Below are positions 1 through 64,000 of a stretch of 64,000 nucleotides of DNA, piece after piece. The position numbers and the translations under genes are program-made. The first letter of the stretch is position 1. Each line of letters opens with the position of its first letter. The DNA lies in IMG/VR virus record IMGVR_UViG_3300020417_001527, positions 21,790-85,789 of that record; one strand, given 5' to 3'. The notes beneath the pieces are model-generated. The model was not told the DNA's origin. It worked only from the letters and a program-made list of their open reading frames with translations, and ran no database searches. The DNA is from a virus.

Positions 1-223
1 TCGCGAACAGTTTGCTCTGTCAGAAATAGGATCTGATGAATTAAACATGCGATTGACTGACGATGGTTATCGATTTATAGCACCAGCTGGATCTGTGCTG
101 ATGTATCATCCTCGTACTCTGCACTCCACAATGCCAAACTTTTCTGATCTGCCAAGAACAGCTCTACTGATTCTGGCCATAAGACCGGATCTGTCAGAAC
201 CATTGTCGGTGTATCACACATAA
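1..223 (+). CDS. PhyH-type 2OG-Fe(II) oxygenase, C-terminal fragment
   Basis: The window opens inside this gene; the visible frame starts at base 2 and gives 73 residues before TAA at 221. The fragment has the C-terminal half of a phytanoyl-CoA dioxygenase-like fold: a small glycine turn (APAGSVLMYH) followed by RTLHSTMPN, where the histidine fits the distal iron ligand, and an arginine in LPRTALL that fits the 2-oxoglutarate-binding arginine. The HxD pair lies upstream of the window. Such oxygenases hydroxylate small molecules or protein side chains and are frequent in marine T4-like phages. It is followed after 10 bases by an APS-kinase-like gene on the same strand. The substrate cannot be told. 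Confidence 0.7.
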   Translation, partial: REQFALSEIGSDELNMRLTDDGYRFIAPAGSVLMYHPRTLHSTMPNFSDLPRTALLILAIRPDLSEPLSVYHT

Positions 224-233
224 AGGATAGAAC

Positions 234-662
234 GTGAAAATATTAATATTTGGATTGCCTGGTTCGGGTAAAACCACACTTGCGAAACCGTTTGCTGAGT
301 TGATTGGTGGGATACATATAAATGCTGATGTTGTTCGTGCAAGTTATAATGATTGGGACTTCAGTGAACAGGGTAGAATACGCCAAGCACAAAGAATGAA
401 ACATTTAGCAGATGGTGTTGTAATGGCAGGTAAAGTGGCCGTCGCAGACTTTGTGTGTCCAACAGAACGTGCAAGACAAGAGTTTAATCCAGACTTTACT
501 GTGTGGTTGGATACTATTAAAGAAGGCAGGTTTGAAGATACTAATGCTATGTTTGAAAAGCCTGCATATAAAGTGGACTATCATGTGGCTGAATGGTTTG
601 AAGATACTCATGCACAATTGGTTCCAGTCATTGAACGCTGGATGACGAGGAATAAAAAATGA
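234..662 (+). CDS. Adenylylsulfate kinase-like P-loop kinase
   Basis: This 142-residue protein has a clean Walker A at residues 7-15 (GLPGSGKTT) and the APS-kinase-like segment INADVVR (29-35), the position of the LDGDNxR motif of CysC. ADFVCPTERAR and VWLDTIKEGRFEDT follow in CysC order. APS kinase phosphorylates adenylylsulfate to PAPS, the donor for sulfotransferases. It is shorter than CysC (about 200 residues), so a different small-molecule kinase remains possible. The start is GTG at 234 with AAAGGA 7 bases upstream. The stop overlaps the next ATG (ATGA). Sulfotransferase-like proteins elsewhere in the window would be natural consumers of PAPS; this link is inference. Confidence 0.7.
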   Translation: MKILIFGLPGSGKTTLAKPFAELIGGIHINADVVRASYNDWDFSEQGRIRQAQRMKHLADGVVMAGKVAVADFVCPTERARQEFNPDFTVWLDTIKEGRFEDTNAMFEKPAYKVDYHVAEWFEDTHAQLVPVIERWMTRNKK

Positions 663-829
663 AAAGTTTATTAACAATATGGCAATACGCATTGGGATCT
701 TATTCAGACGATAAGACCAAACCCTATGACAAACAGATGTTGATCATAAGAACATTTTGGGTATTATTGCACATTGCAACCTGCGTAATGATTATATTAG
801 GCAACGGACATTTGCTAGGATGGTGGTAA
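659..829 (+). CDS. Small membrane protein (56 aa)
   Basis: This short gene begins with an ATGA overlap on the kinase stop and ends at TAA 827-829, one base before the next ATG. The 56-residue product has a polar N-terminal half with a KTKPYDKQ segment. It is followed by one hydrophobic stretch (about residues 30-47: IIRTFWVLLHIATCVMIIL) and a tryptophan-rich end. It is probably a single-pass inner membrane protein. I do not recognise the family. Its position between tightly coupled genes supports that it is translated. Confidence 0.55.
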   Translation: MKSLLTIWQYALGSYSDDKTKPYDKQMLIIRTFWVLLHIATCVMIILGNGHLLGWW

Positions 830-830
830 C

Positions 831-1136
831 ATGAAAAGAATATATAGAACTAACCGACTGGGTCGTATAAAAGAATTTATTAAAGAATCACACAGATTAT
901 CGCCCACAGCATTCTATTGTGAAATGGTAGAAACTGTGTTGCTGTTAACAGCTTCAGCAATACTTTCATTTACTATTCTAGATCCTGCAACAGAGATATT
1001 CATTCCATTATATCTAGCAGGTTCAATACTTGGTATAATTAGTACTGTAATACGCAAAGCATTCTTTGCCATTGTGCTATGTGCGTGGTTCACAGTAATG
1101 AACACCATAGCACTCGTTCAACTAGTAATATATTAA
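831..1136 (+). CDS. Three-helix membrane protein, unknown function
   Basis: The product has 101 residues. A basic, soluble N-terminus (1-30) is followed by three hydrophobic segments at about 33-51, 55-73 and 78-98, so it should sit in the inner membrane with three passes. The positively charged N-terminal arm suggests that end is cytoplasmic. The ATG lies one base after the stop of the preceding small membrane gene, so the two are probably co-translated and may act together. I see no catalytic motif and assign no function. Confidence 0.6.
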   Translation: MKRIYRTNRLGRIKEFIKESHRLSPTAFYCEMVETVLLLTASAILSFTILDPATEIFIPLYLAGSILGIISTVIRKAFFAIVLCAWFTVMNTIALVQLVIY

Positions 1137-1145
1137 AAGGTACAT

Positions 1146-1424
1146 ATGATAAAAGTATTCTTTATCGCAAAAATAAAAGATTTAAATGCAGACTATAAAA
1201 ATAGAAGCACAAGACTACGTAAAATGGCAGAAGGAATGCCAGGCTTTGTTTCAATTGAATCAGAAGAAATAGATGATGTTGAAATCACAGTTAGCACATG
1301 GCGTAGCCGAGAAGATGTAGAAGCATGGGCACAAGATGTAACACATGTAGAAGCAAAACGCAAACACCGAGAATGGTATCATTGGGTGCGTGGTATACAT
1401 GTGGAAACTGTGGATGACGAGTAG
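1146..1424 (+). CDS. ABM-like (dimeric ferredoxin fold) small protein
   Basis: This 92-residue protein resembles antibiotic-biosynthesis-monooxygenase (ABM) domains. It opens with a beta strand (MIKVFFIAKIK), then a helix with RSTRLRKMAEGMPGFVSIES, then the VEITVSTWRSREDVEAWAQD strand-helix, the usual 'x-x-W-x-s-x-e-a-a-W' segment of the fold, and ends with EWYHWV. ABM proteins are dimers that act as monooxygenases or only bind small molecules, so the activity is uncertain. It starts at ATG 1146 after AAAAGGT. Its last 11 bases overlap the start of the carbamoyltransferase. Confidence 0.6.
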   Translation: MIKVFFIAKIKDLNADYKNRSTRLRKMAEGMPGFVSIESEEIDDVEITVSTWRSREDVEAWAQDVTHVEAKRKHREWYHWVRGIHVETVDDE

Positions 1425-2952
1425 ATACGATGTCACGTGGGGTTGGACTGGGCTGTCACACGATGCCTCTCTGGCTGTGTTTGTGAATGATCGTCTTGAG
1501 TTTGCTTCACATTCCGAACGTTTTTCTCAAGTAAAAAATGAACGTTTCGTTCATGCAGGTCTGATGCATGAAGCACTTCAGTATGGCGTACCAGAAGAAA
1601 TATTCTTTTATGAAACTCCATGGTTAAAGAAAACTCGGCAGGCGTATGCAGGACAATACGAATTAATCAAAAAGCCTTCACCCGACCATTTTTTAAACAT
1701 GGTGTACAATGTGATGTTGAAAGCAGGCATTTCTAAGAACTGTTTTCCTGAGCAACTGCCACGTTCTCAGCCTACTCGACATCATCTTGCTCATGCCGCC
1801 GGAGGCTACTACACATCCACATACGATCATGCAACCATTGTTGTGTTGGACTCTATAGGTGAATGGGAAACATTCACCGTATGGGAAGGCATAGACAATT
1901 CTCTGCACAAACGTTTTTCACAATCATATCCACACTCTGTGGGCATATGGTATTCTGCCATGACACAGCGTATAGGATTAAAACCACAGGAACATGAATA
2001 CATACTGATGGGCATGGCCGCAATAGGCGATCCAAAAAAATATTATTCTGAAATAAAACGAGATTTTATTGCTCGCATGCCTGATCAATCCAATCCTCGT
2101 GTGCGGTTTCGACGCAACTGTCATAGAGGCTGTAGAGATTGGCGACCTGATTTAAACACACCACAGGATTATGCCGACATTGCCGCGGCCACACAACGCA
2201 TATATGAAGAAATATTCACAGGCATACTGGAATACACTCGTACTCATTTCCCTTCACGCAACCTTGTGTTGATGGGTGGCTGTGTGTTAAATTGTGTAGC
2301 AAACAGTTTAGCGGCCAATTATTATGATGATATATGGATAATGCCCAACCCAGGTGATGCTGGTTCGGCCATTGGTTGTGTACTTGCACACAAAAAACAA
2401 AGATTAGAGTTTACTCATGCATTTCTAGGAGCGGATATACCTGGTGAATATCCCATAGAAGAAATATTGGAAGATCTGCATGAACACAAAATTACAGCGG
2501 TTGCTTCGGGCCGAGCCGAGTTTGGACCACGAGCATTAGGACATAGAAGTATCTTGGCCGATCCCCGAGGCGCCGATGTAAAAGACAGAGTTAATCGAAT
2601 TAAACAGCGTGAAGCATTTAGACCATTTGCTCCAATGATACTGGAAGAACATGCATATCGGTATTTTGATATGCCTGTAAAAACATCTCCGTATATGCAA
2701 TTTGTAGCCAAATGTAAACGGCCCAAAGAGTTTCCTGCCATCATACACTATGATAATACTTCTAGAGTGCAAACTGTGGGCAAGGAAATGGGTCCTGTTA
2801 GAACGCTGTTGGAACGTTGGTATGCAGAAACTGGTTGTCCCATGCTGTTAAATACTAGTCTTAACATAAAAGGAAAGCCTCTGGTAAACATACATCATGA
2901 TGCTGTACGCTGGAGTGCTGAATATGGGGTTGACATATGCTTGCCAAGATAG
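1414..2952 (+). CDS. Carbamoyltransferase (NodU/CmcH family)
   Basis: Carbamoyltransferases of this family move a carbamoyl group from carbamoyl phosphate, through carbamoyl-AMP, to a hydroxyl of a sugar or natural product. The N-terminal Kae1-like ATPase half shows GLSHDAS near residue 15, the metal-ligand histidines in RHHLAHAAGGYY, and MGGCVLNCVANS with GDAGSAIGC. The C-terminal YrdC-like half shows SGRAEFGPRALGHRSILADPR. I prefer ATG 1414 (512 residues) over ATG 1390 because it gives the normal short lead to HDAS and an 11-base overlap with the preceding stop, a spacing seen repeatedly here. Carbamoyltransferases are known from marine T4-like phages. The acceptor is unknown. Confidence 0.9.
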   Translation: MTSRYDVTWGWTGLSHDASLAVFVNDRLEFASHSERFSQVKNERFVHAGLMHEALQYGVPEEIFFYETPWLKKTRQAYAGQYELIKKPSPDHFLNMVYNVMLKAGISKNCFPEQLPRSQPTRHHLAHAAGGYYTSTYDHATIVVLDSIGEWETFTVWEGIDNSLHKRFSQSYPHSVGIWYSAMTQRIGLKPQEHEYILMGMAAIGDPKKYYSEIKRDFIARMPDQSNPRVRFRRNCHRGCRDWRPDLNTPQDYADIAAATQRIYEEIFTGILEYTRTHFPSRNLVLMGGCVLNCVANSLAANYYDDIWIMPNPGDAGSAIGCVLAHKKQRLEFTHAFLGADIPGEYPIEEILEDLHEHKITAVASGRAEFGPRALGHRSILADPRGADVKDRVNRIKQREAFRPFAPMILEEHAYRYFDMPVKTSPYMQFVAKCKRPKEFPAIIHYDNTSRVQTVGKEMGPVRTLLERWYAETGCPMLLNTSLNIKGKPLVNIHHDAVRWSAEYGVDICLPR

Positions 2953-3062
2953 TAAAATTATTAGAGTATTTGCCCATTATAGGGCCGCGATTGCGTAAAC
3001 AAAGACGCAGACGTGAACTGATGGAAAAGATTGCAAAACAAGATCCATTTATATATGAATAG
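2937..3062 (+). CDS. Small basic protein downstream of carbamoyltransferase (41 aa)
   Basis: ATG 2937 lies 16 bases inside the carbamoyltransferase end and has GGGG five bases upstream; TAG is at 3060-3062. The 41-residue product is amphipathic and very basic in the middle (LRKQRRRRELMEK) and ends DPFIYE. Tiny proteins next to NodU-type carbamoyltransferases are common in other clusters (for example DUF5989 proteins), but those I remember are more hydrophobic, so I do not equate them. AGGAG for the next gene follows the stop directly. Confidence 0.45.
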   Translation: MLAKIVKLLEYLPIIGPRLRKQRRRRELMEKIAKQDPFIYE

Positions 3063-3070
3063 GAGTACAG

Positions 3071-3433
3071 ATGTCACAATTTGACTGGAAACGTCCTACG
3101 TGTGCAATGCTGGGAGCATTTCAACCATGGACAGACGAACACACACGAGAGTTCGAATCAATCATTAAAAGATCCTCACAGGTGGTTGTGTGGGTACAGG
3201 AAGCAGACAAGACTGTGAAACGACCACATGATTTTATTTTTGTGAGAGATCAAATTGAACAGGCATTGAGCCAAGCTGGCTATGACAATGAAGAAGACTT
3301 TATCATTCAGCCTGTGCCTTATGTGGTAGATTTTGTTTTTACCAATGAAGGTGAATACAGAATTACCAGGCCTTTTCTGGGTCAAACACAAGAGCCTGAT
3401 GTGATAGATGCCACGGCCCAAACTGTAAATTAA
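3071..3433 (+). CDS. Cytidylyltransferase-fold nucleotidyltransferase-like protein
   Basis: This 120-residue protein starts like an HIGH-superfamily nucleotidyltransferase: GAFQPWTDEH at residues 15-24 fits the G-x-F-x-P-x-H-x-x-H loop. The first histidine is threonine (T21) and only H24 remains. A strand with VVVWVQEAD and a helix with RDQIEQAL follow as in NMNAT- or cytidylyltransferase-type enzymes. The C-terminal ISSTxxR-like motif is not obvious, so activity is uncertain. The start is ATG 3071 with AGGAG at 3061. Its 3' end overlaps the convergent gene by 71 bases, unusually long for this compact genome. Confidence 0.5.
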   Translation: MSQFDWKRPTCAMLGAFQPWTDEHTREFESIIKRSSQVVVWVQEADKTVKRPHDFIFVRDQIEQALSQAGYDNEEDFIIQPVPYVVDFVFTNEGEYRITRPFLGQTQEPDVIDATAQTVN

Positions 3434-4151
3434 CTGCGTCAGCACAATCATAAAATTTTTGCAAAGTGTTTGCGAGTTCAATTCTAAATCGCAGAGCTTT
3501 TATTTCTAGATGACGAATCTCTGGCACCGAGTCCAATTCATATTCTATGGTGTCTAGATACTTCTGCATATTCTTTTTAAACATGCCCATGAAGCCAGCC
3601 TTGGACACATCCGTGTCGTAGGGCACATTATAATACTGTGAAGAGTCCCAATTTTGATAGTATGTTTTTAGATGTTCTTTGTTTTCAATCGTAACGAGTT
3701 TTAAATCAGGCAACCAATGATACACATCCAGAGTTGATTTCATCCAGGATTGTTCTTCAATCTGCATGTGTATTCGATCTTCTATTAGTCCTTGTGTGAT
3801 CAATTCAGATATGTACATCATTCTGTCAGAGCCAGGATGTGCAACCAATTTATAATTTTCAGACCATTGCATCTGTTGTGGAGCCAATATGCCTCGACGA
3901 TAAATGTCTGAACCTACCACACATGCTTTGTGCATGGTATAAAATCCTTTTATTCGGTCTAGATCTCTCCAGTCGGTGGCAATATATTGAGCGATACTTT
4001 CTGCTTCTAACCAAGCAGGATCCATGCGTCTAATATCTGCCAACTGCACATACTGATCCAGAGTAACTTCAGCCATGTAGATGGTGTTGCCTGAATTGGC
4101 GAAATAATCATCCACCACTGAATCTAATAGATTAGAATTAAAGTCTACCAC
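3363..4151 (-). CDS. ParB/sulfiredoxin-like protein with HPGSDR motif
   Basis: I do not recognise a named family, but this 262-residue protein shares a module with two others here (4782-5708 and 20929-21771). The module is a G-[IL]-[LT]-[AT]-P turn (residues 87-91, RRGILAPQQM) followed by HPGSDR (105-110) and a helix. The order resembles ParB-N/Srx domains, where a 'gl-PV' strand precedes the helix that binds nucleotide. Function is not inferred beyond that; ParB/Srx folds can be nucleases, CTPases or kinases. The start is GTG at 4151, overlapping the upstream stop by 7 bases. The C-terminal 23 codons overlap a + strand gene. Confidence 0.5.
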   Translation of the reverse strand: MVDFNSNLLDSVVDDYFANSGNTIYMAEVTLDQYVQLADIRRMDPAWLEAESIAQYIATDWRDLDRIKGFYTMHKACVVGSDIYRRGILAPQQMQWSENYKLVAHPGSDRMMYISELITQGLIEDRIHMQIEEQSWMKSTLDVYHWLPDLKLVTIENKEHLKTYYQNWDSSQYYNVPYDTDVSKAGFMGMFKKNMQKYLDTIEYELDSVPEIRHLEIKALRFRIELANTLQKFYDCADAVNLQFGPWHLSHQALVFDPEKAW

Positions 4152-4858
4152 TTGTCAATGCCCAGTATTGCTCTCATTTGATAGTATTGTAAATCTTGTT
4201 TGGTTTTAATATCGCACCATGGACCACCATTGGTGAAATGCAGAGCACCAGCATCTTCTCGATATTCATATTCGTCTACCAACCAATTCCAGCGTAAATC
4301 AATTGATCCTATTTCTTCGTCTTTAAGATGTAAAAACCTGTGCAGTTCTCGAGGCTCAGCTGAATTACAATACTCGGGTGTTAGTGTTCTATTACTGGGG
4401 TGGGCACAATTCCACATTATTAGACTGCTCCAGTTCTTGCGTGGAAAATTTTCCTGCACATGACCAAATGCTTTTTCTTTTATTGTGCTTTTGTAGTCGT
4501 GTTTGCAAACCATTACAGCATAACGATCGTCACGCTGTTCCCAAAGTCTAGCAACATTGTCTTGCCATAAAAAATCTCCATCACAGAATATGGCCCAGCC
4601 TTGCCAAAAACTCACAAATGGAATAAAAAATCTAGAATAAACAAAAGCAGTTGATTCATTGTCTTTCTTTTCTCGCCCATAATATGGAATGGTATTGATA
4701 CAATTTGGTTTTATTATCGCATCTTTGCAATAGTGCCTCATTGAGCTGATGCACAAATCATACATTTCTCTGTGTCGAGAATCAAAACCAACGTGAACTA
4801 TAGGGTGTGTACTTGTCGATTGGGCTCGTTGGATTGTGGATTGCATTAAAGAAAACAT
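4145..4858 (-). CDS. Glycosyltransferase-like protein (GT-A fold, DxD)
   Basis: The 237-residue product has the layout of a GT-A nucleotide-sugar transferase. An N-terminal strand (IVHVGFDSR, 20-28) is followed by a helix (MYDLCISSMR), VYSRFFIP (the substrate loop of GT8-like enzymes), and the metal-binding FCDGDFLW with DxD at 93-95. Later segments include HFTNGGPW, similar to the HxxG(x)KPW end of GT8 proteins. Donor and acceptor are unknown. It sits between the two HPGSD-motif proteins on the same strand, so the three are probably one operon. The 3' overlap is 7 bases; the 5' end overlaps its upstream neighbour by about 77 bases. Confidence 0.65.
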   Translation of the reverse strand: MFSLMQSTIQRAQSTSTHPIVHVGFDSRHREMYDLCISSMRHYCKDAIIKPNCINTIPYYGREKKDNESTAFVYSRFFIPFVSFWQGWAIFCDGDFLWQDNVARLWEQRDDRYAVMVCKHDYKSTIKEKAFGHVQENFPRKNWSSLIMWNCAHPSNRTLTPEYCNSAEPRELHRFLHLKDEEIGSIDLRWNWLVDEYEYREDAGALHFTNGGPWCDIKTKQDLQYYQMRAILGIDKW

Positions 4859-5708
4859 TGTTGGGTCTCCATATTCCGTATTCTTTGGTGATACATCGGT
4901 CTCCGATCATTAGAGTGTTATCATCTATCAGTTTTATATCCCACAGCATGTCAATGTCACGCCACATGCCTTCTCTGTGTATTGCATCAAAATAACTCAA
5001 ATGCCACACAGCCGTACGAAAACGATTTTCACCCCAGGTGTTTAGTTTTTTGTGATACTTGCGTATGCCGTTGAACACTGGCATGTTGTGTGGTGAACAA
5101 CCTTCACGCCACATTTCCAACCATTCATACACACAATGATGAGTAGGGTGTGTGAAATTTGGAAAACATGCTTCAATCTTTTCACGAGTATCGCATACTT
5201 CATGATCCCAGTCTCGGTAAAACTTGTAGTTTACACGAGCATAATCAATGTACACAAAAGGCACTTCGTCCAGTGGCTCAGCTAAAAATATAATAGCATA
5301 TGATTTGTCTGAACCGGGGTGACAGTTTACAGTTGGATATCCAAAGCTCAACATCTGTACAGGTGCAGTTATACAGCCCTGTTCATTGATATCTTGACTC
5401 AGCCAATAGATCTTAAATAGCTTGTATATGGCTTGTAGATCTGGATCTGCATCAGCGTGAACATGCAGAGGACCTATTCGATGAAATTCTTCTTTTTTGG
5501 ATCTATCAACCCGCAAAAAATTATCAATTATACGAGAAAAGTCATTCACAACTCGCAAACCATTCTGTGCCAAGATGTCATAGAATACTTGACTAGATAT
5601 AGAACCTCGTATATAATAAGCATTATGAGTTGAATTTGACCAGTCTACAAAGTGTTCAAGATAGGAACGTTTTTCAGCAAGATCTGTGCTTTGGTTAAAA
5701 CTACGCAT
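4782..5708 (-). CDS. ParB/sulfiredoxin-like protein with HPGSDK motif
   Basis: This 308-residue protein is a distant relative of the 3363-4151 product. It has GCITAPVQML at 111-120 and HPGSDK at 130-135, followed by a hydrophobic helix and strand ending EVPFVYID, the same order as in ParB-N/Srx-type domains. An N-terminal region of about 100 residues has no recognised motif. The C-terminal third is rich in W and H (CVYEWLEMW, TAVWHLSYFDAIH). It is the first gene of a short minus-strand operon and stands head to head with 5735-6439; only 26 bases separate the two starts. Confidence 0.5.
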   Translation of the reverse strand: MRSFNQSTDLAEKRSYLEHFVDWSNSTHNAYYIRGSISSQVFYDILAQNGLRVVNDFSRIIDNFLRVDRSKKEEFHRIGPLHVHADADPDLQAIYKLFKIYWLSQDINEQGCITAPVQMLSFGYPTVNCHPGSDKSYAIIFLAEPLDEVPFVYIDYARVNYKFYRDWDHEVCDTREKIEACFPNFTHPTHHCVYEWLEMWREGCSPHNMPVFNGIRKYHKKLNTWGENRFRTAVWHLSYFDAIHREGMWRDIDMLWDIKLIDDNTLMIGDRCITKEYGIWRPNNVFFNAIHNPTSPIDKYTPYSSRWF

Positions 5709-5734
5709 ATAATTAGTTATGATAGGAAAAACAC

Positions 5735-6439
5735 ATGCTAGACGTCTTTTATATCAGCTACAATGAATCGTTTGCTGATGAGAATTATGAAATGCTGAAA
5801 GTCTTTGCCCCACATGCCCAACGAGTGCATGGTGTCAAAGGCATATTTGAAGCACACAAAACAGCGGCCGAACGAGCAAAAACTTCACACTTTTATGTGG
5901 TTGATGCAGATGCAATCATTGAAGAAGAATTTAAATTTAAATTTGTACCCAACAAGTTTAAAGAAGCATATCCAAATGTGATGGAAACAGAATGTGTGTT
6001 CACATACAGATCACGCAATCCTGTCAATGATTTAATTTACGGCTATGGTGCTGTTAAACTGTTTCCCAGAGAACCTTTTCTCAAACTAACAGATTGGTCA
6101 GTGGACATGACAACATCAATTGGTTGTCCTTTTGTGCCCAAGTTCCAAATAAGTAATGTTACAGCGTTTAACACAGATCCTTTTAACACATGGAAATCAG
6201 CGTTCAGAGAATGTGTTAAACTCAGCTCAAACATTATAGATAACAATGATAACATTGACGATGAATACAGACTTAAAGTTTGGTGTGCAAGAGGTGAAAA
6301 ACGACCTTTTGGAGAATACGCTCTACTGGGAGCTCAACAAGGAGCAGACTTTGGCGAAACATATCGTGGTGACAAAGACGCACTAAAAATGATCAACGAC
6401 TTTGATTGGTTGGCAAAGAAATTTGAAGAAGCAGTATGA
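5735..6439 (+). CDS. Glycosyltransferase-like protein (VVDADA)
   Basis: The product (234 residues) begins with a strand (MLDVFYISY), then a helix region and VVDADA at 55-60, whose DxD (57-59) fits the nucleotide-sugar/metal site of GT-A enzymes. The loop KGIFEAHKTAAERA before it resembles the donor-binding region of such proteins. Similar phage proteins exist from memory, but donor and acceptor cannot be told. It starts at ATG 5735 with AGGAAAA upstream and ends in an ATGA overlap with the methyltransferase-like gene, suggesting coupled translation. Confidence 0.55.
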   Translation: MLDVFYISYNESFADENYEMLKVFAPHAQRVHGVKGIFEAHKTAAERAKTSHFYVVDADAIIEEEFKFKFVPNKFKEAYPNVMETECVFTYRSRNPVNDLIYGYGAVKLFPREPFLKLTDWSVDMTTSIGCPFVPKFQISNVTAFNTDPFNTWKSAFRECVKLSSNIIDNNDNIDDEYRLKVWCARGEKRPFGEYALLGAQQGADFGETYRGDKDALKMINDFDWLAKKFEEAV

Positions 6440-7383
6440 CCGCAGATTGGGAAGAAACAACAGAGCTGGTAACCAGCAAGTATCATTGGGTAAACGGAAT
6501 AGATGAATATCTAAAACGTACCAAGCACCCTCTGTACAAAAAGTTTTCTGCAATTCGCAATGCAGTATTCTTTATGAATGCATACAGACAAAAAGAACTT
6601 ATACTGGACGAAATAGGCAGAGGTGATTCTCCTTATTCAGAAGAATTTGTTAATATTATCCTGCATGGCAACATACAATGGACTGAATGGTTGACACACA
6701 AGAAACTGGTCAACTACATGGCTCATTGCATAGACATAGATCTGTTTAAAATATTGAATGATTGGCATGATAGATTTGGCGGAGATGTGATCAATATCAA
6801 TGATCATTTTTCACGTGGACAAATACAGAGCAAACTGTGGATGATGGATGAGCTGGATAAAATTGTAGAAGATGGCAACATGGGCAATGTACTCATGTAC
6901 GGTGGATGGTTCAACACGTTTGCATACTTCTTGTTTGAGCGTTTTAAAATAAAACAGATATTTTCATTGGACATAGACCCAGACGTTTGGGAAGTGGCAG
7001 ACTGCTTCAATGCTAAAAAATGCTATGACGAAGCATGGACTTTCAAGGCCGCAACAGCAGATTGTAATCGTTTGCAATATAAAAATGGCAAAACCACATT
7101 TGAAGTGCCCAGGCCCAACATGAATCCTACCACAGTAGAATTTAAACCCAATCTTGTTATTAACACATCATGTGAACACATGAAAGATGATTGGTTTTAT
7201 AATCTGCCCAAAGGCATGCCTGTGTGTTTGCAAACCAATGATTATTTTGAAAACACACAACACATGAACTGTGTGCATAATTTGGATGAAGCTCGTGCAA
7301 AATATCAATTTTCAGAAGAGCTGTATGGCGGTGAATTAAAAACATATCTATATAAAAGGTACACACTAATTGGAATTGTTTGA
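6436..7383 (+). CDS. Class I SAM-dependent methyltransferase-like protein
   Basis: This is a 315-residue protein. The N-terminal 145 residues have no clear motif. Then comes a Rossmann-like start, NVLMYGGWFNTFAYFL (151-166), with a glycine pair at motif I, and IFSLDIDPDVWEVAD (175-189), whose D179/D181 fit the acidic residue that binds the SAM ribose. NLVINTSCEHMKDDW fits motif IV. It does not look like the four GPxNxG methyltransferases farther along. ATGA overlap with the upstream sugar-transferase-like gene. Substrate unknown. Confidence 0.6.
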   Translation: MTADWEETTELVTSKYHWVNGIDEYLKRTKHPLYKKFSAIRNAVFFMNAYRQKELILDEIGRGDSPYSEEFVNIILHGNIQWTEWLTHKKLVNYMAHCIDIDLFKILNDWHDRFGGDVININDHFSRGQIQSKLWMMDELDKIVEDGNMGNVLMYGGWFNTFAYFLFERFKIKQIFSLDIDPDVWEVADCFNAKKCYDEAWTFKAATADCNRLQYKNGKTTFEVPRPNMNPTTVEFKPNLVINTSCEHMKDDWFYNLPKGMPVCLQTNDYFENTQHMNCVHNLDEARAKYQFSEELYGGELKTYLYKRYTLIGIV

Positions 7384-7975
7384 GCAACAGTTGACAGGCA
7401 GAGATGATCATCTTGCTGGCCAATCAGAAACCATGGATGATGTTGTGTATCACTATAACAGTCTAGGCTTTCGCGGTCAAGAGTTTGCAGGTGAAGTTGG
7501 CGTTGTAGGAGATTCGTTTGTGTTTGGATTGGGTGTAGCACATGCATTTCCACACATACTGTCCATGGATAACATGGGCTATCCTTCTGCTTCCAATGAC
7601 ATGATTGTAAGACATGCTATACAGTACATTCGCAACTATGCACCTGCCACAGTCGTTGTGTGCTGGACATACGGATACAGAAGAGAATGGATACGACCTG
7701 ATGGCAAAGTGTATAGATTTAAAAACATGGATATGGACACACCAGATGATTATTTTTGGTTGATGTCTGAATTACAAAATGAACCGTGGGACAATTACAA
7801 CTACTACAAGAACAAACTGTTGATTGAATCGTTTTGTGCAGTAAATAATGTAAAACTGTTACAGATAGATAATCATGTAATTGTAAATGATAAAAAGGGT
7901 GCAGACGGAAAGCACCCAGGACAAGAATGGCACAACGCAGTGGCCATAAAAGTGAGTGAGATGCTGGATGCTTAA
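7376..7975 (+). CDS. SGNH/GDSL-type hydrolase-like protein
   Basis: The catalytic signature is complete. GDS lies in VVGDSFVFGLG (the serine is about residue 47 from the start chosen), and DGKHPG near the C-terminus supplies the Asp-x-x-His. The GFRGQEF segment just before block I is typical of phage and polysaccharide-associated SGNH proteins. The family includes esterases and O-acyl transferases or deacylases on sugars. No ATG occurs before 7433. TTG 7376 gives an 8-base stop/start overlap (TTGTTTGA) matching others in this window; TTG 7370 is the alternative. About 199 residues. Confidence 0.7.
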   Translation: MFEQQLTGRDDHLAGQSETMDDVVYHYNSLGFRGQEFAGEVGVVGDSFVFGLGVAHAFPHILSMDNMGYPSASNDMIVRHAIQYIRNYAPATVVVCWTYGYRREWIRPDGKVYRFKNMDMDTPDDYFWLMSELQNEPWDNYNYYKNKLLIESFCAVNNVKLLQIDNHVIVNDKKGADGKHPGQEWHNAVAIKVSEMLDA

Positions 7976-8237
7976 CAATGTAACATGGGGCCGTAATGCA
8001 GGTCGAATCAACATAGAGGATCTATCCACACGTGAGTTACAGCGTGAATGTTCAAGAGCTTTGGCATCTGGAGCCATTGTGGCCACGTCTGCAAACCTAA
8101 CTAAGTACAACAAACAGGCTCCTCATAACAGTCATCTATGGTATAGAGCTGTTATAGAAGATTATGTAAAACAATACGGTGGCTTGCCAAGTCGTGCAGG
8201 TCCTGGTGTAGATGTAAAACTGATACTGGAGGAATAA
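7968..8237 (+). CDS. Hypothetical protein (89 aa)
   Basis: I do not recognise this protein. ATG 7968 overlaps the previous stop by 8 bases (ATGCTTAA), which I prefer to the in-frame GTG at 7956. The product is soluble and mixed-charge, with ELQRECSRALASGAIVATSANL followed by a tyrosine-rich C-terminal half (HLWYRAVIEDYVKQYGG). The stop overlaps the next ATG as TAATG, and GGAGG for that gene lies inside its last codons, so it is probably co-translated with the methyltransferase that follows. Confidence 0.55.
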   Translation: MLNNVTWGRNAGRINIEDLSTRELQRECSRALASGAIVATSANLTKYNKQAPHNSHLWYRAVIEDYVKQYGGLPSRAGPGVDVKLILEE

Positions 8238-8923
8238 TGAATAGAAAAATACGCAACGCACTAGAACAGTTCTGTGTAGAAACGTTTGGTGTGAAACCAG
8301 ATTACAACGCAATGGAACCAATGGTTGATGCATTAGACCGACAGGTGTTGCACAATTATTTTGGTAACACAGGTAATTGGCGGCCTGACAATAAAAATTT
8401 CAAAGCATCAGGTGAACAGTTAATAGAAAAAGTAAACGCACTTAGACCCGATTCTGTGTTGGACATAGGTTGTGGTTATAATCTACTCAAAGGTAAAATT
8501 AAAAATCTATGGGGTATAGATCCATACAACACAGAAGCTGATGAAGTTATTGATTTGATGGATATAAGATTAACCGGCACCAATGATGTGGTGTTGTGTT
8601 TAGGATCAATAAACTTTGGCGATCAAACAGAAATTGAACGCAAGGTTGCAAAAGCAGTCAGTTTGTGTAAGCCTGGCGGTTCGTTGTTTTGGAGAGTAAA
8701 TCCTGGACTTACACACAGCAGAGCTGGTGCTGAATGGGTTGACTTTTTTGAATGGAATGAAGATAAGCTACGAGAGTTAGCAATCAAAAATGATTGTGTA
8801 TGCGTTGATGTACAAGAAGATCGTTGGCGAGACGACGGAGAAGGTTTGAGATATTATGCTCAATGGAATCGGAACAGAAATACAGAAGCAGAATCCGTTT
8901 CATTACAGAATATGGGAAGGTAA
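8237..8923 (+). CDS. Class I SAM methyltransferase, GPxNxG family (1 of 4)
   Basis: This 228-residue protein has motif I at 75-81 (LDIGCGY), acidic motif II at WGIDPYN (92-98), motif IV replaced by CLGSINFGD (121-129) and the post-motif GGSLFWRVNPG. Motif IV is the family marker: CLGSINFG here, AIGPLNHG at 10551-11432, CVGPFNFG at 11990-12937 and CFGPFNYG at 13675-14313, so four relatives lie within 6 kb. The start (ATG 8237) follows GGAGG and overlaps the previous stop (TAATG). The acceptor molecule is unknown. The next gene starts 68 bases inside its end. Confidence 0.8.
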   Translation: MNRKIRNALEQFCVETFGVKPDYNAMEPMVDALDRQVLHNYFGNTGNWRPDNKNFKASGEQLIEKVNALRPDSVLDIGCGYNLLKGKIKNLWGIDPYNTEADEVIDLMDIRLTGTNDVVLCLGSINFGDQTEIERKVAKAVSLCKPGGSLFWRVNPGLTHSRAGAEWVDFFEWNEDKLRELAIKNDCVCVDVQEDRWRDDGEGLRYYAQWNRNRNTEAESVSLQNMGR

Positions 8924-10238
8924 TTTTTTACCTGAAGATTTGTATGACAAACTAGAACGTATGGTTTATGCTTACGAGCCCGAGCCAGACAGTCTGCTTA
9001 ATGCTGAAGATTATGTGTACCCAATGGGTCAAGCACATCTGTCGCCAGGACTGGATGGCTTTCGTGATCTGTGGTACATGCCTGCAAACAAACAATGGTT
9101 GTTGGATCTGCTGGATTGGCCGGCTGACCTAGATGCACAACTGGAAATTAAAATACACATTGATTCCAAAGGCTTTTATCAAAGACCACACAGAGATTTA
9201 AAAGATATTCGTTCACCTCGTGGATACGGCACTCTGCAGATATACTTTGGTTCAGATGAATTGGAAGACACAGGTGCATGGGTACTGGATGCTGATCACA
9301 ACAAAGTTAGGCAGATTCCTTTTCAACGCAACACAGCCTGGTGTTTTAAAGCCACTGATATATCGTGGCATTCAGTGGATCGAATTGAACGTGAAGTAGA
9401 CAGACGCTCCATAATGATTAATGTATTTTCAAGAACAAGAATGTCAGACACCACGCCTGTTGCTGTTACATCAGAAGTAAAACGTAATCCTGTAAAATTT
9501 AAATCGTTTAGAGATCACACTCGTATTGATTTTTGTATAACCACATACTGTCAATCAAAGTGTCCTACCTGTCCTAGAACAGATGCAGAAACACTTGAAC
9601 TTGCAAACTTCATAACATTACAACACATGCCATTTCCTGTGTGGATGGATGTGATTGACAAAGTTGATTGGTCAACAAAAACCATACAGTTTTGTGGTGA
9701 ACATGGTGATCCAATGATGCACCCTGACATAGAAAAATTTATACTGGCAGGCACAGCTCGTGCTTGGCAAGTGATGATAAACACCAATGGTGGCATACGC
9801 AAAAAAGAATGGTATCGCGAAATATACGACAAAGTTGAAGACCAGGATTATGGTGAGCTGTGCTTTACATTTGCCATTGATGGACTAACACAAGAGACCA
9901 ATGAAAAATACAGAATAGATGTTGATTTTGATCGTGCATGGGAAAACTTCTTGACTTGTGCTGAAAATCATAGTAGACTTACGTATTGGGACTTTCTTGT
10001 GTTCGAACACAACTGGCATGAACTTGAAGATGTTATACGCATTGGCAAAGAGCTGGAAGTGAACATGGACATCAAAGTCAATCGCGGCGAACATGGCTTG
10101 CTGGTCAGTGATGAAGGCAAACAGCATGTGAGAAACATACTTGGCATTGATGTTGATGCAGAAGAACAACAGATTGTGGATATACAGGATGCAAAAACAG
10201 TAGCACTATCCAATCTCATGGAGCAGAGCAAACTATGA
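8856..10238 (+). CDS. 2OG-Fe(II) oxygenase fused to radical SAM domain
   Basis: One uninterrupted frame of 460 residues carries two enzymes. Residues about 13-195 form a prolyl-hydroxylase-like 2OG-Fe(II) oxygenase: HRD at 112-114, GTLQIYF, and the distal iron histidine in WHSVDR (H172) with an arginine pair at 183-184. Residues about 220-460 form a radical SAM core with C232-x3-C236-x2-C239 for the 4Fe-4S cluster, GEHGDP (281-286) at the SAM-binding GGEP position, and NTNGG. Fusion of an oxygen-using and an oxygen-sensitive enzyme is unusual. The auxiliary-cluster domain usually at the C-terminus is encoded separately just downstream (ATGA overlap). Substrate unknown. Confidence 0.8.
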   Translation: MLNGIGTEIQKQNPFHYRIWEGNFLPEDLYDKLERMVYAYEPEPDSLLNAEDYVYPMGQAHLSPGLDGFRDLWYMPANKQWLLDLLDWPADLDAQLEIKIHIDSKGFYQRPHRDLKDIRSPRGYGTLQIYFGSDELEDTGAWVLDADHNKVRQIPFQRNTAWCFKATDISWHSVDRIEREVDRRSIMINVFSRTRMSDTTPVAVTSEVKRNPVKFKSFRDHTRIDFCITTYCQSKCPTCPRTDAETLELANFITLQHMPFPVWMDVIDKVDWSTKTIQFCGEHGDPMMHPDIEKFILAGTARAWQVMINTNGGIRKKEWYREIYDKVEDQDYGELCFTFAIDGLTQETNEKYRIDVDFDRAWENFLTCAENHSRLTYWDFLVFEHNWHELEDVIRIGKELEVNMDIKVNRGEHGLLVSDEGKQHVRNILGIDVDAEEQQIVDIQDAKTVALSNLMEQSKL

Positions 10239-10564
10239 AAAAGGTTATCTGTGAAGCAATGAAAGGCAAAGAAATTGATATTGATATCAATTTTAAGATG
10301 TGGCCTTGCTGTATGTATCAAAATATATTTGCAGAATTTGGCAAGACTGGAGATCCATACATAGACTCTCTGCCGGCAGATTGGAATGATACACGAGTAC
10401 ACGGCATTGACAAAATATTAAGGCACTATGCATACACAGAACATTTCAATGACAAGAGTTGGACAGATGAAAAGAAGTGTTCTCCTGTGTGCTATGAAAA
10501 ATGTGCAGAAGGCGGTGAAATGCATTTGAATCATGCACCGTTAAATTTAGATGGCAAAGATTAG
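10235..10564 (+). CDS. Stand-alone SPASM/twitch-like Fe-S domain protein
   Basis: This 109-residue protein looks like the auxiliary-cluster (SPASM/twitch) tail of radical SAM enzymes without a catalytic core. Cysteines lie at 6, 25-26 (MWPCC), 82, 86 and 90. The pattern WPCC-x(about 55)-C-x3-C matches the C-terminal part of the radical SAM protein at 52825-53856 and the separate protein at 41388-41681; DSLPADWN and YTEHFN also match the latter. It is coupled by ATGA to the oxygenase/radical-SAM fusion, so it probably docks on that protein and holds a second Fe-S cluster. Confidence 0.65.
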   Translation: MKKVICEAMKGKEIDIDINFKMWPCCMYQNIFAEFGKTGDPYIDSLPADWNDTRVHGIDKILRHYAYTEHFNDKSWTDEKKCSPVCYEKCAEGGEMHLNHAPLNLDGKD

Positions 10565-11432
10565 ATTAATGAATGTGCCTAAAAGGCAACTGGGAAAATT
10601 TAGATTTGTAGAAAAGAAAGATATCACAGATCGTTTTGTGTTGCCACAGTGGTGGCGACTGCCCGAATCAGTGAGATGGTCACACACAGCTCGTAACTAT
10701 CAAAAAAGTTATGATGCATGGACGGCCGAGTTTACATTTGATACTCGCAAATACACAGGACAATGGTTGGTAGACTACATTCAGCAACGTGATCCCAATG
10801 GGCTTGTGCTGGATGTTGGTTGTGGATCTAATCCTTACAAAGGTAAGATTAAAAATTTAGTAGGTATGGAGCCAGGCGATTGGGGCAGTAAAGATTTACA
10901 ATGGGATATTATGGGTCATATATACAAGTACGTGGAAGACAACAAATGGGATTGGCTACTTGCAATAGGTCCTCTCAATCATGGTGATACAAATGAAATT
11001 ACTGAAATGCTCACCACCATGCATGGTTGTCTTAAACCAGGTGGTAAACTAGTATGTTTGGTCAAGCCAGCCAATTGGGCTCATCTCAAAGTTGACCCAT
11101 GGAGAGAAAACAGAGGCTTGTGCTATCCGTGGATGAAAGAAAGTATTTACAGATTTGGTGCTCAACAAGATTTTGAACTTGAACTTGCTCCTGTGCTGGA
11201 TGGCACAGATCTTGGCAAACTCACAGATGAAAAATTACAAAAACTTGCTGACATTGAACCATGGGAACACACTCTAAATGGTGCACCACCAGTGGAGACT
11301 GAAGTGCAAGACGGAGACATGTACTCGCAATGGGAAGCGGTACAACGGGAAATAAAACGCAGGAAAGACACACCTGATGCACCCAGCGAAGTTATAAGAC
11401 AGCGTTGGTTTTGGATCTGGAGGAAGTTATGA
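10551..11432 (+). CDS. Class I SAM methyltransferase, GPxNxG family (2 of 4)
   Basis: The product has 293 residues. It carries motif I LDVGCGSNPYKGKIKN (87-102), almost the same wording as in the 8237-8923 relative (GCGYNLLKGKIKN), and motif IV-like AIGPLNHGD. A LKPGGKLVCL strand follows. The extra N-terminal 80 residues start MAKIRLMNVPKRQLGKFRF and are basic; the C-terminal 80 residues are charged and end WFWIWRKL, similar in style to the RYNWWWRKP end of the third relative. The gene overlaps the previous one by 14 bases. The acceptor is unknown. Confidence 0.8.
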   Translation: MAKIRLMNVPKRQLGKFRFVEKKDITDRFVLPQWWRLPESVRWSHTARNYQKSYDAWTAEFTFDTRKYTGQWLVDYIQQRDPNGLVLDVGCGSNPYKGKIKNLVGMEPGDWGSKDLQWDIMGHIYKYVEDNKWDWLLAIGPLNHGDTNEITEMLTTMHGCLKPGGKLVCLVKPANWAHLKVDPWRENRGLCYPWMKESIYRFGAQQDFELELAPVLDGTDLGKLTDEKLQKLADIEPWEHTLNGAPPVETEVQDGDMYSQWEAVQREIKRRKDTPDAPSEVIRQRWFWIWRKL

Positions 11433-11453
11433 TTGTGTTAAGCAGAAGGAATC

Positions 11454-11831
11454 ATGAATCAACTAGTACCAGTTAAGAAAGGAGCCTTGGTTCCATATAA
11501 AAATAAAAAACCAACTGAAGTACAACCATTTTTACTAGTCGAAGAACGCAAAGTGTTCGAGACACGTGAAGAAATAAAAAGATACTTACCGGACATCTGT
11601 GGCCTAGCATTGGCTCGCAGTTGGCACGACAAAGCGTATATGCACAAATTAGAAACAGATATTTACAACACATTTAAGGAAGGCGGAGTAATACTGCCAG
11701 AAGATACACTATTACAATTTGAAAAAACAAGTGGCCAGAGAGCCAAGATTACAGTATATGAGCAATCTCCTCACAGCAACTTTAAATTAAAAGTTTGCAG
11801 TTTGAGTTTGAACATGATAGCACAAAGGTAA
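11454..11831 (+). CDS. Hypothetical protein (125 aa)
   Basis: I do not recognise this protein. It begins at ATG 11454 with AGAAGGA 5-9 bases upstream. The N-terminus is short, basic and proline-containing (VPVKKGALVPYKNKKP), and the rest is a predicted soluble alpha/beta domain. CGLALARSWHDKAYMHKLE and DIYNTFKEGG look helical. No cysteine pattern, nucleotide loop or membrane segment is evident. It separates two methyltransferases of the same family and is followed after 4 bases by a small membrane protein gene. Confidence 0.55.
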   Translation: MNQLVPVKKGALVPYKNKKPTEVQPFLLVEERKVFETREEIKRYLPDICGLALARSWHDKAYMHKLETDIYNTFKEGGVILPEDTLLQFEKTSGQRAKITVYEQSPHSNFKLKVCSLSLNMIAQR

Positions 11832-11835
11832 AACA

Positions 11836-12006
11836 ATGTTAATTAATATATTAAAAATAGAAGCAATAGTTATAGGATTATTGATTATTTTGTATTTGAT
11901 GGCATCATTGGCATACATTGGTATGGATTTAGAAATGATGTCCACAGATTATGAAATGGAGAAAATAATGGCAGAAAGGTTGGCAGTAATTGAACCAGGA
12001 AGCTAA
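11836..12006 (+). CDS. Small single-pass membrane protein (56 aa)
   Basis: ATG 11836 comes 4 bases after the upstream stop, with AAAGGTAAA in front of it. The 56 residues contain one strongly hydrophobic helix at about 9-29 (EAIVIGLLIILYLMASLAYI), then an acidic methionine-rich tail (MDLEMMSTDYEMEKIMAERL). It is probably an inner membrane protein with a cytoplasmic or periplasmic coil. Its 3' end overlaps the TTG start proposed for the next methyltransferase by 17 bases. Function unknown. Confidence 0.5.
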   Translation: MLINILKIEAIVIGLLIILYLMASLAYIGMDLEMMSTDYEMEKIMAERLAVIEPGS

Positions 12007-12937
12007 TCTAGAACAAAGCGAACAGTATATGTCTGCTTTAAGTAGCGTAAAATCCAAGTTCGATCCAGAAGAAGTAGCTGGCTGGTCACGTGATAAAAGA
12101 CTAGCACAGTTACGTGAACACTTTTCCACTGGACATTCGGATATTATAAGAACAACATCACACACAAAAACAGGCTCAGGCTTTCCAGCCGCCGAAGTAA
12201 TCAATGCAATGAATCCCGATCTGGTGCTTGATCTAGGTTGTGGATTTTCATTGTTTAAAGAACACATACAAGGGTTGATAGGTGTTGACCTACTGCCTTA
12301 CGAAGGCAGAGTTGATCTTGTTATGGATTGTGATGATGCACTAGAACTGTTTCAGGACAATAGCGTAGATGCTATTCGTTGTGTAGGTCCATTCAACTTT
12401 GGCACACAAGAAGAACAGGAAAAACTCATTGGTTTGTGTTATGACAAACTTAAACCCGGAGGTGTAGTCTGTGGACATGCTCGTCCAGGACGCAAAAGCG
12501 ATGCAACAGGATTTAATTCACGTGGTATTATTCACTATCCATGGACAAGAACTGCGGTGCATGAGTTTACTGAACTGTTTGGTTGGGAACTGTGTGACCC
12601 ACACCTAAGTGTGCCAGGCTGGGTGGAACAAAGCGATCACAAGTCACCCATCATCACAGAATGGACAGACCTACGACAGTTGAGCTGGCCACAGTTGAAA
12701 GACTACATGGTGCGTTTCAATCCAGACGATACACCCATTGATGATTTCAACAAATGGTTGGACAGAGAACATGACAACTCAGACATGTTTGATCCTCTGG
12801 AGTATCAAGAAGGACTCAAAGATGCACATGTTAAAGTGCAGAACGAATATTGGCGTAGATTAAAAGATGAACGATTTAACAGGCACATGCACGATGGTGT
12901 GAGACCTCGTTATAATTGGTGGTGGAGGAAACCCTAA
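11990..12937 (+). CDS. Class I SAM methyltransferase, GPxNxG family (3 of 4)
   Basis: From TTG 11990 the product is 315 residues; the first ATG (12029) would remove 13. Motif I is VLDLGCGFS (79-87), the acidic residue is in IGVDLLPYEG, motif IV-like is CVGPFNFGT, and LKPGGVVCGHARPG follows. The C-terminal 130 residues (WTDLRQLSWPQLKDYM, YNWWWRKP) may recognise the substrate. The TTG has AAAGG about 11 bases upstream and lies in a 17-base overlap with the small membrane gene; this start is likely but not certain. GGAGG for the next gene lies within its last codons. Confidence 0.78.
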   Translation: MNQEANLEQSEQYMSALSSVKSKFDPEEVAGWSRDKRLAQLREHFSTGHSDIIRTTSHTKTGSGFPAAEVINAMNPDLVLDLGCGFSLFKEHIQGLIGVDLLPYEGRVDLVMDCDDALELFQDNSVDAIRCVGPFNFGTQEEQEKLIGLCYDKLKPGGVVCGHARPGRKSDATGFNSRGIIHYPWTRTAVHEFTELFGWELCDPHLSVPGWVEQSDHKSPIITEWTDLRQLSWPQLKDYMVRFNPDDTPIDDFNKWLDREHDNSDMFDPLEYQEGLKDAHVKVQNEYWRRLKDERFNRHMHDGVRPRYNWWWRKP

Positions 12938-13158
12938 TGTACACAGTAGAATTTGAACATGACACATTTGAAATTGTGGTATTGGATGATGGTGGTTATG
13001 AAGATGATTTGCGAGTAGAAATTCAATCAGATGCAGTTTTTATTTCACAATGGAATACTGTGTTGAATGAAGAACAGAATATACGTATTTCGCCACAGAT
13101 GTGGGACGAACTGCTGTCAGCAGTTAAAAGCCCAGAAGGAGCATACATAAAAAGATGA
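12937..13158 (+). CDS. Hypothetical acidic protein (73 aa)
   Basis: The start is ATG 12937 in a TAATG overlap with the methyltransferase stop; GGTGGAGGA ends 8 bases upstream, a strong ribosome-binding site that decides the start over an in-frame ATG at 12916. The 73-residue product is acidic and beta-rich (VEFEHDTFEIVVLDDGG, LRVEIQSDAVFISQW), then has a helix ISPQMWDELLSAVK. I see no catalytic motif. It is coupled by ATGA to the adenine phosphoribosyltransferase. Confidence 0.6.
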   Translation: MYTVEFEHDTFEIVVLDDGGYEDDLRVEIQSDAVFISQWNTVLNEEQNIRISPQMWDELLSAVKSPEGAYIKR

Positions 13159-13685
13159 TAAAAGATTTTATAAGAACAGTACCAAACTATCCTGTTAAAG
13201 GCGTAAATTTTTATGACTTGAACAGTTTGTTTGCAGGACCAATGTTTAAAACTGTGATTGGTTTGTTGTTGGACAAAGCCACTGCAATGAAAACACCCAC
13301 ACACATCATTGGTGTTGAAAGCAGAGGTTTTGTGTTAGGTTCTGCTGTAGCATATGCAATGGGTCTACCTTTTGTTATGGTACGTAAAAAAGGCGCCAAG
13401 TATCCAGGTAAACTATTAAAAGAATCATACGAACTTGAATATGGTAAAGCAACTCTGGTGCTACAAGAAGGCCTGCTTGGACACACAGACAGATGTATCA
13501 TTGTGGATGATCTGGTTGCCACAGGCGGTTCATTGGGAGCAACAGCAAAGTTGATTGAACAAACAGGTGCAAAAGTATTGGGTGCATTAACTGTTATGGA
13601 TTTGAAATACATACGCAACAATGCAGATTTTGATTATCCAGTACACTCTATAGAAGAAGAATGGAACAATCCGCTTGAACAGTAA
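13155..13685 (+). CDS. apt: Adenine phosphoribosyltransferase
   Basis: Apt converts adenine and PRPP to AMP and pyrophosphate. The 176-residue product has normal family length. It shows the N-terminal RTVPNYPVKGVNFYD (7-21, compare 'IPDFPKPGILFRD' in other Apt proteins), GVESRGF (53-59), VRKKGAKYPG (76-85) and the PRPP-binding IIVDDLVATGGS (115-126). In a phage this would salvage adenine released from host DNA and RNA breakdown. It starts in an ATGA overlap and overlaps the next TTG-started gene by 11 bases. Confidence 0.92.
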   Translation: MIKDFIRTVPNYPVKGVNFYDLNSLFAGPMFKTVIGLLLDKATAMKTPTHIIGVESRGFVLGSAVAYAMGLPFVMVRKKGAKYPGKLLKESYELEYGKATLVLQEGLLGHTDRCIIVDDLVATGGSLGATAKLIEQTGAKVLGALTVMDLKYIRNNADFDYPVHSIEEEWNNPLEQ

Positions 13686-14313
13686 CGGCATATTGAAACG
13701 TTTGAAAGAACGTTTTGAACAGCAACACGAAGTACGCAAAAGATCACTTGCGTTACACAGGACACTCAGCGGAAGAAAACTGGCAGAAGAAATAGCAGAA
13801 AGCAATCCTACGCTGGTTTTAGATCTTGGCTGTGGCAGTAACGAGTTCAAAAAGATAGTGCCAAATGTTATTGGTGTAGATGTTGCAGAGCTTCCTGAAG
13901 TAGATTTTAAAATGAGCATACAAAATTTTCACAGACGCAAGCCTTTCAAAGAACGTACTGCTGATTGGATTCTGTGCTTTGGACCTTTCAATTATGGCGG
14001 TTCAAAATGGGCCACAGAAATTGGTGAATGTATGAGTTACTACTTGGCAGAACATGGCACCATAGTGTGTCATACTCATCCTACCAACAGTGAAATAGAC
14101 TGGACAGAAGAAAACATAACTACATATGGAAAAGAATTTGGCTTTGTGACAGAAAGTGTACAGATAGGTCACACAGATATTATGACCATGTCCATGGAAG
14201 AACTGGATATTCAACAGGAAGTTGCATCACGTTCTCCTGATATTGCAATGGAATTATCGTTGGGCAAGGATCTTATAAGACCGATGGTGGTATGGCGATG
14301 GAAACACAAGTAA
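13675..14313 (+). CDS. Class I SAM methyltransferase, GPxNxG family (4 of 4)
   Basis: This is the shortest of the four relatives (212 residues). Motif I is VLDLGCGSN (48-56), with IGVDVAELPEVDF and then the family marker CFGPFNYGG. The C-terminal extension of the larger relatives is absent. It starts at TTG 13675, 11 bases inside the apt end (TTGAACAGTAA). No ATG is available before motif I in this frame, so the non-ATG start is well supported. The 3' end overlaps the acetyltransferase start. The acceptor is unknown. Confidence 0.78.
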   Translation: MNSNGILKRLKERFEQQHEVRKRSLALHRTLSGRKLAEEIAESNPTLVLDLGCGSNEFKKIVPNVIGVDVAELPEVDFKMSIQNFHRRKPFKERTADWILCFGPFNYGGSKWATEIGECMSYYLAEHGTIVCHTHPTNSEIDWTEENITTYGKEFGFVTESVQIGHTDIMTMSMEELDIQQEVASRSPDIAMELSLGKDLIRPMVVWRWKHK

Positions 14314-14750
14314 AAGAAATTACATGGGACACCTGTAAAAAGATATGGGTACATCATCTTTGGAAGGGCAGAAAAGATATCAAAACAATGAGTAGCATGG
14401 CATCTGCCACTGAAACTGATATGGAAATTTATAAGAAATACTTTCCTTATTTCTTTGGTGCTTATGTGGATGGAAAGTTAGCAGGTGTTAATTCAGGACA
14501 TAAAACTTCAGAAACAAATTTTCGTTCTAGAGGATTATATGTGCTGGAAGAGTATCGTAGATTAAACGTTAGCACAGATATATTACAACACACAATAGAT
14601 ACTGCACGTGATATGGGCTGTACCATGTGTTGGACTTTGCCTCGTGAAACAGCATTGCCGGCCTATGAAAAGGTTGGCTTTGTAAAAATGAGTGAATGGT
14701 TTGCTACAGATACCAGTGAAAGTAACTGTTATGCAGAGGTACAATTATGA
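14292..14750 (+). CDS. GNAT-family N-acetyltransferase
   Basis: The 152-residue product has the GNAT core. A central strand FFGAYVDGKLAGVNSG is followed by the motif A region RGLYVLEEYRRLNVSTDILQ. There the usual R/Q-x-x-G-x-G/A pyrophosphate loop is RRLNVS, a variant with asparagine in place of glycine. MGCTMCW and ALPAYEKVGFVKM form motif B. GNAT enzymes acetylate amines using acetyl-CoA; with the altered loop the donor preference is uncertain. ATG 14292 or 14298 are both possible starts. It ends in an ATGA overlap with the SGNH-like gene. Confidence 0.75.
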   Translation: MAMETQVKEITWDTCKKIWVHHLWKGRKDIKTMSSMASATETDMEIYKKYFPYFFGAYVDGKLAGVNSGHKTSETNFRSRGLYVLEEYRRLNVSTDILQHTIDTARDMGCTMCWTLPRETALPAYEKVGFVKMSEWFATDTSESNCYAEVQL

Positions 14751-15724
14751 GTAAAATAGATCGTAAAGAATATCAACGTTATTTTTTAGAAAAAGAATTG
14801 TTTGAACAATCAGATCAACATCAAGATTTAGACTTTGAAGATTATTATCCTGAACAACCATTGGAACCTTATTGGGATTCTCGTTGGTATGGCGGAGACA
14901 ATGAACGATACTTTTCACAGTTTGAACAAGCAGGTTGGATTGGTTGTCAAGGCATGGATTACAAATATGATCATGTCAAACAGGATCGTGTGTGGACACG
15001 TGAAGAAGTAAACTATAATTTAGACAAGCACGGATTACGTTCAAATCACAGACCATCAGCAATGAGCAATAGCACTCGCATACTACACATGGGACAATGC
15101 AACACATTTGGAATGGGTTTAGCATACAAAGACAGTCACCCTGCTCTAACTGCCGAATACACAGGAGGATCACACATCAATCTTTCTCCTTATCATTCAT
15201 TGATGACCATGTGGGAACCACTCAAACATTGGGTAGAAGAATATAAACCCACACACATTATTATCACCAATCCTCGTTTCTTTACAGAATCAGATTACAT
15301 ATATTTGCATTTGTATGAACAGAATGGACATAGAAATGATGCTGTAGAATGGCGTAAAGCACTGGCGGCCATGTATTTAGAAAACAATCGCAACTATGGT
15401 GAATTGTTTTTTGACTATGTTAACACACTCAATATACCCACAGCGTTCTACTTTGAACCCAGCAGACTGTGGAGACATCGTTGGATGAGACACATGAAGC
15501 CACGCAAAAACATGACCATCATGCGTGGAGACTTTAGTTGGGTTGTTGATCTTGCAAGGGATTGTAGACGACCTGGAATTAAATCTCAAATTAATATCGC
15601 AGAACAAATGGCTGATTGGATTGAAAATCCCAAGCCTCAATTGGGTCAATATATTAATCAAAAAGATTGGACATACAAATACCCACCAGTGGGCAAGTAT
15701 GATATAAACACTAACCTAGCTTAG
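14747..15724 (+). CDS. SGNH-fold protein with altered catalytic triad
   Basis: The product has 325 residues. HGLRSNHRP then ILHMGQCNTFGMGL (112-125) aligns with the GFRGQEF...VVGDSFVFGLG region of the SGNH hydrolase at 7376-7975. The nucleophile serine is cysteine here (C118). Near the end, DCRRPGIKSQINIAEQM (from residue 272) aligns with the Asp-x-x-His-Pro block, but the histidine is arginine (R275). It is therefore probably a non-catalytic relative or one with changed chemistry, perhaps a binding protein. The N-terminal 90 residues are tyrosine- and acid-rich. It ends 14 bases inside the convergent desaturase gene. Confidence 0.6.
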   Translation: MSKIDRKEYQRYFLEKELFEQSDQHQDLDFEDYYPEQPLEPYWDSRWYGGDNERYFSQFEQAGWIGCQGMDYKYDHVKQDRVWTREEVNYNLDKHGLRSNHRPSAMSNSTRILHMGQCNTFGMGLAYKDSHPALTAEYTGGSHINLSPYHSLMTMWEPLKHWVEEYKPTHIIITNPRFFTESDYIYLHLYEQNGHRNDAVEWRKALAAMYLENNRNYGELFFDYVNTLNIPTAFYFEPSRLWRHRWMRHMKPRKNMTIMRGDFSWVVDLARDCRRPGIKSQINIAEQMADWIENPKPQLGQYINQKDWTYKYPPVGKYDINTNLA

Positions 15725-16472
15725 TGGCCCAAACGTATTTTATCCACCAACCTACTGGATCAAACTGCCACCATTTTTCTTGTGTGGTATATCGCATAGG
15801 CTTTGCATGATGATTGTTATGCCAACCTTCACCTAAACTTATCAATGCTATTAACCAATTGTTGGTTGAATGATCACGTGTGCGATGGTCCTGTGAACCC
15901 CACAGATGATTTATAATAGCATTTCCTCCTATGCCAGCAATGTATCCGTACATGATAGGAAATGAAAACACGATGCCTGCCAGTACTGGATGGTAAGCAA
16001 AAGTAAAAATTAATCCATATGTGTGAATTTTAAAATAATGTTTTTGAATAAATCTTAACTGTTTGTCACGTACAACATCACGCAACATTTTTGGTCGTGC
16101 GTTGAATGTTTTATAATATCCAAAAAACAATTTGTACCATGGTGTGTCTTTGGGACAATGTGGATCATCTTCTTTGTCTGAATTTGCATGATGTATTCTG
16201 TGTACAGCAATAACATGAATAGGTGCACCAGACAATGCTAGTATTCCTAGCCACGACATTATGTTTCTACGTATAGGACCTGTTTCATAGGCTCGATGGC
16301 TCCAGTATCTGTGCCAACCTGCCCATGTGCCTACACCTATTGCAAACAGAGCCCATGCAAAACCTATCCAAAATAAATCCCATCTGTCATTGACAGAGCA
16401 CCAATAGACTGTGTATATTGTTAATGCAATATTTGTAATTAATAATGTTCTTATTTTTGAACCGTAGCTCAT
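15711..16472 (-). CDS. Acyl-lipid/acyl-CoA desaturase (delta-9 type)
   Basis: This 253-residue integral membrane di-iron enzyme shows all three histidine boxes: H54-RYWSH (54-59), HRIHH (91-95) and GEGWHNNHH (H218, H221, H222). Four hydrophobic segments fit the stearoyl-CoA desaturase topology. It would introduce a double bond, usually at delta-9, into host membrane fatty acids using O2. Its length is short but close to cyanobacterial DesC (about 270). Desaturases are known from marine cyanophages. It is coupled upstream by an ATGA overlap to a 103-residue gene of unknown role. Confidence 0.88.
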   Translation of the reverse strand: MSYGSKIRTLLITNIALTIYTVYWCSVNDRWDLFWIGFAWALFAIGVGTWAGWHRYWSHRAYETGPIRRNIMSWLGILALSGAPIHVIAVHRIHHANSDKEDDPHCPKDTPWYKLFFGYYKTFNARPKMLRDVVRDKQLRFIQKHYFKIHTYGLIFTFAYHPVLAGIVFSFPIMYGYIAGIGGNAIINHLWGSQDHRTRDHSTNNWLIALISLGEGWHNNHHAKPMRYTTQEKWWQFDPVGWWIKYVWATKLG

Positions 16473-16780
16473 GCACCTGCTTCGTATTCTGATGCTGTTA
16501 CTGTTAACATGTTCATTTGTACTTTGAAATTATAACCTGCTGAAGATTCATTCAACAGTATGTTGCTCCAAACTGAATTGTTATCAATTTGTCCTTTACA
16601 ATACACGGCATTTTTTGCCTGTGCTAGTTTATATTCGATTGAATCAATCAAACTATTGTCAATTTGATTTTGAATAAAATTACGCATGTTGTTGGAAGGA
16701 TCAACATCAGCAAAATAATCATCCACTGTGTTGTAAGGACCTACTCCTAAACATTTTCTGTAATACTGTATTGCCATCAT
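16469..16780 (-). CDS. Hypothetical protein (103 aa)
   Basis: I do not recognise this protein. It reads MMAIQYYRKCLGVGPYNTVDDYFADVDPSNNMRNFIQ and continues with many Asn and Gln residues; it is soluble. The start at 16780 follows AGGAG with a CTAAATA late-promoter-like motif 14 bases upstream of the ATG (16795-16801 on this strand). It may therefore be the first gene of a late transcript that includes the desaturase. The stop overlaps the desaturase ATG (ATGA). Confidence 0.55.
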   Translation of the reverse strand: MMAIQYYRKCLGVGPYNTVDDYFADVDPSNNMRNFIQNQIDNSLIDSIEYKLAQAKNAVYCKGQIDNNSVWSNILLNESSAGYNFKVQMNMLTVTASEYEAGA

Positions 16781-16794
16781 TGTCTCCTGTACTG

Positions 16795-16801
16795 TATTTA
16801 G
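16795..16801 (-). promoter_or_regulatory. Late-type promoter motif CTAAATA
   Basis: On the minus strand the sequence CTAAATA lies 14 bases before the ATG of the 103-residue gene, with AGGAG between. CTAAATA/TATAAATA is the late-promoter -10 element of T4-like and marine T4-like phages. The position is intergenic (16781-16797) and partly inside the end of the upstream gene. Transcription start mapping would be needed to confirm it. Confidence 0.45.
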
Positions 16802-17253
16802 TATAGCTCATTGGACCAATGTTCACTTGGTTTGGTATATTTTTGTCTGCCCTGTCCTTGTGATGGACCACGCTGTGAAAAATGATGATCCAACATCACA
16901 GCCAGCCCAGCTGGTCTAAGATCCATTTTGCTTTCTTTGTTGTATGCACTTTTACGAGCAACTTCTGTGTGACTCAACAGCATGTCCATGATAACCATGT
17001 GTGAACTTGCAGGTTTAGGCATACGGTCTAAACAATGAGCACCAAACACAGCAATACGAATTGTGTCGTTAAACTGCCAAAGATCTATTGCTTCAATGTA
17101 TGACTCTTCCAGACTGGGCATGGATTTGTCTGCTGTCATTATCACACAATCAGGATAATAAGGATAGACAGTTTTTAAAAAATGCTGTGCATGTTTGTAC
17201 TCAGGTAACAGTACAAAATTTTTACTCGGTATCGTGTATTTTGCTTTGTTCAA
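16798..17253 (-). CDS. Hypothetical protein, probable TTG start
   Basis: I do not recognise this protein. The frame is open from an ATG at 17307, but that start would overlap the upstream gene by 86 bases. TTG 17253 (about 151 residues) reduces the overlap to 32 bases. The central part is alpha/beta, with YPYYPDCVIMTADKSMPSLEES and IRIAVFGAHCLDRMP, reminiscent of a small Rossmann-like domain. The C-terminus is basic and glutamine-rich (HHFSQRGPSQGQGRQK). No catalytic motif is clear. Confidence 0.45.
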   Translation of the reverse strand: MNKAKYTIPSKNFVLLPEYKHAQHFLKTVYPYYPDCVIMTADKSMPSLEESYIEAIDLWQFNDTIRIAVFGAHCLDRMPKPASSHMVIMDMLLSHTEVARKSAYNKESKMDLRPAGLAVMLDHHFSQRGPSQGQGRQKYTKPSEHWSNELY

Positions 17254-17485
17254 GTAGTTTCTTCTTTTCTTCTTGTTGTATCCATTTTTCACGGAAGTCG
17301 TATACATTGTCCGACTTTATTAAACTGATAATTGAGTTTGTCAAGTCTACTTCTCTGCTCAGCATACTGATTTTTTTGGTTAACTTGATTAACTCATCTT
17401 GATAAAATTCTAATTCTTTTTCTTTGCGTAATTTTTGTTCAATGAACTCTGATATTAATATCAGTTTTGCATCATCATCGACCAT
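17222..17485 (-). CDS. Coiled-coil hypothetical protein (87 aa)
   Basis: The product starts MVDDDAKLILISEFIEQKLRK and is helical almost throughout. Heptad-like runs of L, I and E/K (residues about 5-60) suggest a coiled coil, and the C-terminus is charged (WIQQEEKKKLLEQ). It has no membrane segment or enzyme motif. The stop lies 32 bases inside the next gene as annotated. The start follows an A/G-rich stretch one base after the stop of 17487-17684. Function unknown. Confidence 0.5.
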   Translation of the reverse strand: MVDDDAKLILISEFIEQKLRKEKELEFYQDELIKLTKKISMLSREVDLTNSIISLIKSDNVYDFREKWIQQEEKKKLLEQSKIHDTE

Positions 17486-17486
17486 A

Positions 17487-17684
17487 TTAGTTCCCTACAT
17501 CTTCGCCTAAACCTACGCATATATAACCTTTGTGATATTCGTACGAACCTGTTAAAAACATTTGTCTGCCTTCAGCCGCCATTTGGCAACTTGGTTTGTA
17601 ATCATATCTTGCTTCTTCAGTTACTGTGAATGTTCCATTTGCTTCTGCTGTAACCAACAGTAGCAACCACCATGTTTTGCCCAT
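17487..17684 (-). CDS. Small exported-type protein with Cys pair (65 aa)
   Basis: The 65 residues begin with a short hydrophobic stretch (MGKTWWLLLLVTAEANG) like an uncleaved or atypical signal. A mature part follows with YKPSCQMAAEGRQMF and GYICVGLGE, giving two cysteines spaced by about 23 residues. The layout resembles two other small proteins in the window (45872-46054 and 59359-59577). All have a hydrophobic start, a cysteine before a helix and a second cysteine near the C-terminus. A periplasmic or membrane-anchored role is likely, but nothing specific can be said. Confidence 0.5.
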   Translation of the reverse strand: MGKTWWLLLLVTAEANGTFTVTEEARYDYKPSCQMAAEGRQMFLTGSYEYHKGYICVGLGEDVGN

Positions 17685-17686
17685 CT

Positions 17687-19060
17687 CTACTCACACTTTA
17701 TCCCTAGTCCTCGTACCTGATTGTTCCAGGCACTCTGTGCAAATGGTCCTTTGCCTTCATAGGCACGTTTGTAATACCATTTCTCACTGCCATGCTTTTC
17801 TCTTTCGCTGTAGTCCAAACCCAAGGTGTATTCCATAACATAGTAGTCTGCCAATGGGTGTATATACCTTCTTTCATGATCTGTGCTATAGCCACGTATT
17901 CTAAATACTTTGTGATGCAGGCAACCTACATTGACCAAACAGTTTCGTTGATACTGTTTGTCTGTGCTGGTCCAGAAACCCCAACGATCCAGCGTTTCTC
18001 GTACATCATCAACAATGCGTTTCCAAGCCATTTCTGCCATTACCTCATCACGTTCAAACTGGTCACTGAAACTACTGCAATTTAGAGTTGTGGTTTTAAA
18101 ATTTTCAACATGACTACACATCATGCTGGCAATTTCTTCCGCTTTCCATTCTCCATATCTGTTTACATAGTAGCTCAGTCTTTTACCGGCTTCTCCATAA
18201 CTAATTATGTTCCCAACTTCACCGGTTATTACTGTGCCGTCTATTTTGTGTCTGTTCATGGTTTGATACTTTACCAGCCATGATGAATCGTTAAATTCAT
18301 ATTCCAATGGCGGATCATACGCAGGTGGCTTTATGTTGGCTTGTACATTTACAGGTGCAATACCTATCATTTCACCATTAAAAAGTGCATCGTGATATTC
18401 ATTGTGTTTGCCTTTTTTATGTGTTATGGTGTAAAAGTCTATGTGTTTTTGATATCCTAATTGTGCCAATGCTGAGGCAACCACAGCTGAATCTCTACCA
18501 CTGCTGAAAAGCATATTGATAGGCTGATCATAATACAATCTACGATCATAAATTTTTCTAATATTATTATCTAATAGCTCTTTGTATAGGTTGCCGTCCC
18601 ACACATAGCCTTTGGGTCGTGCAATGTCTGAGTATCTATGCTGTACACCATTGTGTACATAATGTTCTGGTTTAACTGTGAGAATATCATCATATGGTGT
18701 GTGTTCGCCTATAGCATAACAAAAACCAAACATAGAACGCTGTAATTCATACACACCATTTTTAATTCTGTAGTGTGCATCCTTCATCGGGTGTGTAGCA
18801 TCTTGCACCCACAATGACAAGTTGTGAAATATTTTTTCTGTGTCTGTGTAGAATAGTGGAGTTTCTGCTAGATGATTTACACATGCCCACCAGTTATCAT
18901 CTTCAATGTAAACAAATGCAAAGGAACCACGCAGTTCAATGGGAAACTGACCTTGGCGTAAACTTTCATATACTATACCTGGTGATAGATTTGCATCACC
19001 CCACCAATAAAAGTCTGGGTACAGTTCTTCAAATTTGTTATGTTGATTTATGAATATCAA
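17687..19060 (-). CDS. Asparagine synthetase-like ATP-pyrophosphatase
   Basis: This 457-residue protein has the two-domain AsnB layout. Residues about 1-150 match the glutaminase-like domain (ELRGSFAFVY at 42-51, NHLAETPLFY at 62-71), but there is no Cys2, so glutamine hydrolysis is unlikely. Residues about 155-457 carry the PP-loop LFSSGRDSA (184-192) in place of LSGGLDSS. The AsnB GxGxDE segment is changed to TGEVGNIIS. Relatives without glutaminase activity activate a carboxylate as an AMP ester for amide or ring formation, as in beta-lactam synthetase and lasso-peptide cyclase. Its frame opens at TTG 19060, overlapping the radical SAM gene by 23 bases. Confidence 0.7.
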   Translation of the reverse strand: MIFINQHNKFEELYPDFYWWGDANLSPGIVYESLRQGQFPIELRGSFAFVYIEDDNWWACVNHLAETPLFYTDTEKIFHNLSLWVQDATHPMKDAHYRIKNGVYELQRSMFGFCYAIGEHTPYDDILTVKPEHYVHNGVQHRYSDIARPKGYVWDGNLYKELLDNNIRKIYDRRLYYDQPINMLFSSGRDSAVVASALAQLGYQKHIDFYTITHKKGKHNEYHDALFNGEMIGIAPVNVQANIKPPAYDPPLEYEFNDSSWLVKYQTMNRHKIDGTVITGEVGNIISYGEAGKRLSYYVNRYGEWKAEEIASMMCSHVENFKTTTLNCSSFSDQFERDEVMAEMAWKRIVDDVRETLDRWGFWTSTDKQYQRNCLVNVGCLHHKVFRIRGYSTDHERRYIHPLADYYVMEYTLGLDYSEREKHGSEKWYYKRAYEGKGPFAQSAWNNQVRGLGIKCE

Positions 19061-20204
19061 ACGTTTTATCTCCAGGCCATAATGGCAGTTGAGTACCAGG
19101 TGCTCGTTTTGGTATTTTTGAGTCAGCTGAACTTACACAACTATCACTGATGCATGGCATTGGAGTATCGAACAGATTGAAACCTGTTTCTATGTTGCCG
19201 AGCGGAACATCCGCACAACTGTAGGAACGTTTGATACTTCCGTCAGGCTCTCGGATAATAATACTACGATATCCTGCACTACATTCCCATCCTTTAAATT
19301 TGTTAAAGTTAAACGCATTGAATCTCTCTGCTTGATCCATGTACCATGTTTCACCATTGGCATCTTTGAATTCAACCTGCATGTTCCACGGAACAGATTT
19401 GTCGTCTCGTTGATCTATTTCTGTGGGAATTTGAAACTGTGGTCTTGGACGGTCACTCCAAACAGCTTTCGTGTCGGTGTAGGCTCTTTGCGGCATTCCG
19501 TTGTAGAGTCGCTTGAGCATATCCCTAGTGTATCCATCAACCACTTTTGACGCAGTCGGATCCGACTGGGGTTTAAGTGTGACGTTGATTCCTTGTTCGT
19601 GGAAGAAGAGGGCGTTGTCCCAGTCTCGTTCAAATTGGTCGGGAACCATAACCATGTTAATGGTAATCTGTACATCGTGTTCTTGACACAGGATAAGTTT
19701 GTCGGCAAACTCCTGCATCTTCTCCTTTGTGTTTACGTGTTCAACGTGTAGACTACTAGTTATGCTCGCACGATGAAGTGGTTTTACTATTTCCACATAC
19801 TGCTCAAACCATTTTAATGGCCTTGAACAGTTTGACGTCATGTGGACACTAGTATAATTAGTGTTGCTGACATCAGAAGCCAAATGCCCAAGGATGTCCA
19901 AGTATCCTGGGTGGAAAGTAGGCTCACCGCCAGATAAAGAAAAATGAAAACTGTTAAAATTATTAGCACGAGCTTGTCTTTTTATCTCATCGATCGTAGC
20001 ATTAATGAGGTGTGTGGGCCTGTGATCTTTTTTATCTGATCTGGCGTATGGCCAACAATAACTGCAACGGTAATTGCAAAAGCGACCAAGAAGCCAACTG
20101 ACAGTAAACATGTCTCTATAGAGCATCGTTCTTTGACCCACCCTAACAAGTTCGTCAAAAGGTATTTTAGTAAAGTCATAATCGCTCCATTTTAGTTCTG
20201 ACAA
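19038..20204 (-). CDS. Radical SAM protein with C-terminal Cys-rich domain
   Basis: This 388-residue protein has C43-x3-C47-x2-C50 (RFCNYRCSYC) for the radical SAM cluster, SLSGGEPTFHPGY at the SAM site, and a C-terminal region with several cysteines (WECSAGY, YSCADV, PCISDSC) able to hold an auxiliary cluster. It is related to the protein at 37829-38848, which shares CNY-x-CSYC, SGGEPT and a W-W/F-E-x-Y region. The codons look richer in G and C (for example 19440-19700) than neighbouring genes, which may mean a different history. It precedes the AsnB-like gene. Reaction unknown. Confidence 0.82.
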   Translation of the reverse strand: MSELKWSDYDFTKIPFDELVRVGQRTMLYRDMFTVSWLLGRFCNYRCSYCWPYARSDKKDHRPTHLINATIDEIKRQARANNFNSFHFSLSGGEPTFHPGYLDILGHLASDVSNTNYTSVHMTSNCSRPLKWFEQYVEIVKPLHRASITSSLHVEHVNTKEKMQEFADKLILCQEHDVQITINMVMVPDQFERDWDNALFFHEQGINVTLKPQSDPTASKVVDGYTRDMLKRLYNGMPQRAYTDTKAVWSDRPRPQFQIPTEIDQRDDKSVPWNMQVEFKDANGETWYMDQAERFNAFNFNKFKGWECSAGYRSIIIREPDGSIKRSYSCADVPLGNIETGFNLFDTPMPCISDSCVSSADSKIPKRAPGTQLPLWPGDKTFDIHKST

Positions 20205-20215
20205 AAGTTAAACTC

Positions 20216-20947
20216 CTACTCTATATTATAACAAGAATCCCAGCACTTGTCAAGCCAGTCACGTCTTTTTGTGTAAAATTTTTCAAACACAGGCATTCGT
20301 ATTTCTCTGTAATTATCATATACAAAGTCAAAAATCTGTTTGTCTATGTCATTGTTAAACCACGAACATAAATCATATAACTCTTCTCGTTCGTCTTTGA
20401 TGATTAAATTTACAGGATCTACGGATTTCCACTTGACTTTGTGTTTATAATCCAGTATATATTGAGGAGTAGATTGAAAATAAAGTGTCCAAGCCAATGA
20501 TTCTCGTGTGCTTGGTATCAGTGATATTGGTAAAAAATCCCAACCGATATTCTGAACTTTTTCTTTAATAACTTCTACCATTGGTTCATTGTTGTTCCAA
20601 TGTGGATGACCACTCATCCACACAGAGTGATAATTGTTAAGATCTTCTATTTTTAAATTATTATTCAAAACAAAAGTAAGCAACATATTCTGTAAATAGT
20701 TTTCCAGTATAGGTCTTTCATCATTCATTGTTTTTTCAAGTATAAACTGTACAATAGTTTTGTTAGGTAAATTTATACCCGAAGCAAGATCACGTGCTTG
20801 TTTTTTAAATGTGTCCTTGCCGCCAAAGCCTAGTGTTCCCACAGATGCTCCACCGCACATATTAGAAAACAAATCTCCAGCTGATCCAGATATAAATTCT
20901 AGATATATTAAACGCTTTTTACCAACGTCTAACCAATCTCTTCCCAT
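20216..20947 (-). CDS. Sulfotransferase-like P-loop protein
   Basis: The 243-residue product starts with a strand and a glycine-rich loop, IYLEFISGSAGDLFSNM (about 14-30). This fits the PAPS-binding P-loop position of sulfotransferase folds and aligns with similar starts in four other proteins here. The rest contains WMSGHPHWNNN and SLIPSTRESLAW, the latter at the place of the 3'-phosphate-binding segment. Motifs are degenerate, so the call is structural only. The annotated start overlaps the ParB-like gene at 20929 by 19 bases. Confidence 0.4.
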   Translation of the reverse strand: MGRDWLDVGKKRLIYLEFISGSAGDLFSNMCGGASVGTLGFGGKDTFKKQARDLASGINLPNKTIVQFILEKTMNDERPILENYLQNMLLTFVLNNNLKIEDLNNYHSVWMSGHPHWNNNEPMVEVIKEKVQNIGWDFLPISLIPSTRESLAWTLYFQSTPQYILDYKHKVKWKSVDPVNLIIKDEREELYDLCSWFNNDIDKQIFDFVYDNYREIRMPVFEKFYTKRRDWLDKCWDSCYNIE

Positions 20948-21771
20948 GAGTAAAACCTTTCTGTTGTTTCTGTTATAAAAAATATTCCTTCTGTGGCAGG
21001 TTGTAGTATATCACCCAAACGAGTATTGTTGCCACGCATACGCAATCTATGATATCTATCAAACACTCCACAGTACACACAATTTTCTGTGTTTTCTCTG
21101 CCACGCACTTGATCAAACACACCTTCATAACAGTTATACAAAGGTTTAAGTTTGCCCCATACGTCAGGATAATTGTCCCAAATGTATGACATGGGCTGAC
21201 ATTCAAATTTAAGTTGTGCATCATGTATTGCATCACCATAAAGATCAGCATACTCATCTGGTGTGGTTATTTCTCTGGTTGTATCTTCAAAGTCGCGGAA
21301 CCAGGCTGTCCTGTGAAACTTTTTGTGTGGCCATTGCACTTCGGGATCTGGAAACAGTTCATGATGAAACTCGCAATCTCTCCACAGTATAGGCACAGTA
21401 TCCAACTCTAGTATGCCAGATATAATACTGGCTTTGTCATTGGAAGGGTGTCTTACTTGTCCAGCTGACCAATGCCAATGAGCATGTACAGGAGTTAACA
21501 AACCATTCCTATTAATTGAGTCTGTGATAATTTTTGCTTTGTGTATAAAGAATTCATCGCACCCACCAGATCGTTCTTCGGCCTCTTCGGCTGTGATGTT
21601 TTGCCAATCATCACGTTTGCGTATGTCACGTATACGCATACATATTTCATTGCCTTTGTCAAAAAACTTTTTAAAAAATTCAATAGGCACATCAACCACA
21701 ATGTCTCTGTGATAATCTTTTTTGATATCAAAGTAATGTTCTAATTCCTGTTTAGGTGTGCGTTCCGGCAT
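20929..21771 (-). CDS. ParB/sulfiredoxin-like protein with HPSNDK motif
   Basis: This 280-residue protein shows the ParB-N-like order most clearly of the three related proteins here: NRNGLLTPVHAHW (88-100), VRHPSNDKASII (106-117) and LELDTVPILW (121-130). In ParB-like domains these correspond to the 'G-x-x-x-PV' strand, the helix start that contacts nucleotide, and the conserved VP strand. A Cys pair near the C-terminus (ENCVYCGVFDRYHRLR) could bind metal. It lies between two P-loop-like genes. Function is unknown; a regulatory or nucleotide-binding role is a guess. Confidence 0.5.
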   Translation of the reverse strand: MPERTPKQELEHYFDIKKDYHRDIVVDVPIEFFKKFFDKGNEICMRIRDIRKRDDWQNITAEEAEERSGGCDEFFIHKAKIITDSINRNGLLTPVHAHWHWSAGQVRHPSNDKASIISGILELDTVPILWRDCEFHHELFPDPEVQWPHKKFHRTAWFRDFEDTTREITTPDEYADLYGDAIHDAQLKFECQPMSYIWDNYPDVWGKLKPLYNCYEGVFDQVRGRENTENCVYCGVFDRYHRLRMRGNNTRLGDILQPATEGIFFITETTERFYSWEEIG

Positions 21772-22783
21772 AGTCTACTGTGGCTCCTATTAAATCTATT
21801 ACAGTTTGTTCTGACAGTTGATTTGCTTTATCCTCTGCAAAATATAAATCAACGAGTGTTTCAAACACTTCATACTCGTGTGGTTGTATTGATAAAAAGT
21901 CACACACATCTTGATATGTGCCTTCATAGTCTTTGTCACGTAACATTGCAAGTAAATCTATTTTAAGTTCTGGCACTGGCAAAGGTATTGTGTATTTGTT
22001 TATTTGTTCATCTGCTATTTCAGATTGCCATTTATCCATCATGGTTGTCATGGTTGCATCTATATTGAATTTCATTGAAGCATGTGTGATTGCAATAACC
22101 AATTTATACCATGTCCATGGTTTACCCATATATTCTAACAGAGCAAGACAGCGTTCTTTATCCATGTCACTATGCTGTTTGACTTTTTTTGCAAATTTGT
22201 TTTCAAACTCATCCATGTAATCTTCGTGTGTGTTGTATTCATGAAACCAAATCTTTTTTATTATATTAGAAACAAACTGTGGCCAAGTGTCTGCATCTTT
22301 GGTATTCAAACAGGTAATCACTCGAAAACTTTTAAATTGCTGTGGCCACATGTGTACTTCGCACCATGCTTCGTGTGATCGTGTGATGGTTTGTGTTGTA
22401 CGATAGCGTTGTAATTTTTCTCTCAGTGTGTGTTCACGACTGGCTTCAATGGCATTAGCAATCGCTTTTTTATAGTATGCTTCTGATCCATCATAGTCAT
22501 CTGTGTTCCAATAATCATTTCTGTATTGATTGCTAACTTTTGCAACAAGATCAGAATTAATACGCCAACGATTCTGTTTGTTTACTTTTTTGGCTCGCAT
22601 GTCTGTGTTAAGATCTGCTAGATCTTCATGTGTTGCAAGGAAACCAGCAAACCATTCACCACCTGTACCTGCTGTGTAATTTACAACTATTTGATCTTGA
22701 TCAACATGATGTTCAGTCCAACGCCAGAAGTCTGAATTATCATCTTTGAATTCTGTCAAGAGAGATTTCATTGATATTGACAT
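21752..22783 (-). CDS. Sulfotransferase-like P-loop protein, large
   Basis: The product is 343 residues. After a 30-residue lead comes IVVNYTAGTGGEWFAGFL (32-49), a glycine-rich loop after a strand as in sulfotransferase-type P-loops; TRSHEAWCEVHMWP and SFRVITCLNTKD follow at the usual next positions. The C-terminal third is helical and acidic (CDFLSIQPHEYEVFETLV). No classical PAPS 3'-phosphate motif is clear. Start ATG 22783 or 22771; the gene overlaps the SDR by about 40 bases, long for this genome. The call is tentative. Confidence 0.4.
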   Translation of the reverse strand: MSISMKSLLTEFKDDNSDFWRWTEHHVDQDQIVVNYTAGTGGEWFAGFLATHEDLADLNTDMRAKKVNKQNRWRINSDLVAKVSNQYRNDYWNTDDYDGSEAYYKKAIANAIEASREHTLREKLQRYRTTQTITRSHEAWCEVHMWPQQFKSFRVITCLNTKDADTWPQFVSNIIKKIWFHEYNTHEDYMDEFENKFAKKVKQHSDMDKERCLALLEYMGKPWTWYKLVIAITHASMKFNIDATMTTMMDKWQSEIADEQINKYTIPLPVPELKIDLLAMLRDKDYEGTYQDVCDFLSIQPHEYEVFETLVDLYFAEDKANQLSEQTVIDLIGATVDYAGTHT

Positions 22784-23294
22784 TTGAAGGTGCCTCTACT
22801 ATCCATTTTACATAACTGGCCGCATCGGGTATGCTCATGCATTTGCGTCCAGGGTGTTTGTCTTCATTGTTTTCTAGTGTGCCAAAACTGATAAGGCTAA
22901 CACGTGGCACAGTTTTTTCACTCCACACACTCTGTAATGCCAGTGATTGACAGTAGCTCTGCAGAGCTTTCTTTTCCTGTTGGTATATCCACGAGCTACC
23001 TTTGGTAACTCTGTCCACAGTACTGCCAATACACACAATATGTAGTGATTTTCCTGCCGTTTCTGCCAACTTCCATACTAGTTCTAGTAGTAGTGATTGG
23101 CGAAAGTGCCATAATGCACTATTATTAATAAAAACATCGTACTCAATGGCCTTTTTTGCTACTGCTTCCATATTCATTCTAGTTTCTAAGTCGCAACCAC
23201 TGTCACGACTGACAAAGTCAGCTTTAGGAAACACAGATGCAAGTCCTTTAGCCAATCCCTCTTTGGGATTGCCTGTGATAAAAATTGATTTCAT
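22740..23294 (-). CDS. Short-chain dehydrogenase/reductase (SDR)
   Basis: SDR enzymes oxidise or reduce alcohols and ketones with NAD(P)H. This 184-residue protein is shorter than typical (about 250) but keeps the ordered motifs: an N-terminal strand and TGNPKEGLAKGL in place of TGxxxGxG, NNSA at 57-60, a serine strand IVCIGSTVDR (86-95) and the catalytic Y104-QQE-K108. The usual C-terminal substrate loop is reduced. It starts in an ATGA overlap with the upstream radical SAM gene, so it likely acts in the same pathway. Confidence 0.75.
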   Translation of the reverse strand: MKSIFITGNPKEGLAKGLASVFPKADFVSRDSGCDLETRMNMEAVAKKAIEYDVFINNSALWHFRQSLLLELVWKLAETAGKSLHIVCIGSTVDRVTKGSSWIYQQEKKALQSYCQSLALQSVWSEKTVPRVSLISFGTLENNEDKHPGRKCMSIPDAASYVKWIVEAPSNVNINEISLDRIQR

Positions 23295-24463
23295 ATATAA
23301 TCCTTGAATTCTGGCACAACATTAAGTATATTTTCTTTTCTGCTTTGGTCCAAAGTATGCGTGTACCTAACATACTCTGGCCAGCGATCACTCCAGTCTT
23401 CAGCCCACATATAATCTATGGTACTGTCCAGCTTTTCAACGCTGTAATTTTCCAAACGTTCAGTGGCCAACTGTTTAAGTTCTGGTGGCAACACTCTGAT
23501 GTTTAGATATTCTGGATGATTCAGTATATTCAGGTAAACAAATTTATCAAATTGTTGTACCCAATCAAACCATGTGTTTAAATGTAATATATTGTTTATC
23601 TGTACAGTGGTGTGTATTTGAACTCTCACACTTTTCATGTCTAGGAAACGTTTTAGATTTTTATCTACCAACTTCCAATTTGTAGGATAGCGTATGTAAC
23701 GATTTAAATCTCCATATGCGTCTATAGAACAGTTTAGTTTAACAGTTTTAAATCGATCCCAATAATCAATCATACGCTGTGGAATGTTTGTAAGGTTGGT
23801 GTTGTATTTTAAAATAATGTTTTCATTCAGCCCACGCTCAATGAGGTAATCAAACAGTTTGTACTGAGCTGTTGCAAGTGTGGGTTCACCACCTGTGAGG
23901 TAAACTTCTTCTATTGTGTCTGCAACATCAATTAAATTTTCCCAAGTCTTAGGTTTGTTGGGCCATGTCATTGTGTCTGTGTCCAAACGCTGTAGTTCTT
24001 CTTCGGGCAGAGGATCTTCAACCATGTTCCACTCATCTATCCATTGATTACTGGCGTATGGATTACACATTCTACATTTTAGATTACACAGGTTGCCCAA
24101 ACGTAGGTCAATGTACTGTGCTTTTGGTTCTGGTGTAATATCAGAATAGTCAGAATCAGCATTGTACCAACCTTCATTCCATGATTGCCTTGCTGATTTT
24201 ACTCCTGCGTCTTCTTCTCTAAAACAGCGTTCGCACATTTCAGGACGTTCTCCATTCAAAAACTGCTGACGTATTGTGGTCATTGTTTTGGAGTTCCATG
24301 CTTCACGTATGTCATGTTTGTGCAATTTGTATTTGCCACCATCTGGGTGTTCTAATCCGTTTTTGCCCGGAGTTGAATTACAACAGACACGCAGAGTGCC
24401 CGCGGCATTTGTGGCCACGTGCATCCAAGGTAACACACAGAATGTTTTGCTGGGCATGTTCAT
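23291..24463 (-). CDS. N-twitch radical SAM protein
   Basis: The 390-residue protein has an auxiliary Fe-S module before the catalytic core. C9 (FCVLPW), C27-C28 (VCC), C77-x2-C80 (MCERC) form the N-terminal twitch-like cluster site, then C126-x3-C130-x2-C133 (LCNLKCRMC) is the radical SAM triad, followed by LTGGEPTLA. This order matches the family called twitch domain-containing radical SAM protein (N_twi_rSAM). The C-terminus keeps SIDAYGDLNRYIRYP and NIRVLPPELK, repeated in the sister proteins. It is linked by ATGA to both neighbours. The substrate of the family is unknown to me. Confidence 0.88.
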   Translation of the reverse strand: MNMPSKTFCVLPWMHVATNAAGTLRVCCNSTPGKNGLEHPDGGKYKLHKHDIREAWNSKTMTTIRQQFLNGERPEMCERCFREEDAGVKSARQSWNEGWYNADSDYSDITPEPKAQYIDLRLGNLCNLKCRMCNPYASNQWIDEWNMVEDPLPEEELQRLDTDTMTWPNKPKTWENLIDVADTIEEVYLTGGEPTLATAQYKLFDYLIERGLNENIILKYNTNLTNIPQRMIDYWDRFKTVKLNCSIDAYGDLNRYIRYPTNWKLVDKNLKRFLDMKSVRVQIHTTVQINNILHLNTWFDWVQQFDKFVYLNILNHPEYLNIRVLPPELKQLATERLENYSVEKLDSTIDYMWAEDWSDRWPEYVRYTHTLDQSRKENILNVVPEFKDYI

Positions 24464-25431
24464 ATAAAGTTCCTGTAGTCAGTTCCGTGTATGCTGTCTA
24501 ATATTTCACTTTGTTCTATCAACTGTTGTTTTAATTCTTCGTCTTCTAGTGCCGTTGGTCGCATAAATGCAGGGTTTATCACAGGCGTAGACACAGAATG
24601 TTCAAGTCTGTGCAGAGTGCACCAGCGTGTCACATCATCGATGTTGTTCCTGTTAAACACCATTGGCAATATACTCACAAACAAATGTGTATTGGCAGGT
24701 TTGCGTTTATTGAATTGTAACACATTCTGTTGTGTGGTCAACCAACTTGATCCTGCACGTATAAATTCATATCTACTTCCTATTGCATCAATGCTGACAT
24801 TAACTGTAACAGATTTAAACTTTTTAAACAGACTGTTCCATGCTGTTATGTCATGAGATCCATTTGTAATAATTTCTAGCGTAACTGCTGGTGCTATATC
24901 TTCTTCTATGAGTGTTTCAATTATGCGTTTTACTTGAGGTATCATAAAAGGTTCACCACCAGTGAACTTTACTGTTCGAGCATCATACATCAACTCAGTG
25001 AACGATTCAGCTTCTTTGGCCCAGCGTGTGTCATGTTTGTGAGTGTAGTATTCTGCCAATTCCTGTTCGCCAACGTTGCGAACAATGTTTGCCCATGTAC
25101 TAGAGCTGGTTTGGTTACACATTCTACAAGCAAAATTACAGGTGTTGTTTATTTTCAAATCCCAAAAATTTATGCCATCTGCATGTTCTAGTATTTTATT
25201 GTAATGTGTTCTCAAACTTGCTCCGGTTTGTTGTTCTGATATTCTACATTCTTCACATTCATCTAGCCAAGAAGTCTTACTTTGTTCACACCATTCTGCA
25301 TGTCGTGTTTGCCAATCATCTTTCCAATATAGATTTGCTGTTCCTTCTTTAACATTAAATGCACAACATGGCCTCACAGCACCTGTGGGTCCAATGGTAA
25401 CACCATGTTTAAATATCAAGCATTCCGCCAC
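24460..25431 (-). CDS. N-twitch radical SAM protein (compact)
   Basis: This smaller relative (323 residues) has C4, C22-C23 (RPCC), C59-x2-C62 (ECEEC) for the N-terminal cluster and C98-x3-C102-x2-C105 (CNFACRMC) for the catalytic cluster, with FTGGEPFMIPQ at the SAM site and NVSIDAIGSRYEFIRAG as in sister proteins. The first cysteine is much nearer the start than in the others, as if the leading strand is lost. Coding overlaps the Asp/Asn-hydroxylase-like gene by 23 bases upstream and the next radical SAM gene by ATGA. Confidence 0.86.
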   Translation of the reverse strand: MAECLIFKHGVTIGPTGAVRPCCAFNVKEGTANLYWKDDWQTRHAEWCEQSKTSWLDECEECRISEQQTGASLRTHYNKILEHADGINFWDLKINNTCNFACRMCNQTSSSTWANIVRNVGEQELAEYYTHKHDTRWAKEAESFTELMYDARTVKFTGGEPFMIPQVKRIIETLIEEDIAPAVTLEIITNGSHDITAWNSLFKKFKSVTVNVSIDAIGSRYEFIRAGSSWLTTQQNVLQFNKRKPANTHLFVSILPMVFNRNNIDDVTRWCTLHRLEHSVSTPVINPAFMRPTALEDEELKQQLIEQSEILDSIHGTDYRNFI

Positions 25432-26164
25432 GTCTTTTATAACTTTCTACACATCTATCTTTGAAGTAATCACCCATGCCGCCATCCACAATCATGTGTA
25501 TGCGTGGAGTATCACTGCGATTCCAAACAGCATGATTATAGTGTGTATTGATTTTCATTATAGCACCAGGTTCAAATGGCATGGTACCCCAGTTTTCCAT
25601 AACCAATGCACAACCGTCTGGATTGTTTACAGCAATGTTTGTAGCACCAAAACCTTGTCTGTCTTTGTCTGAGTGTGGTCCAATCCAACCACCAGGCAGT
25701 AGTATCATAAAACGTACACGAGTATAATCTTCATAGCGTAAATGGTTTTCCATAAAGTCCACAGTCTTTGGACAAAATTTTGCAATGTCTGTCCAATGTG
25801 AATCTGTTTCTTCATAGTCATCGGGTAACCCGTAATCATCTGCACAGTTGGTGTGTACAGAACTGATGCCATGTATACACAAACTCATCCATCCAGCAGA
25901 TTGTGGACGATGATATGTAAAGCAGGCTGTGTCTAGTAGGTGCATGGCTTCAGCAAGTATACCTTCGTGATCCATTTCAATGTCATCAACACGTAGCCAT
26001 GGATTGGTACAATGATCCAACATCAAATCGTTGTCTTCTGGATCGTTTACCAGCAAAGGATCGTATGTATGTTCTTTGCTGAGAGATTCGTTTTTCTCAA
26101 AAAACTCTTGTGTGTAATCATTTGCTTCCACATTTTGTGGAATGCTGTAACCTTCTAACCACAT
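25409..26164 (-). CDS. Aspartyl/asparaginyl beta-hydroxylase-like 2OG oxygenase
   Basis: The 251-residue product matches the AspH-type Fe(II)/2OG fold in its C-terminal half. RFMILLPGGWIGPHSD (151-166) contains H164-x-D166; then NIAVNNPDGC, W-G-T-M-P-FEPG, the distal histidine H211 in YNHAVWNRSD, and R221 in RIHMIVD. The AspH family hydroxylates Asp/Asn or amino-acid-like substrates. The N-terminal 90 residues are specific to this protein. It begins with its ATG overlapping the PEP carboxykinase stop (TAATG). Residues fit an active enzyme. Confidence 0.82.
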   Translation of the reverse strand: MWLEGYSIPQNVEANDYTQEFFEKNESLSKEHTYDPLLVNDPEDNDLMLDHCTNPWLRVDDIEMDHEGILAEAMHLLDTACFTYHRPQSAGWMSLCIHGISSVHTNCADDYGLPDDYEETDSHWTDIAKFCPKTVDFMENHLRYEDYTRVRFMILLPGGWIGPHSDKDRQGFGATNIAVNNPDGCALVMENWGTMPFEPGAIMKINTHYNHAVWNRSDTPRIHMIVDGGMGDYFKDRCVESYKRRGGMLDI

Positions 26165-27363
26165 TATTCGCTCCCTATAATTTCTTCTAGTGTATTTAAA
26201 ACTTCTTCACTTGTATCATTCAATGGATACTCTGTGAGTATTGCCTGTTTAATTGTATTACGAGTAAAATCTAATGCAAATCTTTTGCCTGTTTCTGGAT
26301 TCATACCTGTGTTTACTAGAAATACATTTGAATTGTGTTGTTCAACTTTTTCCATGAGCATATCGCTGTACTCTTTTACTTTACGTGGCATGAATGGTGA
26401 TCCATAACAGGGTGAAAGTGTGCGTTGTATTTCTGTTACTCCATGTTCGGTGCCAGGCATTGTGCTTGTGTATCCTGTTTCAAAAAATCTACGTACTGCA
26501 TTGCCGGATATTCTACTGATAGCAGGAAACACACCTTCAGCATCCATGGTTAAAAAGAATATGTTATCTGCATGTGAGAAGTTACTGCGTTTGTGATACG
26601 CATTTTCAACACAGCTGATAGGATAACTCAGTCTTGCGTTGGCGGCCTCTGGATTTTCTTCTACCAGTGTTCCTCTTTGTCTTGCTACTTCGACTGCATT
26701 AAAAATAGTTGGATGTGTCTCAGGTGTTAAGCCTTCGCTTTTTGCATAGCAACCTGTTTCAATCATTCTAATACCCATGTTGCTCCAACAAACTTCATCA
26801 TCTGATATCAGTTTATAATCTGGATCACTTGATAATGTAGTTTTGCCTGTGCCTGATAATCCAAACATTAGGTTTGTGGTTTTACGATATGTAAATGCTC
26901 CGCAATGCATTGGAAGTCTATCATACTTTGGCAGTATAAAACTTATAATACCAAACACACCTTTTTTAATTTCTCCTAAAAATGTTGTACCTGCAATTAA
27001 CAATAGTTTCTTGTCAAGGTGAACATATATTTTAGGCTCCATATCAATTGATGTGTTGTGCCATATTGTCCAATCACCTTCTTGATCTTCTGCTGTAACT
27101 TTAAACATGTTCCACACAAATTGTTTGTGTCTTTCGTCATTGGTGTGTAGTGTAAAATTAGTACCCACAGTTTCAAAATTCATAGGCTCTAAATAATTTG
27201 TTTGTTGTTGTAGGAGATGATAAAAATCATCAAAGTCTGCTTCAAGTCCTATTTTGTTAAACTTGGGTCTTGATAAATCTAAGTCTTTGGCTTGTTCACC
27301 AAAAAAGAATTTGTTTTCTGGTGAGCGACCGGTTGGGTGAGTGGTTATGTTTATGTTGGGCAT
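26164..27363 (-). CDS. pckA: ATP-type phosphoenolpyruvate carboxykinase, shortened
   Basis: This enzyme converts oxaloacetate and ATP to PEP and CO2. Motifs follow the E. coli enzyme in order: GEIKKGVFG (K133/K134), PMHCGAF (H153), the P-loop GLSGTGKTT (168-176), ISDDEVCW (D188-D189), ARLSYPI and a SPCYGSPFMP lid segment. Metal- and substrate-binding lysine, histidine and aspartate are kept, so activity is plausible. At 399 residues it is about 140 shorter than bacterial PckA (about 540), mostly at the two ends. PckA in a phage is unusual and would pull TCA carbon toward PEP. TAATG-type junctions link it to both neighbours. Confidence 0.88.
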   Translation of the reverse strand: MPNINITTHPTGRSPENKFFFGEQAKDLDLSRPKFNKIGLEADFDDFYHLLQQQTNYLEPMNFETVGTNFTLHTNDERHKQFVWNMFKVTAEDQEGDWTIWHNTSIDMEPKIYVHLDKKLLLIAGTTFLGEIKKGVFGIISFILPKYDRLPMHCGAFTYRKTTNLMFGLSGTGKTTLSSDPDYKLISDDEVCWSNMGIRMIETGCYAKSEGLTPETHPTIFNAVEVARQRGTLVEENPEAANARLSYPISCVENAYHKRSNFSHADNIFFLTMDAEGVFPAISRISGNAVRRFFETGYTSTMPGTEHGVTEIQRTLSPCYGSPFMPRKVKEYSDMLMEKVEQHNSNVFLVNTGMNPETGKRFALDFTRNTIKQAILTEYPLNDTSEEVLNTLEEIIGSE

Positions 27364-28886
27364 TATTCTTCCTCAGTTGCTACATTTACTCTGGCACTTT
27401 CAATGCTAGTTACTCGTTGAAATAGCTGATTGTCAGCCACGTCAGTTCCTTCGTAAAAATTATTTGGATTCTTTTTGCGTAGACCTGTGATTAAATCTAC
27501 AAAACTTTTTTCCAAATTGATACCACAGCGTATAATATTAGGCAGATAACTGTAAAGGTTACTTGCATAAAATAGTGTGGTTTTGTCTTCTGGCACATGT
27601 TCTAATATTTGATCAACATCATAAACCATGTCCAGTTGTATAAATTTAAATTTGCATTCAGTGGTTACTCTGTTCCAAAAGTCTAACCATGAATCAAACC
27701 CTCCGCATATCTCATACAGTAGATTCATGCGTTCGGGTATTTGATGTCCGTTGTGTGCATGATAGCCATTCTTTTCACACCATTCAATGGCTACACGTTC
27801 ATAGTCCCTGCCGTCCCAGTTTTCAACCAAATACTGTTTCAGTTCCACAGACGGACCACTTATATCATACCACGTGACTTCGGTGCCTTTTTCCCAACCA
27901 TGGTGGAACATGTGATGCAACAATTTCCAACCTGCGGCCACGCCCACATAGTTGTTAAATTTAATATGGCTGGTTTCTCTAGCACAGTACCAATTGGTAT
28001 TTGAAACTTCTGTGTTGATCAAATATATAAAATTTTCATAGCTCTGAAACACATAGTTTTGTAACCATATGGCATCTTCATCCACATGTGGTTCTACTTC
28101 GTCCCATGTTTTTTTGCCTATCAATAAATCCTCAAGGTGCTTACTGCCTTCTTCAGGATATACGCTGACCTTGTTACAGCGTAATTCGTCTGGCAAGTTC
28201 CACACACGATATCTATTGTTCAGTGATTTTACAATCAATACATTGCCTGGTTGATTAACAAACTCTACTTCATTTTCATTTAACAAACCTGGCAAGCCAT
28301 CAACATAGGTTGGCGTGTAGTGGTCATGCATGTGTTCTTCTGAAGGTTTATAGTTTGCACACGCATCATTGCTCCATTCTTGATCAAGATCTGGCCAACC
28401 AATTTCTTTCCAAGATTGTAAATTCATTATCAAACATTGATGATGCCAATGTGGATAATCATATTGTTCTATTGTGTCACGCCAACTGGTAACTGCTTCA
28501 CGTCCTTTTTTGTTTTTATTAATTTTTCTATCCAGTAGAATATGTCCTGCCACAGCCCATGGCTCTTCGTGTTTGTTCCATTTGTCTATCGTTTCCAGCA
28601 AAGCCATGTTCCACTTTTCATCTGTGGGCCAACAGCCATCATACCAAATAACTGCATAACGTTTGCCTATGTCATACATGTGTTTCATCCAGTAACGATC
28701 GTGTGATACATTTAACTCTATAAAGTCACCACGCATTGAATTTTGTGCTTCAATGATTTGTATTTGATTCAGTTTTGTTTTCAGCATTGGCCATGATGCT
28801 GTGAGTCTGCTGTCTCTGATAAACACATTCACAATAGGCCAAGAGCTGTCTCTGTTGTAGTAGATATAGGTTTGATTAGTTAGCAT
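27363..28886 (-). CDS. Large hypothetical protein (507 aa)
   Basis: I do not recognise this protein. It is tryptophan- and tyrosine-rich. The N-terminal half has VIWYDGCWPTDEKWNMALLETI and WAVAGHILLDRK, loosely like a glycosyltransferase A region. The C-terminal half has FIYLINTEVSNTNW and later KFKFIQLDMVYD and TTLFYASNLYSYLPN, loosely like a methyltransferase Rossmann fold, but no motif is firm. It could be two domains joined. The start at ATG 28886 overlaps the SGNH gene by 11 bases (ATGCTAACTAA); the stop overlaps the pckA start. Confidence 0.5.
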   Translation of the reverse strand: MLTNQTYIYYNRDSSWPIVNVFIRDSRLTASWPMLKTKLNQIQIIEAQNSMRGDFIELNVSHDRYWMKHMYDIGKRYAVIWYDGCWPTDEKWNMALLETIDKWNKHEEPWAVAGHILLDRKINKNKKGREAVTSWRDTIEQYDYPHWHHQCLIMNLQSWKEIGWPDLDQEWSNDACANYKPSEEHMHDHYTPTYVDGLPGLLNENEVEFVNQPGNVLIVKSLNNRYRVWNLPDELRCNKVSVYPEEGSKHLEDLLIGKKTWDEVEPHVDEDAIWLQNYVFQSYENFIYLINTEVSNTNWYCARETSHIKFNNYVGVAAGWKLLHHMFHHGWEKGTEVTWYDISGPSVELKQYLVENWDGRDYERVAIEWCEKNGYHAHNGHQIPERMNLLYEICGGFDSWLDFWNRVTTECKFKFIQLDMVYDVDQILEHVPEDKTTLFYASNLYSYLPNIIRCGINLEKSFVDLITGLRKKNPNNFYEGTDVADNQLFQRVTSIESARVNVATEEE

Positions 28887-29577
28887 GTATATTCCATTGT
28901 CTAATATAAGGTTTCAAAATATTGTTAAAAAACTTTTCTGCTCCCTTTTCGTTTGGGTGCAATTCATCTTGTTGCATGTCATCTCCATTGGATTTTACCC
29001 AATCCACATAGCCAAAATCTGTGTAGATGACACCAAACTGATCAAAACGATCTGTAATTTTTGTCCATATATCATCAGGCACAGCACCAGTCCAGCCTCT
29101 AAACACAATAACTTGACATTGCAAAGCACACAAACAGATCAATGCAACAACATTTTCTAATGTAGCATTGAAACTTGTTACAAGATTTTCATGAACTTGC
29201 CCACCCCAACCGGATACAATTTTTGTATCAGTGAACATAGCAGGAGATTCTAATGTAAATTTTTGTTTATCAGGAAACATAGATTTAACCAATTGGAAAT
29301 ATTTTTCATCTGCTAATACTTCTAGTCGTTGCCAACCACTGAGTTGCCAAATCACATATGTGTTATCCAAGCCTTGATTAATTATATGTCTGTTCAATTG
29401 ATGTGCATTAACTGTGTTGCCTCTGCCACCCTTGGCAAAGTGTATGTGGTTTGATCCAGGAAGTAATTTATCTTTGTCGTAGCCTTTATAAAAAAGTTCT
29501 TCCCACAACAATTCATACGACCACCTTGGCCAAGTCTGTATAGGAGATAAACTACAACCTAGTGTGACCAGTTTCAT
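28876..29577 (-). CDS. SGNH hydrolase-like protein
   Basis: The 233-residue protein has block I at the very start, VTLGCSLSP, where G7-C8-S9 gives the nucleophile. GGRGNTVNAHQLNRHI follows as block II, WQLSGWQRLEV as block III and DELHPNEKGAEKFF with D204-x-x-H207. The triad is complete, unlike in 14747-15724. SGNH proteins hydrolyse or transfer acyl groups on glycans, lipids or peptides. It overlaps the radical SAM gene by ATGA at its start and the 507-residue gene at its end. Confidence 0.7.
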   Translation of the reverse strand: MKLVTLGCSLSPIQTWPRWSYELLWEELFYKGYDKDKLLPGSNHIHFAKGGRGNTVNAHQLNRHIINQGLDNTYVIWQLSGWQRLEVLADEKYFQLVKSMFPDKQKFTLESPAMFTDTKIVSGWGGQVHENLVTSFNATLENVVALICLCALQCQVIVFRGWTGAVPDDIWTKITDRFDQFGVIYTDFGYVDWVKSNGDDMQQDELHPNEKGAEKFFNNILKPYIRQWNIHAN

Positions 29578-30734
29578 AGATATTTCTCCAGTAAACCTTC
29601 AAAGGTGTCTGCGTCTTTGTATCTTGTTTCTAATGCTTGTGCATAAGGCACAGTTTTTTTATTCCATAGTTTTGTTTGATCATTGCTGTCCAAGTATTTT
29701 ACAATATGATCAAATCTACCATCTGCTTTTAATTTGTTTTGTATTGCTGATCTAATTGGTTCTGGGTAGACACCAATGTTCAAGTACTTGGGTGTTTGCA
29801 ACATGTATGCTCCGATGTGAAACCAGTCAATACCCATACCTTCAAAGTAATTGTAAAATTCTGGTAACTGAAAACAATTAAATGCTTGTACTGTTAGCCC
29901 TAATCCCAAACTCACATTTACAGGCGAAGCATACAACGTTCTAATATTACTTACCACATCTTCAAACTCGGCTCCTGTGCGTATGTAATTGTACACATCA
30001 TGCACACCATCAACAGATATTTTTACTTGCACATGTCTAAACTGACGCCATAGTTCTATTAGATCATGTTTCTTAAATTGTAGATGTGTAAGATTTGATG
30101 CATAACGTAATTGTATTTTGTGTCTGCGATGCTTGGGTATGCTGTTTAACAGCGTATAATGTTCTTCGTTAATAATTGGTTCACCACCTGAAAACTGTAG
30201 CCTATCAACATCTTCCCAAAGCTCTGGATCGTTTTGCAAATACTCATACAGTTCTAATGGGCGTAGCAGTCTAGTTTCATGTTGAAATTCATTGTCCTCG
30301 GGTGAAAACTTGCGTATAATATCCAAGTCGTGTGTACGTTTGTATGAGCTTTCAGTACTGCACATTTTACACTTTAAGTTGCAAAAGTTTGAAACTTTAC
30401 TTTCAATCCACATAGGTGCTGTTTCAACAGTACCATCTTCAAACGCTACAATTTTATCTGCGTAGTCGTCCCAAAAGTCACGTTCGTTTATTTCTCTGTT
30501 GCTTTCTATTCCGTTGGCTTCGTTGTGCCAACACACATGACATGCAGGGTGTTGTTCGCCACGCATGAGTGCCGTGCGTAATTCTTTGTACTTTGTACCA
30601 TTCCATGTTTCACGCAGATTACCAGCATTCATTATGCTTTCTTGTGCTTCACAGCAAGGCACAACATCTCCACCAGCACTGGTATAGATATGCATCCAGG
30701 GTAATATACACATGGTAGGACCTTTGGTGATCAT
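29574..30734 (-). CDS. N-twitch radical SAM protein
   Basis: Starting at ATG 30734 (ATGA with the previous stop; ATG 30752 is the alternative) the product has 386 residues. C9 (MCILPWMH), C27-C28 (VPCC) and a later HPACHVCW pair form the N-terminal cluster site; CNLKCKMC is the radical SAM triad and FSGGEPIINEEHY lies at the SAM site. KISVDGVHDVYNYIRTG and PKYLNIGVYPEPIR are the shared family segments. It follows another family member on the same strand, so the two are co-translated. Confidence 0.87.
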   Translation of the reverse strand: MITKGPTMCILPWMHIYTSAGGDVVPCCEAQESIMNAGNLRETWNGTKYKELRTALMRGEQHPACHVCWHNEANGIESNREINERDFWDDYADKIVAFEDGTVETAPMWIESKVSNFCNLKCKMCSTESSYKRTHDLDIIRKFSPEDNEFQHETRLLRPLELYEYLQNDPELWEDVDRLQFSGGEPIINEEHYTLLNSIPKHRRHKIQLRYASNLTHLQFKKHDLIELWRQFRHVQVKISVDGVHDVYNYIRTGAEFEDVVSNIRTLYASPVNVSLGLGLTVQAFNCFQLPEFYNYFEGMGIDWFHIGAYMLQTPKYLNIGVYPEPIRSAIQNKLKADGRFDHIVKYLDSNDQTKLWNKKTVPYAQALETRYKDADTFEGLLEKYL

Positions 30735-31861
30735 AATTTTAACAATCTCCAAAGCCTATCAAACGTGTTAACATCATCGCCGCGAATCTTTGCAAGTCGA
30801 TCTATGTCTTTGCGTAATTCTTCTACACCTATATTGCTACCAGTACGTTTGCACATTTTTTTAACTTTTTTATAATACTTTTCAAACTTGTGTGCTTTAG
30901 GATGATACTGCATAAACTGATTGTCCAGAGTATATTCTATTCTATCTTTGACCCAGTCTGGATACATTGCAATACCAAGATGCTTTGGTTCAAATACTGT
31001 TTGCAACATAACATTGATATTGTAACGACCTTTAAAATAATGCACCACATCATAGATGTAAAGCACATTAAGTATGCCAACTGTGGTAGCCAGTTGCAGA
31101 TTAACATTTGTATCTTTGGCAAGTTTGTGCCACTTTAAAAATATTTGTTCTGTTTTAATCCAGTCAGCACCTTTGCGTAGATATTCAAACTGTTCATCTA
31201 GTGCATCTATAGATAAACTTATGTCCACCTGTTTAAATTTAAGCAGAGCAGACTCATCCATTTTGTTAGGATAAAATGTACAGTTGGTAAAAATTTCTAG
31301 TGCAATTTGTTTTGCATAACCACTTAGTGCTAAACGTTTTATTAGATTTAAAAACTGTCGATGCAGGAATGGCTCACCACCTGTAACTTTCATAAACTTG
31401 ATGTTTTTAAAAATTTCAATATCTAGGTTATCTAAATCAAATTCATCTATGTATTTGCTTCTCACAGTCATGCCCATTTCTTTAGCATCACTGTCCCATT
31501 TGTTGCTCCAATCAGAATCACAGGTAACACAACGTAGATTACATAACCTACCCACAACAATTTCCATGCCAGCAAATTCTATATCGTCATTGTCCCACAG
31601 TTCAAAACTTTCATGACGCATGGAAAAGTTGCCATTCTTTTCATCTTCATAACACTTCCAACAACCAGGCACATATTCATTGCTCAACATTTTTGCACGA
31701 ATGTCAGTGAACAGTTTGTCAAAGTTTTGTATTTTACCTTTGTCTTCTTTGGCTAAAAAGTTATGATTAAAACGACAGCAGGGCATCGCAGGATCGTTTG
31801 GAGTCACCTGGGCATGTTTAAATGGATATCTGCAAAAGAAACGACCGTGTTTGCTATTCAA
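30731..31861 (-). CDS. N-twitch radical SAM protein, probable TTG start
   Basis: The frame is open to ATG 31951, but TTG 31861 gives an 8-base overlap with the previous stop (TTGAATAG) and places the first cluster cysteine (FFCRYPF) close to the N-terminus, as in sister proteins. The product would be 376 residues. It has MPCCRFN, GCWKCY and the catalytic CNLRCVTC, with VTGGEPFLHRQF at the SAM site. SLSIDALDEQFEYLRKG is the family segment. The next gene starts by ATGA. Reaction unknown. Confidence 0.84.
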   Translation of the reverse strand: MNSKHGRFFCRYPFKHAQVTPNDPAMPCCRFNHNFLAKEDKGKIQNFDKLFTDIRAKMLSNEYVPGCWKCYEDEKNGNFSMRHESFELWDNDDIEFAGMEIVVGRLCNLRCVTCDSDWSNKWDSDAKEMGMTVRSKYIDEFDLDNLDIEIFKNIKFMKVTGGEPFLHRQFLNLIKRLALSGYAKQIALEIFTNCTFYPNKMDESALLKFKQVDISLSIDALDEQFEYLRKGADWIKTEQIFLKWHKLAKDTNVNLQLATTVGILNVLYIYDVVHYFKGRYNINVMLQTVFEPKHLGIAMYPDWVKDRIEYTLDNQFMQYHPKAHKFEKYYKKVKKMCKRTGSNIGVEELRKDIDRLAKIRGDDVNTFDRLWRLLKL

Positions 31862-32765
31862 ACTTTTTGTGTTTCTTGTAGTACTTGATATGTTTTCTGA
31901 TGTTAATGCGGTTGTAGGTTCCATCTCTGCTGTATTCGTCCCAGGCGTCATCGCCCTTGGCTATGTGTACAGTTTTACTTCTTTCAAGTCCAAACTGTTT
32001 GCATACTGCATCTGCATGTTTGCTGTATACATTAGGAATAGTGTCAGGAGAAAAGTTTCTAATTAATTCTAACGCTATGCTTGTATTTAGATGTATGCCA
32101 TGATGCCATTCTGTTTGCAAGTGTAAACTGCTATAATCTTCTCTGGTAAACACCATGCCTGCTCGCCAATTACCACTGCTTAAACTTTTGGTTGTGCTGA
32201 ATGCTACTGCACGAATTGGATCGTGTCCAAATTTAACTTCAATGTCTTCGCAACAACCAAACCATGCACAATCTACATATATTGGTATGCTTTTTTCGTA
32301 GCATTGTTCTATGAGCCATTTCCAATACGGGTGCTTGTCACCATGTCCTGAGAATGGTGTGCTGATTATAACAGCATCACCTTTGCGTAGATTTTCATTT
32401 TCAATGTATTGTGTATGATCCCATTTGTATGCTACATCTCTGTGATAAGGATATTCTCCTTTAAAAACACGAATACGCTGACCCCGACTGGTACACATAA
32501 AGTGCCACCAATCAAAGGCCTGCGTGGTACCCAAACTTATTACTCTATGTGGATAGAGATCTATATCCAACCCTCTAAATGAGTTGAGTTTACTGCTACC
32601 TATCCATTCTGGAAATTCTAGCAAAAATGCGTCCTGAGATTTCGGAAGGTCGGAGGCGTCTATACGGCTCCAAAAACCTGAGTCCTGTAGGTAATCAAAG
32701 TAAGGATTGTGCCAAATTGAATTGGCACTCTTTTCAAAGTTTGGGGTAGTCATAGTATTTCTCAT
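31854..32765 (-). CDS. PLP-dependent fold-type I aminotransferase-like protein
   Basis: This 303-residue protein keeps the aminotransferase core landmarks. ISLGTTQAFDWW (76-87) resembles the small-domain cofactor loop, IYVDCAWFGCC (162-172) has the aspartate that contacts the PLP nitrogen (D165), and AFSTTKSLSSGNWRAGMVF (188-206) contains the probable Schiff-base lysine K193 and phosphate-binding R201. It is shorter than common class I/II aminotransferases (about 400). Aminotransferase, decarboxylase or aldolase activity cannot be separated from sequence. It lies among radical SAM genes with overlaps at both ends. Confidence 0.7.
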   Translation of the reverse strand: MRNTMTTPNFEKSANSIWHNPYFDYLQDSGFWSRIDASDLPKSQDAFLLEFPEWIGSSKLNSFRGLDIDLYPHRVISLGTTQAFDWWHFMCTSRGQRIRVFKGEYPYHRDVAYKWDHTQYIENENLRKGDAVIISTPFSGHGDKHPYWKWLIEQCYEKSIPIYVDCAWFGCCEDIEVKFGHDPIRAVAFSTTKSLSSGNWRAGMVFTREDYSSLHLQTEWHHGIHLNTSIALELIRNFSPDTIPNVYSKHADAVCKQFGLERSKTVHIAKGDDAWDEYSRDGTYNRINIRKHIKYYKKHKKFE

Positions 32766-33990
32766 GCCATGGTTTTAGTGCTGGTACAAGATCAAAATAG
32801 TTAGTATCTCTTATCCTGTCTAAATCTCCCATGTATTTCAAGAAGTGTTTGAATCGTTTCATTCTTTCTTCTTCTGTGAACTTTGGTGTTTGTAAACTTT
32901 TAATAACATTATGGATGCCTGAGTTGTACTCACCGCCTGCACGATATTCCAATGTCTGTGGAATAAGCTGTACTTTAGAAAGTGCATCTTGTTTTATATC
33001 CTTGGGCAATACATCAATGTCCAAATACCTAGGCGACACCACTGTGTTACTGAAACTGAACTCGACACCATAATCTAAATATGGTTTTAACCAACGCCAT
33101 GTGTCCAGTAGAGTCATAACGTTGGCACTCATAGTAGTTATCGCAAAACAAATTCGTAGATTTGGAATGTCTAAAAATGTTTTAACATTCTCTTCTAGAT
33201 CTTCTGCTGTGTATTTGCCACCACGTAGAATACTGTACATTTCACCTGCACCTTCAATGCTGATGTACAGTTGTATTTCTTTAAAGTGTGGAAACAGTTC
33301 TAAAAATTCTGGATCCAACACAGTTGCATTGGTGCTGATATCTAGCGTGATATTTTGTGATGTTTTGTTGTTGACAAATTGCTGTAGGAGGTGTAGGTTG
33401 TGTTTTTCATAAAGAGGCTCACCACCACGAAGAGCAACAAACCTAAGATTCCTAAAGTGATCAGGGTTGGCAAAAAGATTATCAATGCAAGATACGTCCA
33501 GCCTGCCCCATGGTGCTGTTTTGCTACGCCAGTCTCTGTGTTGTAATTTTTTCTCATCTTTTATCCATGCTGTACTTACCTCACCTGAACAATGCACACA
33601 CTTTAAATTACACACATTGCTGGTTGTAAAGTCCAAGTATACAATGTCAGGATCATCTTCTAGTGTTACTGGTCGCTGTTTTAGTTCGTGTGGAAATATA
33701 TCCCAAAAATAATGTCGTCTGCTTTTACCAACCAACTGTTCTTTTTTCATGCAGGTTTCACAGAACTTGTTGTAGCGTCTTTTGATTATGTCTGTGCGTA
33801 AATCTCGTGCTACATCACTGTGCCAAAGTTCCTGTAACGTGTTCTCATATAGACTGCCGTAAAAGCCTTTGAAATGCATGTCGCTGTTGATACGACCATC
33901 AGGATGTACTGTTAGACAATTCCAAGGTGCTAAACATAAAGGATTTGGAGCATCATAAAAGTTGTTATAGATAAGACTCACAGTTACCAT
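32734..33990 (-). CDS. N-twitch radical SAM protein
   Basis: The product has 418 residues. CLAPWNCLTVHPDG near residue 20 is the first cluster segment, but the CC pair seen in sister proteins is missing (GRINSDMHFKG), so its N-terminal cluster may be altered or absent. FCETCMK follows, then the catalytic CNLKCVHC and LRGGEPLYEKHN at the SAM site. YISIEGAGEMYSILRGG and PRYLDIDVLPKDIK are family segments. It starts at ATG 33990, 26 bases inside the amidinotransferase gene. Confidence 0.83.
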   Translation of the reverse strand: MVTVSLIYNNFYDAPNPLCLAPWNCLTVHPDGRINSDMHFKGFYGSLYENTLQELWHSDVARDLRTDIIKRRYNKFCETCMKKEQLVGKSRRHYFWDIFPHELKQRPVTLEDDPDIVYLDFTTSNVCNLKCVHCSGEVSTAWIKDEKKLQHRDWRSKTAPWGRLDVSCIDNLFANPDHFRNLRFVALRGGEPLYEKHNLHLLQQFVNNKTSQNITLDISTNATVLDPEFLELFPHFKEIQLYISIEGAGEMYSILRGGKYTAEDLEENVKTFLDIPNLRICFAITTMSANVMTLLDTWRWLKPYLDYGVEFSFSNTVVSPRYLDIDVLPKDIKQDALSKVQLIPQTLEYRAGGEYNSGIHNVIKSLQTPKFTEEERMKRFKHFLKYMGDLDRIRDTNYFDLVPALKPWHEKYYDYPKL

Positions 33991-35023
33991 CTCGTACCCA
34001 GTCGCTGGTTAAACAATGAATGCCACCATCCCAAAAGTATTGGTGCCTCCATTTCCAGTAAACTGTATCTATGCCACGTTTTTCTATAGCAGTACGAGCC
34101 TTTTTATCATCACCTGTTACAATAACAGTCTTTTCGTCAATGCTTAGTACATTGACGTCAAAAACGCTTTCGTCAGCATAACCAACCCAATGTGAAAGCC
34201 ATTTGCTGACGTATTCTCTGTGGAACCTACGCTTTCGTGTATTTAAAAAATCTTCAGGCATATCGTGTGTATCTTCTATTTCAATGATATCCCAACTTTT
34301 AAGTTCATCAGGTATCCAATCACGATTCCAAGTCATTAACACACCTGGTTTAAGCAATGCAATTTTTCCATCTATGTGTCCGCCAACTCTAACATCTATG
34401 AACTTGGTGTTAGGATACAATCTTTTTGTTATACGTTCAATCCAAGCTCTGCCATAGTTTGTGCCTTTGCCTCGTTCATCATGTCTTTGATATGGCTGTG
34501 AACACAATATCACATCACCTAACTTGATCATGTTGGCGGCATGATATATCAACTTTAAGTCTTGTTCAAAGTCTATGTATTTTTGTCCTGTGTTAACCAT
34601 CACACCTGGCATACTGATCCAATCTCCTCCAATGAGCCAATTGGTTGTGTTTTCTCTATAATAGGCCATGTTTTCAAAGTAACGATTATCAGATCCTGTA
34701 AACATTTCAAACATTGTTTCTCCATATGGAAACAGCGTGTCACGTGGCATCAGTGGATGATTAGGATATCCACATTTCATCCAAGGCAAGTTAACTTGTT
34801 CTTCACCATTGATAGTAAATATGTTATCAGGACGAGTTACCATTACGTCAGCTGATTCAAGAATGCCCACAAGTGTTTGTAGGTCTTCTTCAGTTTCTTC
34901 AAATATTTGTCGCATAGATTCTCGCTGTTCGCGATTGCCATGCCAGTCAAATGTTTCTGGAGGATATGCTCTACCGAGCATTATTTGTTGTAGTGGCTGA
35001 AATTCAGTCCATGCATTTATCAT
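33965..35023 (-). CDS. Amidinotransferase (glycine amidinotransferase-like)
   Basis: These enzymes transfer the amidino group of arginine to an amine. The 352-residue product begins INAWTEFQPLQQIMLGRA, as AGAT/StrB enzymes do. It has RPDN, a central MPRDTLF-like segment, GGHIDGKIALLKPG with the catalytic histidine and its Asp partner, and GGIHCLTSD near the end with the nucleophile cysteine (C337). All catalytic elements are visible. Products of such enzymes include guanidinoacetate and guanidinylated natural products. It is the first gene of the minus-strand block, facing away from 35077-35907. Confidence 0.9.
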   Translation of the reverse strand: MINAWTEFQPLQQIMLGRAYPPETFDWHGNREQRESMRQIFEETEEDLQTLVGILESADVMVTRPDNIFTINGEEQVNLPWMKCGYPNHPLMPRDTLFPYGETMFEMFTGSDNRYFENMAYYRENTTNWLIGGDWISMPGVMVNTGQKYIDFEQDLKLIYHAANMIKLGDVILCSQPYQRHDERGKGTNYGRAWIERITKRLYPNTKFIDVRVGGHIDGKIALLKPGVLMTWNRDWIPDELKSWDIIEIEDTHDMPEDFLNTRKRRFHREYVSKWLSHWVGYADESVFDVNVLSIDEKTVIVTGDDKKARTAIEKRGIDTVYWKWRHQYFWDGGIHCLTSDWVRDGNCESYL

Positions 35024-35076
35024 TCTTGGTTAGACTCCTTGTATGATAATTATATATGTATTTAACGGAGATGTCA

Positions 35077-35907
35077 ATGCTAAAAACACAAATTGCAATA
35101 GATCCAGAAGCAAGATGCTCAAACAAACTGGATTATCATTACTATGGTCCAAATGATAACATCTATGATACCATGTATGAAGCATTTGAATCAGGTGAAC
35201 CTGTAATCATAGACGGTCACACAGTAGATGGTATTGACATGGACTATTATAGTAATTTACCTGAGTGGTACACAGACAAGAATGCTTGGGTGAAGCCATG
35301 GTATCTGTCAGATCTAAAACGTGAACCCATGCCTGCTAGTACCAAAGATATGGGATTAGACGGAGAAGAGTTTTTAAAACGACATAGAAAAGATCAAAAG
35401 CATTGGGACGCATTTTTTGATCAATGTTTTCCAAAATACACAGTAAATGCTCGTATGCTTTCGCACAGATACAATCAACTGGTGCAAAACAATCTGCACT
35501 TGGATTTGCCAGATGAAGAACACACAGGCAACGACCATCAAATACGCATGTTTCTAAATTTGGATCGTAAAAAGCCACGCATACTTGCATTCAGTTACAG
35601 CGTAGAACAGTATTTTAGATTGTACTATGATGAAAAAAGTCTTGACCAATTGGATAAAACCAACTATCATTCTTTTATAAAAGAACTGCGTGACAGATGT
35701 ATTTGGAACGAAGACAAATGGGATCAGTTTCATTTGCCACGCCATTACATTACGTTTCCTCCTGGCTCTATGTGGTTTTTTAATGCACAATGGATTTCAC
35801 ATCAAATTATATTTGGTAACAAACTGCAATGCTACGAAGCTGATATAGAAGTAGACAGTCTACAGTTTCCAGAACTAGGTGTGCCTAACAGAATTGCACA
35901 GCTATGA
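35077..35907 (+). CDS. 2OG-Fe(II) oxygenase-like protein
   Basis: I chose ATG 35077 because GGAG (35067-35070) lies 6 bases before it; ATGs at 35071 and 35056 are in frame. The 276-residue product has HLD at 141-143, RMFLNLDRKKPRILAFSY, and FPPGSMWFFNAQWISHQIIFG with a late histidine. This gives the HxD...H iron triad of a cupin/2OG fold. The N-terminal 100 residues have no motif. It is one of the few + strand genes in this part and is coupled by ATGA to the next gene. Confidence 0.55.
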   Translation: MLKTQIAIDPEARCSNKLDYHYYGPNDNIYDTMYEAFESGEPVIIDGHTVDGIDMDYYSNLPEWYTDKNAWVKPWYLSDLKREPMPASTKDMGLDGEEFLKRHRKDQKHWDAFFDQCFPKYTVNARMLSHRYNQLVQNNLHLDLPDEEHTGNDHQIRMFLNLDRKKPRILAFSYSVEQYFRLYYDEKSLDQLDKTNYHSFIKELRDRCIWNEDKWDQFHLPRHYITFPPGSMWFFNAQWISHQIIFGNKLQCYEADIEVDSLQFPELGVPNRIAQL

Positions 35908-36614
35908 TTTGGATTGTTTCTAAATCTGGCATGTCTGCACAATTTTTAGAAGCATGTATCAATAATGTAGATTTATGTTCAGACCAAAAGCATTATGATT
36001 TAATCCAAACACCATGTAAATTTGGATATTTTTTAGAACTTAATCACGATTGGGGAGGTACCTATGTGCCTTTAAAAAGGACAACCCAAGAAGCATGGAA
36101 CGATGAATGGTATGATGGATTTAGTCGTGCAAAAAGTATTGCTGAAAGCAAAGGACACAATGCTCTGTTTACACACAGGCATGATAAAGAACTTATTCAA
36201 TGGATGAAGGAAGCAGGAGACTCAGTAATTGTACTGCGACATGTAAATCATTTGCCACTGTGGATTTGTCGTGAATCTGTGCTAGATGAAAAGTATGAAA
36301 AGACTGTGGGCTACTTCTTACAAAAATTAAAAAGTCGTCTTATAGAATTAGATACAATGCCTGATCACATCAGCGAACAACCATATCTAGATCAGAACGA
36401 TTTTTTAACACTTGCTACCAGACAGTTACAAAAATTAGCACCCTGTATGGATATTGAACTTTTTAGACACAACTTGAATTACTATGTGCCAGCAAATTTA
36501 AAAGGCATTACAAAATGGGATATGATGACAGAAATAATAATCAAATATCATTCAAGTAATCCATTAATTGCATGGGGTTATGATGATTTAATCAACACTG
36601 ATCTCACTTTTTAA
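35904..36614 (+). CDS. Sulfotransferase-like P-loop protein (weak)
   Basis: This 236-residue protein opens with a strand and a turn, MIWIVSKSGMSAQFLEAC, placed as in the other P-loop-like proteins here, but with SGMS in place of a normal glycine loop. HNALFTHRHDKEL and SVIVLRHVNHLPLW follow at the positions where sulfotransferases have central strands. No catalytic residue can be named. It is coupled by ATGA to the oxygenase-like gene and its end overlaps the convergent radical SAM gene by 27 bases. Confidence 0.35.
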   Translation: MIWIVSKSGMSAQFLEACINNVDLCSDQKHYDLIQTPCKFGYFLELNHDWGGTYVPLKRTTQEAWNDEWYDGFSRAKSIAESKGHNALFTHRHDKELIQWMKEAGDSVIVLRHVNHLPLWICRESVLDEKYEKTVGYFLQKLKSRLIELDTMPDHISEQPYLDQNDFLTLATRQLQKLAPCMDIELFRHNLNYYVPANLKGITKWDMMTEIIIKYHSSNPLIAWGYDDLINTDLTF

Positions 36615-37832
36615 TCTTGCAAATTCAGGCGACACTTTCATAACATCATCATCTCTAAATTTATCATGCACTTCTGTAACACGCACATAGTCACGCATGT
36701 GACTTTCATTGTATATGTGTTTAGGATCTTCTGCAAAGTTTACACAATCCATTAGAGCTTCTTGCCAGGTTTCAAAGTGTTCGCTGTTGCCTATTTTGTG
36801 TAACAGCTTTTCTATTTTACGCTTTTGTTCTTTCTTTAACCAATCAGGTGCATGTTGCATACTGTAGTAGGCTGGCTCAATGAGTTGGTTACTGCTGAGT
36901 CCTATACCACGCTTCTGTGTTATTTGATAGTCATGTAAAAACTCAAAGAAGTCAGGCAGGTGTAGTGCGTTTGTAATTTGATTAACAGTGGTTACACGCA
37001 CCTTAATACGTTTGCCTGCTTTGGTACTTGCAAAGTCCATTAACTTGGTAAAGTTTTTCCAAACTGAATCCCAGTTGCTTGGAGGACGCAGATAATCATT
37101 CATAGCACCCATGCCTTCAAGTGAACAGTTTACCACAACACGTTTGAACTGTCCTAGTTGTTCTAGCCAACGATCCTGCATGTTTGTGATGTTTGTATAA
37201 AATGACAGTTCAATATTTTTTGCATAATCGTTTGCTGTGCAATAGTCCAACAGACGAAACATATCTGGAAAGACTGTGGGCTCACCACCAATCATTTTTA
37301 TTTCACGAGCATGTGGTATCATGGGTTCAAATGTGTTCCAATCAATGCCCGGTTGTAGCAGAGCTTCTTTTTTGTTGTCAGTTACACGTTCCCAGTCTTC
37401 ATGCTGTACAGGTGCACCATACTTTTCTTTTATTTTTGCACGTTCGACGCTAACCAAATGTGATGCATCTTTGTTGCACATTTGACAATGTAGGTTGCAC
37501 ATGTTACCCAAACGAAAGTCAAACTGCACAGGACTGGATACATTTTCATCTAGTGTTGCTGTGTAGTCTTGCCATTTTTGATTTTCCCATTGTCTACTCG
37601 ATCCAATACCATTGCGTTCCAAGTGTTGACATTCTGAGCATTCAGGCCTCCACTTGCCAGCCAACATGTCTTTGCGAACCTCTTTCATGTAATCAGAGTT
37701 CCATATTTGTTCCATGCTTAGATGATTTTGGTTTAATTCTTCAGCAGGTTCTTTGGCCATACAACAAAGTCTATAACGCCCATGGTTATAGGTGCTGTAC
37801 TGCACAAAAGGTAATGCACAGTAACCACTCAT
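36588..37832 (-). CDS. N-twitch radical SAM protein
   Basis: The product has 414 residues with the family layout: CALPFVQ and YRLCCMAKE for the N-terminal cluster, ECSECQH for the second pair, then CNLHCQMC as the radical SAM triad and MIGGEPTVFPDM at the SAM site. NCSLEGMGAMNDYLRPP replaces the SIDA segment. The gene starts in an ATGA overlap with the following radical SAM gene upstream and runs 27 bases into the convergent + strand gene. Substrate unknown. Confidence 0.86.
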   Translation of the reverse strand: MSGYCALPFVQYSTYNHGRYRLCCMAKEPAEELNQNHLSMEQIWNSDYMKEVRKDMLAGKWRPECSECQHLERNGIGSSRQWENQKWQDYTATLDENVSSPVQFDFRLGNMCNLHCQMCNKDASHLVSVERAKIKEKYGAPVQHEDWERVTDNKKEALLQPGIDWNTFEPMIPHAREIKMIGGEPTVFPDMFRLLDYCTANDYAKNIELSFYTNITNMQDRWLEQLGQFKRVVVNCSLEGMGAMNDYLRPPSNWDSVWKNFTKLMDFASTKAGKRIKVRVTTVNQITNALHLPDFFEFLHDYQITQKRGIGLSSNQLIEPAYYSMQHAPDWLKKEQKRKIEKLLHKIGNSEHFETWQEALMDCVNFAEDPKHIYNESHMRDYVRVTEVHDKFRDDDVMKVSPEFARLKSEISVD

Positions 37833-38848
37833 CGATGTTTCCTTGTACGCATGTCAGTGGCATTCATACAGCGTGGCTGTTCACAGATGTAAGGCTCAGT
37901 GGGCCAATTTAGTTTATCCAATTGATCCAATCTACCTATCTTATCTGGGTGTGACCAATTGGCCTGTGGACACCATGATCCTGCTGTAATTTCTTTGAAC
38001 TGATTAATAAAAATTTTATCTATACCTATGTAACATTTCATGCCTGTAAAAACATTATGATTTTGATTTATGTTTCTGTTTGCATGTAGTAGTTCTTCTT
38101 TGCCATCGCTGTATGTAATTATGTGTGGCACACCTATACGCTTTGGTTTGGCTCTAGGCAATGTCCATTCAGAATTATATGTGTTAAACAGAGCATAAGT
38201 TTGTAATATGTGTTCCTGTTCTTCTGTGTAAGGATAACTTTTAGCACCAAATTCAATTCGCATACGCTTGAGGCTCACTGGATAACCATTGCTGTTACTG
38301 GCTAATAATTCAGCACATGCAATAGACTTATCCCAAAGCTCGGGCAGTATAGCAACCAGCACATTTAGTTCATTTACGCCTGGTTTATAGAATGTGTGTG
38401 CTACATCTAGTAGGTGTTCTGGGTCGCACGATTCAATATGCACACTTAGATTAACTGTGTCAATTAGATCTCCGTAACGTTCCCACCAACGCACGGTGCG
38501 TGATCCATTTGTAATTACGCTGATTAAATTTTCTGTATTGTGTTTTTTGATGGCTTGCAAAAACTTATTAAAGTTTGGCATCACAGTTGGCTCACCTCCA
38601 CTCAACACATACTGTATGGGTCGCTGAAAATGATTGTGCATTGCATCCAGTATTTCCAACCATTTGTCTTCTGTGGGCCATGGTTGTTTGCCGTCATGCA
38701 ACGGAGGAGGACAATATGAACAAGCATAGTTACAGGTTGTACCCATGCTCCAATCTACAAGTGCAATATTCTTCTGTGGTACAATGCTGACAATATCAGG
38801 CAAATTGTTCTGCAAATGCATCAAATTTGTCTCCACACTTCTGAGCAC
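37829..38848 (-). CDS. Radical SAM protein with C-terminal Cys motifs
   Basis: The 339-residue product lacks the N-terminal twitch and resembles 19038-20204. It has TCNYACSYCPPP, LSGGEPTVMPNFNKF at the SAM site, VRWWERYGDLID, and late cysteines in MKCYIGID, SWCPQ, YICEQPRC that may hold an auxiliary cluster. Unlike its relative it is not next to an AsnB-like gene. The start may be ATG 38848 or ATG 38821; the latter shortens the overlap with the upstream gene to 26 bases. Confidence 0.83.
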   Translation of the reverse strand: MLRSVETNLMHLQNNLPDIVSIVPQKNIALVDWSMGTTCNYACSYCPPPLHDGKQPWPTEDKWLEILDAMHNHFQRPIQYVLSGGEPTVMPNFNKFLQAIKKHNTENLISVITNGSRTVRWWERYGDLIDTVNLSVHIESCDPEHLLDVAHTFYKPGVNELNVLVAILPELWDKSIACAELLASNSNGYPVSLKRMRIEFGAKSYPYTEEQEHILQTYALFNTYNSEWTLPRAKPKRIGVPHIITYSDGKEELLHANRNINQNHNVFTGMKCYIGIDKIFINQFKEITAGSWCPQANWSHPDKIGRLDQLDKLNWPTEPYICEQPRCMNATDMRTRKHR

Positions 38849-39893
38849 ACACTCCTAGTTTACCAGATTTAATACTGTCTTTGTTCCAACTGTTTTTTAT
38901 ACTACCAAGTATACCACTTTCAAAAACTGTTTCTAGTCCGTGTACTTTACAATCAATGACATCTTTGCCACCTACACCATCTATGTGATCCCAAATTTGT
39001 TCTACTTTAGGATCCAACTGCCACCATTTGTACATGCGTCCTGCTGTCCAACAGCAAGGCAACAGCAATCCTTCTGCTGTGATATAGATGTTCTTTTCTT
39101 CTGCTACCTTGCATTTAATTTTACATGAATCGTAATAATCCATCATTGAACCAAATTGATTTTTAATTTCTTCTTCTTTGGCAAGTGCTTTGTTTTGATA
39201 TGCTTCATTTTTTGGTTTTGCCAGAGTTGCAGTATCTTCGCCTTTTCTGTTCTGTGCTTGATGTGTTTCTTTGCCTGTGTTTTTTGCTGTACTAAAAAAC
39301 CTGCCAGTTTTCTTTGCTCTAAACTTTTCAAAACCCCAAGCCATTGCCATGCCTTCTGCGTCTTCCACTTGATGTTCATTGTAGTCAAATATGATGTAAT
39401 CCCATCTAGCTCTACCACCTGCATCTATAAAACTTGTAAATGAACGCTCTACAATATCCCAACGCACATTCTGTCTGTACATGTGATTTGTGTCTTCAAG
39501 TCCATCCAATGAGAATATAACTGCACCCATACGACCATAAACTCGTGCAAGTTCACGCCACCAATCTGGATCTTTTGCTCCGCCGTTTGTGTTCATGCTC
39601 AGCCAAATTTTAGGATTGTGTTGTCTAAAGTATTCAAATATTTCTAGTGTGTCACGTGCCACAATAGGATCACCCAAGTTGCCACACATATACATTGTAT
39701 TAAGTTGTTGTATAAATTTTGGTTCAAATATTGCTTTAGCATCATCTAGTGTAAGTTCAGCATTTGTGATATGTCGATTGTCGCGACCGCCATTTTCATT
39801 GCGATCACACATAGGGCAAGCCGCCTGGCACCTTTGTGTAACTTCCAAATGTACCATTTTAATATCGTTGTAGCTATACACTTTGTTTACCAA
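38796..39893 (-). CDS. Radical SAM protein with fused C-terminal SPASM-like domain
   Basis: The 365-residue product has TQRCQAACPMC for the catalytic cluster and GNLGDPIVARD at the SAM site, the same variant (GDP in place of GEP) as 8856-10238, 41678-42364 and 52825-53856. A lysine-rich linker (about 200-250) leads to a C-terminal auxiliary domain with CKIKC, LLLPCCW and GVCAQKC. The frame opens at TTG 39893; ATG 39857 is also possible. It shows that core and auxiliary domains can be in one chain in this group. Confidence 0.84.
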   Translation of the reverse strand: MVNKVYSYNDIKMVHLEVTQRCQAACPMCDRNENGGRDNRHITNAELTLDDAKAIFEPKFIQQLNTMYMCGNLGDPIVARDTLEIFEYFRQHNPKIWLSMNTNGGAKDPDWWRELARVYGRMGAVIFSLDGLEDTNHMYRQNVRWDIVERSFTSFIDAGGRARWDYIIFDYNEHQVEDAEGMAMAWGFEKFRAKKTGRFFSTAKNTGKETHQAQNRKGEDTATLAKPKNEAYQNKALAKEEEIKNQFGSMMDYYDSCKIKCKVAEEKNIYITAEGLLLPCCWTAGRMYKWWQLDPKVEQIWDHIDGVGGKDVIDCKVHGLETVFESGILGSIKNSWNKDSIKSGKLGVCAQKCGDKFDAFAEQFA

Positions 39894-41379
39894 GCAACCT
39901 TTCTATAATTGCACTTTCATGTTTTTGTGTTTTGTTGTTAAACTGATCTACACTTATGATGCTGGGCTCATCATCCATCAACACAGCCATTTCTGGAAAT
40001 GTTTTACAGAAGTCTAAGTTTCTAGTTTTATCAATGAGTCGTATGTATTCTCTAAACTGTGGCATACGTCTGCTCCAGTCTTCACTTTTCATAAAATTGA
40101 TCATGCCACGCATACGTTCTATGCCGTGACTTGCATTCATAAAATCGTCCTTGGTTACTTTCCCTCGGTACCAACTTGGTATTCCTAATTCCCAATTTTC
40201 TTCCCACCATGTATAAAACTTTTCATACTTGATTTCTGTTTGCTGTTTGAACCATAATGGCAATGTCTTTACATTCAAAGGAGCAGGCCAATAAACAAAA
40301 TGTGTGTTCACACTTCCTGCTGAAAAAGGCCACATGTTTACTTTTGTAAAGCCTTGTTGCAGTTTCCATTTGAAAAAATCTGGCAGATAATATATGTTCA
40401 ATGCATTAACGGCACAGGCCAGAGTTACTTCAACATTGTCTGTGGTTTCGTTGTTAAGTTTCCATATCTGTCTAACTTGATGATTCCAATCGCTGGGGTA
40501 ACGTATGTAATCATTCATTGCACCTATGCTGTCTAAACTGTAATGAAAACGCACCAGTTTAAAATGACTCCACAGTTCAAACAAATCATCACGCCATTCA
40601 ACAGCATTTGAATTGTAACGCAGTTCTAAATTAGGTGCATGTCCACTTTCAATTATTTTTTCTAATATTGTGTAGTGTTCATCCATCACAGTTGATTCAC
40701 CACCAGCAAAATAAAGTTGTAGCATGTTTGGTATCTGTTTCCAAAACTGCTCCCAAAACTTGTCATTGCTTTTGTGCCAATTGTAACTGGCGTTAAAGTT
40801 TTTACCTTTGTTTTCCCAATTCCATATTTCTTTAAGTTCAGGATCTTTCAGTTGTGGATACATTTTGTTCCACTCTTTGACCCAACCTGATGAATCATGT
40901 GGTGAACACATAACACAGGCAAGTTGACATTTAGTACCCATACGCAAATCTATGTAACGCAGTTTGGTTGGTATGCTACCATCTGTTTCTGTTTCTTTGA
41001 GCATTTCATCAATATCAATGCGTTTGCTCCAATAGTTTGTTTCCCATTGGCGTTTGCTGTGATGTCCTGCATCTTCTTCTTTGTAGCACTTCATACAGGA
41101 AGGAGGTCGCTGTCCTTTCAACATCATCTGTCGTGTGCCACGCATGTACGAATTGTTCCACGAACTTTCAAGGTCAGAGTTGTTTAAATTGGCTGGTATA
41201 CCCTCCTCTGTACGCAGTACACCCACCTGTCCTCCAAACTCTTTGTCGTTGGTTACACCAACACTACTGGCGTTTGCTGTACAGCATACACGCATAGCAC
41301 CGTCAGGACGAGTGCTTAAATGTATCCATGGCAACACACAAAATGTATCGCTGGGTGGTGTAAAACGTTTCTTGGTCAT
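39874..41379 (-). CDS. N-twitch radical SAM protein (long)
   Basis: At 501 residues this is the largest family member in the window. FCVLPWIHLSTRPDG and MRVCCTAN start the N-terminal cluster, SCMKCYKEED is the second pair, CQLACVMC the radical SAM triad and FAGGESTVMDEHY the SAM site, with S in place of P after GGE. HYSLDSIGAMNDYIRYP is the family segment. The extra length is spread between the triad and the SAM loop and at the C-terminus (KTQKHESAIIERLLGKQ). Upstream it faces the split radical SAM pair. Confidence 0.86.
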   Translation of the reverse strand: MTKKRFTPPSDTFCVLPWIHLSTRPDGAMRVCCTANASSVGVTNDKEFGGQVGVLRTEEGIPANLNNSDLESSWNNSYMRGTRQMMLKGQRPPSCMKCYKEEDAGHHSKRQWETNYWSKRIDIDEMLKETETDGSIPTKLRYIDLRMGTKCQLACVMCSPHDSSGWVKEWNKMYPQLKDPELKEIWNWENKGKNFNASYNWHKSNDKFWEQFWKQIPNMLQLYFAGGESTVMDEHYTILEKIIESGHAPNLELRYNSNAVEWRDDLFELWSHFKLVRFHYSLDSIGAMNDYIRYPSDWNHQVRQIWKLNNETTDNVEVTLACAVNALNIYYLPDFFKWKLQQGFTKVNMWPFSAGSVNTHFVYWPAPLNVKTLPLWFKQQTEIKYEKFYTWWEENWELGIPSWYRGKVTKDDFMNASHGIERMRGMINFMKSEDWSRRMPQFREYIRLIDKTRNLDFCKTFPEMAVLMDDEPSIISVDQFNNKTQKHESAIIERLLGKQSV

Positions 41380-41387
41380 ACTATTAT

Positions 41388-41681
41388 TTACTGATTCATT
41401 TTCTCTACACGCATTGACTTACTGCAATTTTCAACACACAATGGAGGTGGTGTAGTGTTCCAATTATCTGTGTTCCAATGCTCTGTGAAAGGTTTGCTTT
41501 TTAATATAGCAGTCAATTTGTGTTTGTTAATATCATTCCAATCGCTGGGCAGATTATCTATGTAGTCGTCTCCTGTACAGCCAAATCTATTTGCGGCCGC
41601 ACTATAAAAACAGCAAGGCCATACACGACCTTCTGTGTCTAATTTTATTTCTTTTTCACGCAGAGCTAGACAATCAATCAT
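41388..41681 (-). CDS. Stand-alone SPASM/twitch-like Fe-S domain protein
   Basis: The product is a 97-residue homologue of 10235-10564. Cysteines lie at 4, 23-24 (VWPCC), 35, 82 and 86 (LCVENC), with YIDNLPSDWND (40-50) matching YIDSLPADWND of the other. It lacks a radical SAM triad. It follows the catalytic-core gene 41678-42364 by ATGA, so core and auxiliary cluster are made as separate chains from one message. In 38796-39893 and 52825-53856 the same domain is fused to the core. Confidence 0.65.
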   Translation of the reverse strand: MIDCLALREKEIKLDTEGRVWPCCFYSAAANRFGCTGDDYIDNLPSDWNDINKHKLTAILKSKPFTEHWNTDNWNTTPPPLCVENCSKSMRVEKMNQ

Positions 41682-42364
41682 TGCAATATGCTCCGTGCTT
41701 GTTCTATCATATCGTTTGCCTTTGATATATTTGCATCAGCAATCAATCCATATTCTCTATCTTGGAATTTAAAATCAATGCCTATGTTATACTGTTTAGC
41801 AATTCTGGCCGCTTCTGGTATCTGTTGCCAGTTCCAATCAAATATAAGAAAGTCCCATGAACAACCTCCTTCATGACAATGTTGTGCAAATGTTATCATG
41901 TTATCCATTGCACGTTCAAAGTTAACTCGCTTTCTGTACAGATCATTTACTTCTGCTGTGGTTCCATCTATAGAAAAAACCAAGTGTCCAAACGGATCTA
42001 ATGTTTCTGCTAGTTTAACATAGAAGTCTTTGTTTCGCAAGCCTCCATTTGTGTGAACAAGAACTGTGTTTTCCTGTCTGTGTCTAACATAACGAATAAT
42101 ATCAAATATCTGTGGGTGCATCATTGGATCGCCAAATTCACCACACAATTTTATTTTGTAATCTTTGCCATGTGGAATATTATTTTTGATCCATCGTATA
42201 ACAGTTTCAAATGGAACATGTTCCATGCTCAGCAGTTCACAAGTTTTAAAAGGAGTTTTGAAAAAATCTTCAAATCTACCACAGCTCGGACAACCGGCTT
42301 GGCATTGATTTGTTATGTAAACATCTAATACTTTTAGTTGTTCACGCCAGTCAATATTAGACAT
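41678..42364 (-). CDS. Radical SAM core protein without auxiliary domain
   Basis: The 228-residue product is a bare radical SAM core: TNQCQAGCPSC with C21, C25 and C28, CGEFGDPMMHPQ (74-85) at the SAM site and LVFSIDGTTAEVNDLYRKR. It aligns along its length with the C-terminal half of the oxygenase/radical-SAM fusion at 8856-10238 (CGEHGDPMMHP, FAIDGLTQETNEKYR). The gene starts with an 8-base overlap (ATGTCTAA) on an oxygenase-like gene, so an oxygenase stands next to it as a separate gene rather than as a fused domain. Confidence 0.85.
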   Translation of the reverse strand: MSNIDWREQLKVLDVYITNQCQAGCPSCGRFEDFFKTPFKTCELLSMEHVPFETVIRWIKNNIPHGKDYKIKLCGEFGDPMMHPQIFDIIRYVRHRQENTVLVHTNGGLRNKDFYVKLAETLDPFGHLVFSIDGTTAEVNDLYRKRVNFERAMDNMITFAQHCHEGGCSWDFLIFDWNWQQIPEAARIAKQYNIGIDFKFQDREYGLIADANISKANDMIEQARSILQ

Positions 42365-43085
42365 AAACTTCTTTGTCTGGACTTCCCATTTTAATAACTT
42401 TCAGTGATTTTTCTGTAACATCACCGGTTATTTGTAATGCTGGCCGTTTACGCCAACTGCCATTCCATGTAGCATGTGGTAGTGTACTCCATTCCCATAC
42501 AAGGAATTCACCTGCTCGCCAATGTGTATGGTAGTAAGTGCCAAACATAAAAAGTTGTCCAGGCTCCCAATCTTCTAAAAATACAAAGAATCTTGCTTTG
42601 TGTAATGCATGTTTAAAATCAGGATTATCAACCACACGTTCTTTGCTGGGTATTCCAGGCAAATTATCTATATGATTGGGCAGTTGATCTGACACCAATT
42701 GATCGTTAAACTTCCATGTCCTGTTATCTCCCAGTCCAAAGTGTTCTGCCATAGCAACCAGTTTTGGAAATTGTTCTCTGTTGTCTTTGTCAAAATGTCT
42801 TTTGTGAAACATGGGTGCATCTGGTTTGCCACCTTCTGCTAACATAGGAGCATCTTCTTCTGCATGATACACTCCGTCTACTGTGCCTGCTTTATTGGCG
42901 GCATGTCCATAACCTTGTTTGTTATACGGAGCCGCGGAAACACCCAGTTCACGCATTGCATCTATTTCGTCTTGCCAATCGCCCACAAACCTGCCTAACA
43001 CTTTCATGTATTCGCCAGGTTGATCTTTACGCCATTTGTCAAAATGCCAATCAGGAAAAGGCTTGTTTTCTATTGTTATTTCCAT
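42357..43085 (-). CDS. 2OG-Fe(II) oxygenase-like protein
   Basis: The 242-residue protein has the iron triad of a 2OG oxygenase: H138-x-D140 in LPNHIDNLP, distal H204 in STLPHATWN and R214 in KRPALQITG for 2-oxoglutarate. KARFFVFLEDWEPGQLF gives the central strands, as in proline-hydroxylase-type phage enzymes. The N-terminal 100 residues, rich in His and Lys, are not assigned. It overlaps the radical SAM core gene by 8 bases and begins in a TAATG overlap with the sulfotransferase-like gene. Confidence 0.7.
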   Translation of the reverse strand: MEITIENKPFPDWHFDKWRKDQPGEYMKVLGRFVGDWQDEIDAMRELGVSAAPYNKQGYGHAANKAGTVDGVYHAEEDAPMLAEGGKPDAPMFHKRHFDKDNREQFPKLVAMAEHFGLGDNRTWKFNDQLVSDQLPNHIDNLPGIPSKERVVDNPDFKHALHKARFFVFLEDWEPGQLFMFGTYYHTHWRAGEFLVWEWSTLPHATWNGSWRKRPALQITGDVTEKSLKVIKMGSPDKEVYV

Positions 43086-43732
43086 TATGTAATCCGTTGA
43101 TATGTGATGTAAACGTCATTCCATTTACCATTATTACTGTACTTATCTGCATTAAAATTAGGTAACTCTGTGAAACTGTTCACATCACTTGCAGGTTTCC
43201 ATGCCATATTGTTGCGTATGGCAAAGTCTAACATGTATGCATTTTCATATCTGATACGTTCATGCATGGTGTTATAATCTTTGTATCCTGGTCTATAATC
43301 AGGCCAGTGATCTTCTGTGAAGTCCATAACTTCGCACCACCAAGCAAAACTCTTTTGTGGTTCTCTGTACACTAAAAAAATAAAATCGCTAGAAAAGTTT
43401 TCTGCGATCCAGTCTAAATTATAATGTCTAAGTAGGAAATGGTTTTTAATAATTCTAGTGCCAGTGCCTGTGAATACAGAACGGATATCTTTTTGTATTT
43501 GCTCTGTGCCTAGTTTTTGTAGTTCCATCCAATGCTCCCCACAACCCATTCCTGGTCCCCAATAAGCACCAGAGTGTCCATTTAATGGATTGTGAGGGTT
43601 TGCATTTTTATGGAAAAATCTTCGGTCGTCATTTTCATCTGTTCGATCCACATTGTCACAAGCATTAACCAGTAACCTGTGTATTCCGCTCCATCGACTG
43701 CCAGGTACTCCTGCGAACCAAAGATTATTCAT
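43085..43732 (-). CDS. Sulfotransferase-like protein
   Basis: This 215-residue protein has the best sulfotransferase match here. LWFAGVPGSRWSGIHRLL (4-21) corresponds to the 5'-phosphosulfate loop (P-x-S/T-G-T-x-W-L), and SDFIFLVYREPQKSFAWW fits the 3'-phosphate segment with R and S in the expected spacing. The general base histidine is not firmly placed. It would transfer sulfate from PAPS to a hydroxyl or amine; the APS-kinase-like gene at 234-662 could supply PAPS. TAATG overlaps link it to both neighbours. Confidence 0.6.
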   Translation of the reverse strand: MNNLWFAGVPGSRWSGIHRLLVNACDNVDRTDENDDRRFFHKNANPHNPLNGHSGAYWGPGMGCGEHWMELQKLGTEQIQKDIRSVFTGTGTRIIKNHFLLRHYNLDWIAENFSSDFIFLVYREPQKSFAWWCEVMDFTEDHWPDYRPGYKDYNTMHERIRYENAYMLDFAIRNNMAWKPASDVNSFTELPNFNADKYSNNGKWNDVYITYQRIT

Positions 43733-44802
43733 TACTCTAACAGTTCAGGTTTGAACACACCTTCTGTGCCAATAGTAAATTGTGTTACTTTTAGCAGATT
43801 TTTTAGAGTATCTTCGTTGATCAAAGTAAACAACATATCCACATGAGCTTGTGCTTCTGCTCCTGTGAGTGTTGGATATTTGCCAACTTTTTTGTTAATA
43901 ATTTTCATGCTGTCTTTGTCATTTAACATGTCAGCAATAGCATCAATTATTACCTGTTTACGTGGATGATCTCGTGGTATCCAAATTGCTTTTTGCAATC
44001 CGTCTCTCCAACTTTTAAGAAGTTTGTATGCATCATAAAAGTCACCATATGGATAAACATCATGTGTTAGCATGAATTTGTCTTCCAATAGTGTGCCTGG
44101 AAAGTTTGGATCATCTTCATGTTCACCTGTGGAAGCATTTAGAATACCATGTGAGAACCAGTATTCACCTGTGCCGTCCTCCATCATTTCTTTGTACTTC
44201 TTTTTGGTTTTGATTGGATTATCACGTGATGCATTCAGTTCACCATTCATAAATGCAATCCGTCTATCGCTACCGCCATATCCTGGAATCCATACAACTT
44301 TGTCTTTGAAACAAGCCAGATATTCATCCACACTCATTTCTGTGCCACAAGTGAGCAGAGTAACAGCCATTGCTTCTGATACTGTGCCTGACCCAGATGC
44401 CATGATTGGTGTATCTTTGGTTGGATCAAATGACTTCCATTTGGTAACAATAATGTTTAGATTTTGAATTAGAATTGGTTCAAGGTTTCTATAATCAAAT
44501 CCTTTTAGATCAACCTGTAGAAAACTTTCAGCATTACCACCATGTGTAATTTGTAACACATGATCATCAGCTTTGTTTAGTGTAACATAGTCTTTGAGTG
44601 CTTTTCTATCACTTTCACCTGTTACAAACTCTAGTACAATTTGATCATCTGCTGGTAGAAATTTATTGATTTCTGTAGCAATTAAATTTGCCCATGTACC
44701 AGTTCCTCCGGTGGGCTTTTGTGGAACTACAACATTGAAATCAGCATGTGCCGTAGTTGCCAAAGTTAGAGCCGTGATCGCTCCGAGTAGTAGTTTTTTC
44801 AT
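43732..44802 (-). CDS. TctC-like periplasmic solute-binding protein (1 of 2)
   Basis: From ATG 44802, preceded by AAAGGAA, the product has 356 residues with a clear signal peptide (MKKLLLGAITALTLATTAHA, cut near residue 20). The mature part starts DFNVVVPQKPTGGTGTWANLIA, the first strand and anion loop of TctC/Bug proteins, and includes SGSGTVSEAMA at the second ligand loop. It would bind a carboxylate in the periplasm and deliver it to TctA. An ATG 93 bases upstream is in frame but would run through the signal sequence. A paralogue precedes it. Confidence 0.8.
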   Translation of the reverse strand: MKKLLLGAITALTLATTAHADFNVVVPQKPTGGTGTWANLIATEINKFLPADDQIVLEFVTGESDRKALKDYVTLNKADDHVLQITHGGNAESFLQVDLKGFDYRNLEPILIQNLNIIVTKWKSFDPTKDTPIMASGSGTVSEAMAVTLLTCGTEMSVDEYLACFKDKVVWIPGYGGSDRRIAFMNGELNASRDNPIKTKKKYKEMMEDGTGEYWFSHGILNASTGEHEDDPNFPGTLLEDKFMLTHDVYPYGDFYDAYKLLKSWRDGLQKAIWIPRDHPRKQVIIDAIADMLNDKDSMKIINKKVGKYPTLTGAEAQAHVDMLFTLINEDTLKNLLKVTQFTIGTEGVFKPELLE

Positions 44803-44812
44803 AACATTTCCT

Positions 44813-45868
44813 TTAATTTCTAGGTTTTGCTTTTTGGCCTGTTGCTTTATATACCTGAGCAATAATGCTTGTGGTTGCTGGTTCGACCAATGCACTATTT
44901 ACTCCGGCCCAAACAGCCATTGCAAGATCTCCATGGAACCATTCGTAGTCACCCATGTCAGCCTTTAGTTTATTTAATTCTTCTTCATTGCTGAAGGCTT
45001 GAGCAATAGTTTCCTGCATCTGATTCTTGTATGGAGATTCACAAATAACAATCAATGAATCCAAAAGATGTGATGCATTCGCGGCCGTTCGCATGGCTGA
45101 ATAAAATTCACCCTGTGGCCATTCACCCCAACGTTTTACAAATAAATGTTCAAACATAGGACCTCTTTGCACAGTATTTGGATCAGGAGCAATACCATCC
45201 ATGGTTTGTACACCCCAATTGAATAGTGGCTTGAAGCCTCCACGTGGACCTTCAATTTTGCCCATAAGTGTATCTTCTTTCAGCACACGACTGCCAGGAG
45301 CTCTACTGAAATCCAATTCACCATTTAAGATACCCAAACGTCTGTCTGGACCTTTCATGCCTGAGATAGCATTAATACCATCAGGACCAATATAATTTAA
45401 ATATTCCTCTGTGGCTCTCCACGGACCAAGTGCCAACAGCACAAGACCCATCACATCAGGAGTTGCTTTACCATGAATAGCAATATTGCCTGTGGTAAAA
45501 GTCAATGGATCAACGTCATTGTGTGTATACACCACACTTGAATGATTGTTGATCAGTAACGGACAATAGTTTTTAAAATCATGTTTTGCCCATTTAGGAT
45601 TCACCATGTATTCAGTGGCATATTCTGAACTGGTTGACAGTATGGTTGGATCATTTACATTTTCCAAATACTCATCAACTGCTTTACGACCGCCAGAACC
45701 ATTTACGTGCAGTACATCTACAGGATTGGTTGTCACAGTACTCAACATTTTTGCAATGTTGATGTTCCATTGTCCGGTGGCCCCTCCAGCACCTCCGTGT
45801 GTGTAAATTTTATAATCAGCATGAGCTGGAGATACTAACAGAGTTAGTGCAATCAGTAGTCTTTTCAT
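44813..45868 (-). CDS. TctC-like periplasmic solute-binding protein (2 of 2)
   Basis: The 351-residue product has a signal peptide (MKRLLIALTLLVSPAHA), then YKIYTHGGAGGATGQWNINIA at the first ligand loop. GPDRRLGILNGELDFSR matches GGSDRRIAFMNGELNASR of the neighbouring paralogue, so the two arose by duplication. The sequences have diverged widely elsewhere, which suggests different ligands or a split role. A small exported-type gene and pyrF lie between it and tctA. Confidence 0.78.
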   Translation of the reverse strand: MKRLLIALTLLVSPAHADYKIYTHGGAGGATGQWNINIAKMLSTVTTNPVDVLHVNGSGGRKAVDEYLENVNDPTILSTSSEYATEYMVNPKWAKHDFKNYCPLLINNHSSVVYTHNDVDPLTFTTGNIAIHGKATPDVMGLVLLALGPWRATEEYLNYIGPDGINAISGMKGPDRRLGILNGELDFSRAPGSRVLKEDTLMGKIEGPRGGFKPLFNWGVQTMDGIAPDPNTVQRGPMFEHLFVKRWGEWPQGEFYSAMRTAANASHLLDSLIVICESPYKNQMQETIAQAFSNEEELNKLKADMGDYEWFHGDLAMAVWAGVNSALVEPATTSIIAQVYKATGQKAKPRN

Positions 45869-45871
45869 AGT

Positions 45872-46054
45872 TTACCTTTCTTCTACTTGTATAATTGATG
45901 GTTTACACCAGGCAGAGTAACGTCCTGCCAATCTATCACTTTCGCGATTAATCATTTTGGCATACCAACTGCATTTCTGCATGTTAGGATACTCAATTTG
46001 ACCTTCTGTTTCTTGTCCATTCATTAGCATTAATATGAAAACCAATTTATCCAA
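45872..46054 (-). CDS. Small protein with hydrophobic start and Cys pair (60 aa)
   Basis: The protein starts MDKLVFILMLMNGQETEG, a short hydrophobic stretch like an uncleaved signal, and continues MQKCSWYAKMINRESDRLAGRYSAWCKP. The two cysteines are spaced about 22 apart. It is similar in plan to 17487-17684 and 59359-59577. It sits where a TctB gene would stand between tctA and tctC in bacterial operons, but it is far too short and has only one hydrophobic segment, so I do not call it TctB. TAATTATAAT-like spacing separates it from pyrF by no bases. Confidence 0.5.
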   Translation of the reverse strand: MDKLVFILMLMNGQETEGQIEYPNMQKCSWYAKMINRESDRLAGRYSAWCKPSIIQVEER

Positions 46055-46705
46055 TTATAATGTCCTTAATGCCTCTAATGGATTGTTTGATTGATAGACA
46101 GGTCTGCCTACCACCACGTAATCAGCACCATGAGTAAATGCTTTTTCTCTAGTTGCAATACGTTTTTGATCATCACCTGATTGACCCCATGGTCTTATAC
46201 CAGGTGTTACTATTAATTTATCTTTGTAATTGTGTCGTATAATTTTAACTTCTTCTGGCGAACATATCACACCATCTGCTCCAAATCTAAATGCAAGTTC
46301 GGCTCTGCGTTCCACAATGTGTTGAATATCACCATCCACAACTAAATTCATATTCAAATCATTTCTGTTTAAACTGGTTAAAACTGTAACAGCCAGTATC
46401 TTTACATCACCTTTTACTTTACTTGCCGCCTCAACAATGTGTGGATCGCCCATTACAGTTAGAAACTTAACACCCATATCAGCAACATTGCGAACTGCAT
46501 CTTGCACAGTATTGCCAATGTCATACAGTTTTAAATCTAAAAACACATTTTTATATCGTGCTAGATTTCGTACTGCATCAAATCCATTTTGTGTTACAAA
46601 ATTAAGTCCTGTTTTGTACCATTGATGATTATCAAGTTTTTCAATTAAATTTAGATTATCTTTCAATGTAGGCATATCCAATGCCACTATTGTTTTATCA
46701 TGCAT
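46055..46705 (-). CDS. pyrF: Orotidine 5'-phosphate decarboxylase
   Basis: PyrF makes UMP from OMP in pyrimidine synthesis. The 216-residue TIM-barrel protein has D8?-like start IVALDMP (6-12), the catalytic array D57-x-K59-x-x-D62 in FLDLKLYDIGNTV, and the C-terminal phosphate loop TPGIRPWG with VVGRPVYQS. The length is normal for bacterial PyrF (about 230). It sits inside the tct operon, starting with an 8-base overlap on tctA (ATGCATGA), an arrangement I do not know from bacteria. Confidence 0.92.
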   Translation of the reverse strand: MHDKTIVALDMPTLKDNLNLIEKLDNHQWYKTGLNFVTQNGFDAVRNLARYKNVFLDLKLYDIGNTVQDAVRNVADMGVKFLTVMGDPHIVEAASKVKGDVKILAVTVLTSLNRNDLNMNLVVDGDIQHIVERRAELAFRFGADGVICSPEEVKIIRHNYKDKLIVTPGIRPWGQSGDDQKRIATREKAFTHGADYVVVGRPVYQSNNPLEALRTL

Positions 46706-48200
46706 AATTTATACTCGATTTGTTTCTAATGCCATAAACGGCAATAGCAATTATTACTATCATTATACCCATAAAAGTTGGATCTGTCAACAGTTTTTCG
46801 TATCTTCCTGTCTTTATATACAGAGCATACGTGGCACTTGATTTATCCTCAATTTTTTCACTCAGTATAAATGCAAGTAACAGAGCAGGTCTACTGAATT
46901 TAAGTCTTTTACAGGCATATCCAATACAACTCAACACAATCAAACACATCATGTCTTCCATGCCCCAGACCCATTTCCATTTGTACCATTCTGGATTGTT
47001 CACACTCAATGCACTTAGAATTGTGATTATAAACAATGGAATCATATAGTAACGAGCAGGAATGTACAGTAACATGGCCAAATAACGAATAGCAATCAAA
47101 CACAGAATACCTGTTGCAATTACTCCTACAAAATATCCTATTGCGACTGCTGATAAAAACTCTTCGTTTTCCAATATACTTCTGTCGCCCACGTCATAGC
47201 CCAGCCACATCCATAGACCCATTATAATCATTGCCCACTTACCACCAGGAACACCCAACAGTATTGTAGGCACAATAGCACCTGCCTTACCGGCATTGTT
47301 AACACCTTCTGGTGCAATAACACCCACAATGTTACCTTCGCCATATGGAGTGCCATCACCTTTGCTTTTCCTTGATGCAATGCCATAACACAGCCAGTCT
47401 GCAGAACCACCTCCATAGCCAGGAAGCAATCCATGAAACATTCCAACTGCTCCGCCAAACATGTTCCAACGCCAAAATTTAATACTGTCTACCATGCCTT
47501 GCCATACCTGTAACCATAGATTTTCTTTTTCTACTCTATAAACTTTATAGTTTAGACGTACTGCTTCAATGATTTCTGGGATTGCAAATATACCTGCGGC
47601 CACTAGTACAACACTTAAACCGTCTTCTAAATAATCAAAACCAAATGTGTATCGTGTGGTACCAAACGGATCATCACCTATCATACCAAACCATATACCC
47701 AATGCAATGGCAAACACAGTTCTAACATAATGTCGGTTTGTAATAAAGATAACCATGGCAAAACTCAGCATCAGTATTGCAAGATATCTTGGTGTAGTGA
47801 TATAAGGCACCAATGCTTTGTAATAATCCATAAACAGGAACACAGGCAATCCCCACAACAAACCTTGTAGTGTGCTGGTACTGATCGCGGCCGATAAAGC
47901 ATAAGCACCTTTGCCTTTTCGTGCAAGTGGGTATCCATCAACCATGGTGGCCGCAGAACTTTGAGCACCAGGTATGCCCATAAGCACAGAAGCAAAACTG
48001 TCGCCAGTGACACAACTCATAACGACTGCCATGCTAAATGCCACAAAGGCTAAACTGTTATCTTGGAAAAAAGGAGTGCCTGCAAATATAAAAAGAGTAA
48101 GTAGTGCTTTTCCAGGTCCACTTGCTGGTATTAATCCAACGAGTAATCCATAGAAAACACCACCTACTATTATTGCCAAAACTACTGGATCAAACGGCAT
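46698..48200 (-). CDS. tctA: Tripartite tricarboxylate transporter TctA-like membrane subunit
   Basis: This 500-residue multi-pass inner membrane protein belongs to the TctA family. GLLVGLIPASGPGKALL near residue 20, the repeat-like AVVMSCVTGDSFASVLMGIPGAQSSAATM and later LPGYGGGSADWLCYG and LLGVPGGKWAMI are the glycine/proline-rich signatures of the two repeats. About ten to twelve hydrophobic segments are visible. It would carry citrate or another carboxylate with the TctC proteins downstream. TctB, the small four-helix partner, is not seen. TAATG joins it to the upstream gene. Confidence 0.88.
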   Translation of the reverse strand: MPFDPVVLAIIVGGVFYGLLVGLIPASGPGKALLTLFIFAGTPFFQDNSLAFVAFSMAVVMSCVTGDSFASVLMGIPGAQSSAATMVDGYPLARKGKGAYALSAAISTSTLQGLLWGLPVFLFMDYYKALVPYITTPRYLAILMLSFAMVIFITNRHYVRTVFAIALGIWFGMIGDDPFGTTRYTFGFDYLEDGLSVVLVAAGIFAIPEIIEAVRLNYKVYRVEKENLWLQVWQGMVDSIKFWRWNMFGGAVGMFHGLLPGYGGGSADWLCYGIASRKSKGDGTPYGEGNIVGVIAPEGVNNAGKAGAIVPTILLGVPGGKWAMIIMGLWMWLGYDVGDRSILENEEFLSAVAIGYFVGVIATGILCLIAIRYLAMLLYIPARYYMIPLFIITILSALSVNNPEWYKWKWVWGMEDMMCLIVLSCIGYACKRLKFSRPALLLAFILSEKIEDKSSATYALYIKTGRYEKLLTDPTFMGIMIVIIAIAVYGIRNKSSINYA

Positions 48201-48496
48201 TACTTGCCCTCTGTGAAGTGACCTTTAAACAAATTACGAATCTGCTTTTCAACATTAACTCTAATCTTCTCGTAATCTAATACAACCTGCATATCATCAA
48301 TGTCGTCTTCCTTGCTAACACTTTTTAGGAGTTCATTTGTACTCTTAATATGTTTAATGTCTTTTTGCTGAAGGACAAGATTTTTTCCGCTTACCAGTTG
48401 TAGTTTTATATTGACAATATACTCAATAGGAATCTCGTGCATTTGAACTTCATTTACGATCTGTTCAAATGATCTATCCGTTTTCTTGATGGCCAT
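48200..48496 (-). CDS. Hypothetical protein (98 aa)
   Basis: I do not recognise a named family. The product is soluble and charged, with MAIKKTDRSFEQIVNEVQMHEIP and a later acidic DDIDDMQVVLDYEKIRVNVEKQIRNLF. It appears alpha/beta, then helical. Its start comes 2 bases after the previous stop and its stop overlaps the tctA start (TAATG). It begins the set of small, highly phage-like genes that runs to about 49.8 kb, and the presence of tctA directly after it indicates a shared transcript. Confidence 0.55.
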   Translation of the reverse strand: MAIKKTDRSFEQIVNEVQMHEIPIEYIVNIKLQLVSGKNLVLQQKDIKHIKSTNELLKSVSKEDDIDDMQVVLDYEKIRVNVEKQIRNLFKGHFTEGK

Positions 48497-48498
48497 TT

Positions 48499-49167
48499 TT
48501 AGCTGGCCGATTTTTTAGGACGACCGCGAGTCGGTTTAAGGCTAGGATCCATTTCATAAGCCTGAGCTTTTAAACTCTCAGCTTCTGCTTCATACCCTTT
48601 TGCTTGGGCGAGCATGTTGGCCGCCAATGCACTATCATCTAATGCACCGTCTGTGGGTGCTGATGCTTGTGGAATTGGTGGTGTTGGATTAGCCAACTGG
48701 TCAACGTTTTCTGTTGTAATTCTTCGTTGAGCTTCTGGATTATCTTGAACTGTGGCAGGACCTGCTACATCAAGACCTTGCTTTTTAGGTAGGGCATTGT
48801 CTTTGTCGCCTGTCTGTTCAATGATTAATTTATTAAGTTCATCTAACTTAATTACTGTGGTTGAATTAGGCTTCATATCAACATTACTAGTTGGAACCTT
48901 TCTAAGCCAACCTGCCTGATGAGCAAATGCTAGAATGTTTTGACCATTGGTAAAAACTGTCCTGTCTGCTACTTCCCACAAGTTGCCTGTGGCTTGAGCC
49001 TGATCTCCATCAACCATTCTGATGATATCATCATGTGCCCATTCTGGTAAACTTTCAGTTTCAATTATCAAAGCACTTTCTCTATCATCTGGTAGCTGTC
49101 GCATCATGACCACACACCTTGTACCGGTGTTAGCCAATGCTCCTACATGTTTTGTATTAACTGCCAT
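48499..49167 (-). CDS. Phage hypothetical protein with AT-hook-like tail
   Basis: The 222-residue product begins MAVNTKHVGALANTGTRCVVMMRQLPDD. It then has a central helix-rich part and a proline- and alanine-rich segment (PTPPIPQASAPTDGALDD), followed by a helical stretch of alanine and glutamate. It ends TRGRPKKSAS, whose RGRPKK resembles a minor-groove-binding AT hook. The overall style is that of a phage DNA-associated protein, but I do not know its function. It overlaps the next gene upstream by 11 bases. Confidence 0.55.
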   Translation of the reverse strand: MAVNTKHVGALANTGTRCVVMMRQLPDDRESALIIETESLPEWAHDDIIRMVDGDQAQATGNLWEVADRTVFTNGQNILAFAHQAGWLRKVPTSNVDMKPNSTTVIKLDELNKLIIEQTGDKDNALPKKQGLDVAGPATVQDNPEAQRRITTENVDQLANPTPPIPQASAPTDGALDDSALAANMLAQAKGYEAEAESLKAQAYEMDPSLKPTRGRPKKSAS

Positions 49168-49426
49168 CTTTTACTTCTCCTTCGGCTTGTTCTTGAGCCG
49201 CCTTAGATGCCTCTTGTTGCTGTCTAACTTGTTCAACAAAAGCATTAATTCTGTCATAAACTTGACCAACTTGACTCATTTCTGCGCCTTTAAATGCACC
49301 CCTTTGTACTGCAACGTCAAGTGCTTGTACAGTGGCCTGCAAATCTTGAACATTGAGTGCAACATTGTTGCCTTCAATTTCTTCCGGTGTTGGTGGTACC
49401 GGAGTATTTTTATCTTCTTTTGCCAT
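49157..49426 (-). CDS. Phage hypothetical protein (89 aa)
   Basis: The 89-residue product has a charged, proline-containing start (MAKEDKNTPVPPTPEEIEG), then two helices (VALNVQDLQATVQALDVAVQRG; MSQVGQVYDRINAFVEQV) and a glutamine-rich end (QQQEASKAAQEQAEGE). This is a helical-hairpin style protein. AGGAGTAACC precedes the ATG and a CTAAATA motif lies 27 bases upstream. It probably starts a late transcript that continues into 48499-49167 and the following small gene. Confidence 0.6.
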   Translation of the reverse strand: MAKEDKNTPVPPTPEEIEGNNVALNVQDLQATVQALDVAVQRGAFKGAEMSQVGQVYDRINAFVEQVRQQQEASKAAQEQAEGEVKDGS

Positions 49427-49453
49427 GGTTACTCCTATTGTGTCAGCATAGTA

Positions 49454-49460
49454 TATTTAG
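49454..49460 (-). promoter_or_regulatory. Late-type promoter motif CTAAATA
   Basis: CTAAATA on the minus strand lies in the 55-base gap before the 89-residue gene, 27 bases from its ATG, inside an AT-rich stretch (TATACGTATATAACTAAATATAC). The motif matches late promoters of marine T4-like phages. Its intergenic position ahead of a ribosome-binding site supports it more than in the coding cases I rejected. Confidence 0.55.
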
Positions 49461-49481
49461 TTATATACGTATATAATGAAC

Positions 49482-49802
49482 CTAAACGTCTTGGCTTAAC
49501 TTTTTCATTGCTAAAATTTGCATGAATTGGTCCTTATCTTGAGGACTAGCAAACCAAATTCTGTGAATGTATTCTTGTACATTGGGTTCTGTAGGGTGTT
49601 CGTAACCCTCTTTTGCATGAACTTCTTCAATGTAATAGTAATTACTTATATTGATTTCATTCATGATTTGTTGATCAAAACCTTCGCTTTGAACAATAAC
49701 TCTATTTTGCATTAATTTAAACCAAAGCTCTGTGCCAGCAAGACTAGTTACATCTTCTTCGCTGAGAGCAAAACCTTGTTCGTCAACTCTTTTTATTTTC
49801 AT
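49482..49802 (-). CDS. Hypothetical protein (106 aa)
   Basis: This soluble, acidic 106-residue protein reads MKIKRVDEQGFALSEEDVTSLAGTELWFKL at the start and ends HRIWFASPQDKDQFMQILAMKKL. The last part looks like a strand followed by a helix, similar to small modulators. It overlaps the VWA-peptidase stop by ATGA, so it is translated with the MoxR/VWA pair and may act with them. No motif is recognised. Confidence 0.6.
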   Translation of the reverse strand: MKIKRVDEQGFALSEEDVTSLAGTELWFKLMQNRVIVQSEGFDQQIMNEINISNYYYIEEVHAKEGYEHPTEPNVQEYIHRIWFASPQDKDQFMQILAMKKLSQDV

Positions 49803-51202
49803 GCGGCCTCATCTTCAAAATGCACAGTTCTGCCAAACGGTGCTTCTAGTGTTTTATCATAATGACTGTGGATAACAAACAATGTATCACAGTAATTAGG
49901 ATCTCCCCATTCACCAAATGGCATACCATCTGTGAACATAATCAACTGTTGAGGCTCAATATCATTTTCTTTCATGTATTTCCAATTGGACATGAAGTCT
50001 GTGCCTCCACCACCAAGCAATTCATACTCAGTAATTTCTCTGCCGTCATCACTTGTAAATTCATCATAGCCATACACTTCTGTATCGAATGTCCAAATTC
50101 TCAACTTGTATTGTGCGAACTGTTGCATCATGCCATGTATTTCACTGATAAACATCATGCCCTGTTTGTTGGTAATACTACCACTCATGTCCATACAAAT
50201 ACAAACGTCAATTTCTTGATCTCTTTCCATACCAGGCATAATAGCATCTGAGTGCCAACCTCTTCGTGTGGGCCTCATGAATGTGTAATTGTTTCTTACA
50301 CATGATTCAATGTTTGCATTTACCAATTCCTGCCACTTCAGTTTAGGTGCAGTCATTTGATCAATCATTCGCTTGATACCAGCTGGTACATCTCCAGCAC
50401 CTGCGTTCTGAGCCGCATTTATCATTGCTTCTTTTATTTCATTAGCAATCTGTTGTTTCTCTTCTTTGCTGAGCTTAGGCTTGCCTTTACCGGGCTTGTC
50501 ACCTTTGCCGTCACCTTCTTCTTCGCCTCCAGAACCTTCTTTAACTTCAATGTTACCATCTTCATCAATCATGATGTGTACATCAAGTGTTTGCAATTCT
50601 GGTGGAAGTTCACCTTTGTCTTTCAATTCTTTGAGATGATTGTAAACTTCAAAACTGTTCCAACCTTCATACTGGTAATCTAATAAACCAACTGCTGGCA
50701 TTTCACCAACACCTGTTTTTACAAGATCCATGTTAATAATATAATCTGCGGCAATATTAAACAGCCTTTTGTCATCATAATCTGCCATGGGCGTCATGTG
50801 ATCATAAACACAATGCATCACTTCATGTGCAACCACAAAAGTAATTTCTGCCTGTGTCAACACTTTGAAGAAGTGTGGATTGTAGAACATGCTACGACCG
50901 TCTGTGGCGGCAGTAGGACACCATGCATCTGTGATCTCAACCAGTGTTAATCGTATAGCCAGTTGAGCAAAAAACGGATGTTTAAAAAGCATCTGCACTC
51001 TGGCACGAATAACTTTTTCTCTGATATCATTGCGTTCTGCATCTGTTAGTTCAGCATCATAGTCCACGTTTTTATACTTGGCCATGACTGCTTCTCGCAT
51101 CTTATCTTCTTTGGTGTGTGCATCTTTCATATCTGAACCCATAGCTTGATCAAATATCTGTCCTTGCATTTCTGCTTCTTCTTGTGCTACACTTTTTCCC
51201 AT
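49799..51202 (-). CDS. VWA-domain metallopeptidase-like protein (MoxR partner)
   Basis: The 467-residue product has an N-terminal zinc-peptidase-like motif, FVVAHEVMHCVYDH (HExxH), a charged Gly/Lys-rich linker (about 225-250) and a C-terminal von Willebrand factor A domain with the metal-binding CMDMSGSIT (DxSxS) and MFTDG. Such proteins pair with MoxR AAA+ ATPases, here 51592-52749, probably in protein remodelling or assembly. Both are frequent neighbours in marine T4-like phages. It has its own sigma70-like promoter at 51230-51258. Confidence 0.85.
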   Translation of the reverse strand: MGKSVAQEEAEMQGQIFDQAMGSDMKDAHTKEDKMREAVMAKYKNVDYDAELTDAERNDIREKVIRARVQMLFKHPFFAQLAIRLTLVEITDAWCPTAATDGRSMFYNPHFFKVLTQAEITFVVAHEVMHCVYDHMTPMADYDDKRLFNIAADYIINMDLVKTGVGEMPAVGLLDYQYEGWNSFEVYNHLKELKDKGELPPELQTLDVHIMIDEDGNIEVKEGSGGEEEGDGKGDKPGKGKPKLSKEEKQQIANEIKEAMINAAQNAGAGDVPAGIKRMIDQMTAPKLKWQELVNANIESCVRNNYTFMRPTRRGWHSDAIMPGMERDQEIDVCICMDMSGSITNKQGMMFISEIHGMMQQFAQYKLRIWTFDTEVYGYDEFTSDDGREITEYELLGGGGTDFMSNWKYMKENDIEPQQLIMFTDGMPFGEWGDPNYCDTLFVIHSHYDKTLEAPFGRTVHFEDEAA

Positions 51203-51229
51203 AATCTCTCTTTCCTATGTTATACTTAT

Positions 51230-51258
51230 ATAGTATGACATCTTGCTTCTTTTGTCAA
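51230..51258 (-). promoter_or_regulatory. Sigma70-like early promoter before the VWA gene
   Basis: On the minus strand TTGACA (51253-51258) is followed after exactly 17 bases by TACTAT (51230-51235), then GGAAAG before ATG 51202. The spacer ends CAAGATGTCA and is nearly identical to that of the promoter before moxR (52777-52805), so the two are repeated copies. The -35 box is perfect. Confidence 0.7.
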
Positions 51259-51599
51259 CCATTAAAATGTGTTAATTTAAAAAAAGCTCTAATTTGTTCA
51301 TCATGTATATAAACGTGAGCTTCATTCAGTTCCATTCGCCCTGTGTACTGTTCTTGTTCCTGTGTGTAAACTTCGTAATCTAATCTGCTGACATTGTTTT
51401 TTGCAAACCATTGGTGCCATTGTCGGAGTAGATCATGTTTGCCAGTAACATTTTTAAACACCAATGGTTTGACATTCTTTTTCCATTCATCTTTGTATAA
51501 TGCAATTTCTAATGCTTCTGGAATAGTTTTCCAGTTGTCACGCCAGGCATCTCCGTAAAGACGCCTGACCACTCTTTCCCTTAATTGGGTTTTATTCAT
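51255..51599 (-). CDS. Hypothetical protein (114 aa)
   Basis: The start is ATG 51599, which overlaps the moxR stop by 8 bases (ATGAATAA); an open frame continues upstream but only within moxR. The product is basic at the N-terminus (MNKTQLRERVVRRLYGD), tryptophan-rich (DAWRDNWKTIPEALEI, LLRQWHQWF) and ends with a strand EAHVYIHDEQIRAFF. The promoter of the VWA gene begins inside its 3' end. It probably works with moxR. Family unknown. Confidence 0.55.
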   Translation of the reverse strand: MNKTQLRERVVRRLYGDAWRDNWKTIPEALEIALYKDEWKKNVKPLVFKNVTGKHDLLRQWHQWFAKNNVSRLDYEVYTQEQEQYTGRMELNEAHVYIHDEQIRAFFKLTHFNG

Positions 51600-52749
51600 C
51601 ATCAGTTCCAAGGATGAGTTTACCATATCTCTTGAAAAACTCAGGAGCATGTTTGTTCTTCTTTGGGTGAACAGGTAATTTGTAAGTGTTCAACATCACC
51701 CTACCACTAGCAAGAACCAATTCAGTTTCAAAGTTCTTCATCATAAAAGCAAGAACATTATCCATTGCTTTGGTAAAAGTTTCTTCTTTACCATTACGTT
51801 CAGTAGTTTCAAGAAGCTCTTTCAACTCGTATGCAATCGAAGTTGACAAAGAATACTTTGCACTAACATCAGTATCTGATGCAACTTCAGTAACCTTACC
51901 TGATATAATATCAGTTGGGTTAGGCATTTTAGCACTCATCTTCATGTGAGTGTTGAACTTAAGAGCAAGTCCTTCACCAACATAAGCACTCACCATGTCA
52001 ATGATATCATTGTCTGTAAAGTCAGTATCTTCGATACCTTCAAGGTTATCGCTCACAAACTCCCAAGTTCTAGGAGTAGCAAAGCCTCGTGAACTTGAAG
52101 TAGGATCGAAGGTGTACAAGTCTTGCTTGTGACAAGTAAGATAACCAACCACATCAGGATGAATAGGAGTTGGTCTCTTTGTACCAACCTTCACTGCCCA
52201 ATCCAACCATGGAAGAAATTCACACTTCAATTCAAAGTGTCCAAAACGATTCTCCAACGGCTTAGGCATTCTGTAAGAAACACCTTTGTCTGTTTCTCTG
52301 TTACCGGCCGCGATAACAACCACATTGTCAGGCAGTTTGTACTGTCCAACTCGTCTGTTAAGCACTAGCTGATAACTTGCGGCCTGTACTGCTGGTACAG
52401 CCTGGTTAAATTCATCTAAGAACAGTACGACAGTATCATACTGTTTAGCAACTTCTTCTGAAGGAAGATCAACTGGATCAGCCCAATCCATCTTTCCTGA
52501 TTCTTTGTTATAATAAGGAACACCACGAATATCTGTGGGTTCAACTAAACCTAATCGCATGTCAAACATACATGCTTTACCAAGATCACCACTATCGACA
52601 ATCTGTTCAATAAGCATAGATTTACCAATACCTGGTCCACCCCATACAAACAGTGGTCGTTTCAGTTTAAAAGCACGTAACACCTGCTTCTTCAACTGTA
52701 CAGTATTAACTGTTCTGCGATCTTCTATCATTGTTGCTGGCATATTCAA
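51592..52749 (-). CDS. MoxR-type AAA+ ATPase
   Basis: The 385-residue product has Walker A GGPGIGKS (37-44), Walker B VVLFLDEFNQA, the sensor-1-like VVVIAAGNRE and an arginine-finger region KPLENRFGHFEL. MoxR ATPases use ATP to load or remodel partners that carry VWA domains; the VWA metallopeptidase-like protein at 49799-51202 is the evident partner. The gene has its own promoter (52777-52805) and AGGAG before the ATG. Length is typical. Confidence 0.9.
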   Translation of the reverse strand: MNMPATMIEDRRTVNTVQLKKQVLRAFKLKRPLFVWGGPGIGKSMLIEQIVDSGDLGKACMFDMRLGLVEPTDIRGVPYYNKESGKMDWADPVDLPSEEVAKQYDTVVLFLDEFNQAVPAVQAASYQLVLNRRVGQYKLPDNVVVIAAGNRETDKGVSYRMPKPLENRFGHFELKCEFLPWLDWAVKVGTKRPTPIHPDVVGYLTCHKQDLYTFDPTSSSRGFATPRTWEFVSDNLEGIEDTDFTDNDIIDMVSAYVGEGLALKFNTHMKMSAKMPNPTDIISGKVTEVASDTDVSAKYSLSTSIAYELKELLETTERNGKEETFTKAMDNVLAFMMKNFETELVLASGRVMLNTYKLPVHPKKNKHAPEFFKRYGKLILGTDDE

Positions 52750-52776
52750 CTCCTATTTTTTTCTACCTACACTATT

Positions 52777-52805
52777 ATAGTATGACATCTTGGTATAAAG
52801 GTCAA
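52777..52805 (-). promoter_or_regulatory. Sigma70-like early promoter before moxR
   Basis: TTGACC (52800-52805, minus strand) is separated by 17 bases from TACTAT (52777-52782), with TATAAT overlapping. The spacer half nearest -10 reads CAAGATGTCA, the same as in the promoter at 51230-51258. It lies in the 75-base gap between moxR and the radical SAM gene, which supports a true promoter. Confidence 0.7.
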
Positions 52806-52824
52806 CCTTTTTATGCATCTTTTT

Positions 52825-53856
52825 TTAAAAAAATTGTGTTTTTCTTCTGTTTCCATGTCCACCACATTCAACTACACACCTACTGATATAAAGATTGTGT
52901 TCTGTGTTCCAACTATCTGCTAATACTTCTTTATAATACTCGTGATCTAATATTTTGTCAATTGAATTGTGTTTCAAATTGTTCCAATCTGTGCCGTACA
53001 AGGCTTCTAATTCAAGCAGTTTTGCACGACCTTCTGCTTCTCTTATGCTGTCATGATACATATCTCCAAACCAACAACAGGGCCATAATCGTTGATCGTG
53101 TGACACATATGCTTGTCTTTGATGTATCAGTCTACAGTTTATGTCGTCAAATTTAACAGTTTTTAGATTGGACATATTGTTATATACTTGGTGTTTTTTC
53201 CGTGCTTCTGTGTGCAAATTTGAAGTGGTTACTTGGTATGTTTCAGTTGTGTTTTTTCGTTTTACAGTTGTGGTCCACGGCACATAGTTACGAGCAGATC
53301 GACGCAGTCTAAATTCAAAATTAAGTTTTTGTGCCAAAGTTCGTGCATTGTCAATGTCGTGTGCATTGTGATCAAACTCTATGTATTGCCATCTAGCTCT
53401 ACCACCTGTAGATGCATATGCTGTCATGTTGTTCAACAGTTTTTGCCAATCTACATTAACACGATACATATGATTTGTATCTGTATAGCCGTCTACATTG
53501 AATACTATGCATAATCTTTGTTCATATGATTCACTCAGTTTGCCCATGGTATTCCAAAATGATTCAGTTTGCATTCCGCCATTGGTATCCAAATAAACTT
53601 GATCAGCATTATTTTCTAATAGATATTCACAGATAGGCAGTATGTCACGAGCCATGCCTGGATCACCATACACACCTGAAAATCCAAAATGACGTTCATT
53701 GATAACTTCTGGAGGAAATATGTGTTTAAATTCTTCTAGTGTGATTTCCAACATATCAAGATCAGGATGTGTGTCGCCATCTAGTGTTCGCGAACAACCT
53801 GGGCAACGAGCATTGCATTTAGAAGTGATTTCTATTTCAAACTGTACTGGTAACAT
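52825..53856 (-). CDS. Radical SAM protein with fused C-terminal SPASM-like domain
   Basis: The 343-residue product has the catalytic TSKCNARCPGC (C14, C18, C21), GVYGDPGMARD at the SAM site and a fused auxiliary domain with C260-C261 (LWPCCW) and C327-x3-C331. GTDWNNLKHNSIDKIL aligns with the separate auxiliary proteins at 10235 and 41388. It is far from the radical SAM arrays and sits between moxR and a set of conserved phage genes, so it may be the ancestral phage copy. Confidence 0.84.
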   Translation of the reverse strand: MLPVQFEIEITSKCNARCPGCSRTLDGDTHPDLDMLEITLEEFKHIFPPEVINERHFGFSGVYGDPGMARDILPICEYLLENNADQVYLDTNGGMQTESFWNTMGKLSESYEQRLCIVFNVDGYTDTNHMYRVNVDWQKLLNNMTAYASTGGRARWQYIEFDHNAHDIDNARTLAQKLNFEFRLRRSARNYVPWTTTVKRKNTTETYQVTTSNLHTEARKKHQVYNNMSNLKTVKFDDINCRLIHQRQAYVSHDQRLWPCCWFGDMYHDSIREAEGRAKLLELEALYGTDWNNLKHNSIDKILDHEYYKEVLADSWNTEHNLYISRCVVECGGHGNRRKTQFF

Positions 53857-53859
53857 TTT

Positions 53860-54201
53860 TTATTCCGCAAAAATATTTAACCAAGTATCAGCATCACCAT
53901 ACATTTTTAACCAAACTGATGCTTCTTCTTCAAACAGAATCAAATGTTTTTTTGTAATATACCAAGGCCAATTCATTGCTCGATCTAAACGAATAAGTGT
54001 GCCAGCACGTTTGGTCCAATCTTGTTCTACTTTGAACTCATAACTTTTGTAATGTTTTTCTAAAAACATCAGCCCTGTGCTTTTCAAACGAAGGCTTTTG
54101 CCATAAAATATTTGGAGGGGATTGAATTTTTCTACTGCTTCTTTTTTTGCGTCAGTTAGAATTTTTTCACGTAAGATCTGTTTCCTGGATGATTTGTCCA
54201 T
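53860..54201 (-). CDS. Hypothetical protein (113 aa)
   Basis: This basic, soluble 113-residue protein reads [28 protein letters not shown] and then has a middle segment [19 protein letters not shown] and a tryptophan-rich end ([27 protein letters not shown]). The last part resembles a short alpha/beta fold in which '[11 protein letters not shown]' would be a strand-helix. It overlaps the upstream gene by 35 bases. I do not recognise the family. Confidence 0.5.
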
Positions 54202-54466
54202 CTGTTAGCATGACAACAGTAAAAGATTTTGTCGTAAACTTTTTGTTGAGTCTTTCTGCTAGATTAAAAGCATGACCACTGTTACTAAAGCTGACTTTTT
54301 TATATTTGGGTCCTGGATAATCTGCGGCATAATTGCTAACACGTAGGTTAATTGGTTTGCCTTCATAGTAGACTGCATAAATGGCATTTGCCTTTAGTAT
54401 TTGTTCACTCTTAAAAGTCTTCTTGTCTACGTGTTCTAGTATTAATTCTGGTTTAGGTCTCGCCAT
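54167..54466 (-). CDS. Conserved marine phage protein (99 aa)
   Basis: The N-terminus [24 protein letters not shown] and [25 protein letters not shown] match, from memory, a small protein conserved in marine T4-like phages (cyanophages and relatives). It is soluble with a short alpha/beta pattern and no catalytic motif. A GATAAATA motif lies 23 bases upstream of its ATG. It is one of the strongest signs here that the genome is phage. Function unknown. Confidence 0.65.
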
Positions 54467-54489
54467 TGTCGTATCCTGTATTATAACAG

Positions 54490-54497
54490 TATTTATC
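54490..54497 (-). promoter_or_regulatory. Late-type promoter motif GATAAATA
   Basis: GATAAATA on the minus strand lies in the gap between 54466 and 54525, 23 bases before the ATG of the 99-residue gene. It differs by one base from the T4 late promoter TATAAATA. An alternative TATAAT (54480-54485) is closer to the ATG but has no -35 box. Confidence 0.5.
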
Positions 54498-54524
54498 GAC
54501 TCAACAAGTTTTAGTGGTGTTTAA

Positions 54525-54917
54525 TTATTCTGATGGAACAATATCTTTTAATGCTGGACCTGTGTATGGCGTAAAGTTATTTCCGGAACCTAACAGACAC
54601 ATCATTCCGTCTGGCATTCTAGCAAACATACTAAAATGTCCTGTATCTTGGTTAACCATAGCCCACAGTTGTGTCCATACTGGTTGACTCTGTGTTGGAT
54701 GTGGACCCATATTAACAAGAAGTTGTCCATAAAATAAAGGTTCTTGTTTTAATGCGGCCGCGGCCTGCCAGCCAAAATCTTGCGGTTTGCAAAATCCGTT
54801 TATTGCAAGATACATATTAATTTGTGGTGAAGGTAATGTTGGTTCTGGTGGTGATTCTTTAGCAAAAGTCACAGAGGTCCACAACGTGGCTAATAACACG
54901 ATAATCGTCAGTCTCAT
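54525..54917 (-). CDS. Exported hypothetical protein (130 aa)
   Basis: A signal peptide is evident (MRLTIIVLLATLWTSVTFA, cut near residue 19). The mature part starts KESPPEPTLPSPQINMYL and contains CKPQDFGW and MMCLLGSGNN, two cysteines that may pair in the periplasm. WQAAAALKQEPLFYGQLL suggests a helix-strand start. It is probably periplasmic or lipid-face attached. The ATG follows AGGAG with 8 bases between. Its role is not known; it may alter the host envelope during infection. Confidence 0.6.
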   Translation of the reverse strand: MRLTIIVLLATLWTSVTFAKESPPEPTLPSPQINMYLAINGFCKPQDFGWQAAAALKQEPLFYGQLLVNMGPHPTQSQPVWTQLWAMVNQDTGHFSMFARMPDGMMCLLGSGNNFTPYTGPALKDIVPSE

Positions 54918-54929
54918 GTTTATACTCCT

Positions 54930-55910
54930 CTAATATGATGCACCTAAATATTTGCTATGATCGGAGGCTTTGTCACTTAACCTTTGTAGGTTCCATTTGC
55001 CACAAAAACGCAAAAAGTGTAACCCAATCTGTCCCTTGGGCAAAGTATTTACCTTGTTTGTGATTGTTTCATCTAGTACTGCTTTGATATCATCTGGCTG
55101 TGCAGTTAAATCAATCAGAGTTTTGTTTCGTTGATAATCTTCCAGCACTCTGTGTTCTACATCTTCATGATCCACCCAACGTTGCAACATGAAGTTATTC
55201 CATGTAAAACCTTTGCTTTCTCTATCTGCATAGGCTTCCATCATTCCTATTTTGTTTTTTGTGCCTTTCTTTCTAGCACCAGGATATGCTGAAAAAATGT
55301 TATCAGAAGAATCACCTCTGATACACTTTTCAAATAGCAAATATTGTGGATCACCTATTTGCTTTTGTTCACCTGTTTTCTTATCCATTACAGGTTTATT
55401 CTTATCATCAAATACACCATCTATTGTGATGTGTTGATTCATTATTCCATTGTACTGCGACACATTATCATTAATCAATTGATAAAAGTCAGAGTCTGAA
55501 CTGATAATGACATGTTTATGATCTGGATGGTTTTGTATAAATCTTGCAATAAAATCATCTGCTTCGCATTGTTCGTGTTGTAATATTGTGCAGTTGCTTT
55601 TCTTTTCTAAGTAATCGTACAGTTCATCAAAGGCTTCCCAAAATGCTTCATCTTCTTCTTTTTCTTTGGGTGTGCGAGCATCAGCAACCACTTTGCGATT
55701 TCTTTTGTAAGGCTCATACACATCTTTACGCCATGAACGACCTTCCAAACAAAACACCACATGTGAACCATCAAAGTCATTCCATGCTTTGTTTATTGAG
55801 TTAAACATAATGTGCATGGCCATACCAATTTTTGTGTCAATGCTATCGCCACGTACCACGTGCCTAGCACGGAAAAACATGTTAGCCGTATCTACTAAAA
55901 TATATGTCAC
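54930..55910 (-). CDS. 5'-3' exonuclease / T4 RNase H-like FEN nuclease
   Basis: FEN-family nucleases remove RNA primers and flaps. The 326-residue product has the acidic ladder in order: LVDTANMFFRAR (D7), CEADDFIARF, SSDSDFYQLI and CIRGDSSDNIF, with the last two aspartates binding the second metal. Its length is near T4 RNase H (305). A helix-hairpin-helix-like region follows (KKGTKNKIGM). This is a replication enzyme and fits a T4-like phage. It overlaps the upstream P-loop gene by 29 bases. Confidence 0.88.
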   Translation of the reverse strand: MTYILVDTANMFFRARHVVRGDSIDTKIGMAMHIMFNSINKAWNDFDGSHVVFCLEGRSWRKDVYEPYKRNRKVVADARTPKEKEEDEAFWEAFDELYDYLEKKSNCTILQHEQCEADDFIARFIQNHPDHKHVIISSDSDFYQLINDNVSQYNGIMNQHITIDGVFDDKNKPVMDKKTGEQKQIGDPQYLLFEKCIRGDSSDNIFSAYPGARKKGTKNKIGMMEAYADRESKGFTWNNFMLQRWVDHEDVEHRVLEDYQRNKTLIDLTAQPDDIKAVLDETITNKVNTLPKGQIGLHFLRFCGKWNLQRLSDKASDHSKYLGASY

Positions 55911-56562
55911 TCTTGTACCTCTTTATCAGTTCATCATTCTTTGCAGTATACTCATTAATCATTTTAACATATTTGTCCAAATTGTCAACCTGTATGCCCA
56001 CCTGTGTGCATATTCGTTGCAGACTTTCTTCCACGGCATCATAAAACAAATCATGGTATTCAAGATACACATGCGGAATTTGCCATTCTCTAAATTCATC
56101 TCTTACCCAAAGATACGAACGTCTACTCTGTTTTCGCCATTTGTGTGCATGATAATCGTCTGTTCTATCTGGCAAAGTTTTGCCTTCCCACTCACCATTT
56201 TTGATTGCACCCAAACTTATTGTGTAATATGGATCACGTGAATTTATAACAATAAATGTAGATTTGTGTCTAACACCATACAGTAGAAACTCACCCCATT
56301 CTTTTTGACTGAGTTGTGGATGATTTTTCCAGTCTAACCATAAATGATTATGACTCATAAATCTATTATTTCGGGATCTATATTCGTTCTTTTCAGTAAC
56401 TTCGTGTTGCATAGGGATATTGAACATATCTGCTAACATCTGCATCATGAAGTTACCACCTGCTCCACCTGGATATATTATGTGTATCCGAGCAGGATTA
56501 ACCCTTGCGGGTTTCATGTCTAGTTGTTCAGTTACTTGGGGGAGCACCTTGTTCTTGTTCAA
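55882..56562 (-). CDS. Sulfotransferase-like P-loop protein
   Basis: The product has 226 residues. After about 27 residues it shows IHIIYPGGAGGNFMMQML, a strand followed by a glycine loop that aligns with those of 20216-20947 and 21752-22783. STFIVINSRDPYYTISLG follows, where R and S fit the 3'-phosphate segment of sulfotransferases (R-x-P-x-x-x-x-S). It may use PAPS, but the loop is atypical. The start at 56562 overlaps the next upstream gene by 35 bases. Confidence 0.45.
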   Translation of the reverse strand: MNKNKVLPQVTEQLDMKPARVNPARIHIIYPGGAGGNFMMQMLADMFNIPMQHEVTEKNEYRSRNNRFMSHNHLWLDWKNHPQLSQKEWGEFLLYGVRHKSTFIVINSRDPYYTISLGAIKNGEWEGKTLPDRTDDYHAHKWRKQSRRSYLWVRDEFREWQIPHVYLEYHDLFYDAVEESLQRICTQVGIQVDNLDKYVKMINEYTAKNDELIKRYKSDIYFSRYG

Positions 56563-56824
56563 ATGCTACACTCCTACACAAATCATTGAACCAAAGATTA
56601 ACCACATCTTCTGGTGTGCTTCCTGAATAACCTGCTTCACGTAATTGTTGCACAAATAGGTCATTCCAATCCAATTCAAAATACCCACCTTTGGTTGGGT
56701 CATCTTCTTGAAAGCCAATTTTGATTACTTTTATATAAGGTGCTTTGATTTCATCAGCAACCTTTTTGTCTTTTGTACTTTTACGTTTCGCAAAGTATTT
56801 CTTTACATCATCTACTATTTTCAT
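56528..56824 (-). CDS. Conserved marine phage protein (98 aa)
   Basis: ATG 56824 follows GGA and overlaps the zinc-ribbon stop by ATGA. The product begins MKIVDDVKKYFAKRKSTKDKK and includes YFELDWNDLFVQQLREAGYSGSTPEDVVNLWFNDLCR. From memory this is a conserved protein of marine T4-like phages, with a basic N-terminal arm and an alpha-rich C-terminal half. No enzyme motif is visible. The longer open frame to 56857 only extends into the upstream gene. Confidence 0.65.
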   Translation of the reverse strand: MKIVDDVKKYFAKRKSTKDKKVADEIKAPYIKVIKIGFQEDDPTKGGYFELDWNDLFVQQLREAGYSGSTPEDVVNLWFNDLCRSVAFEQEQGAPPSN

Positions 56825-57036
56825 TCCGGATCCGTTTCTAGTCCACAATGTGGACATGTTTGTTTGCCTGGTATAATATCAAAGGCTGTGTGCAACATAG
56901 AAATATTTTCTGCCGTTGTTGCACAATGAGGGCATGTCATCTTTTTTGGCTTCCATGCATCTGTGGTTGCATAGCTGAACCAATTTTTACAGTTACCACA
57001 ATTGAAGTGCCAGATGATTTCACAACTAGCACTCAT
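56821..57036 (-). CDS. Zinc-ribbon protein, conserved in marine phages (71 aa)
   Basis: ATG 57036 gives MSASCEIIWHFNCGNCKNWFSYAT, which matches the start of a conserved T4-like marine phage protein; a TTG at 57060 is a possible longer start overlapping the doxX stop. CxxC pairs lie in NCGNC, MTCPHC and QTCPHC, so one or two zinc ribbons are expected. Such small zinc proteins often regulate transcription or bind nucleic acid, but no role is shown. Confidence 0.7.
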   Translation of the reverse strand: MSASCEIIWHFNCGNCKNWFSYATTDAWKPKKMTCPHCATTAENISMLHTAFDIIPGKQTCPHCGLETDPE

Positions 57037-57056
57037 TATGGTGTGTTTGATTTCCG

Positions 57057-57467
57057 TCAAGTACGATTACCTCTTAATGCAAAATACATTCCGCCTACCC
57101 ATAAAAATACATGCAAGTTATCATACCAAACAACGTCCCAAAAACTTTCAGGTTCACCAATCCATATCACACCTGTCATAATACTTGCTACAGTAATACC
57201 TGAAAATCTTGTCAATACATCTGCATATTCACGTAACCAAAACCAACCGGCCAATAATCCGCCTATCAGTAATCCAATACCAGCACCTAATTCACCGTAT
57301 GCTACTACCCACCAAACCAAATATGTTAAACCAAATGATTCAGCAGTTTCTACATCAACGGGTAATTTGTCCAAACCCTGTTGAATAAAAACAATGGCCA
57401 CTGGTATCCTGAGCAACCAGTGAGACATACAGAATTCAGGTATGTTTGCTACAATCTTTTTGAACAT
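57057..57467 (-). CDS. DoxX-family membrane protein
   Basis: This 136-residue protein has four hydrophobic segments (about 17-36, 48-70, 87-105, 112-130) and the DoxX-type start LLRIPVAIVFIQQGLDKL followed by FGLTYLVWWVVAYGELGAGIGLLIGG, the central helix pair of the family. DoxX proteins are inner membrane proteins of poorly known, redox-linked role. Upstream a 15-residue open frame ending at its ATG (TAATG) could carry its ribosome-binding site. In phages I recall it only rarely. Confidence 0.7.
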   Translation of the reverse strand: MFKKIVANIPEFCMSHWLLRIPVAIVFIQQGLDKLPVDVETAESFGLTYLVWWVVAYGELGAGIGLLIGGLLAGWFWLREYADVLTRFSGITVASIMTGVIWIGEPESFWDVVWYDNLHVFLWVGGMYFALRGNRT

Positions 57468-57536
57468 TAAAATCCTCTTTTTCTTATTTCTTCTATATTA
57501 ATTGGTGCCTTCATAGCTTTATCCAATTGACTGTTA

Positions 57537-58436
57537 CTATGTACCCCAGGCGTTTCCAAAGAGGCTGATGTGTAATCTTGGCGTGAACCTCCAGCCTTTT
57601 TCCATACATATCTCTGCCACTTCTTTAACGTTGAGGTTATACTCTTCAGACCTACCACCCAATGGCATAAGATATACAGGGCATTCGATGCCTGCTTGGC
57701 GATACTCGTCAACAGCTCTGCCAGCCTCGTCAATATCTGTACGATCAGCAACAACAAATTTGAGATAAAGATCGCTGTTTTGTACGCCGTAGTAATCAGC
57801 AACGACATCAGGCTTGATAGCAGTATCCCAAGGTTCTCCAGAAACGGAGAGTTTAGGCGAACATGAAAATGTCCATGTAATTCTTTCGTGATTGTCGAGA
57901 TAGTCTCTGAAATTATCATGTAATAATTGAGTACTGTTTGTTTCAAACGTAACATTTTTTAAATCTTTCATACGTGGATGTTCAAATAGTTCAATGTACA
58001 GTCGTTGCCACGCCAACAACGGTTCACCGCCAGTCATTATTAAGTGTATGTCCTGGCCATTATCCTGTGTCCATTTGCCTTCTGGCAATAGACTGACTAA
58101 ATGATCAACAACCTCATTTACGTCTTTCAGCATATTAAAATGTTTAAATTCAGGATAGATACTTGCATATGTATCGCATCCTGTGTGTATAATTGGCAAA
58201 TCTTCAAATCTATTTGTTGTTTCGTGTACTCTGTCGTCTAACAATCCTTGTACTTCTTGATTATGTATGATTCCTTCTTTTTGCTTTACATCTCGCATCG
58301 ATTCAGATCTATCCAAACCAAAATTCATACAGCGAAAGTTACAACCGAAAGTACGTAGGAATACACTAGGCACACCTACAAATTTGCCTTCACCTTGTAC
58401 TGAATAAAATGCTTCGCTATATCTAAGTTTTTTCAT
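57537..58436 (-). CDS. queE: 7-carboxy-7-deazaguanine synthase (QueE), interrupted Cys motif
   Basis: QueE makes 7-carboxy-7-deazaguanine from carboxytetrahydropterin for preQ0/queuosine or deazaguanine DNA bases. The 299-residue product has YSVQGEG (11-17), VFLRTFGC, the cluster cysteines C32-x3-C36 and, after about 50 extra residues, HTGCDTYAS with C87, where QueE normally has a close C-x2-C-D-T. MTGGEPLLAWQ lies at the SAM site. The insertion appears as a substrate or cluster loop. It overlaps a small membrane gene by ATGA. QueC, QueD and FolE are not in the window. Confidence 0.85.
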   Translation of the reverse strand: MKKLRYSEAFYSVQGEGKFVGVPSVFLRTFGCNFRCMNFGLDRSESMRDVKQKEGIIHNQEVQGLLDDRVHETTNRFEDLPIIHTGCDTYASIYPEFKHFNMLKDVNEVVDHLVSLLPEGKWTQDNGQDIHLIMTGGEPLLAWQRLYIELFEHPRMKDLKNVTFETNSTQLLHDNFRDYLDNHERITWTFSCSPKLSVSGEPWDTAIKPDVVADYYGVQNSDLYLKFVVADRTDIDEAGRAVDEYRQAGIECPVYLMPLGGRSEEYNLNVKEVAEICMEKGWRFTPRLHISLFGNAWGT

Positions 58437-58591
58437 AGTTCTTCTGCAATTCCTAATACTTCTGCAATCACAAGTAACCCACCAGCCAATATAATATTAC
58501 CATATATCAATGATGCACCTGCAACAATACGTATACCACTCTTTACTAAACTAATATAAAAATGTTTCTTACTTGGATCTTTTGGTTCCAT
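58433..58591 (-). CDS. Small membrane protein, conserved in marine phages (52 aa)
   Basis: ATG 58591 overlaps the previous stop (TAATG) and TGA 58433-58435 overlaps the queE ATG. The product begins MEPKDPSKKHFYISLVKSGIRIV, then has one or two hydrophobic helices (AGASLIYGNIILAGGLLVIAE) and ends LGIAEEL. From memory a similar short membrane protein precedes other genes in marine T4-like phages. Function unknown. A promoter (58640-58668) lies just upstream within the dehydrogenase gene. Confidence 0.6.
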   Translation of the reverse strand: MEPKDPSKKHFYISLVKSGIRIVAGASLIYGNIILAGGLLVIAEVLGIAEEL

Positions 58592-59358
58592 TATACTCTA
58601 TCCTTATTTAATTGTTTGTTTGTCGCCTTTACTTGTTCTAGTATACTATGTTTAAAGAAGTTTGTCAATGCTTCAATGTCTTTGGGAAAACAATGTCCTG
58701 TGTATCCTAATCCGCCTTCATCGTTGGGCACTATCATGTGACTTGCACCGATATTTTTCATTCTTGAAAGTGTCATGCTCAAGTCGTTGTAATTAAAATT
58801 TTCCATGTTACGAGTTCTTTTAAACAGTTCATGAAAAAACGCAACCTTTGTGGCCAACCATGCATTGTGTGTATATTTGATCATTGAAGCAGTTTCTCTA
58901 CTGCACTTGGTTACAGGACAATTTAAAGGTGCAAACAATTCTGCCCATTCATCTGCATCTCGACTGTTGTTGTCATGATGTCCTATCACCAGAACTTCGG
59001 AGTTTTCAAAGTCTTGTTTGGCATGTCTTGCTCTTAAAAACTCAGGCGATACACAAACCTGTACAGGATAATTGTTTATTAGATCAGGAGTAACTGTGCT
59101 TTTTAACAGTATCTTGTGTCGGTAATCCATTGCATGATCTGACAATATTTCTTTTACTGCACTATCATCACATGTACCATCTTCCTGCATTGGTGTAGGT
59201 ACTGCAATAATAACATGTGTACACTCCATGAGAGCTTCTTCTTTATCTGTCATTGGATAAAGTTTTGGATCAATTCTGTAAACTGTGTGTTCTTGTGATT
59301 CTAACCAGTCAGCTACAGTACCGCCAACATAACCACAACCAAATACTGCAATTTTCAT
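58591..59358 (-). CDS. UDP-glucose/UDP-sugar 6-dehydrogenase, short form
   Basis: These enzymes oxidise UDP-glucose to UDP-glucuronate with two NAD+. The 255-residue product has the N-terminal Rossmann motif GCGYVGG (7-13), VPTPMQEDGTCDDSAV, KSTVTP, CVSPEFLRARHA and the catalytic cysteine C223 in GHCFPKD. The usual C-terminal UDP-binding domain (family length about 390-450) is absent, so it may need a host partner chain, or act on a smaller substrate. A promoter lies inside its 3' end. Confidence 0.82.
   Translation of the reverse strand: MKIAVFGCGYVGGTVADWLESQEHTVYRIDPKLYPMTDKEEALMECTHVIIAVPTPMQEDGTCDDSAVKEILSDHAMDYRHKILLKSTVTPDLINNYPVQVCVSPEFLRARHAKQDFENSEVLVIGHHDNNSRDADEWAELFAPLNCPVTKCSRETASMIKYTHNAWLATKVAFFHELFKRTRNMENFNYNDLSMTLSRMKNIGASHMIVPNDEGGLGYTGHCFPKDIEALTNFFKHSILEQVKATNKQLNKDRV
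58640..58668 (-). promoter_or_regulatory. Sigma70-like promoter inside the dehydrogenase gene
   Basis: On the minus strand TTGACA (58663-58668) and TATACT (58640-58645) are separated by 17 bases. The element lies in the last 80 bases of the UDP-sugar dehydrogenase and could drive the small membrane gene, queE and doxX. The -35 is perfect and the -10 has five of six bases. Confidence 0.6.
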
Positions 59359-59577
59359 CTATTTCTCTATTGTAACTTTTTCTGTAGGAGTTGGAATACA
59401 ATATGCAACTCCATTAAACTTAGGTACGTTCATCAATGCATGATTTACATTGTGAGCCGCTTCTGCACATTTGTAATAATCAAAGTAAACCATTTTTCTG
59501 CTGGCTTCTAAGTCAGTTCCGTTTTGATCTTCTATAACGAGTGTCCACAGTAGGACCATACCCCAGAGGGTTTTCAC
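59359..59577 (-). CDS. Small exported-type protein with Cys pair (72 aa)
   Basis: The product starts MKTLWGMVLLWTLVIEDQNG, a hydrophobic stretch without a clear cleavage site. Then FDYYKCAEAAHNVNHALMN and VAYCIPTPTEK give two cysteines about 25 residues apart. This repeats the plan of 17487-17684 and 45872-46054. It is likely anchored in or exported across the inner membrane. ATGA overlap with the upstream gene; the next gene (dehydrogenase) follows directly. Confidence 0.55.
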   Translation of the reverse strand: MKTLWGMVLLWTLVIEDQNGTDLEASRKMVYFDYYKCAEAAHNVNHALMNVPKFNGVAYCIPTPTEKVTIEK

Positions 59578-59804
59578 TCATTGTTCTCAAGATGGTTAAA
59601 CAGGTCTGCAAAACCACTTCGCATTACACTATATTCACCTATGTATTCTTCCATAAAGTGTTCAATTTCTGCGATTTGGTCTTTTGTTAAATCTAAAACA
59701 TCTTCAATTTCATAGTGTTCACGTACCTGTTCACTTACTCGATCAAAAATATCGTTTTCAATTTGTTCTTCATGTTTGTGTATTCTATGCCATTCAAATG
59801 CCAT
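59574..59804 (-). CDS. Acidic phage hypothetical protein (76 aa)
   Basis: The 76-residue product (MAFEWHRIHKHEEQIENDIFDRV, then IEDVLDLTKDQIAEIEHFMEEY) is acidic and helical. AAAGGAGG lies 7 bases before the ATG, one of the strongest ribosome-binding sites here. I recall similar acidic proteins in marine phages but not a function. The stop overlaps the small exported gene by ATGA. Confidence 0.6.
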   Translation of the reverse strand: MAFEWHRIHKHEEQIENDIFDRVSEQVREHYEIEDVLDLTKDQIAEIEHFMEEYIGEYSVMRSGFADLFNHLENNE

Positions 59805-59815
59805 ATCTTCCTCCT

Positions 59816-59887
59816 TTAATCGTAGCCTCTTTCAGCCACTTTGTCGTCATCTTCATCATCTGCAGGTTCAGGTTTTTCCTTGTCCAT
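59816..59887 (-). CDS. Very small acidic peptide (23 aa)
   Basis: ATG 59887 with AAAGGAG 8 bases upstream opens a 24-codon frame ending at TAA 59816. The peptide is MDKEKPEPADDEDDDKVAERGYD, 23 residues with a run of acids. The coding end overlaps the strong ribosome-binding site of 59574-59804. It overlaps the end of 59868-60236 by 20 bases. It might be a real peptide or only a leader; no other evidence exists. Confidence 0.35.
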   Translation of the reverse strand: MDKEKPEPADDEDDDKVAERGYD

Positions 59888-60236
59888 CTGTATCTCCTTT
59901 AGTATAGTTTATCATTTTTCTATACAGTTTTTGATACAATCGTTGTCCGTCGTAGTATACCTGTGGAGGTGTCTTATCTCCAAGTTCGAGCTGTTGGTTA
60001 ATGTCGTCATAATGCGAGATTGCATTGTTGATAACTGTCCATTTAGCCCATGCACGTTTACAATGCCCTTCACCGAAAAAGCCGTCAATAAACCAACAGA
60101 TGTTTGATAAACCCTGTTTCCTGCGTTCGTAATTCCTTGCACTAACTGTTTGATTGTTTTCTCCTCCAAACAATGTGTTAAAAAATATACTGGTCGCTAT
60201 TCCTAAACGACCAAAATAGTCAGTAATCCCAGACAT
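59868..60236 (-). CDS. Conserved phage hypothetical protein (122 aa)
   Basis: ATG 60236 gives MSGITDYFGRLGIATSIFFNTLFGG, an amphipathic or membrane-touching N-terminus, then NNQTVSARNYERRKQGLSNICWFIDGFFGEGHC. A motif like NQTxSARNY...C-W-x-x-D...HC recurs in many tailed-phage proteins I recall, but its function is unknown to me. The longer open frame upstream runs only within the 60220-60864 gene. The two overlap by 17 bases. Confidence 0.55.
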   Translation of the reverse strand: MSGITDYFGRLGIATSIFFNTLFGGENNQTVSARNYERRKQGLSNICWFIDGFFGEGHCKRAWAKWTVINNAISHYDDINQQLELGDKTPPQVYYDGQRLYQKLYRKMINYTKGDTDGQGKT

Positions 60237-60864
60237 TAAAATCCAAAGATTTACCTGTTGTATCACCACCTTCGTTATCCAAAAACTCGCCTTTATAGGA
60301 AACATCATTAATGATTGTATCCCCGTTTGGCATTTCACATAAATCAAAATTGAGTAGTTTAATATCAAATTCTTCATCGTCACCTAATTCTATTGTTGCA
60401 AAATAAAAACCACCCTTTTCAACACTCATACCATAAAATACATAGTTGTGTCCATCTTTTGTAGCATGATCATCCAAGTCTAAAATACTTTCATCAACTT
60501 CAATGTCTTGCTCTGTGATTAATTGTTTGACATCGCCATCCCATACATCTGCCACATGCTCTGCCATATAATCATCACTTTCAACTTCACATATTTCTAG
60601 ATTTGCTGAACTGAGTTCACAGCCATTGCTATGCTCAATATCATCTAGATCATACCAATCACAATCAAATTGTGCTTCTTCTGGAATCTTATCATTGAAT
60701 TCTTCTTGATCCCAAAAGTATTCATTAAGAGCACCTGAATGATCTTCGAAGACTTTTTCTACTTCTTCTTCGTTGCTCCAAAACTCATATTGTTCTTTGG
60801 TGATTTTGCCGTAAACACTTTCACCACCATAACCACTGATACGTACAGTATAATATCTAGCCAT
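60220..60864 (-). CDS. Acidic phage hypothetical protein (214 aa)
   Basis: The 214-residue product is strongly acidic (many D and E). It starts MARYYTVRISGYGGESVYGKI and has a central NYVFYGMSVEKGGFYFATIELGDDEEF region and an end DNEGGDTTGKSLDFNVWDY. It may fold as a beta-rich domain with two similar halves, and acidic phage proteins can mimic DNA, but no such claim can be made here. Start 3 bases after the previous stop. Unknown function. Confidence 0.55.
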   Translation of the reverse strand: MARYYTVRISGYGGESVYGKITKEQYEFWSNEEEVEKVFEDHSGALNEYFWDQEEFNDKIPEEAQFDCDWYDLDDIEHSNGCELSSANLEICEVESDDYMAEHVADVWDGDVKQLITEQDIEVDESILDLDDHATKDGHNYVFYGMSVEKGGFYFATIELGDDEEFDIKLLNFDLCEMPNGDTIINDVSYKGEFLDNEGGDTTGKSLDFNVWDY

Positions 60865-60867
60865 TTG

Positions 60868-61401
60868 CTACTCCCATGGATATACCAGCCAAACTGGTTT
60901 TTCCGTTTTGTTAACTTCGTCGACATAAAAGTCTACGTCTTGCGTACTTCCAAGATTGTTTGTTAGTACTGCAAACCTAACATTCTGATGCCATACATGT
61001 TTCCAACGTTCATTGCGTGGTTCACAGTTGTTTTCCCAATCCTGTTTAATCCACTCAAACGTTGCACCAGAATCATTTATATCATCCACAATCAGTATGT
61101 TCTTTGCTTTATCTGTATTCCATTTAATGCCATCTGATCGTTCATCATAACCTAGTGCATCTTGTGCCATACATTTGTTGCTTTCAGCAGTATAACCTTC
61201 TGAAACATCACGCAAACGAACATCTAATGCGTACATTGGAATTGTTAATCTATTGCTTAAAATTATTGCTGGAGTTAGTCCTCCACGTGTTAAGCCTACT
61301 ATATAGTCCGGTTTCCACGGTGATTTATAGAGTTGATATACAAGATCTTGTACTTGATCTTCAAGGTCTTGCCAGCTATAGTATTTCTTTTTTACTGCCA
61401 T
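60868..61401 (-). CDS. Purine phosphoribosyltransferase (Gpt/Hpt-like)
   Basis: The 177-residue product has DYIVGLTRGGLTPAIILSNRL (the PRPP-binding loop of xanthine/hypoxanthine phosphoribosyltransferases), then a flexible-loop region and the PRPP motif ILIVDDINDSGATFEW. The late WLVYPWE is the base-contacting end of Gpt-like enzymes. Substrate may be hypoxanthine, xanthine or guanine. A near-perfect sigma70 promoter lies upstream (61431-61458), so it leads the operon that contains the following minus-strand genes. Confidence 0.85.
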   Translation of the reverse strand: MAVKKKYYSWQDLEDQVQDLVYQLYKSPWKPDYIVGLTRGGLTPAIILSNRLTIPMYALDVRLRDVSEGYTAESNKCMAQDALGYDERSDGIKWNTDKAKNILIVDDINDSGATFEWIKQDWENNCEPRNERWKHVWHQNVRFAVLTNNLGSTQDVDFYVDEVNKTEKPVWLVYPWE

Positions 61402-61430
61402 ATTATACGCCTAGTTATTGATTTCCTTTT

Positions 61431-61458
61431 ATTATATACATTTTTAAGCACTTGTCAA
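61431..61458 (-). promoter_or_regulatory. Sigma70-like early promoter before the phosphoribosyltransferase
   Basis: TTGACA (61453-61458, minus strand) and TATAAT (61431-61436) are both perfect and are separated by 16 bases, in the 60-base gap between purA and the phosphoribosyltransferase gene. It is the closest to consensus of the promoters seen here. Confidence 0.75.
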
Positions 61459-61461
61459 TAC

Positions 61462-62670
61462 TTATTTGAATGGATCTTGAAGTGTGATAGTTTCATCTCT
61501 ATCAGGACCTGTAGAAATTTGTATCACTGGCACTCCAACTAATTCTTCTATTCTTTTTATATAATTCTTAGCTTCTTTGGGTAACAGTTCGTGGTCTGTT
61601 ATACCATATGTGCTTGTCATCCAACCTTTGTGTTCTTCATAACCTTCTCCGTTATAAATTTTAATTGTTCCAAGCTCATCTAGTACATCTATTTTTGTTA
61701 ATGCTATTCCTGTTACACCATTTAACATACAGGTCTTTTTAACCAATGGTGCATCAAACCAACCACAACGTCTGCCTCTACCAGTTACTGTGCCTTTTTC
61801 TTTACCCACAGTTGCAAGGTGTTCTCCAACTTCATCAAACAATTCAGTTTCCATTGGTCCTTCACCAACACGAGTTGTGTATGCTTTTGTAATTCCCAGC
61901 ACGTTTGGTATTTTATTGTGTGGCACACCTGTGCCAATACTGGCCATTCCTGCCAATGTGTTTGAACTTGTTACATAAGGATATGTTCCCCAATCAACAT
62001 CTAGCATGGAACCTTGGGCACCTTCAAACAAAATCTGTTTGTTTTCAGACATTAGTTCATGCATGTGTTCCCAAACAGGCCCAATGTATGGAACAATGTC
62101 TTTGGCAATATCACTTATCTGTTCAAATAACCAATCTTCTTGTACAGGATAATTTCTTAATTTGTTATGATGCTGAAGTGCTATTTTAAGTCTTGCTCTG
62201 AGATGATCTAAATCTTTGAGATCACCTGTTCTAATTGCACGTCTACCCACTTTATCTTCGTATGCTGGACCTATGCCTCTGCCAGTTGTGCCTATTTTAT
62301 TGGTACCAGCTTGTTCTTCTCTGTCTTGATCTAATTCTCTGTGATACTGTAGTATCAACGGAATGTTATCAGCAATCATTAATCTATCGCCAATTTTAAT
62401 ACCCATTGACTCTACCAATCTTATTTCATCCAGCAGTTTCCATGGATCCAACACAACACCATTGCCAATGATTGCTGTCTTATCTGATCTAATTATACCA
62501 GAAGGCAACAGAGAAAGTTTATAGGTTTGGTTGCTTATTTTAATTGTGTGTCCTGCATTATGGCCGCCTTGAAACCTTACAATAGTGTCAGCCTGTTCGG
62601 ATAGTATGTCAACAAATTTGCCTTTGCCTTCATCTCCCCATTGTGTTCCGACTACTACTAGGTTTGCCAT
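61462..62670 (-). CDS. purA: Adenylosuccinate synthetase
   Basis: PurA joins IMP and aspartate using GTP on the way to AMP. The 402-residue product has GTQWGDEGKGK (8-18) with catalytic D13 and K16, GGHNAGHT with H41, TTGRGIGPAYEDK, LFEGAQGSMLDVDWGTYPYVTSSN-type core, RVGEGPMETEL and VTGRGRRCGW. The canonical D13 marks it as PurA rather than the PurZ variant of diaminopurine phages. It is slightly shorter than bacterial PurA (about 430). Together with the salvage genes it raises purine supply for phage DNA. Confidence 0.95.
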   Translation of the reverse strand: MANLVVVGTQWGDEGKGKFVDILSEQADTIVRFQGGHNAGHTIKISNQTYKLSLLPSGIIRSDKTAIIGNGVVLDPWKLLDEIRLVESMGIKIGDRLMIADNIPLILQYHRELDQDREEQAGTNKIGTTGRGIGPAYEDKVGRRAIRTGDLKDLDHLRARLKIALQHHNKLRNYPVQEDWLFEQISDIAKDIVPYIGPVWEHMHELMSENKQILFEGAQGSMLDVDWGTYPYVTSSNTLAGMASIGTGVPHNKIPNVLGITKAYTTRVGEGPMETELFDEVGEHLATVGKEKGTVTGRGRRCGWFDAPLVKKTCMLNGVTGIALTKIDVLDELGTIKIYNGEGYEEHKGWMTSTYGITDHELLPKEAKNYIKRIEELVGVPVIQISTGPDRDETITLQDPFK

Positions 62671-62671
62671 A

Positions 62672-63532
62672 TCAATAACTCTGTGCTAGACGCCATTTCA
62701 AGTATGCCAAACTTTCAATGGGTTCATATTTTGCTGGTTCTTGTGTTAAGTTTTCTACCATTGTACCTGGTTTAGGATCTACAAAGTGTGGCATGCTCCA
62801 ACGTTCTTGATCTATATGTGTATTTACGACACGATGTTTTGTGCTTTTGAAATAGTCGTTGGTCCATCTTTGCAGTAAATCACCAATGTTGCAAACCACA
62901 CCATTGTCAGCATAAGGTACAGGATGCCAATCACCACTAATGTCTTGTACTTCAAGTCCTGGTACATCATTGATTTGCCACAGTAGAGTGATAGTTCCGT
63001 AATCGCTATGTTCACCAATTCGCATTTGTTTCTTTTCAATTTCTCCTGTGTATGCAGGATAATGAATAACTCTTGTTGTGCTATAGTTTTCTCTATGACA
63101 ACGTGTAAGTGGCATGTCTGCTCTGTTTAATATTCTATCAAACATCATCATAATTTTAATTGTTAATCTATCTGCTATATCCACAGTTGCTCTAGCAGTG
63201 GTTTTAAAACCTTCAATGTCAGGCCACAAATGGTCGCCCATTCTGTCATTGTTATAGTTAAAACTTTCTTTCAAATCTTTTGGAGCAGTAGGATCAACAT
63301 TTTCTGCACCCATAACTGAATAACCTAAATTTGTGTCGCTTTCATATGGATACTTTAGTTTGGTTTCTTGATCAAGTTCAAAAAACTGTTTCATTGTATC
63401 AAACCACAAATTATATGTGCGTTGTTCTTGTTCATTGAAATGATTAGTAAAAACTGCAAATCCTATTGAAGTGTATGCTTCTTCTATTTCTTTGAGAGCT
63501 GTGTCTGATTTTAAATCTATTACTGGAATCAT
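62672..63532 (-). CDS. 2OG-Fe(II) oxygenase, isopenicillin-N-synthase-like
   Basis: The 286-residue protein has an N-terminal DIOX_N-like part (PVIDLKSD, FAVFTNHF) and a C-terminal 2OG oxygenase with H175-S-D177 (GEHSDYGTITLL), H233 (STKHRVVNT) and R244-W-S for 2-oxoglutarate. Substrates of the family are diverse: hormones, antibiotics, amino acids. It starts 1-4 bases from its neighbours and directly precedes purA, so it is likely made together with it. All iron ligands are kept. Confidence 0.85.
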   Translation of the reverse strand: MIPVIDLKSDTALKEIEEAYTSIGFAVFTNHFNEQEQRTYNLWFDTMKQFFELDQETKLKYPYESDTNLGYSVMGAENVDPTAPKDLKESFNYNNDRMGDHLWPDIEGFKTTARATVDIADRLTIKIMMMFDRILNRADMPLTRCHRENYSTTRVIHYPAYTGEIEKKQMRIGEHSDYGTITLLWQINDVPGLEVQDISGDWHPVPYADNGVVCNIGDLLQRWTNDYFKSTKHRVVNTHIDQERWSMPHFVDPKPGTMVENLTQEPAKYEPIESLAYLKWRLAQSY

Positions 63533-63702
63533 TTTTCTTCCAATTTTATTATTCTGTTTTCAAGTTCATTGATCTTATCAGCCATTCGTTGCATCTCATG
63601 TCGCATTGAATCACCAGTTGAGGACATAAAGCCTTCACGTTTTCTAGACGTAAAATCTAATCTAAGTCCAGCATCTGGATCTGTAGCTTTATCATAAACC
63701 AT
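63529..63702 (-). CDS. Coiled-coil hypothetical protein (57 aa)
   Basis: ATG 63702 (11-base overlap ATGGTTTATGA with the upstream stop) gives a 57-residue product with RLDFTSRKREGFMSS and a C-terminal helix ADKINELENRIIKLEEK with clear heptads, suggesting a dimeric coiled coil. The longer frame to 63765 lies only within the upstream gene. An ATGA junction leads to the 2OG oxygenase. No function is known. Confidence 0.5.
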   Translation of the reverse strand: MVYDKATDPDAGLRLDFTSRKREGFMSSTGDSMRHEMQRMADKINELENRIIKLEEK

Positions 63703-64000
63703 ATTGCCACTCCTTGTATCTGTGTGCTTTGAAACACGAGTTTTGTCTGCCTGTAATAAATTCATTCAATGGTGCAGGATACTCTGCAAAGTCAGGAATA
63801 ACATATTCCCAAACAGTATCTCCTTCTGGTGTGACTTCAAACAGTCTGCCAAATGCACTTTCGCAAATAAATGTGTTGCCATTCCACAGTCTTTGCACAC
63901 TACCCATGTAAGGTGAAAAGAAACTAGGAGGCATGTTGTCTACATAACTCCAAACACATTCTTTACTTGCTAGATCAAACTCTACAATTCTACTGTGATG
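63692..64000 (-). CDS. Arylsulfotransferase-like (ASST) beta-propeller, C-terminal fragment
   Basis: The frame runs off the window end; 102 residues are visible, starting HHSRIVEFDLASKECVWSY. RIVEFD and RLFEVTPEGDTVWEYV are repeat blades of the type in ASST/PQQ-like beta-propellers, and GSVQRLWNGNTFICES is the 'G-x-x-Q-x-L-x-N-G-N' blade turn. ASST enzymes transfer sulfate between phenols without PAPS; bacterial ones are usually periplasmic. Only the C-terminus is seen, so the catalytic histidine cannot be checked. Alternatively it is a non-catalytic propeller. Confidence 0.6.
   Translation of the reverse strand, partial: HHSRIVEFDLASKECVWSYVDNMPPSFFSPYMGSVQRLWNGNTFICESAFGRLFEVTPEGDTVWEYVIPDFAEYPAPLNEFITGRQNSCFKAHRYKEWQYGL

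Follow-up and report, generated by a model that had tools for sequence, protein, structure and literature searches.

A recurrent glycosyltransferase, methyltransferase and radical SAM gene frame in a probable T4-type phage, with a possible role in glycan tailoring

The 85.8-kb IMG/VR record examined here, from an uncultured aquatic phage, encodes 21 radical SAM (rSAM) cores. Fourteen lie in the 64-kb stretch that we analysed (the window, whose coordinates are used below unless the record is named), and seven more lie to its left, where the record runs on for 21.8 kb. The initial annotation had counted twelve radical SAM proteins at 19038-42364; all of the genes it listed are present where it placed them, and the count resolves, in line with its own breakdown, into 11 cores plus the lone SPASM protein 41388, not into twelve cores. 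The CX3CX2C motif is intact in 11 of 11. Ten of these cores exceed the Pfam cut-off for PF04055 (19038, 23291, 24460, 29574, 30731, 32734, 36588, 37829, 38796 and 41678). The other, 39874, falls below it (E 1e-4) yet is a strong member of NF033640, the N-terminal-twitch radical SAM family, scoring 411 bits against a curated cut-off of 170 bits. Seven proteins of the interval pass that cut-off (39874, 23291, 36588, 29574, 32734, 30731 and 24460), in agreement with the seven twitch proteins originally proposed, as do five others elsewhere in the record; the set combines an N-terminal Cys set with the CX3CX2C core, and its Cys columns are invariant in the alignment. The earlier total of 14 cores in the window also holds when 8856 and 52825, which match PF04055 weakly with intact motifs, and the QueE-like 57537 (phrog_2076), in which CX3C is followed by a long insert ahead of the third Cys, are counted. 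Loss of SAM sites from most cores had been named as grounds for abandoning the cluster; the sites are intact. Ten cores or SPASM proteins have an orthologue at 40% or more; against these, pN/pS was 0.13-0.44 (with dS saturated). Clusters of this kind recur in 24 of 24 related records, with 2-23 cores apiece. Taken together, intact motifs, these ratios and this recurrence indicate that the cluster is not due to chance.

Genes given in this paragraph with both coordinates are on the minus strand unless marked. An asparagine-synthase-like amidotransferase (17687..19060; PF00733 5.6e-7) is followed by the radical SAM protein c4 (19038..20204; PF04055 3.2e-15), which has a Cys-rich C-terminus and 55-68% identity to Bdellovibrionota proteins. 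Adjoining c4 is the dehydrogenase-like c13 (22740..23294; an SDR by eye), whose orthologues at 42-46% stand beside c4 in loci L013, L029 and L038 and in the bacterial locus L128. Two N-terminal-twitch proteins, c3 (23291..24463; NF033640 399.5 bits) and 24460..25431 (187 bits), precede an Asp/Arg beta-hydroxylase-like oxygenase (25409..26164; PF05118 4.6e-14), an ATP-type PEP carboxykinase homologue (26164..27363; PF01293 5e-91) and c33, a 507-aa protein without a Pfam match (27363..28886) that has 27-29% relatives within other viral clusters. Three further twitch proteins (29574..30752, 301 bits; 30731..31951, 239 bits; 32734..33990, 253 bits) flank a possible PLP-dependent aminotransferase-fold protein (31854..32765), a weak assignment made by eye with a non-significant PF00155 match (E 0.08). 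The amidinotransferase at 33965..35023 is a pentein: its profile match spans the catalytic domain, its C-terminal GGIHC motif is conserved by eye, and profile comparison with the PDB returns HsvA (2e-31), SxtG (1e-25), StrB-type 1bwd (2e-25) and AGAT. Beyond a 2OG oxygenase-like gene resembling Kdo hydroxylase (35056..35907, plus strand; PF11004 E 0.0019, below cut-off) lie a twitch protein (36588..37832; PF04055 6e-8, NF033640 306.5 bits), another radical SAM core (37829..38848; PF04055 5.5e-15), c2 with a Cys-rich C-terminal segment (38796..39893; PF04055 5.3e-9; 39-49% in Bdellovibrionota), the twitch protein c0 (39874..41379; 52-63% in Bdellovibrionota and present in every related locus), the stand-alone SPASM protein (41388..41681; PF13186 9.3e-5) and a radical SAM core without SPASM (41678..42364; PF04055 1.8e-9). 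PDB sequence searches with c0 and c4 found no solved relative. Outside the cluster are a c2-related radical SAM protein (52825..53856; PF04055 1.5e-4; relatives in 26 loci) and, separately, the QueE-like protein of the 7-deazaguanine pathway (57537..58436; phrog_2076 1.4e-50). For 43732 and 44813 a TctC identity was seen by eye only, and a PDB profile search gave no TctC match. The label PurZ that PHROG gives to 61462 is unsupported, the N-terminus of this protein (GTQWGDEGKGK) being as in PurA.

Genes of interest in the left part of the window, on the plus strand, begin with a NolO/TobZ-type carbamoyltransferase, c6 (1390..2952; phrog_1601 1.9e-96), with orthologues at 48-60% in 8 related loci. 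For the two genes c1 (5735..6439) and c5 (6436..7383), PDB searches with sequence profiles found nothing and only fold comparison helped. The c1 model (AF2 pLDDT 90.7) matches WrtF, SunS and RmlT in Foldseek at probabilities of 0.99-1.00, the best match being an O-antigen fucosyltransferase; TM-scores of ~0.4 make the fold class clear, but not donor and acceptor. Its DxD motif (D57/D59) is invariant, and the domain is tandemly repeated in relatives of up to 1381 aa. By fold and motif 5735 is thus a GT-A glycosyltransferase, its activity being predicted. The c5 model has a mean pLDDT of 66, with the C-terminal domain mostly at 70-97; it matches BioC and other methyltransferases (1.6e-8), has a class I SAM-methyltransferase fold and recurs in 22 related loci. 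The conserved ~74-aa protein c8 (7956..8237) has homologues at the same place in ~20 viral loci, and 8856..10238 encodes a 2OG-Fe(II) oxygenase fused to a radical SAM core (PF13640 1e-4 and PF04055 4.8e-6, both below cut-off; motif CQSKCPTC). Sugar genes surround the cluster, namely a UDP-glucose dehydrogenase (record 12.0-12.7 kb), nucleotide-sugar epimerases, a DegT aminotransferase and a sugar-type C-methyltransferase.

These enzymes are not a random pile and belong to a recurrent, fixed frame: carbamoyltransferase, GT-A glycosyltransferase, methyltransferase, c2, c0, variable rSAM/oxygenase cassettes and finally c4. The order of the anchors is constant, while each phage carries a differing set of inserts between them (rSAM, 2OG-oxygenase, amidinotransferase and similar genes). 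The frame recurs across hundreds of viral contigs, and the c1 glycosyltransferase is found at no fewer than 588 viral loci. Among 80 of its loci, rSAM genes were present in 75 and the methyltransferase in 54; where the locus spanned 15 kb or more, 30 of 40 held at least three rSAM genes. A TBLASTN search of 50,697 phage records returned nothing for c1, c5 or c4. The earlier view that the cluster looks biosynthetic and not replicative is upheld.

The initial annotation called the genome phage-like, asked for co-occurrence in other viral contigs and would have yielded to an ordinary biosynthetic cluster on a bacterial chromosome. Most radical SAM enzymes of the cluster have orthologues in other viral contigs, and the T4-type capsid gene Gp23 was detected in 7 of 13 checked records sharing the cluster (6 strongly), which identifies the source as a phage and not a chromosome. 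We consider it probably a T4-type, probably jumbo, aquatic phage. Two points favour a bacterial or chimeric contig: Gp23 was not found on the 85.8-kb record itself, a genome fragment, and the c0/c2/c4 trio also occurs in bacterial chromosomes. Against this, a second record, of 80 kb, contains this sequence and runs on beyond it, the contig encodes the phage families phrog_1314, 1297, 107 and 2076, and the same genes lie on hundreds of viral contigs; the capsid-bearing relatives largely refute the idea, which we regard as extremely improbable. The model for the T4 neck protein gp14 matched nowhere and was thus uninformative on cluster placement. In this phage we located no tail-fibre gene adjacent to the cluster.

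Since the best NCBIfam rSAM model for 19038 and 37829 is that of prokaryotic viperin (46-47 bits), and PADLOC pVip matches both at 45-46 bits, we considered whether the enzymes might make antiviral nucleotides directed against host or phage. These scores fall far below the NF038283 cut-off of 180 bits and cover about half of the model, the remaining cores match more weakly, and a conserved operon with a glycosyltransferase and methyltransferase is unlike viperin loci. This reading is very improbable and was rejected. Peptide maturation is a stronger candidate, being the commonest role of SPASM/twitch rSAM enzymes; a precursor peptide or virion protein would be modified and then glycosylated by c1, as SunS does glycocin. 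SunS is indeed among the fold matches of c1, weak NCBIfam matches of the cluster enzymes are mostly to maturases, and c8 could be thought a precursor. However, no maturase model reached its cut-off, c8 is conserved throughout without a variable core, and a non-exhaustive look nearby recognised neither a precursor nor a protease or exporter. Coding sequence makes up 99.8% of the interval and leaves no unassigned short ORF, so that the earlier remark that no precursor peptide is obvious applies there. Cys-rich small ORFs on the minus strand at record 10.1-11.9 kb resemble precursors but were discarded, since each lies opposite one of two long reading frames on the plus strand. We judge a peptide product unlikely, if less so than any other alternative considered here.

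The c0/c2/c4 trio is also chromosomal in Bdellovibrionota, with 39-68% identity to the phage proteins, and occurs as a group in ~6% of sampled genomes. The three genes co-occur across 241 Bdellovibrionota genomes, c4 being present in 14 of the 14 with c0 (p 7e-21; 5e-12 excluding seed genomes). The c1 glycosyltransferase and the c5 methyltransferase each occur in 9 of 22 bacterial loci. GT2 and AT3-SGNH acyltransferase genes adjoin bacterial c0/c2/c4 loci, and some core loci are without evident polysaccharide genes. In the c4 and c0 trees (midpoint root, some long branches) most phage sequences fall inside Bdellovibrionota grades, with another, divergent group of viral sequences branching outside them, which only suggests a direction of transfer. 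Of the hits inside the phage clade, several listed as "bacterial" (L126, L130, L143, L144) could be phage contigs binned in error. The core common to phages and Bdellovibrionota seems to be undescribed.

This distribution bears on two further readings. Radical SAM enzymes take part in known thymidine hypermodification pathways, the genome encodes QueE, and ThyA/CobT/CobS genes adjoin the cluster in relatives; a nucleobase adduct (sugar, carbamoyl, amidino) shielding phage DNA from nucleases would also fit the sugar-nucleotide genes and 2OG enzymes. Phage carbamoyltransferases of the same family can carbamoylate 5hmC (PMC8670742), but carbamoyltransferases beside glycosyltransferases also occur in unmodified contigs (PMC8670742), and the neighbouring ThyA in relatives keeps, by eye, the canonical dUMP-enzyme residues (criterion from PMC8670742). 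Bacteria carry the core trio on their chromosomes, where its use for DNA protection is less expected. DNA hypermodification appears the least likely of the three product alternatives weighed here. Slightly ahead of it, and still unlikely, is a diffusible small molecule, such as an aminoglycoside-like inhibitor, a signal or a cofactor, that would benefit predators of bacteria, phage and Bdellovibrionota alike. The core is common to Bdellovibrionota, and the enzyme mix resembles aminoglycoside-type tailoring (an amidinotransferase nearest HsvA, SxtG and StrB-type enzymes, carbamoyltransferase and rSAM); sugar-nucleotide genes and 2OG enzymes would suit this product too. No exporter or resistance gene was recognised, though, the variability of cassettes between phages suggests a surface-type target, and bacterial loci have polysaccharide-type neighbours.

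Phages rich in rSAM genes are known: Campylobacter phage CP220 has 11 (Timms 2010, PMC2853527), and the T4-related CP220/CPt10 encode 11-12 rSAM proteins, with an interchangeable module of five rSAM genes and an amidinotransferase (PMC2853527). The homologues of 33965 among isolate phages come chiefly from Campylobacter phages, the CP220 rSAM cluster included, where the amidinotransferase is a 25% full-length homologue and sugar-transferase-like genes lie beside the module. The likeness is one of organisation and not of orthologous rSAMs: those of CP220 do not exceed the NF033640 cut-off, and CP220/CPt10 have fewer cores in a larger genome and no TBLASTN match to c1, c5 or c4. Pelagimyophages (HTVC008M, Mosig) have a hypervariable host-recognition island with glycosyltransferases, rSAM cassettes, carbamoyltransferase, Asp/Arg hydroxylases, aminotransferase and epimerase, lying with tail fibres between VrlC and gp14 (PMC7029224). 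It has far fewer rSAM genes, the anchors c1, c5 and c4 were not found there, and Mosig has no NF033640 member. The Vibrio jumbo T4-type phages KVP40 and K566 have N-terminal-twitch rSAM genes related to 23291, in K566 as a tight mini-cluster, but these number three to five at 20-25% identity, and the anchor glycosyltransferase, methyltransferase and c4 are lacking. The Bdellovibrionota core loci, although sharing the trio and in some cases c1 or c5, are more scattered in order and strand and usually have fewer accessory rSAM genes.

Modified nucleotides, glycans and an unknown small molecule had been offered as products. The earlier interpretation as a whole is partly supported, and of these products a glycan is the best supported given the GT-A glycosyltransferase, the sugar-nucleotide genes, the O-carbamoyltransferase, the StrB/SxtG-like amidinotransferase and the GT2/AT3-SGNH bacterial neighbours. 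On balance, we slightly favour reading the region as the variable portion of a large locus for glycan biosynthesis in which radical SAM enzymes act in tailoring. The c1 glycosyltransferase would add sugars to an acceptor, candidates being a virion fibre, a host envelope polysaccharide or DNA. By analogy with aminoglycoside twitch enzymes, the rSAM enzymes with auxiliary Fe-S clusters may carry out C-H chemistry on the sugar units (dehydrogenation, deoxygenation, epimerisation or C-C bonding), and carbamoyl, amidino, methyl and other groups would complete them. Through cassette swapping the decoration would differ from phage to phage, in keeping with a role in escaping host receptors, restriction or superinfecting phages. 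More tentatively, and somewhat short of an even chance, we propose that many uncultured aquatic jumbo phages and some predatory Bdellovibrionota share an undescribed pathway whose core consists of one GT-A glycosyltransferase, one methyltransferase and three radical SAM enzymes. Its product would be a radically modified glycan of a new class, tailored combinatorially, and phages may have acquired the pathway from Bdellovibrionota-like bacteria.

Radical SAM enzymes perform C-H chemistry that is hard to achieve, and the density of 21 cores in 86 kb far exceeds that of the 11-12 reported for CP220/CPt10. With the conserved frame, what was a curious tally of genes becomes a pathway open to testing, with five enzymes, a minimal Bdellovibrionota version and natural phage variants. 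A DNA-bound or diffusible product would be equally new; if the product is a glycan, the pathway would diversify sugars by a new route and add a new layer to phage-host defence.

Eleven radical SAM cores, all with an intact CX3CX2C motif, and one stand-alone SPASM protein lie between window positions 19038 and 42364, confirming the gene count of the initial annotation. Seven enzymes in this interval have an N-terminal twitch and all seven belong to NCBIfam family NF033640. Counting 8856, 52825 and QueE, the window holds the fourteen cores first reported, and seven further cores in the 21.8 kb to its left give 21 in the 85,789 bp source record, of which the window covers positions 21790-85789. 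The protein at 8856-10238 fuses a 2OG-Fe(II) oxygenase-like domain to a radical SAM core, and in QueE (57537-58436) a long insert separates the second and third cluster cysteines. Genes of the interval are packed with head-to-tail overlaps (coding fraction 99.8%); our ORF survey left no short ORF unaccounted for and likewise found no precursor peptide candidate there. The cores and SPASM protein that have orthologues of at least 40% identity in related contigs gave pN/pS values of 0.13-0.44 (with dS saturated) and are thus under retaining selection. Since the N-twitch paralogues are only 20-32% identical to 39874, yet several of the eleven cores have orthologues of 57-87% identity in other viruses, sequence comparison identifies the N-twitch enzymes as old, distinct lineages rather than recent duplications.

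Neighbourhood comparison revealed a constant gene order, or frame: carbamoyltransferase (1390), glycosyltransferase (GT; 5735), methyltransferase (6436; in some loci c9), a protein of ∼74 amino acids (7956), radical SAM genes 38796 and 39874, variable cassettes and, as terminal gene, radical SAM 19038. In the window this frame is divided between the strands: its first four genes occupy 1.4-8.2 kb of the plus strand, and the others 19-42 kb of the minus strand. Inserts vary between phages and include other radical SAM genes, 2OG oxygenases, an amidinotransferase, and PP-loop and dehydrogenase-like proteins.

The structure model of the GT (pLDDT 90.7) matches GT-A glycosyltransferases, with WrtF, an O-antigen fucosyltransferase, first, followed by SunS and RmlT, and both aspartates of its DxD motif are invariant. 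Some relatives comprise several tandem GT copies, reaching 1381 amino acids; the protein of that length, with about six GT-A-like domains in tandem, heads the frame in a related phage (L024:1-4143). The model of 6436 has a class I methyltransferase fold, 1390 is a NolO-type carbamoyltransferase, and 33965 an amidinotransferase whose profile lies near HsvA, SxtG and the streptomycin pathway's inosamine-phosphate enzyme. Sugar-nucleotide genes surround the cluster; among them, the gene for UDP-glucose dehydrogenase occupies record positions 12.0-12.7 kb. The frame, folds, conservation and co-occurrence constitute the observed part of the mechanism that we propose, in which the GT would attach sugars, radical SAM enzymes would modify these by C-H chemistry, further groups (carbamoyl, amidino, methyl and hydroxyl) would complete them, and the cassettes would vary the product. 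Less probable alternatives that we weighed are a RiPP, DNA modification, a small molecule and viperin-like enzymes.

Other genes in the window include an ATP-type PEP carboxykinase homologue within the cluster (26164-27363; PF01293, 5e-91), which keeps its P-loop and is 34-35% identical to the closest phage records. Positions 43732-48200 encode a TctA transporter (PF01970, 1e-79) together with two secreted proteins that look TctC-like by eye, as well as an orotidine-phosphate decarboxylase-like protein, possibly a tripartite tricarboxylate transporter in a phage. The PHROG name PurZ for 61462-62670 is not supported, since the protein reads as PurA (GTQWGDEGKGK), and nothing pointed to a 2-aminoadenine genome.

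Phages rich in radical SAM proteins are already a known kind, since Campylobacter phages CP220 and CPt10, with 11 and 12 such proteins and an interchangeable radical SAM module containing an amidinotransferase (PMC2853527), pelagimyophages, whose glycosyltransferase-rich host-recognition island holds radical SAM cassettes (PMC7029224), and KVP40-like phages, with a few N-twitch enzymes, precede this one. We found no description of the glycosyltransferase-methyltransferase-three-radical-SAM core or its Bdellovibrionota counterpart in the literature searched, which covered few subscription papers. Scans with the GT and 19038 returned at least 588 and at least 544 viral loci, respectively. Among the best 80 GT loci, radical SAM genes were nearby in 75 and the frame's methyltransferase in 54; the best 80 loci for 19038 showed 72-82% identity, and all 51 with full flanks had 3-10 radical SAM genes within about 19 kb. 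TBLASTN with the GT, methyltransferase and 19038 gave no match among 50,697 phage records, so that, judged by these searches, uncultured phages commonly carry the frame, which was not found in cultured ones.

Genes resembling 39874 (50-63% identity) also occur in 22 genome contigs of up to 937 kb, chiefly Bdellovibrionota MAGs, where counterparts of 39874, 38796 and 19038 are grouped, frequently with those of the GT and methyltransferase, and at several loci adjoin GT2 glycosyltransferases and an AT3-SGNH acyltransferase. Across 241 Bdellovibrionota genomes we found counterparts of 39874 in 14, of 19038 in 16 and of 38796 in 16; the 14 genomes with a 39874 counterpart all had that of 19038 (p 7e-21) and 13 had that of 38796 (p 7e-18), with p still below 2e-11 when seed genomes were removed. 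Most phage sequences are nested in bacterial grades in the 19038 and 39874 trees, which suggests, without proving it, a bacterial origin of these phage genes. A fatty-acid-desaturase-like protein with histidine boxes (15711-16472), near the cluster, has relatives near two bacterial core loci.

The genome is that of a phage: relatives bear the T4-type capsid protein Gp23, and the window has CobT/CobS-like and other non-radical-SAM phage genes in common with them. We found 39874-like proteins in 28 viral loci; all 24 related records searched contained radical SAM cores (2-23 each) and NF033640 members. Gp23 was present in 7 of 13 records checked (6 strong), with record sizes up to 343 kb, and is absent from the source record because the latter is a fragment. 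Locus L228, from a single-cell-derived marine virus (Marine virus AG-345-D19, MH319727.1), has a carbamoyltransferase (43%) and pieces of an N-twitch radical SAM enzyme and an amidinotransferase; the cell from which it came could point to a host.
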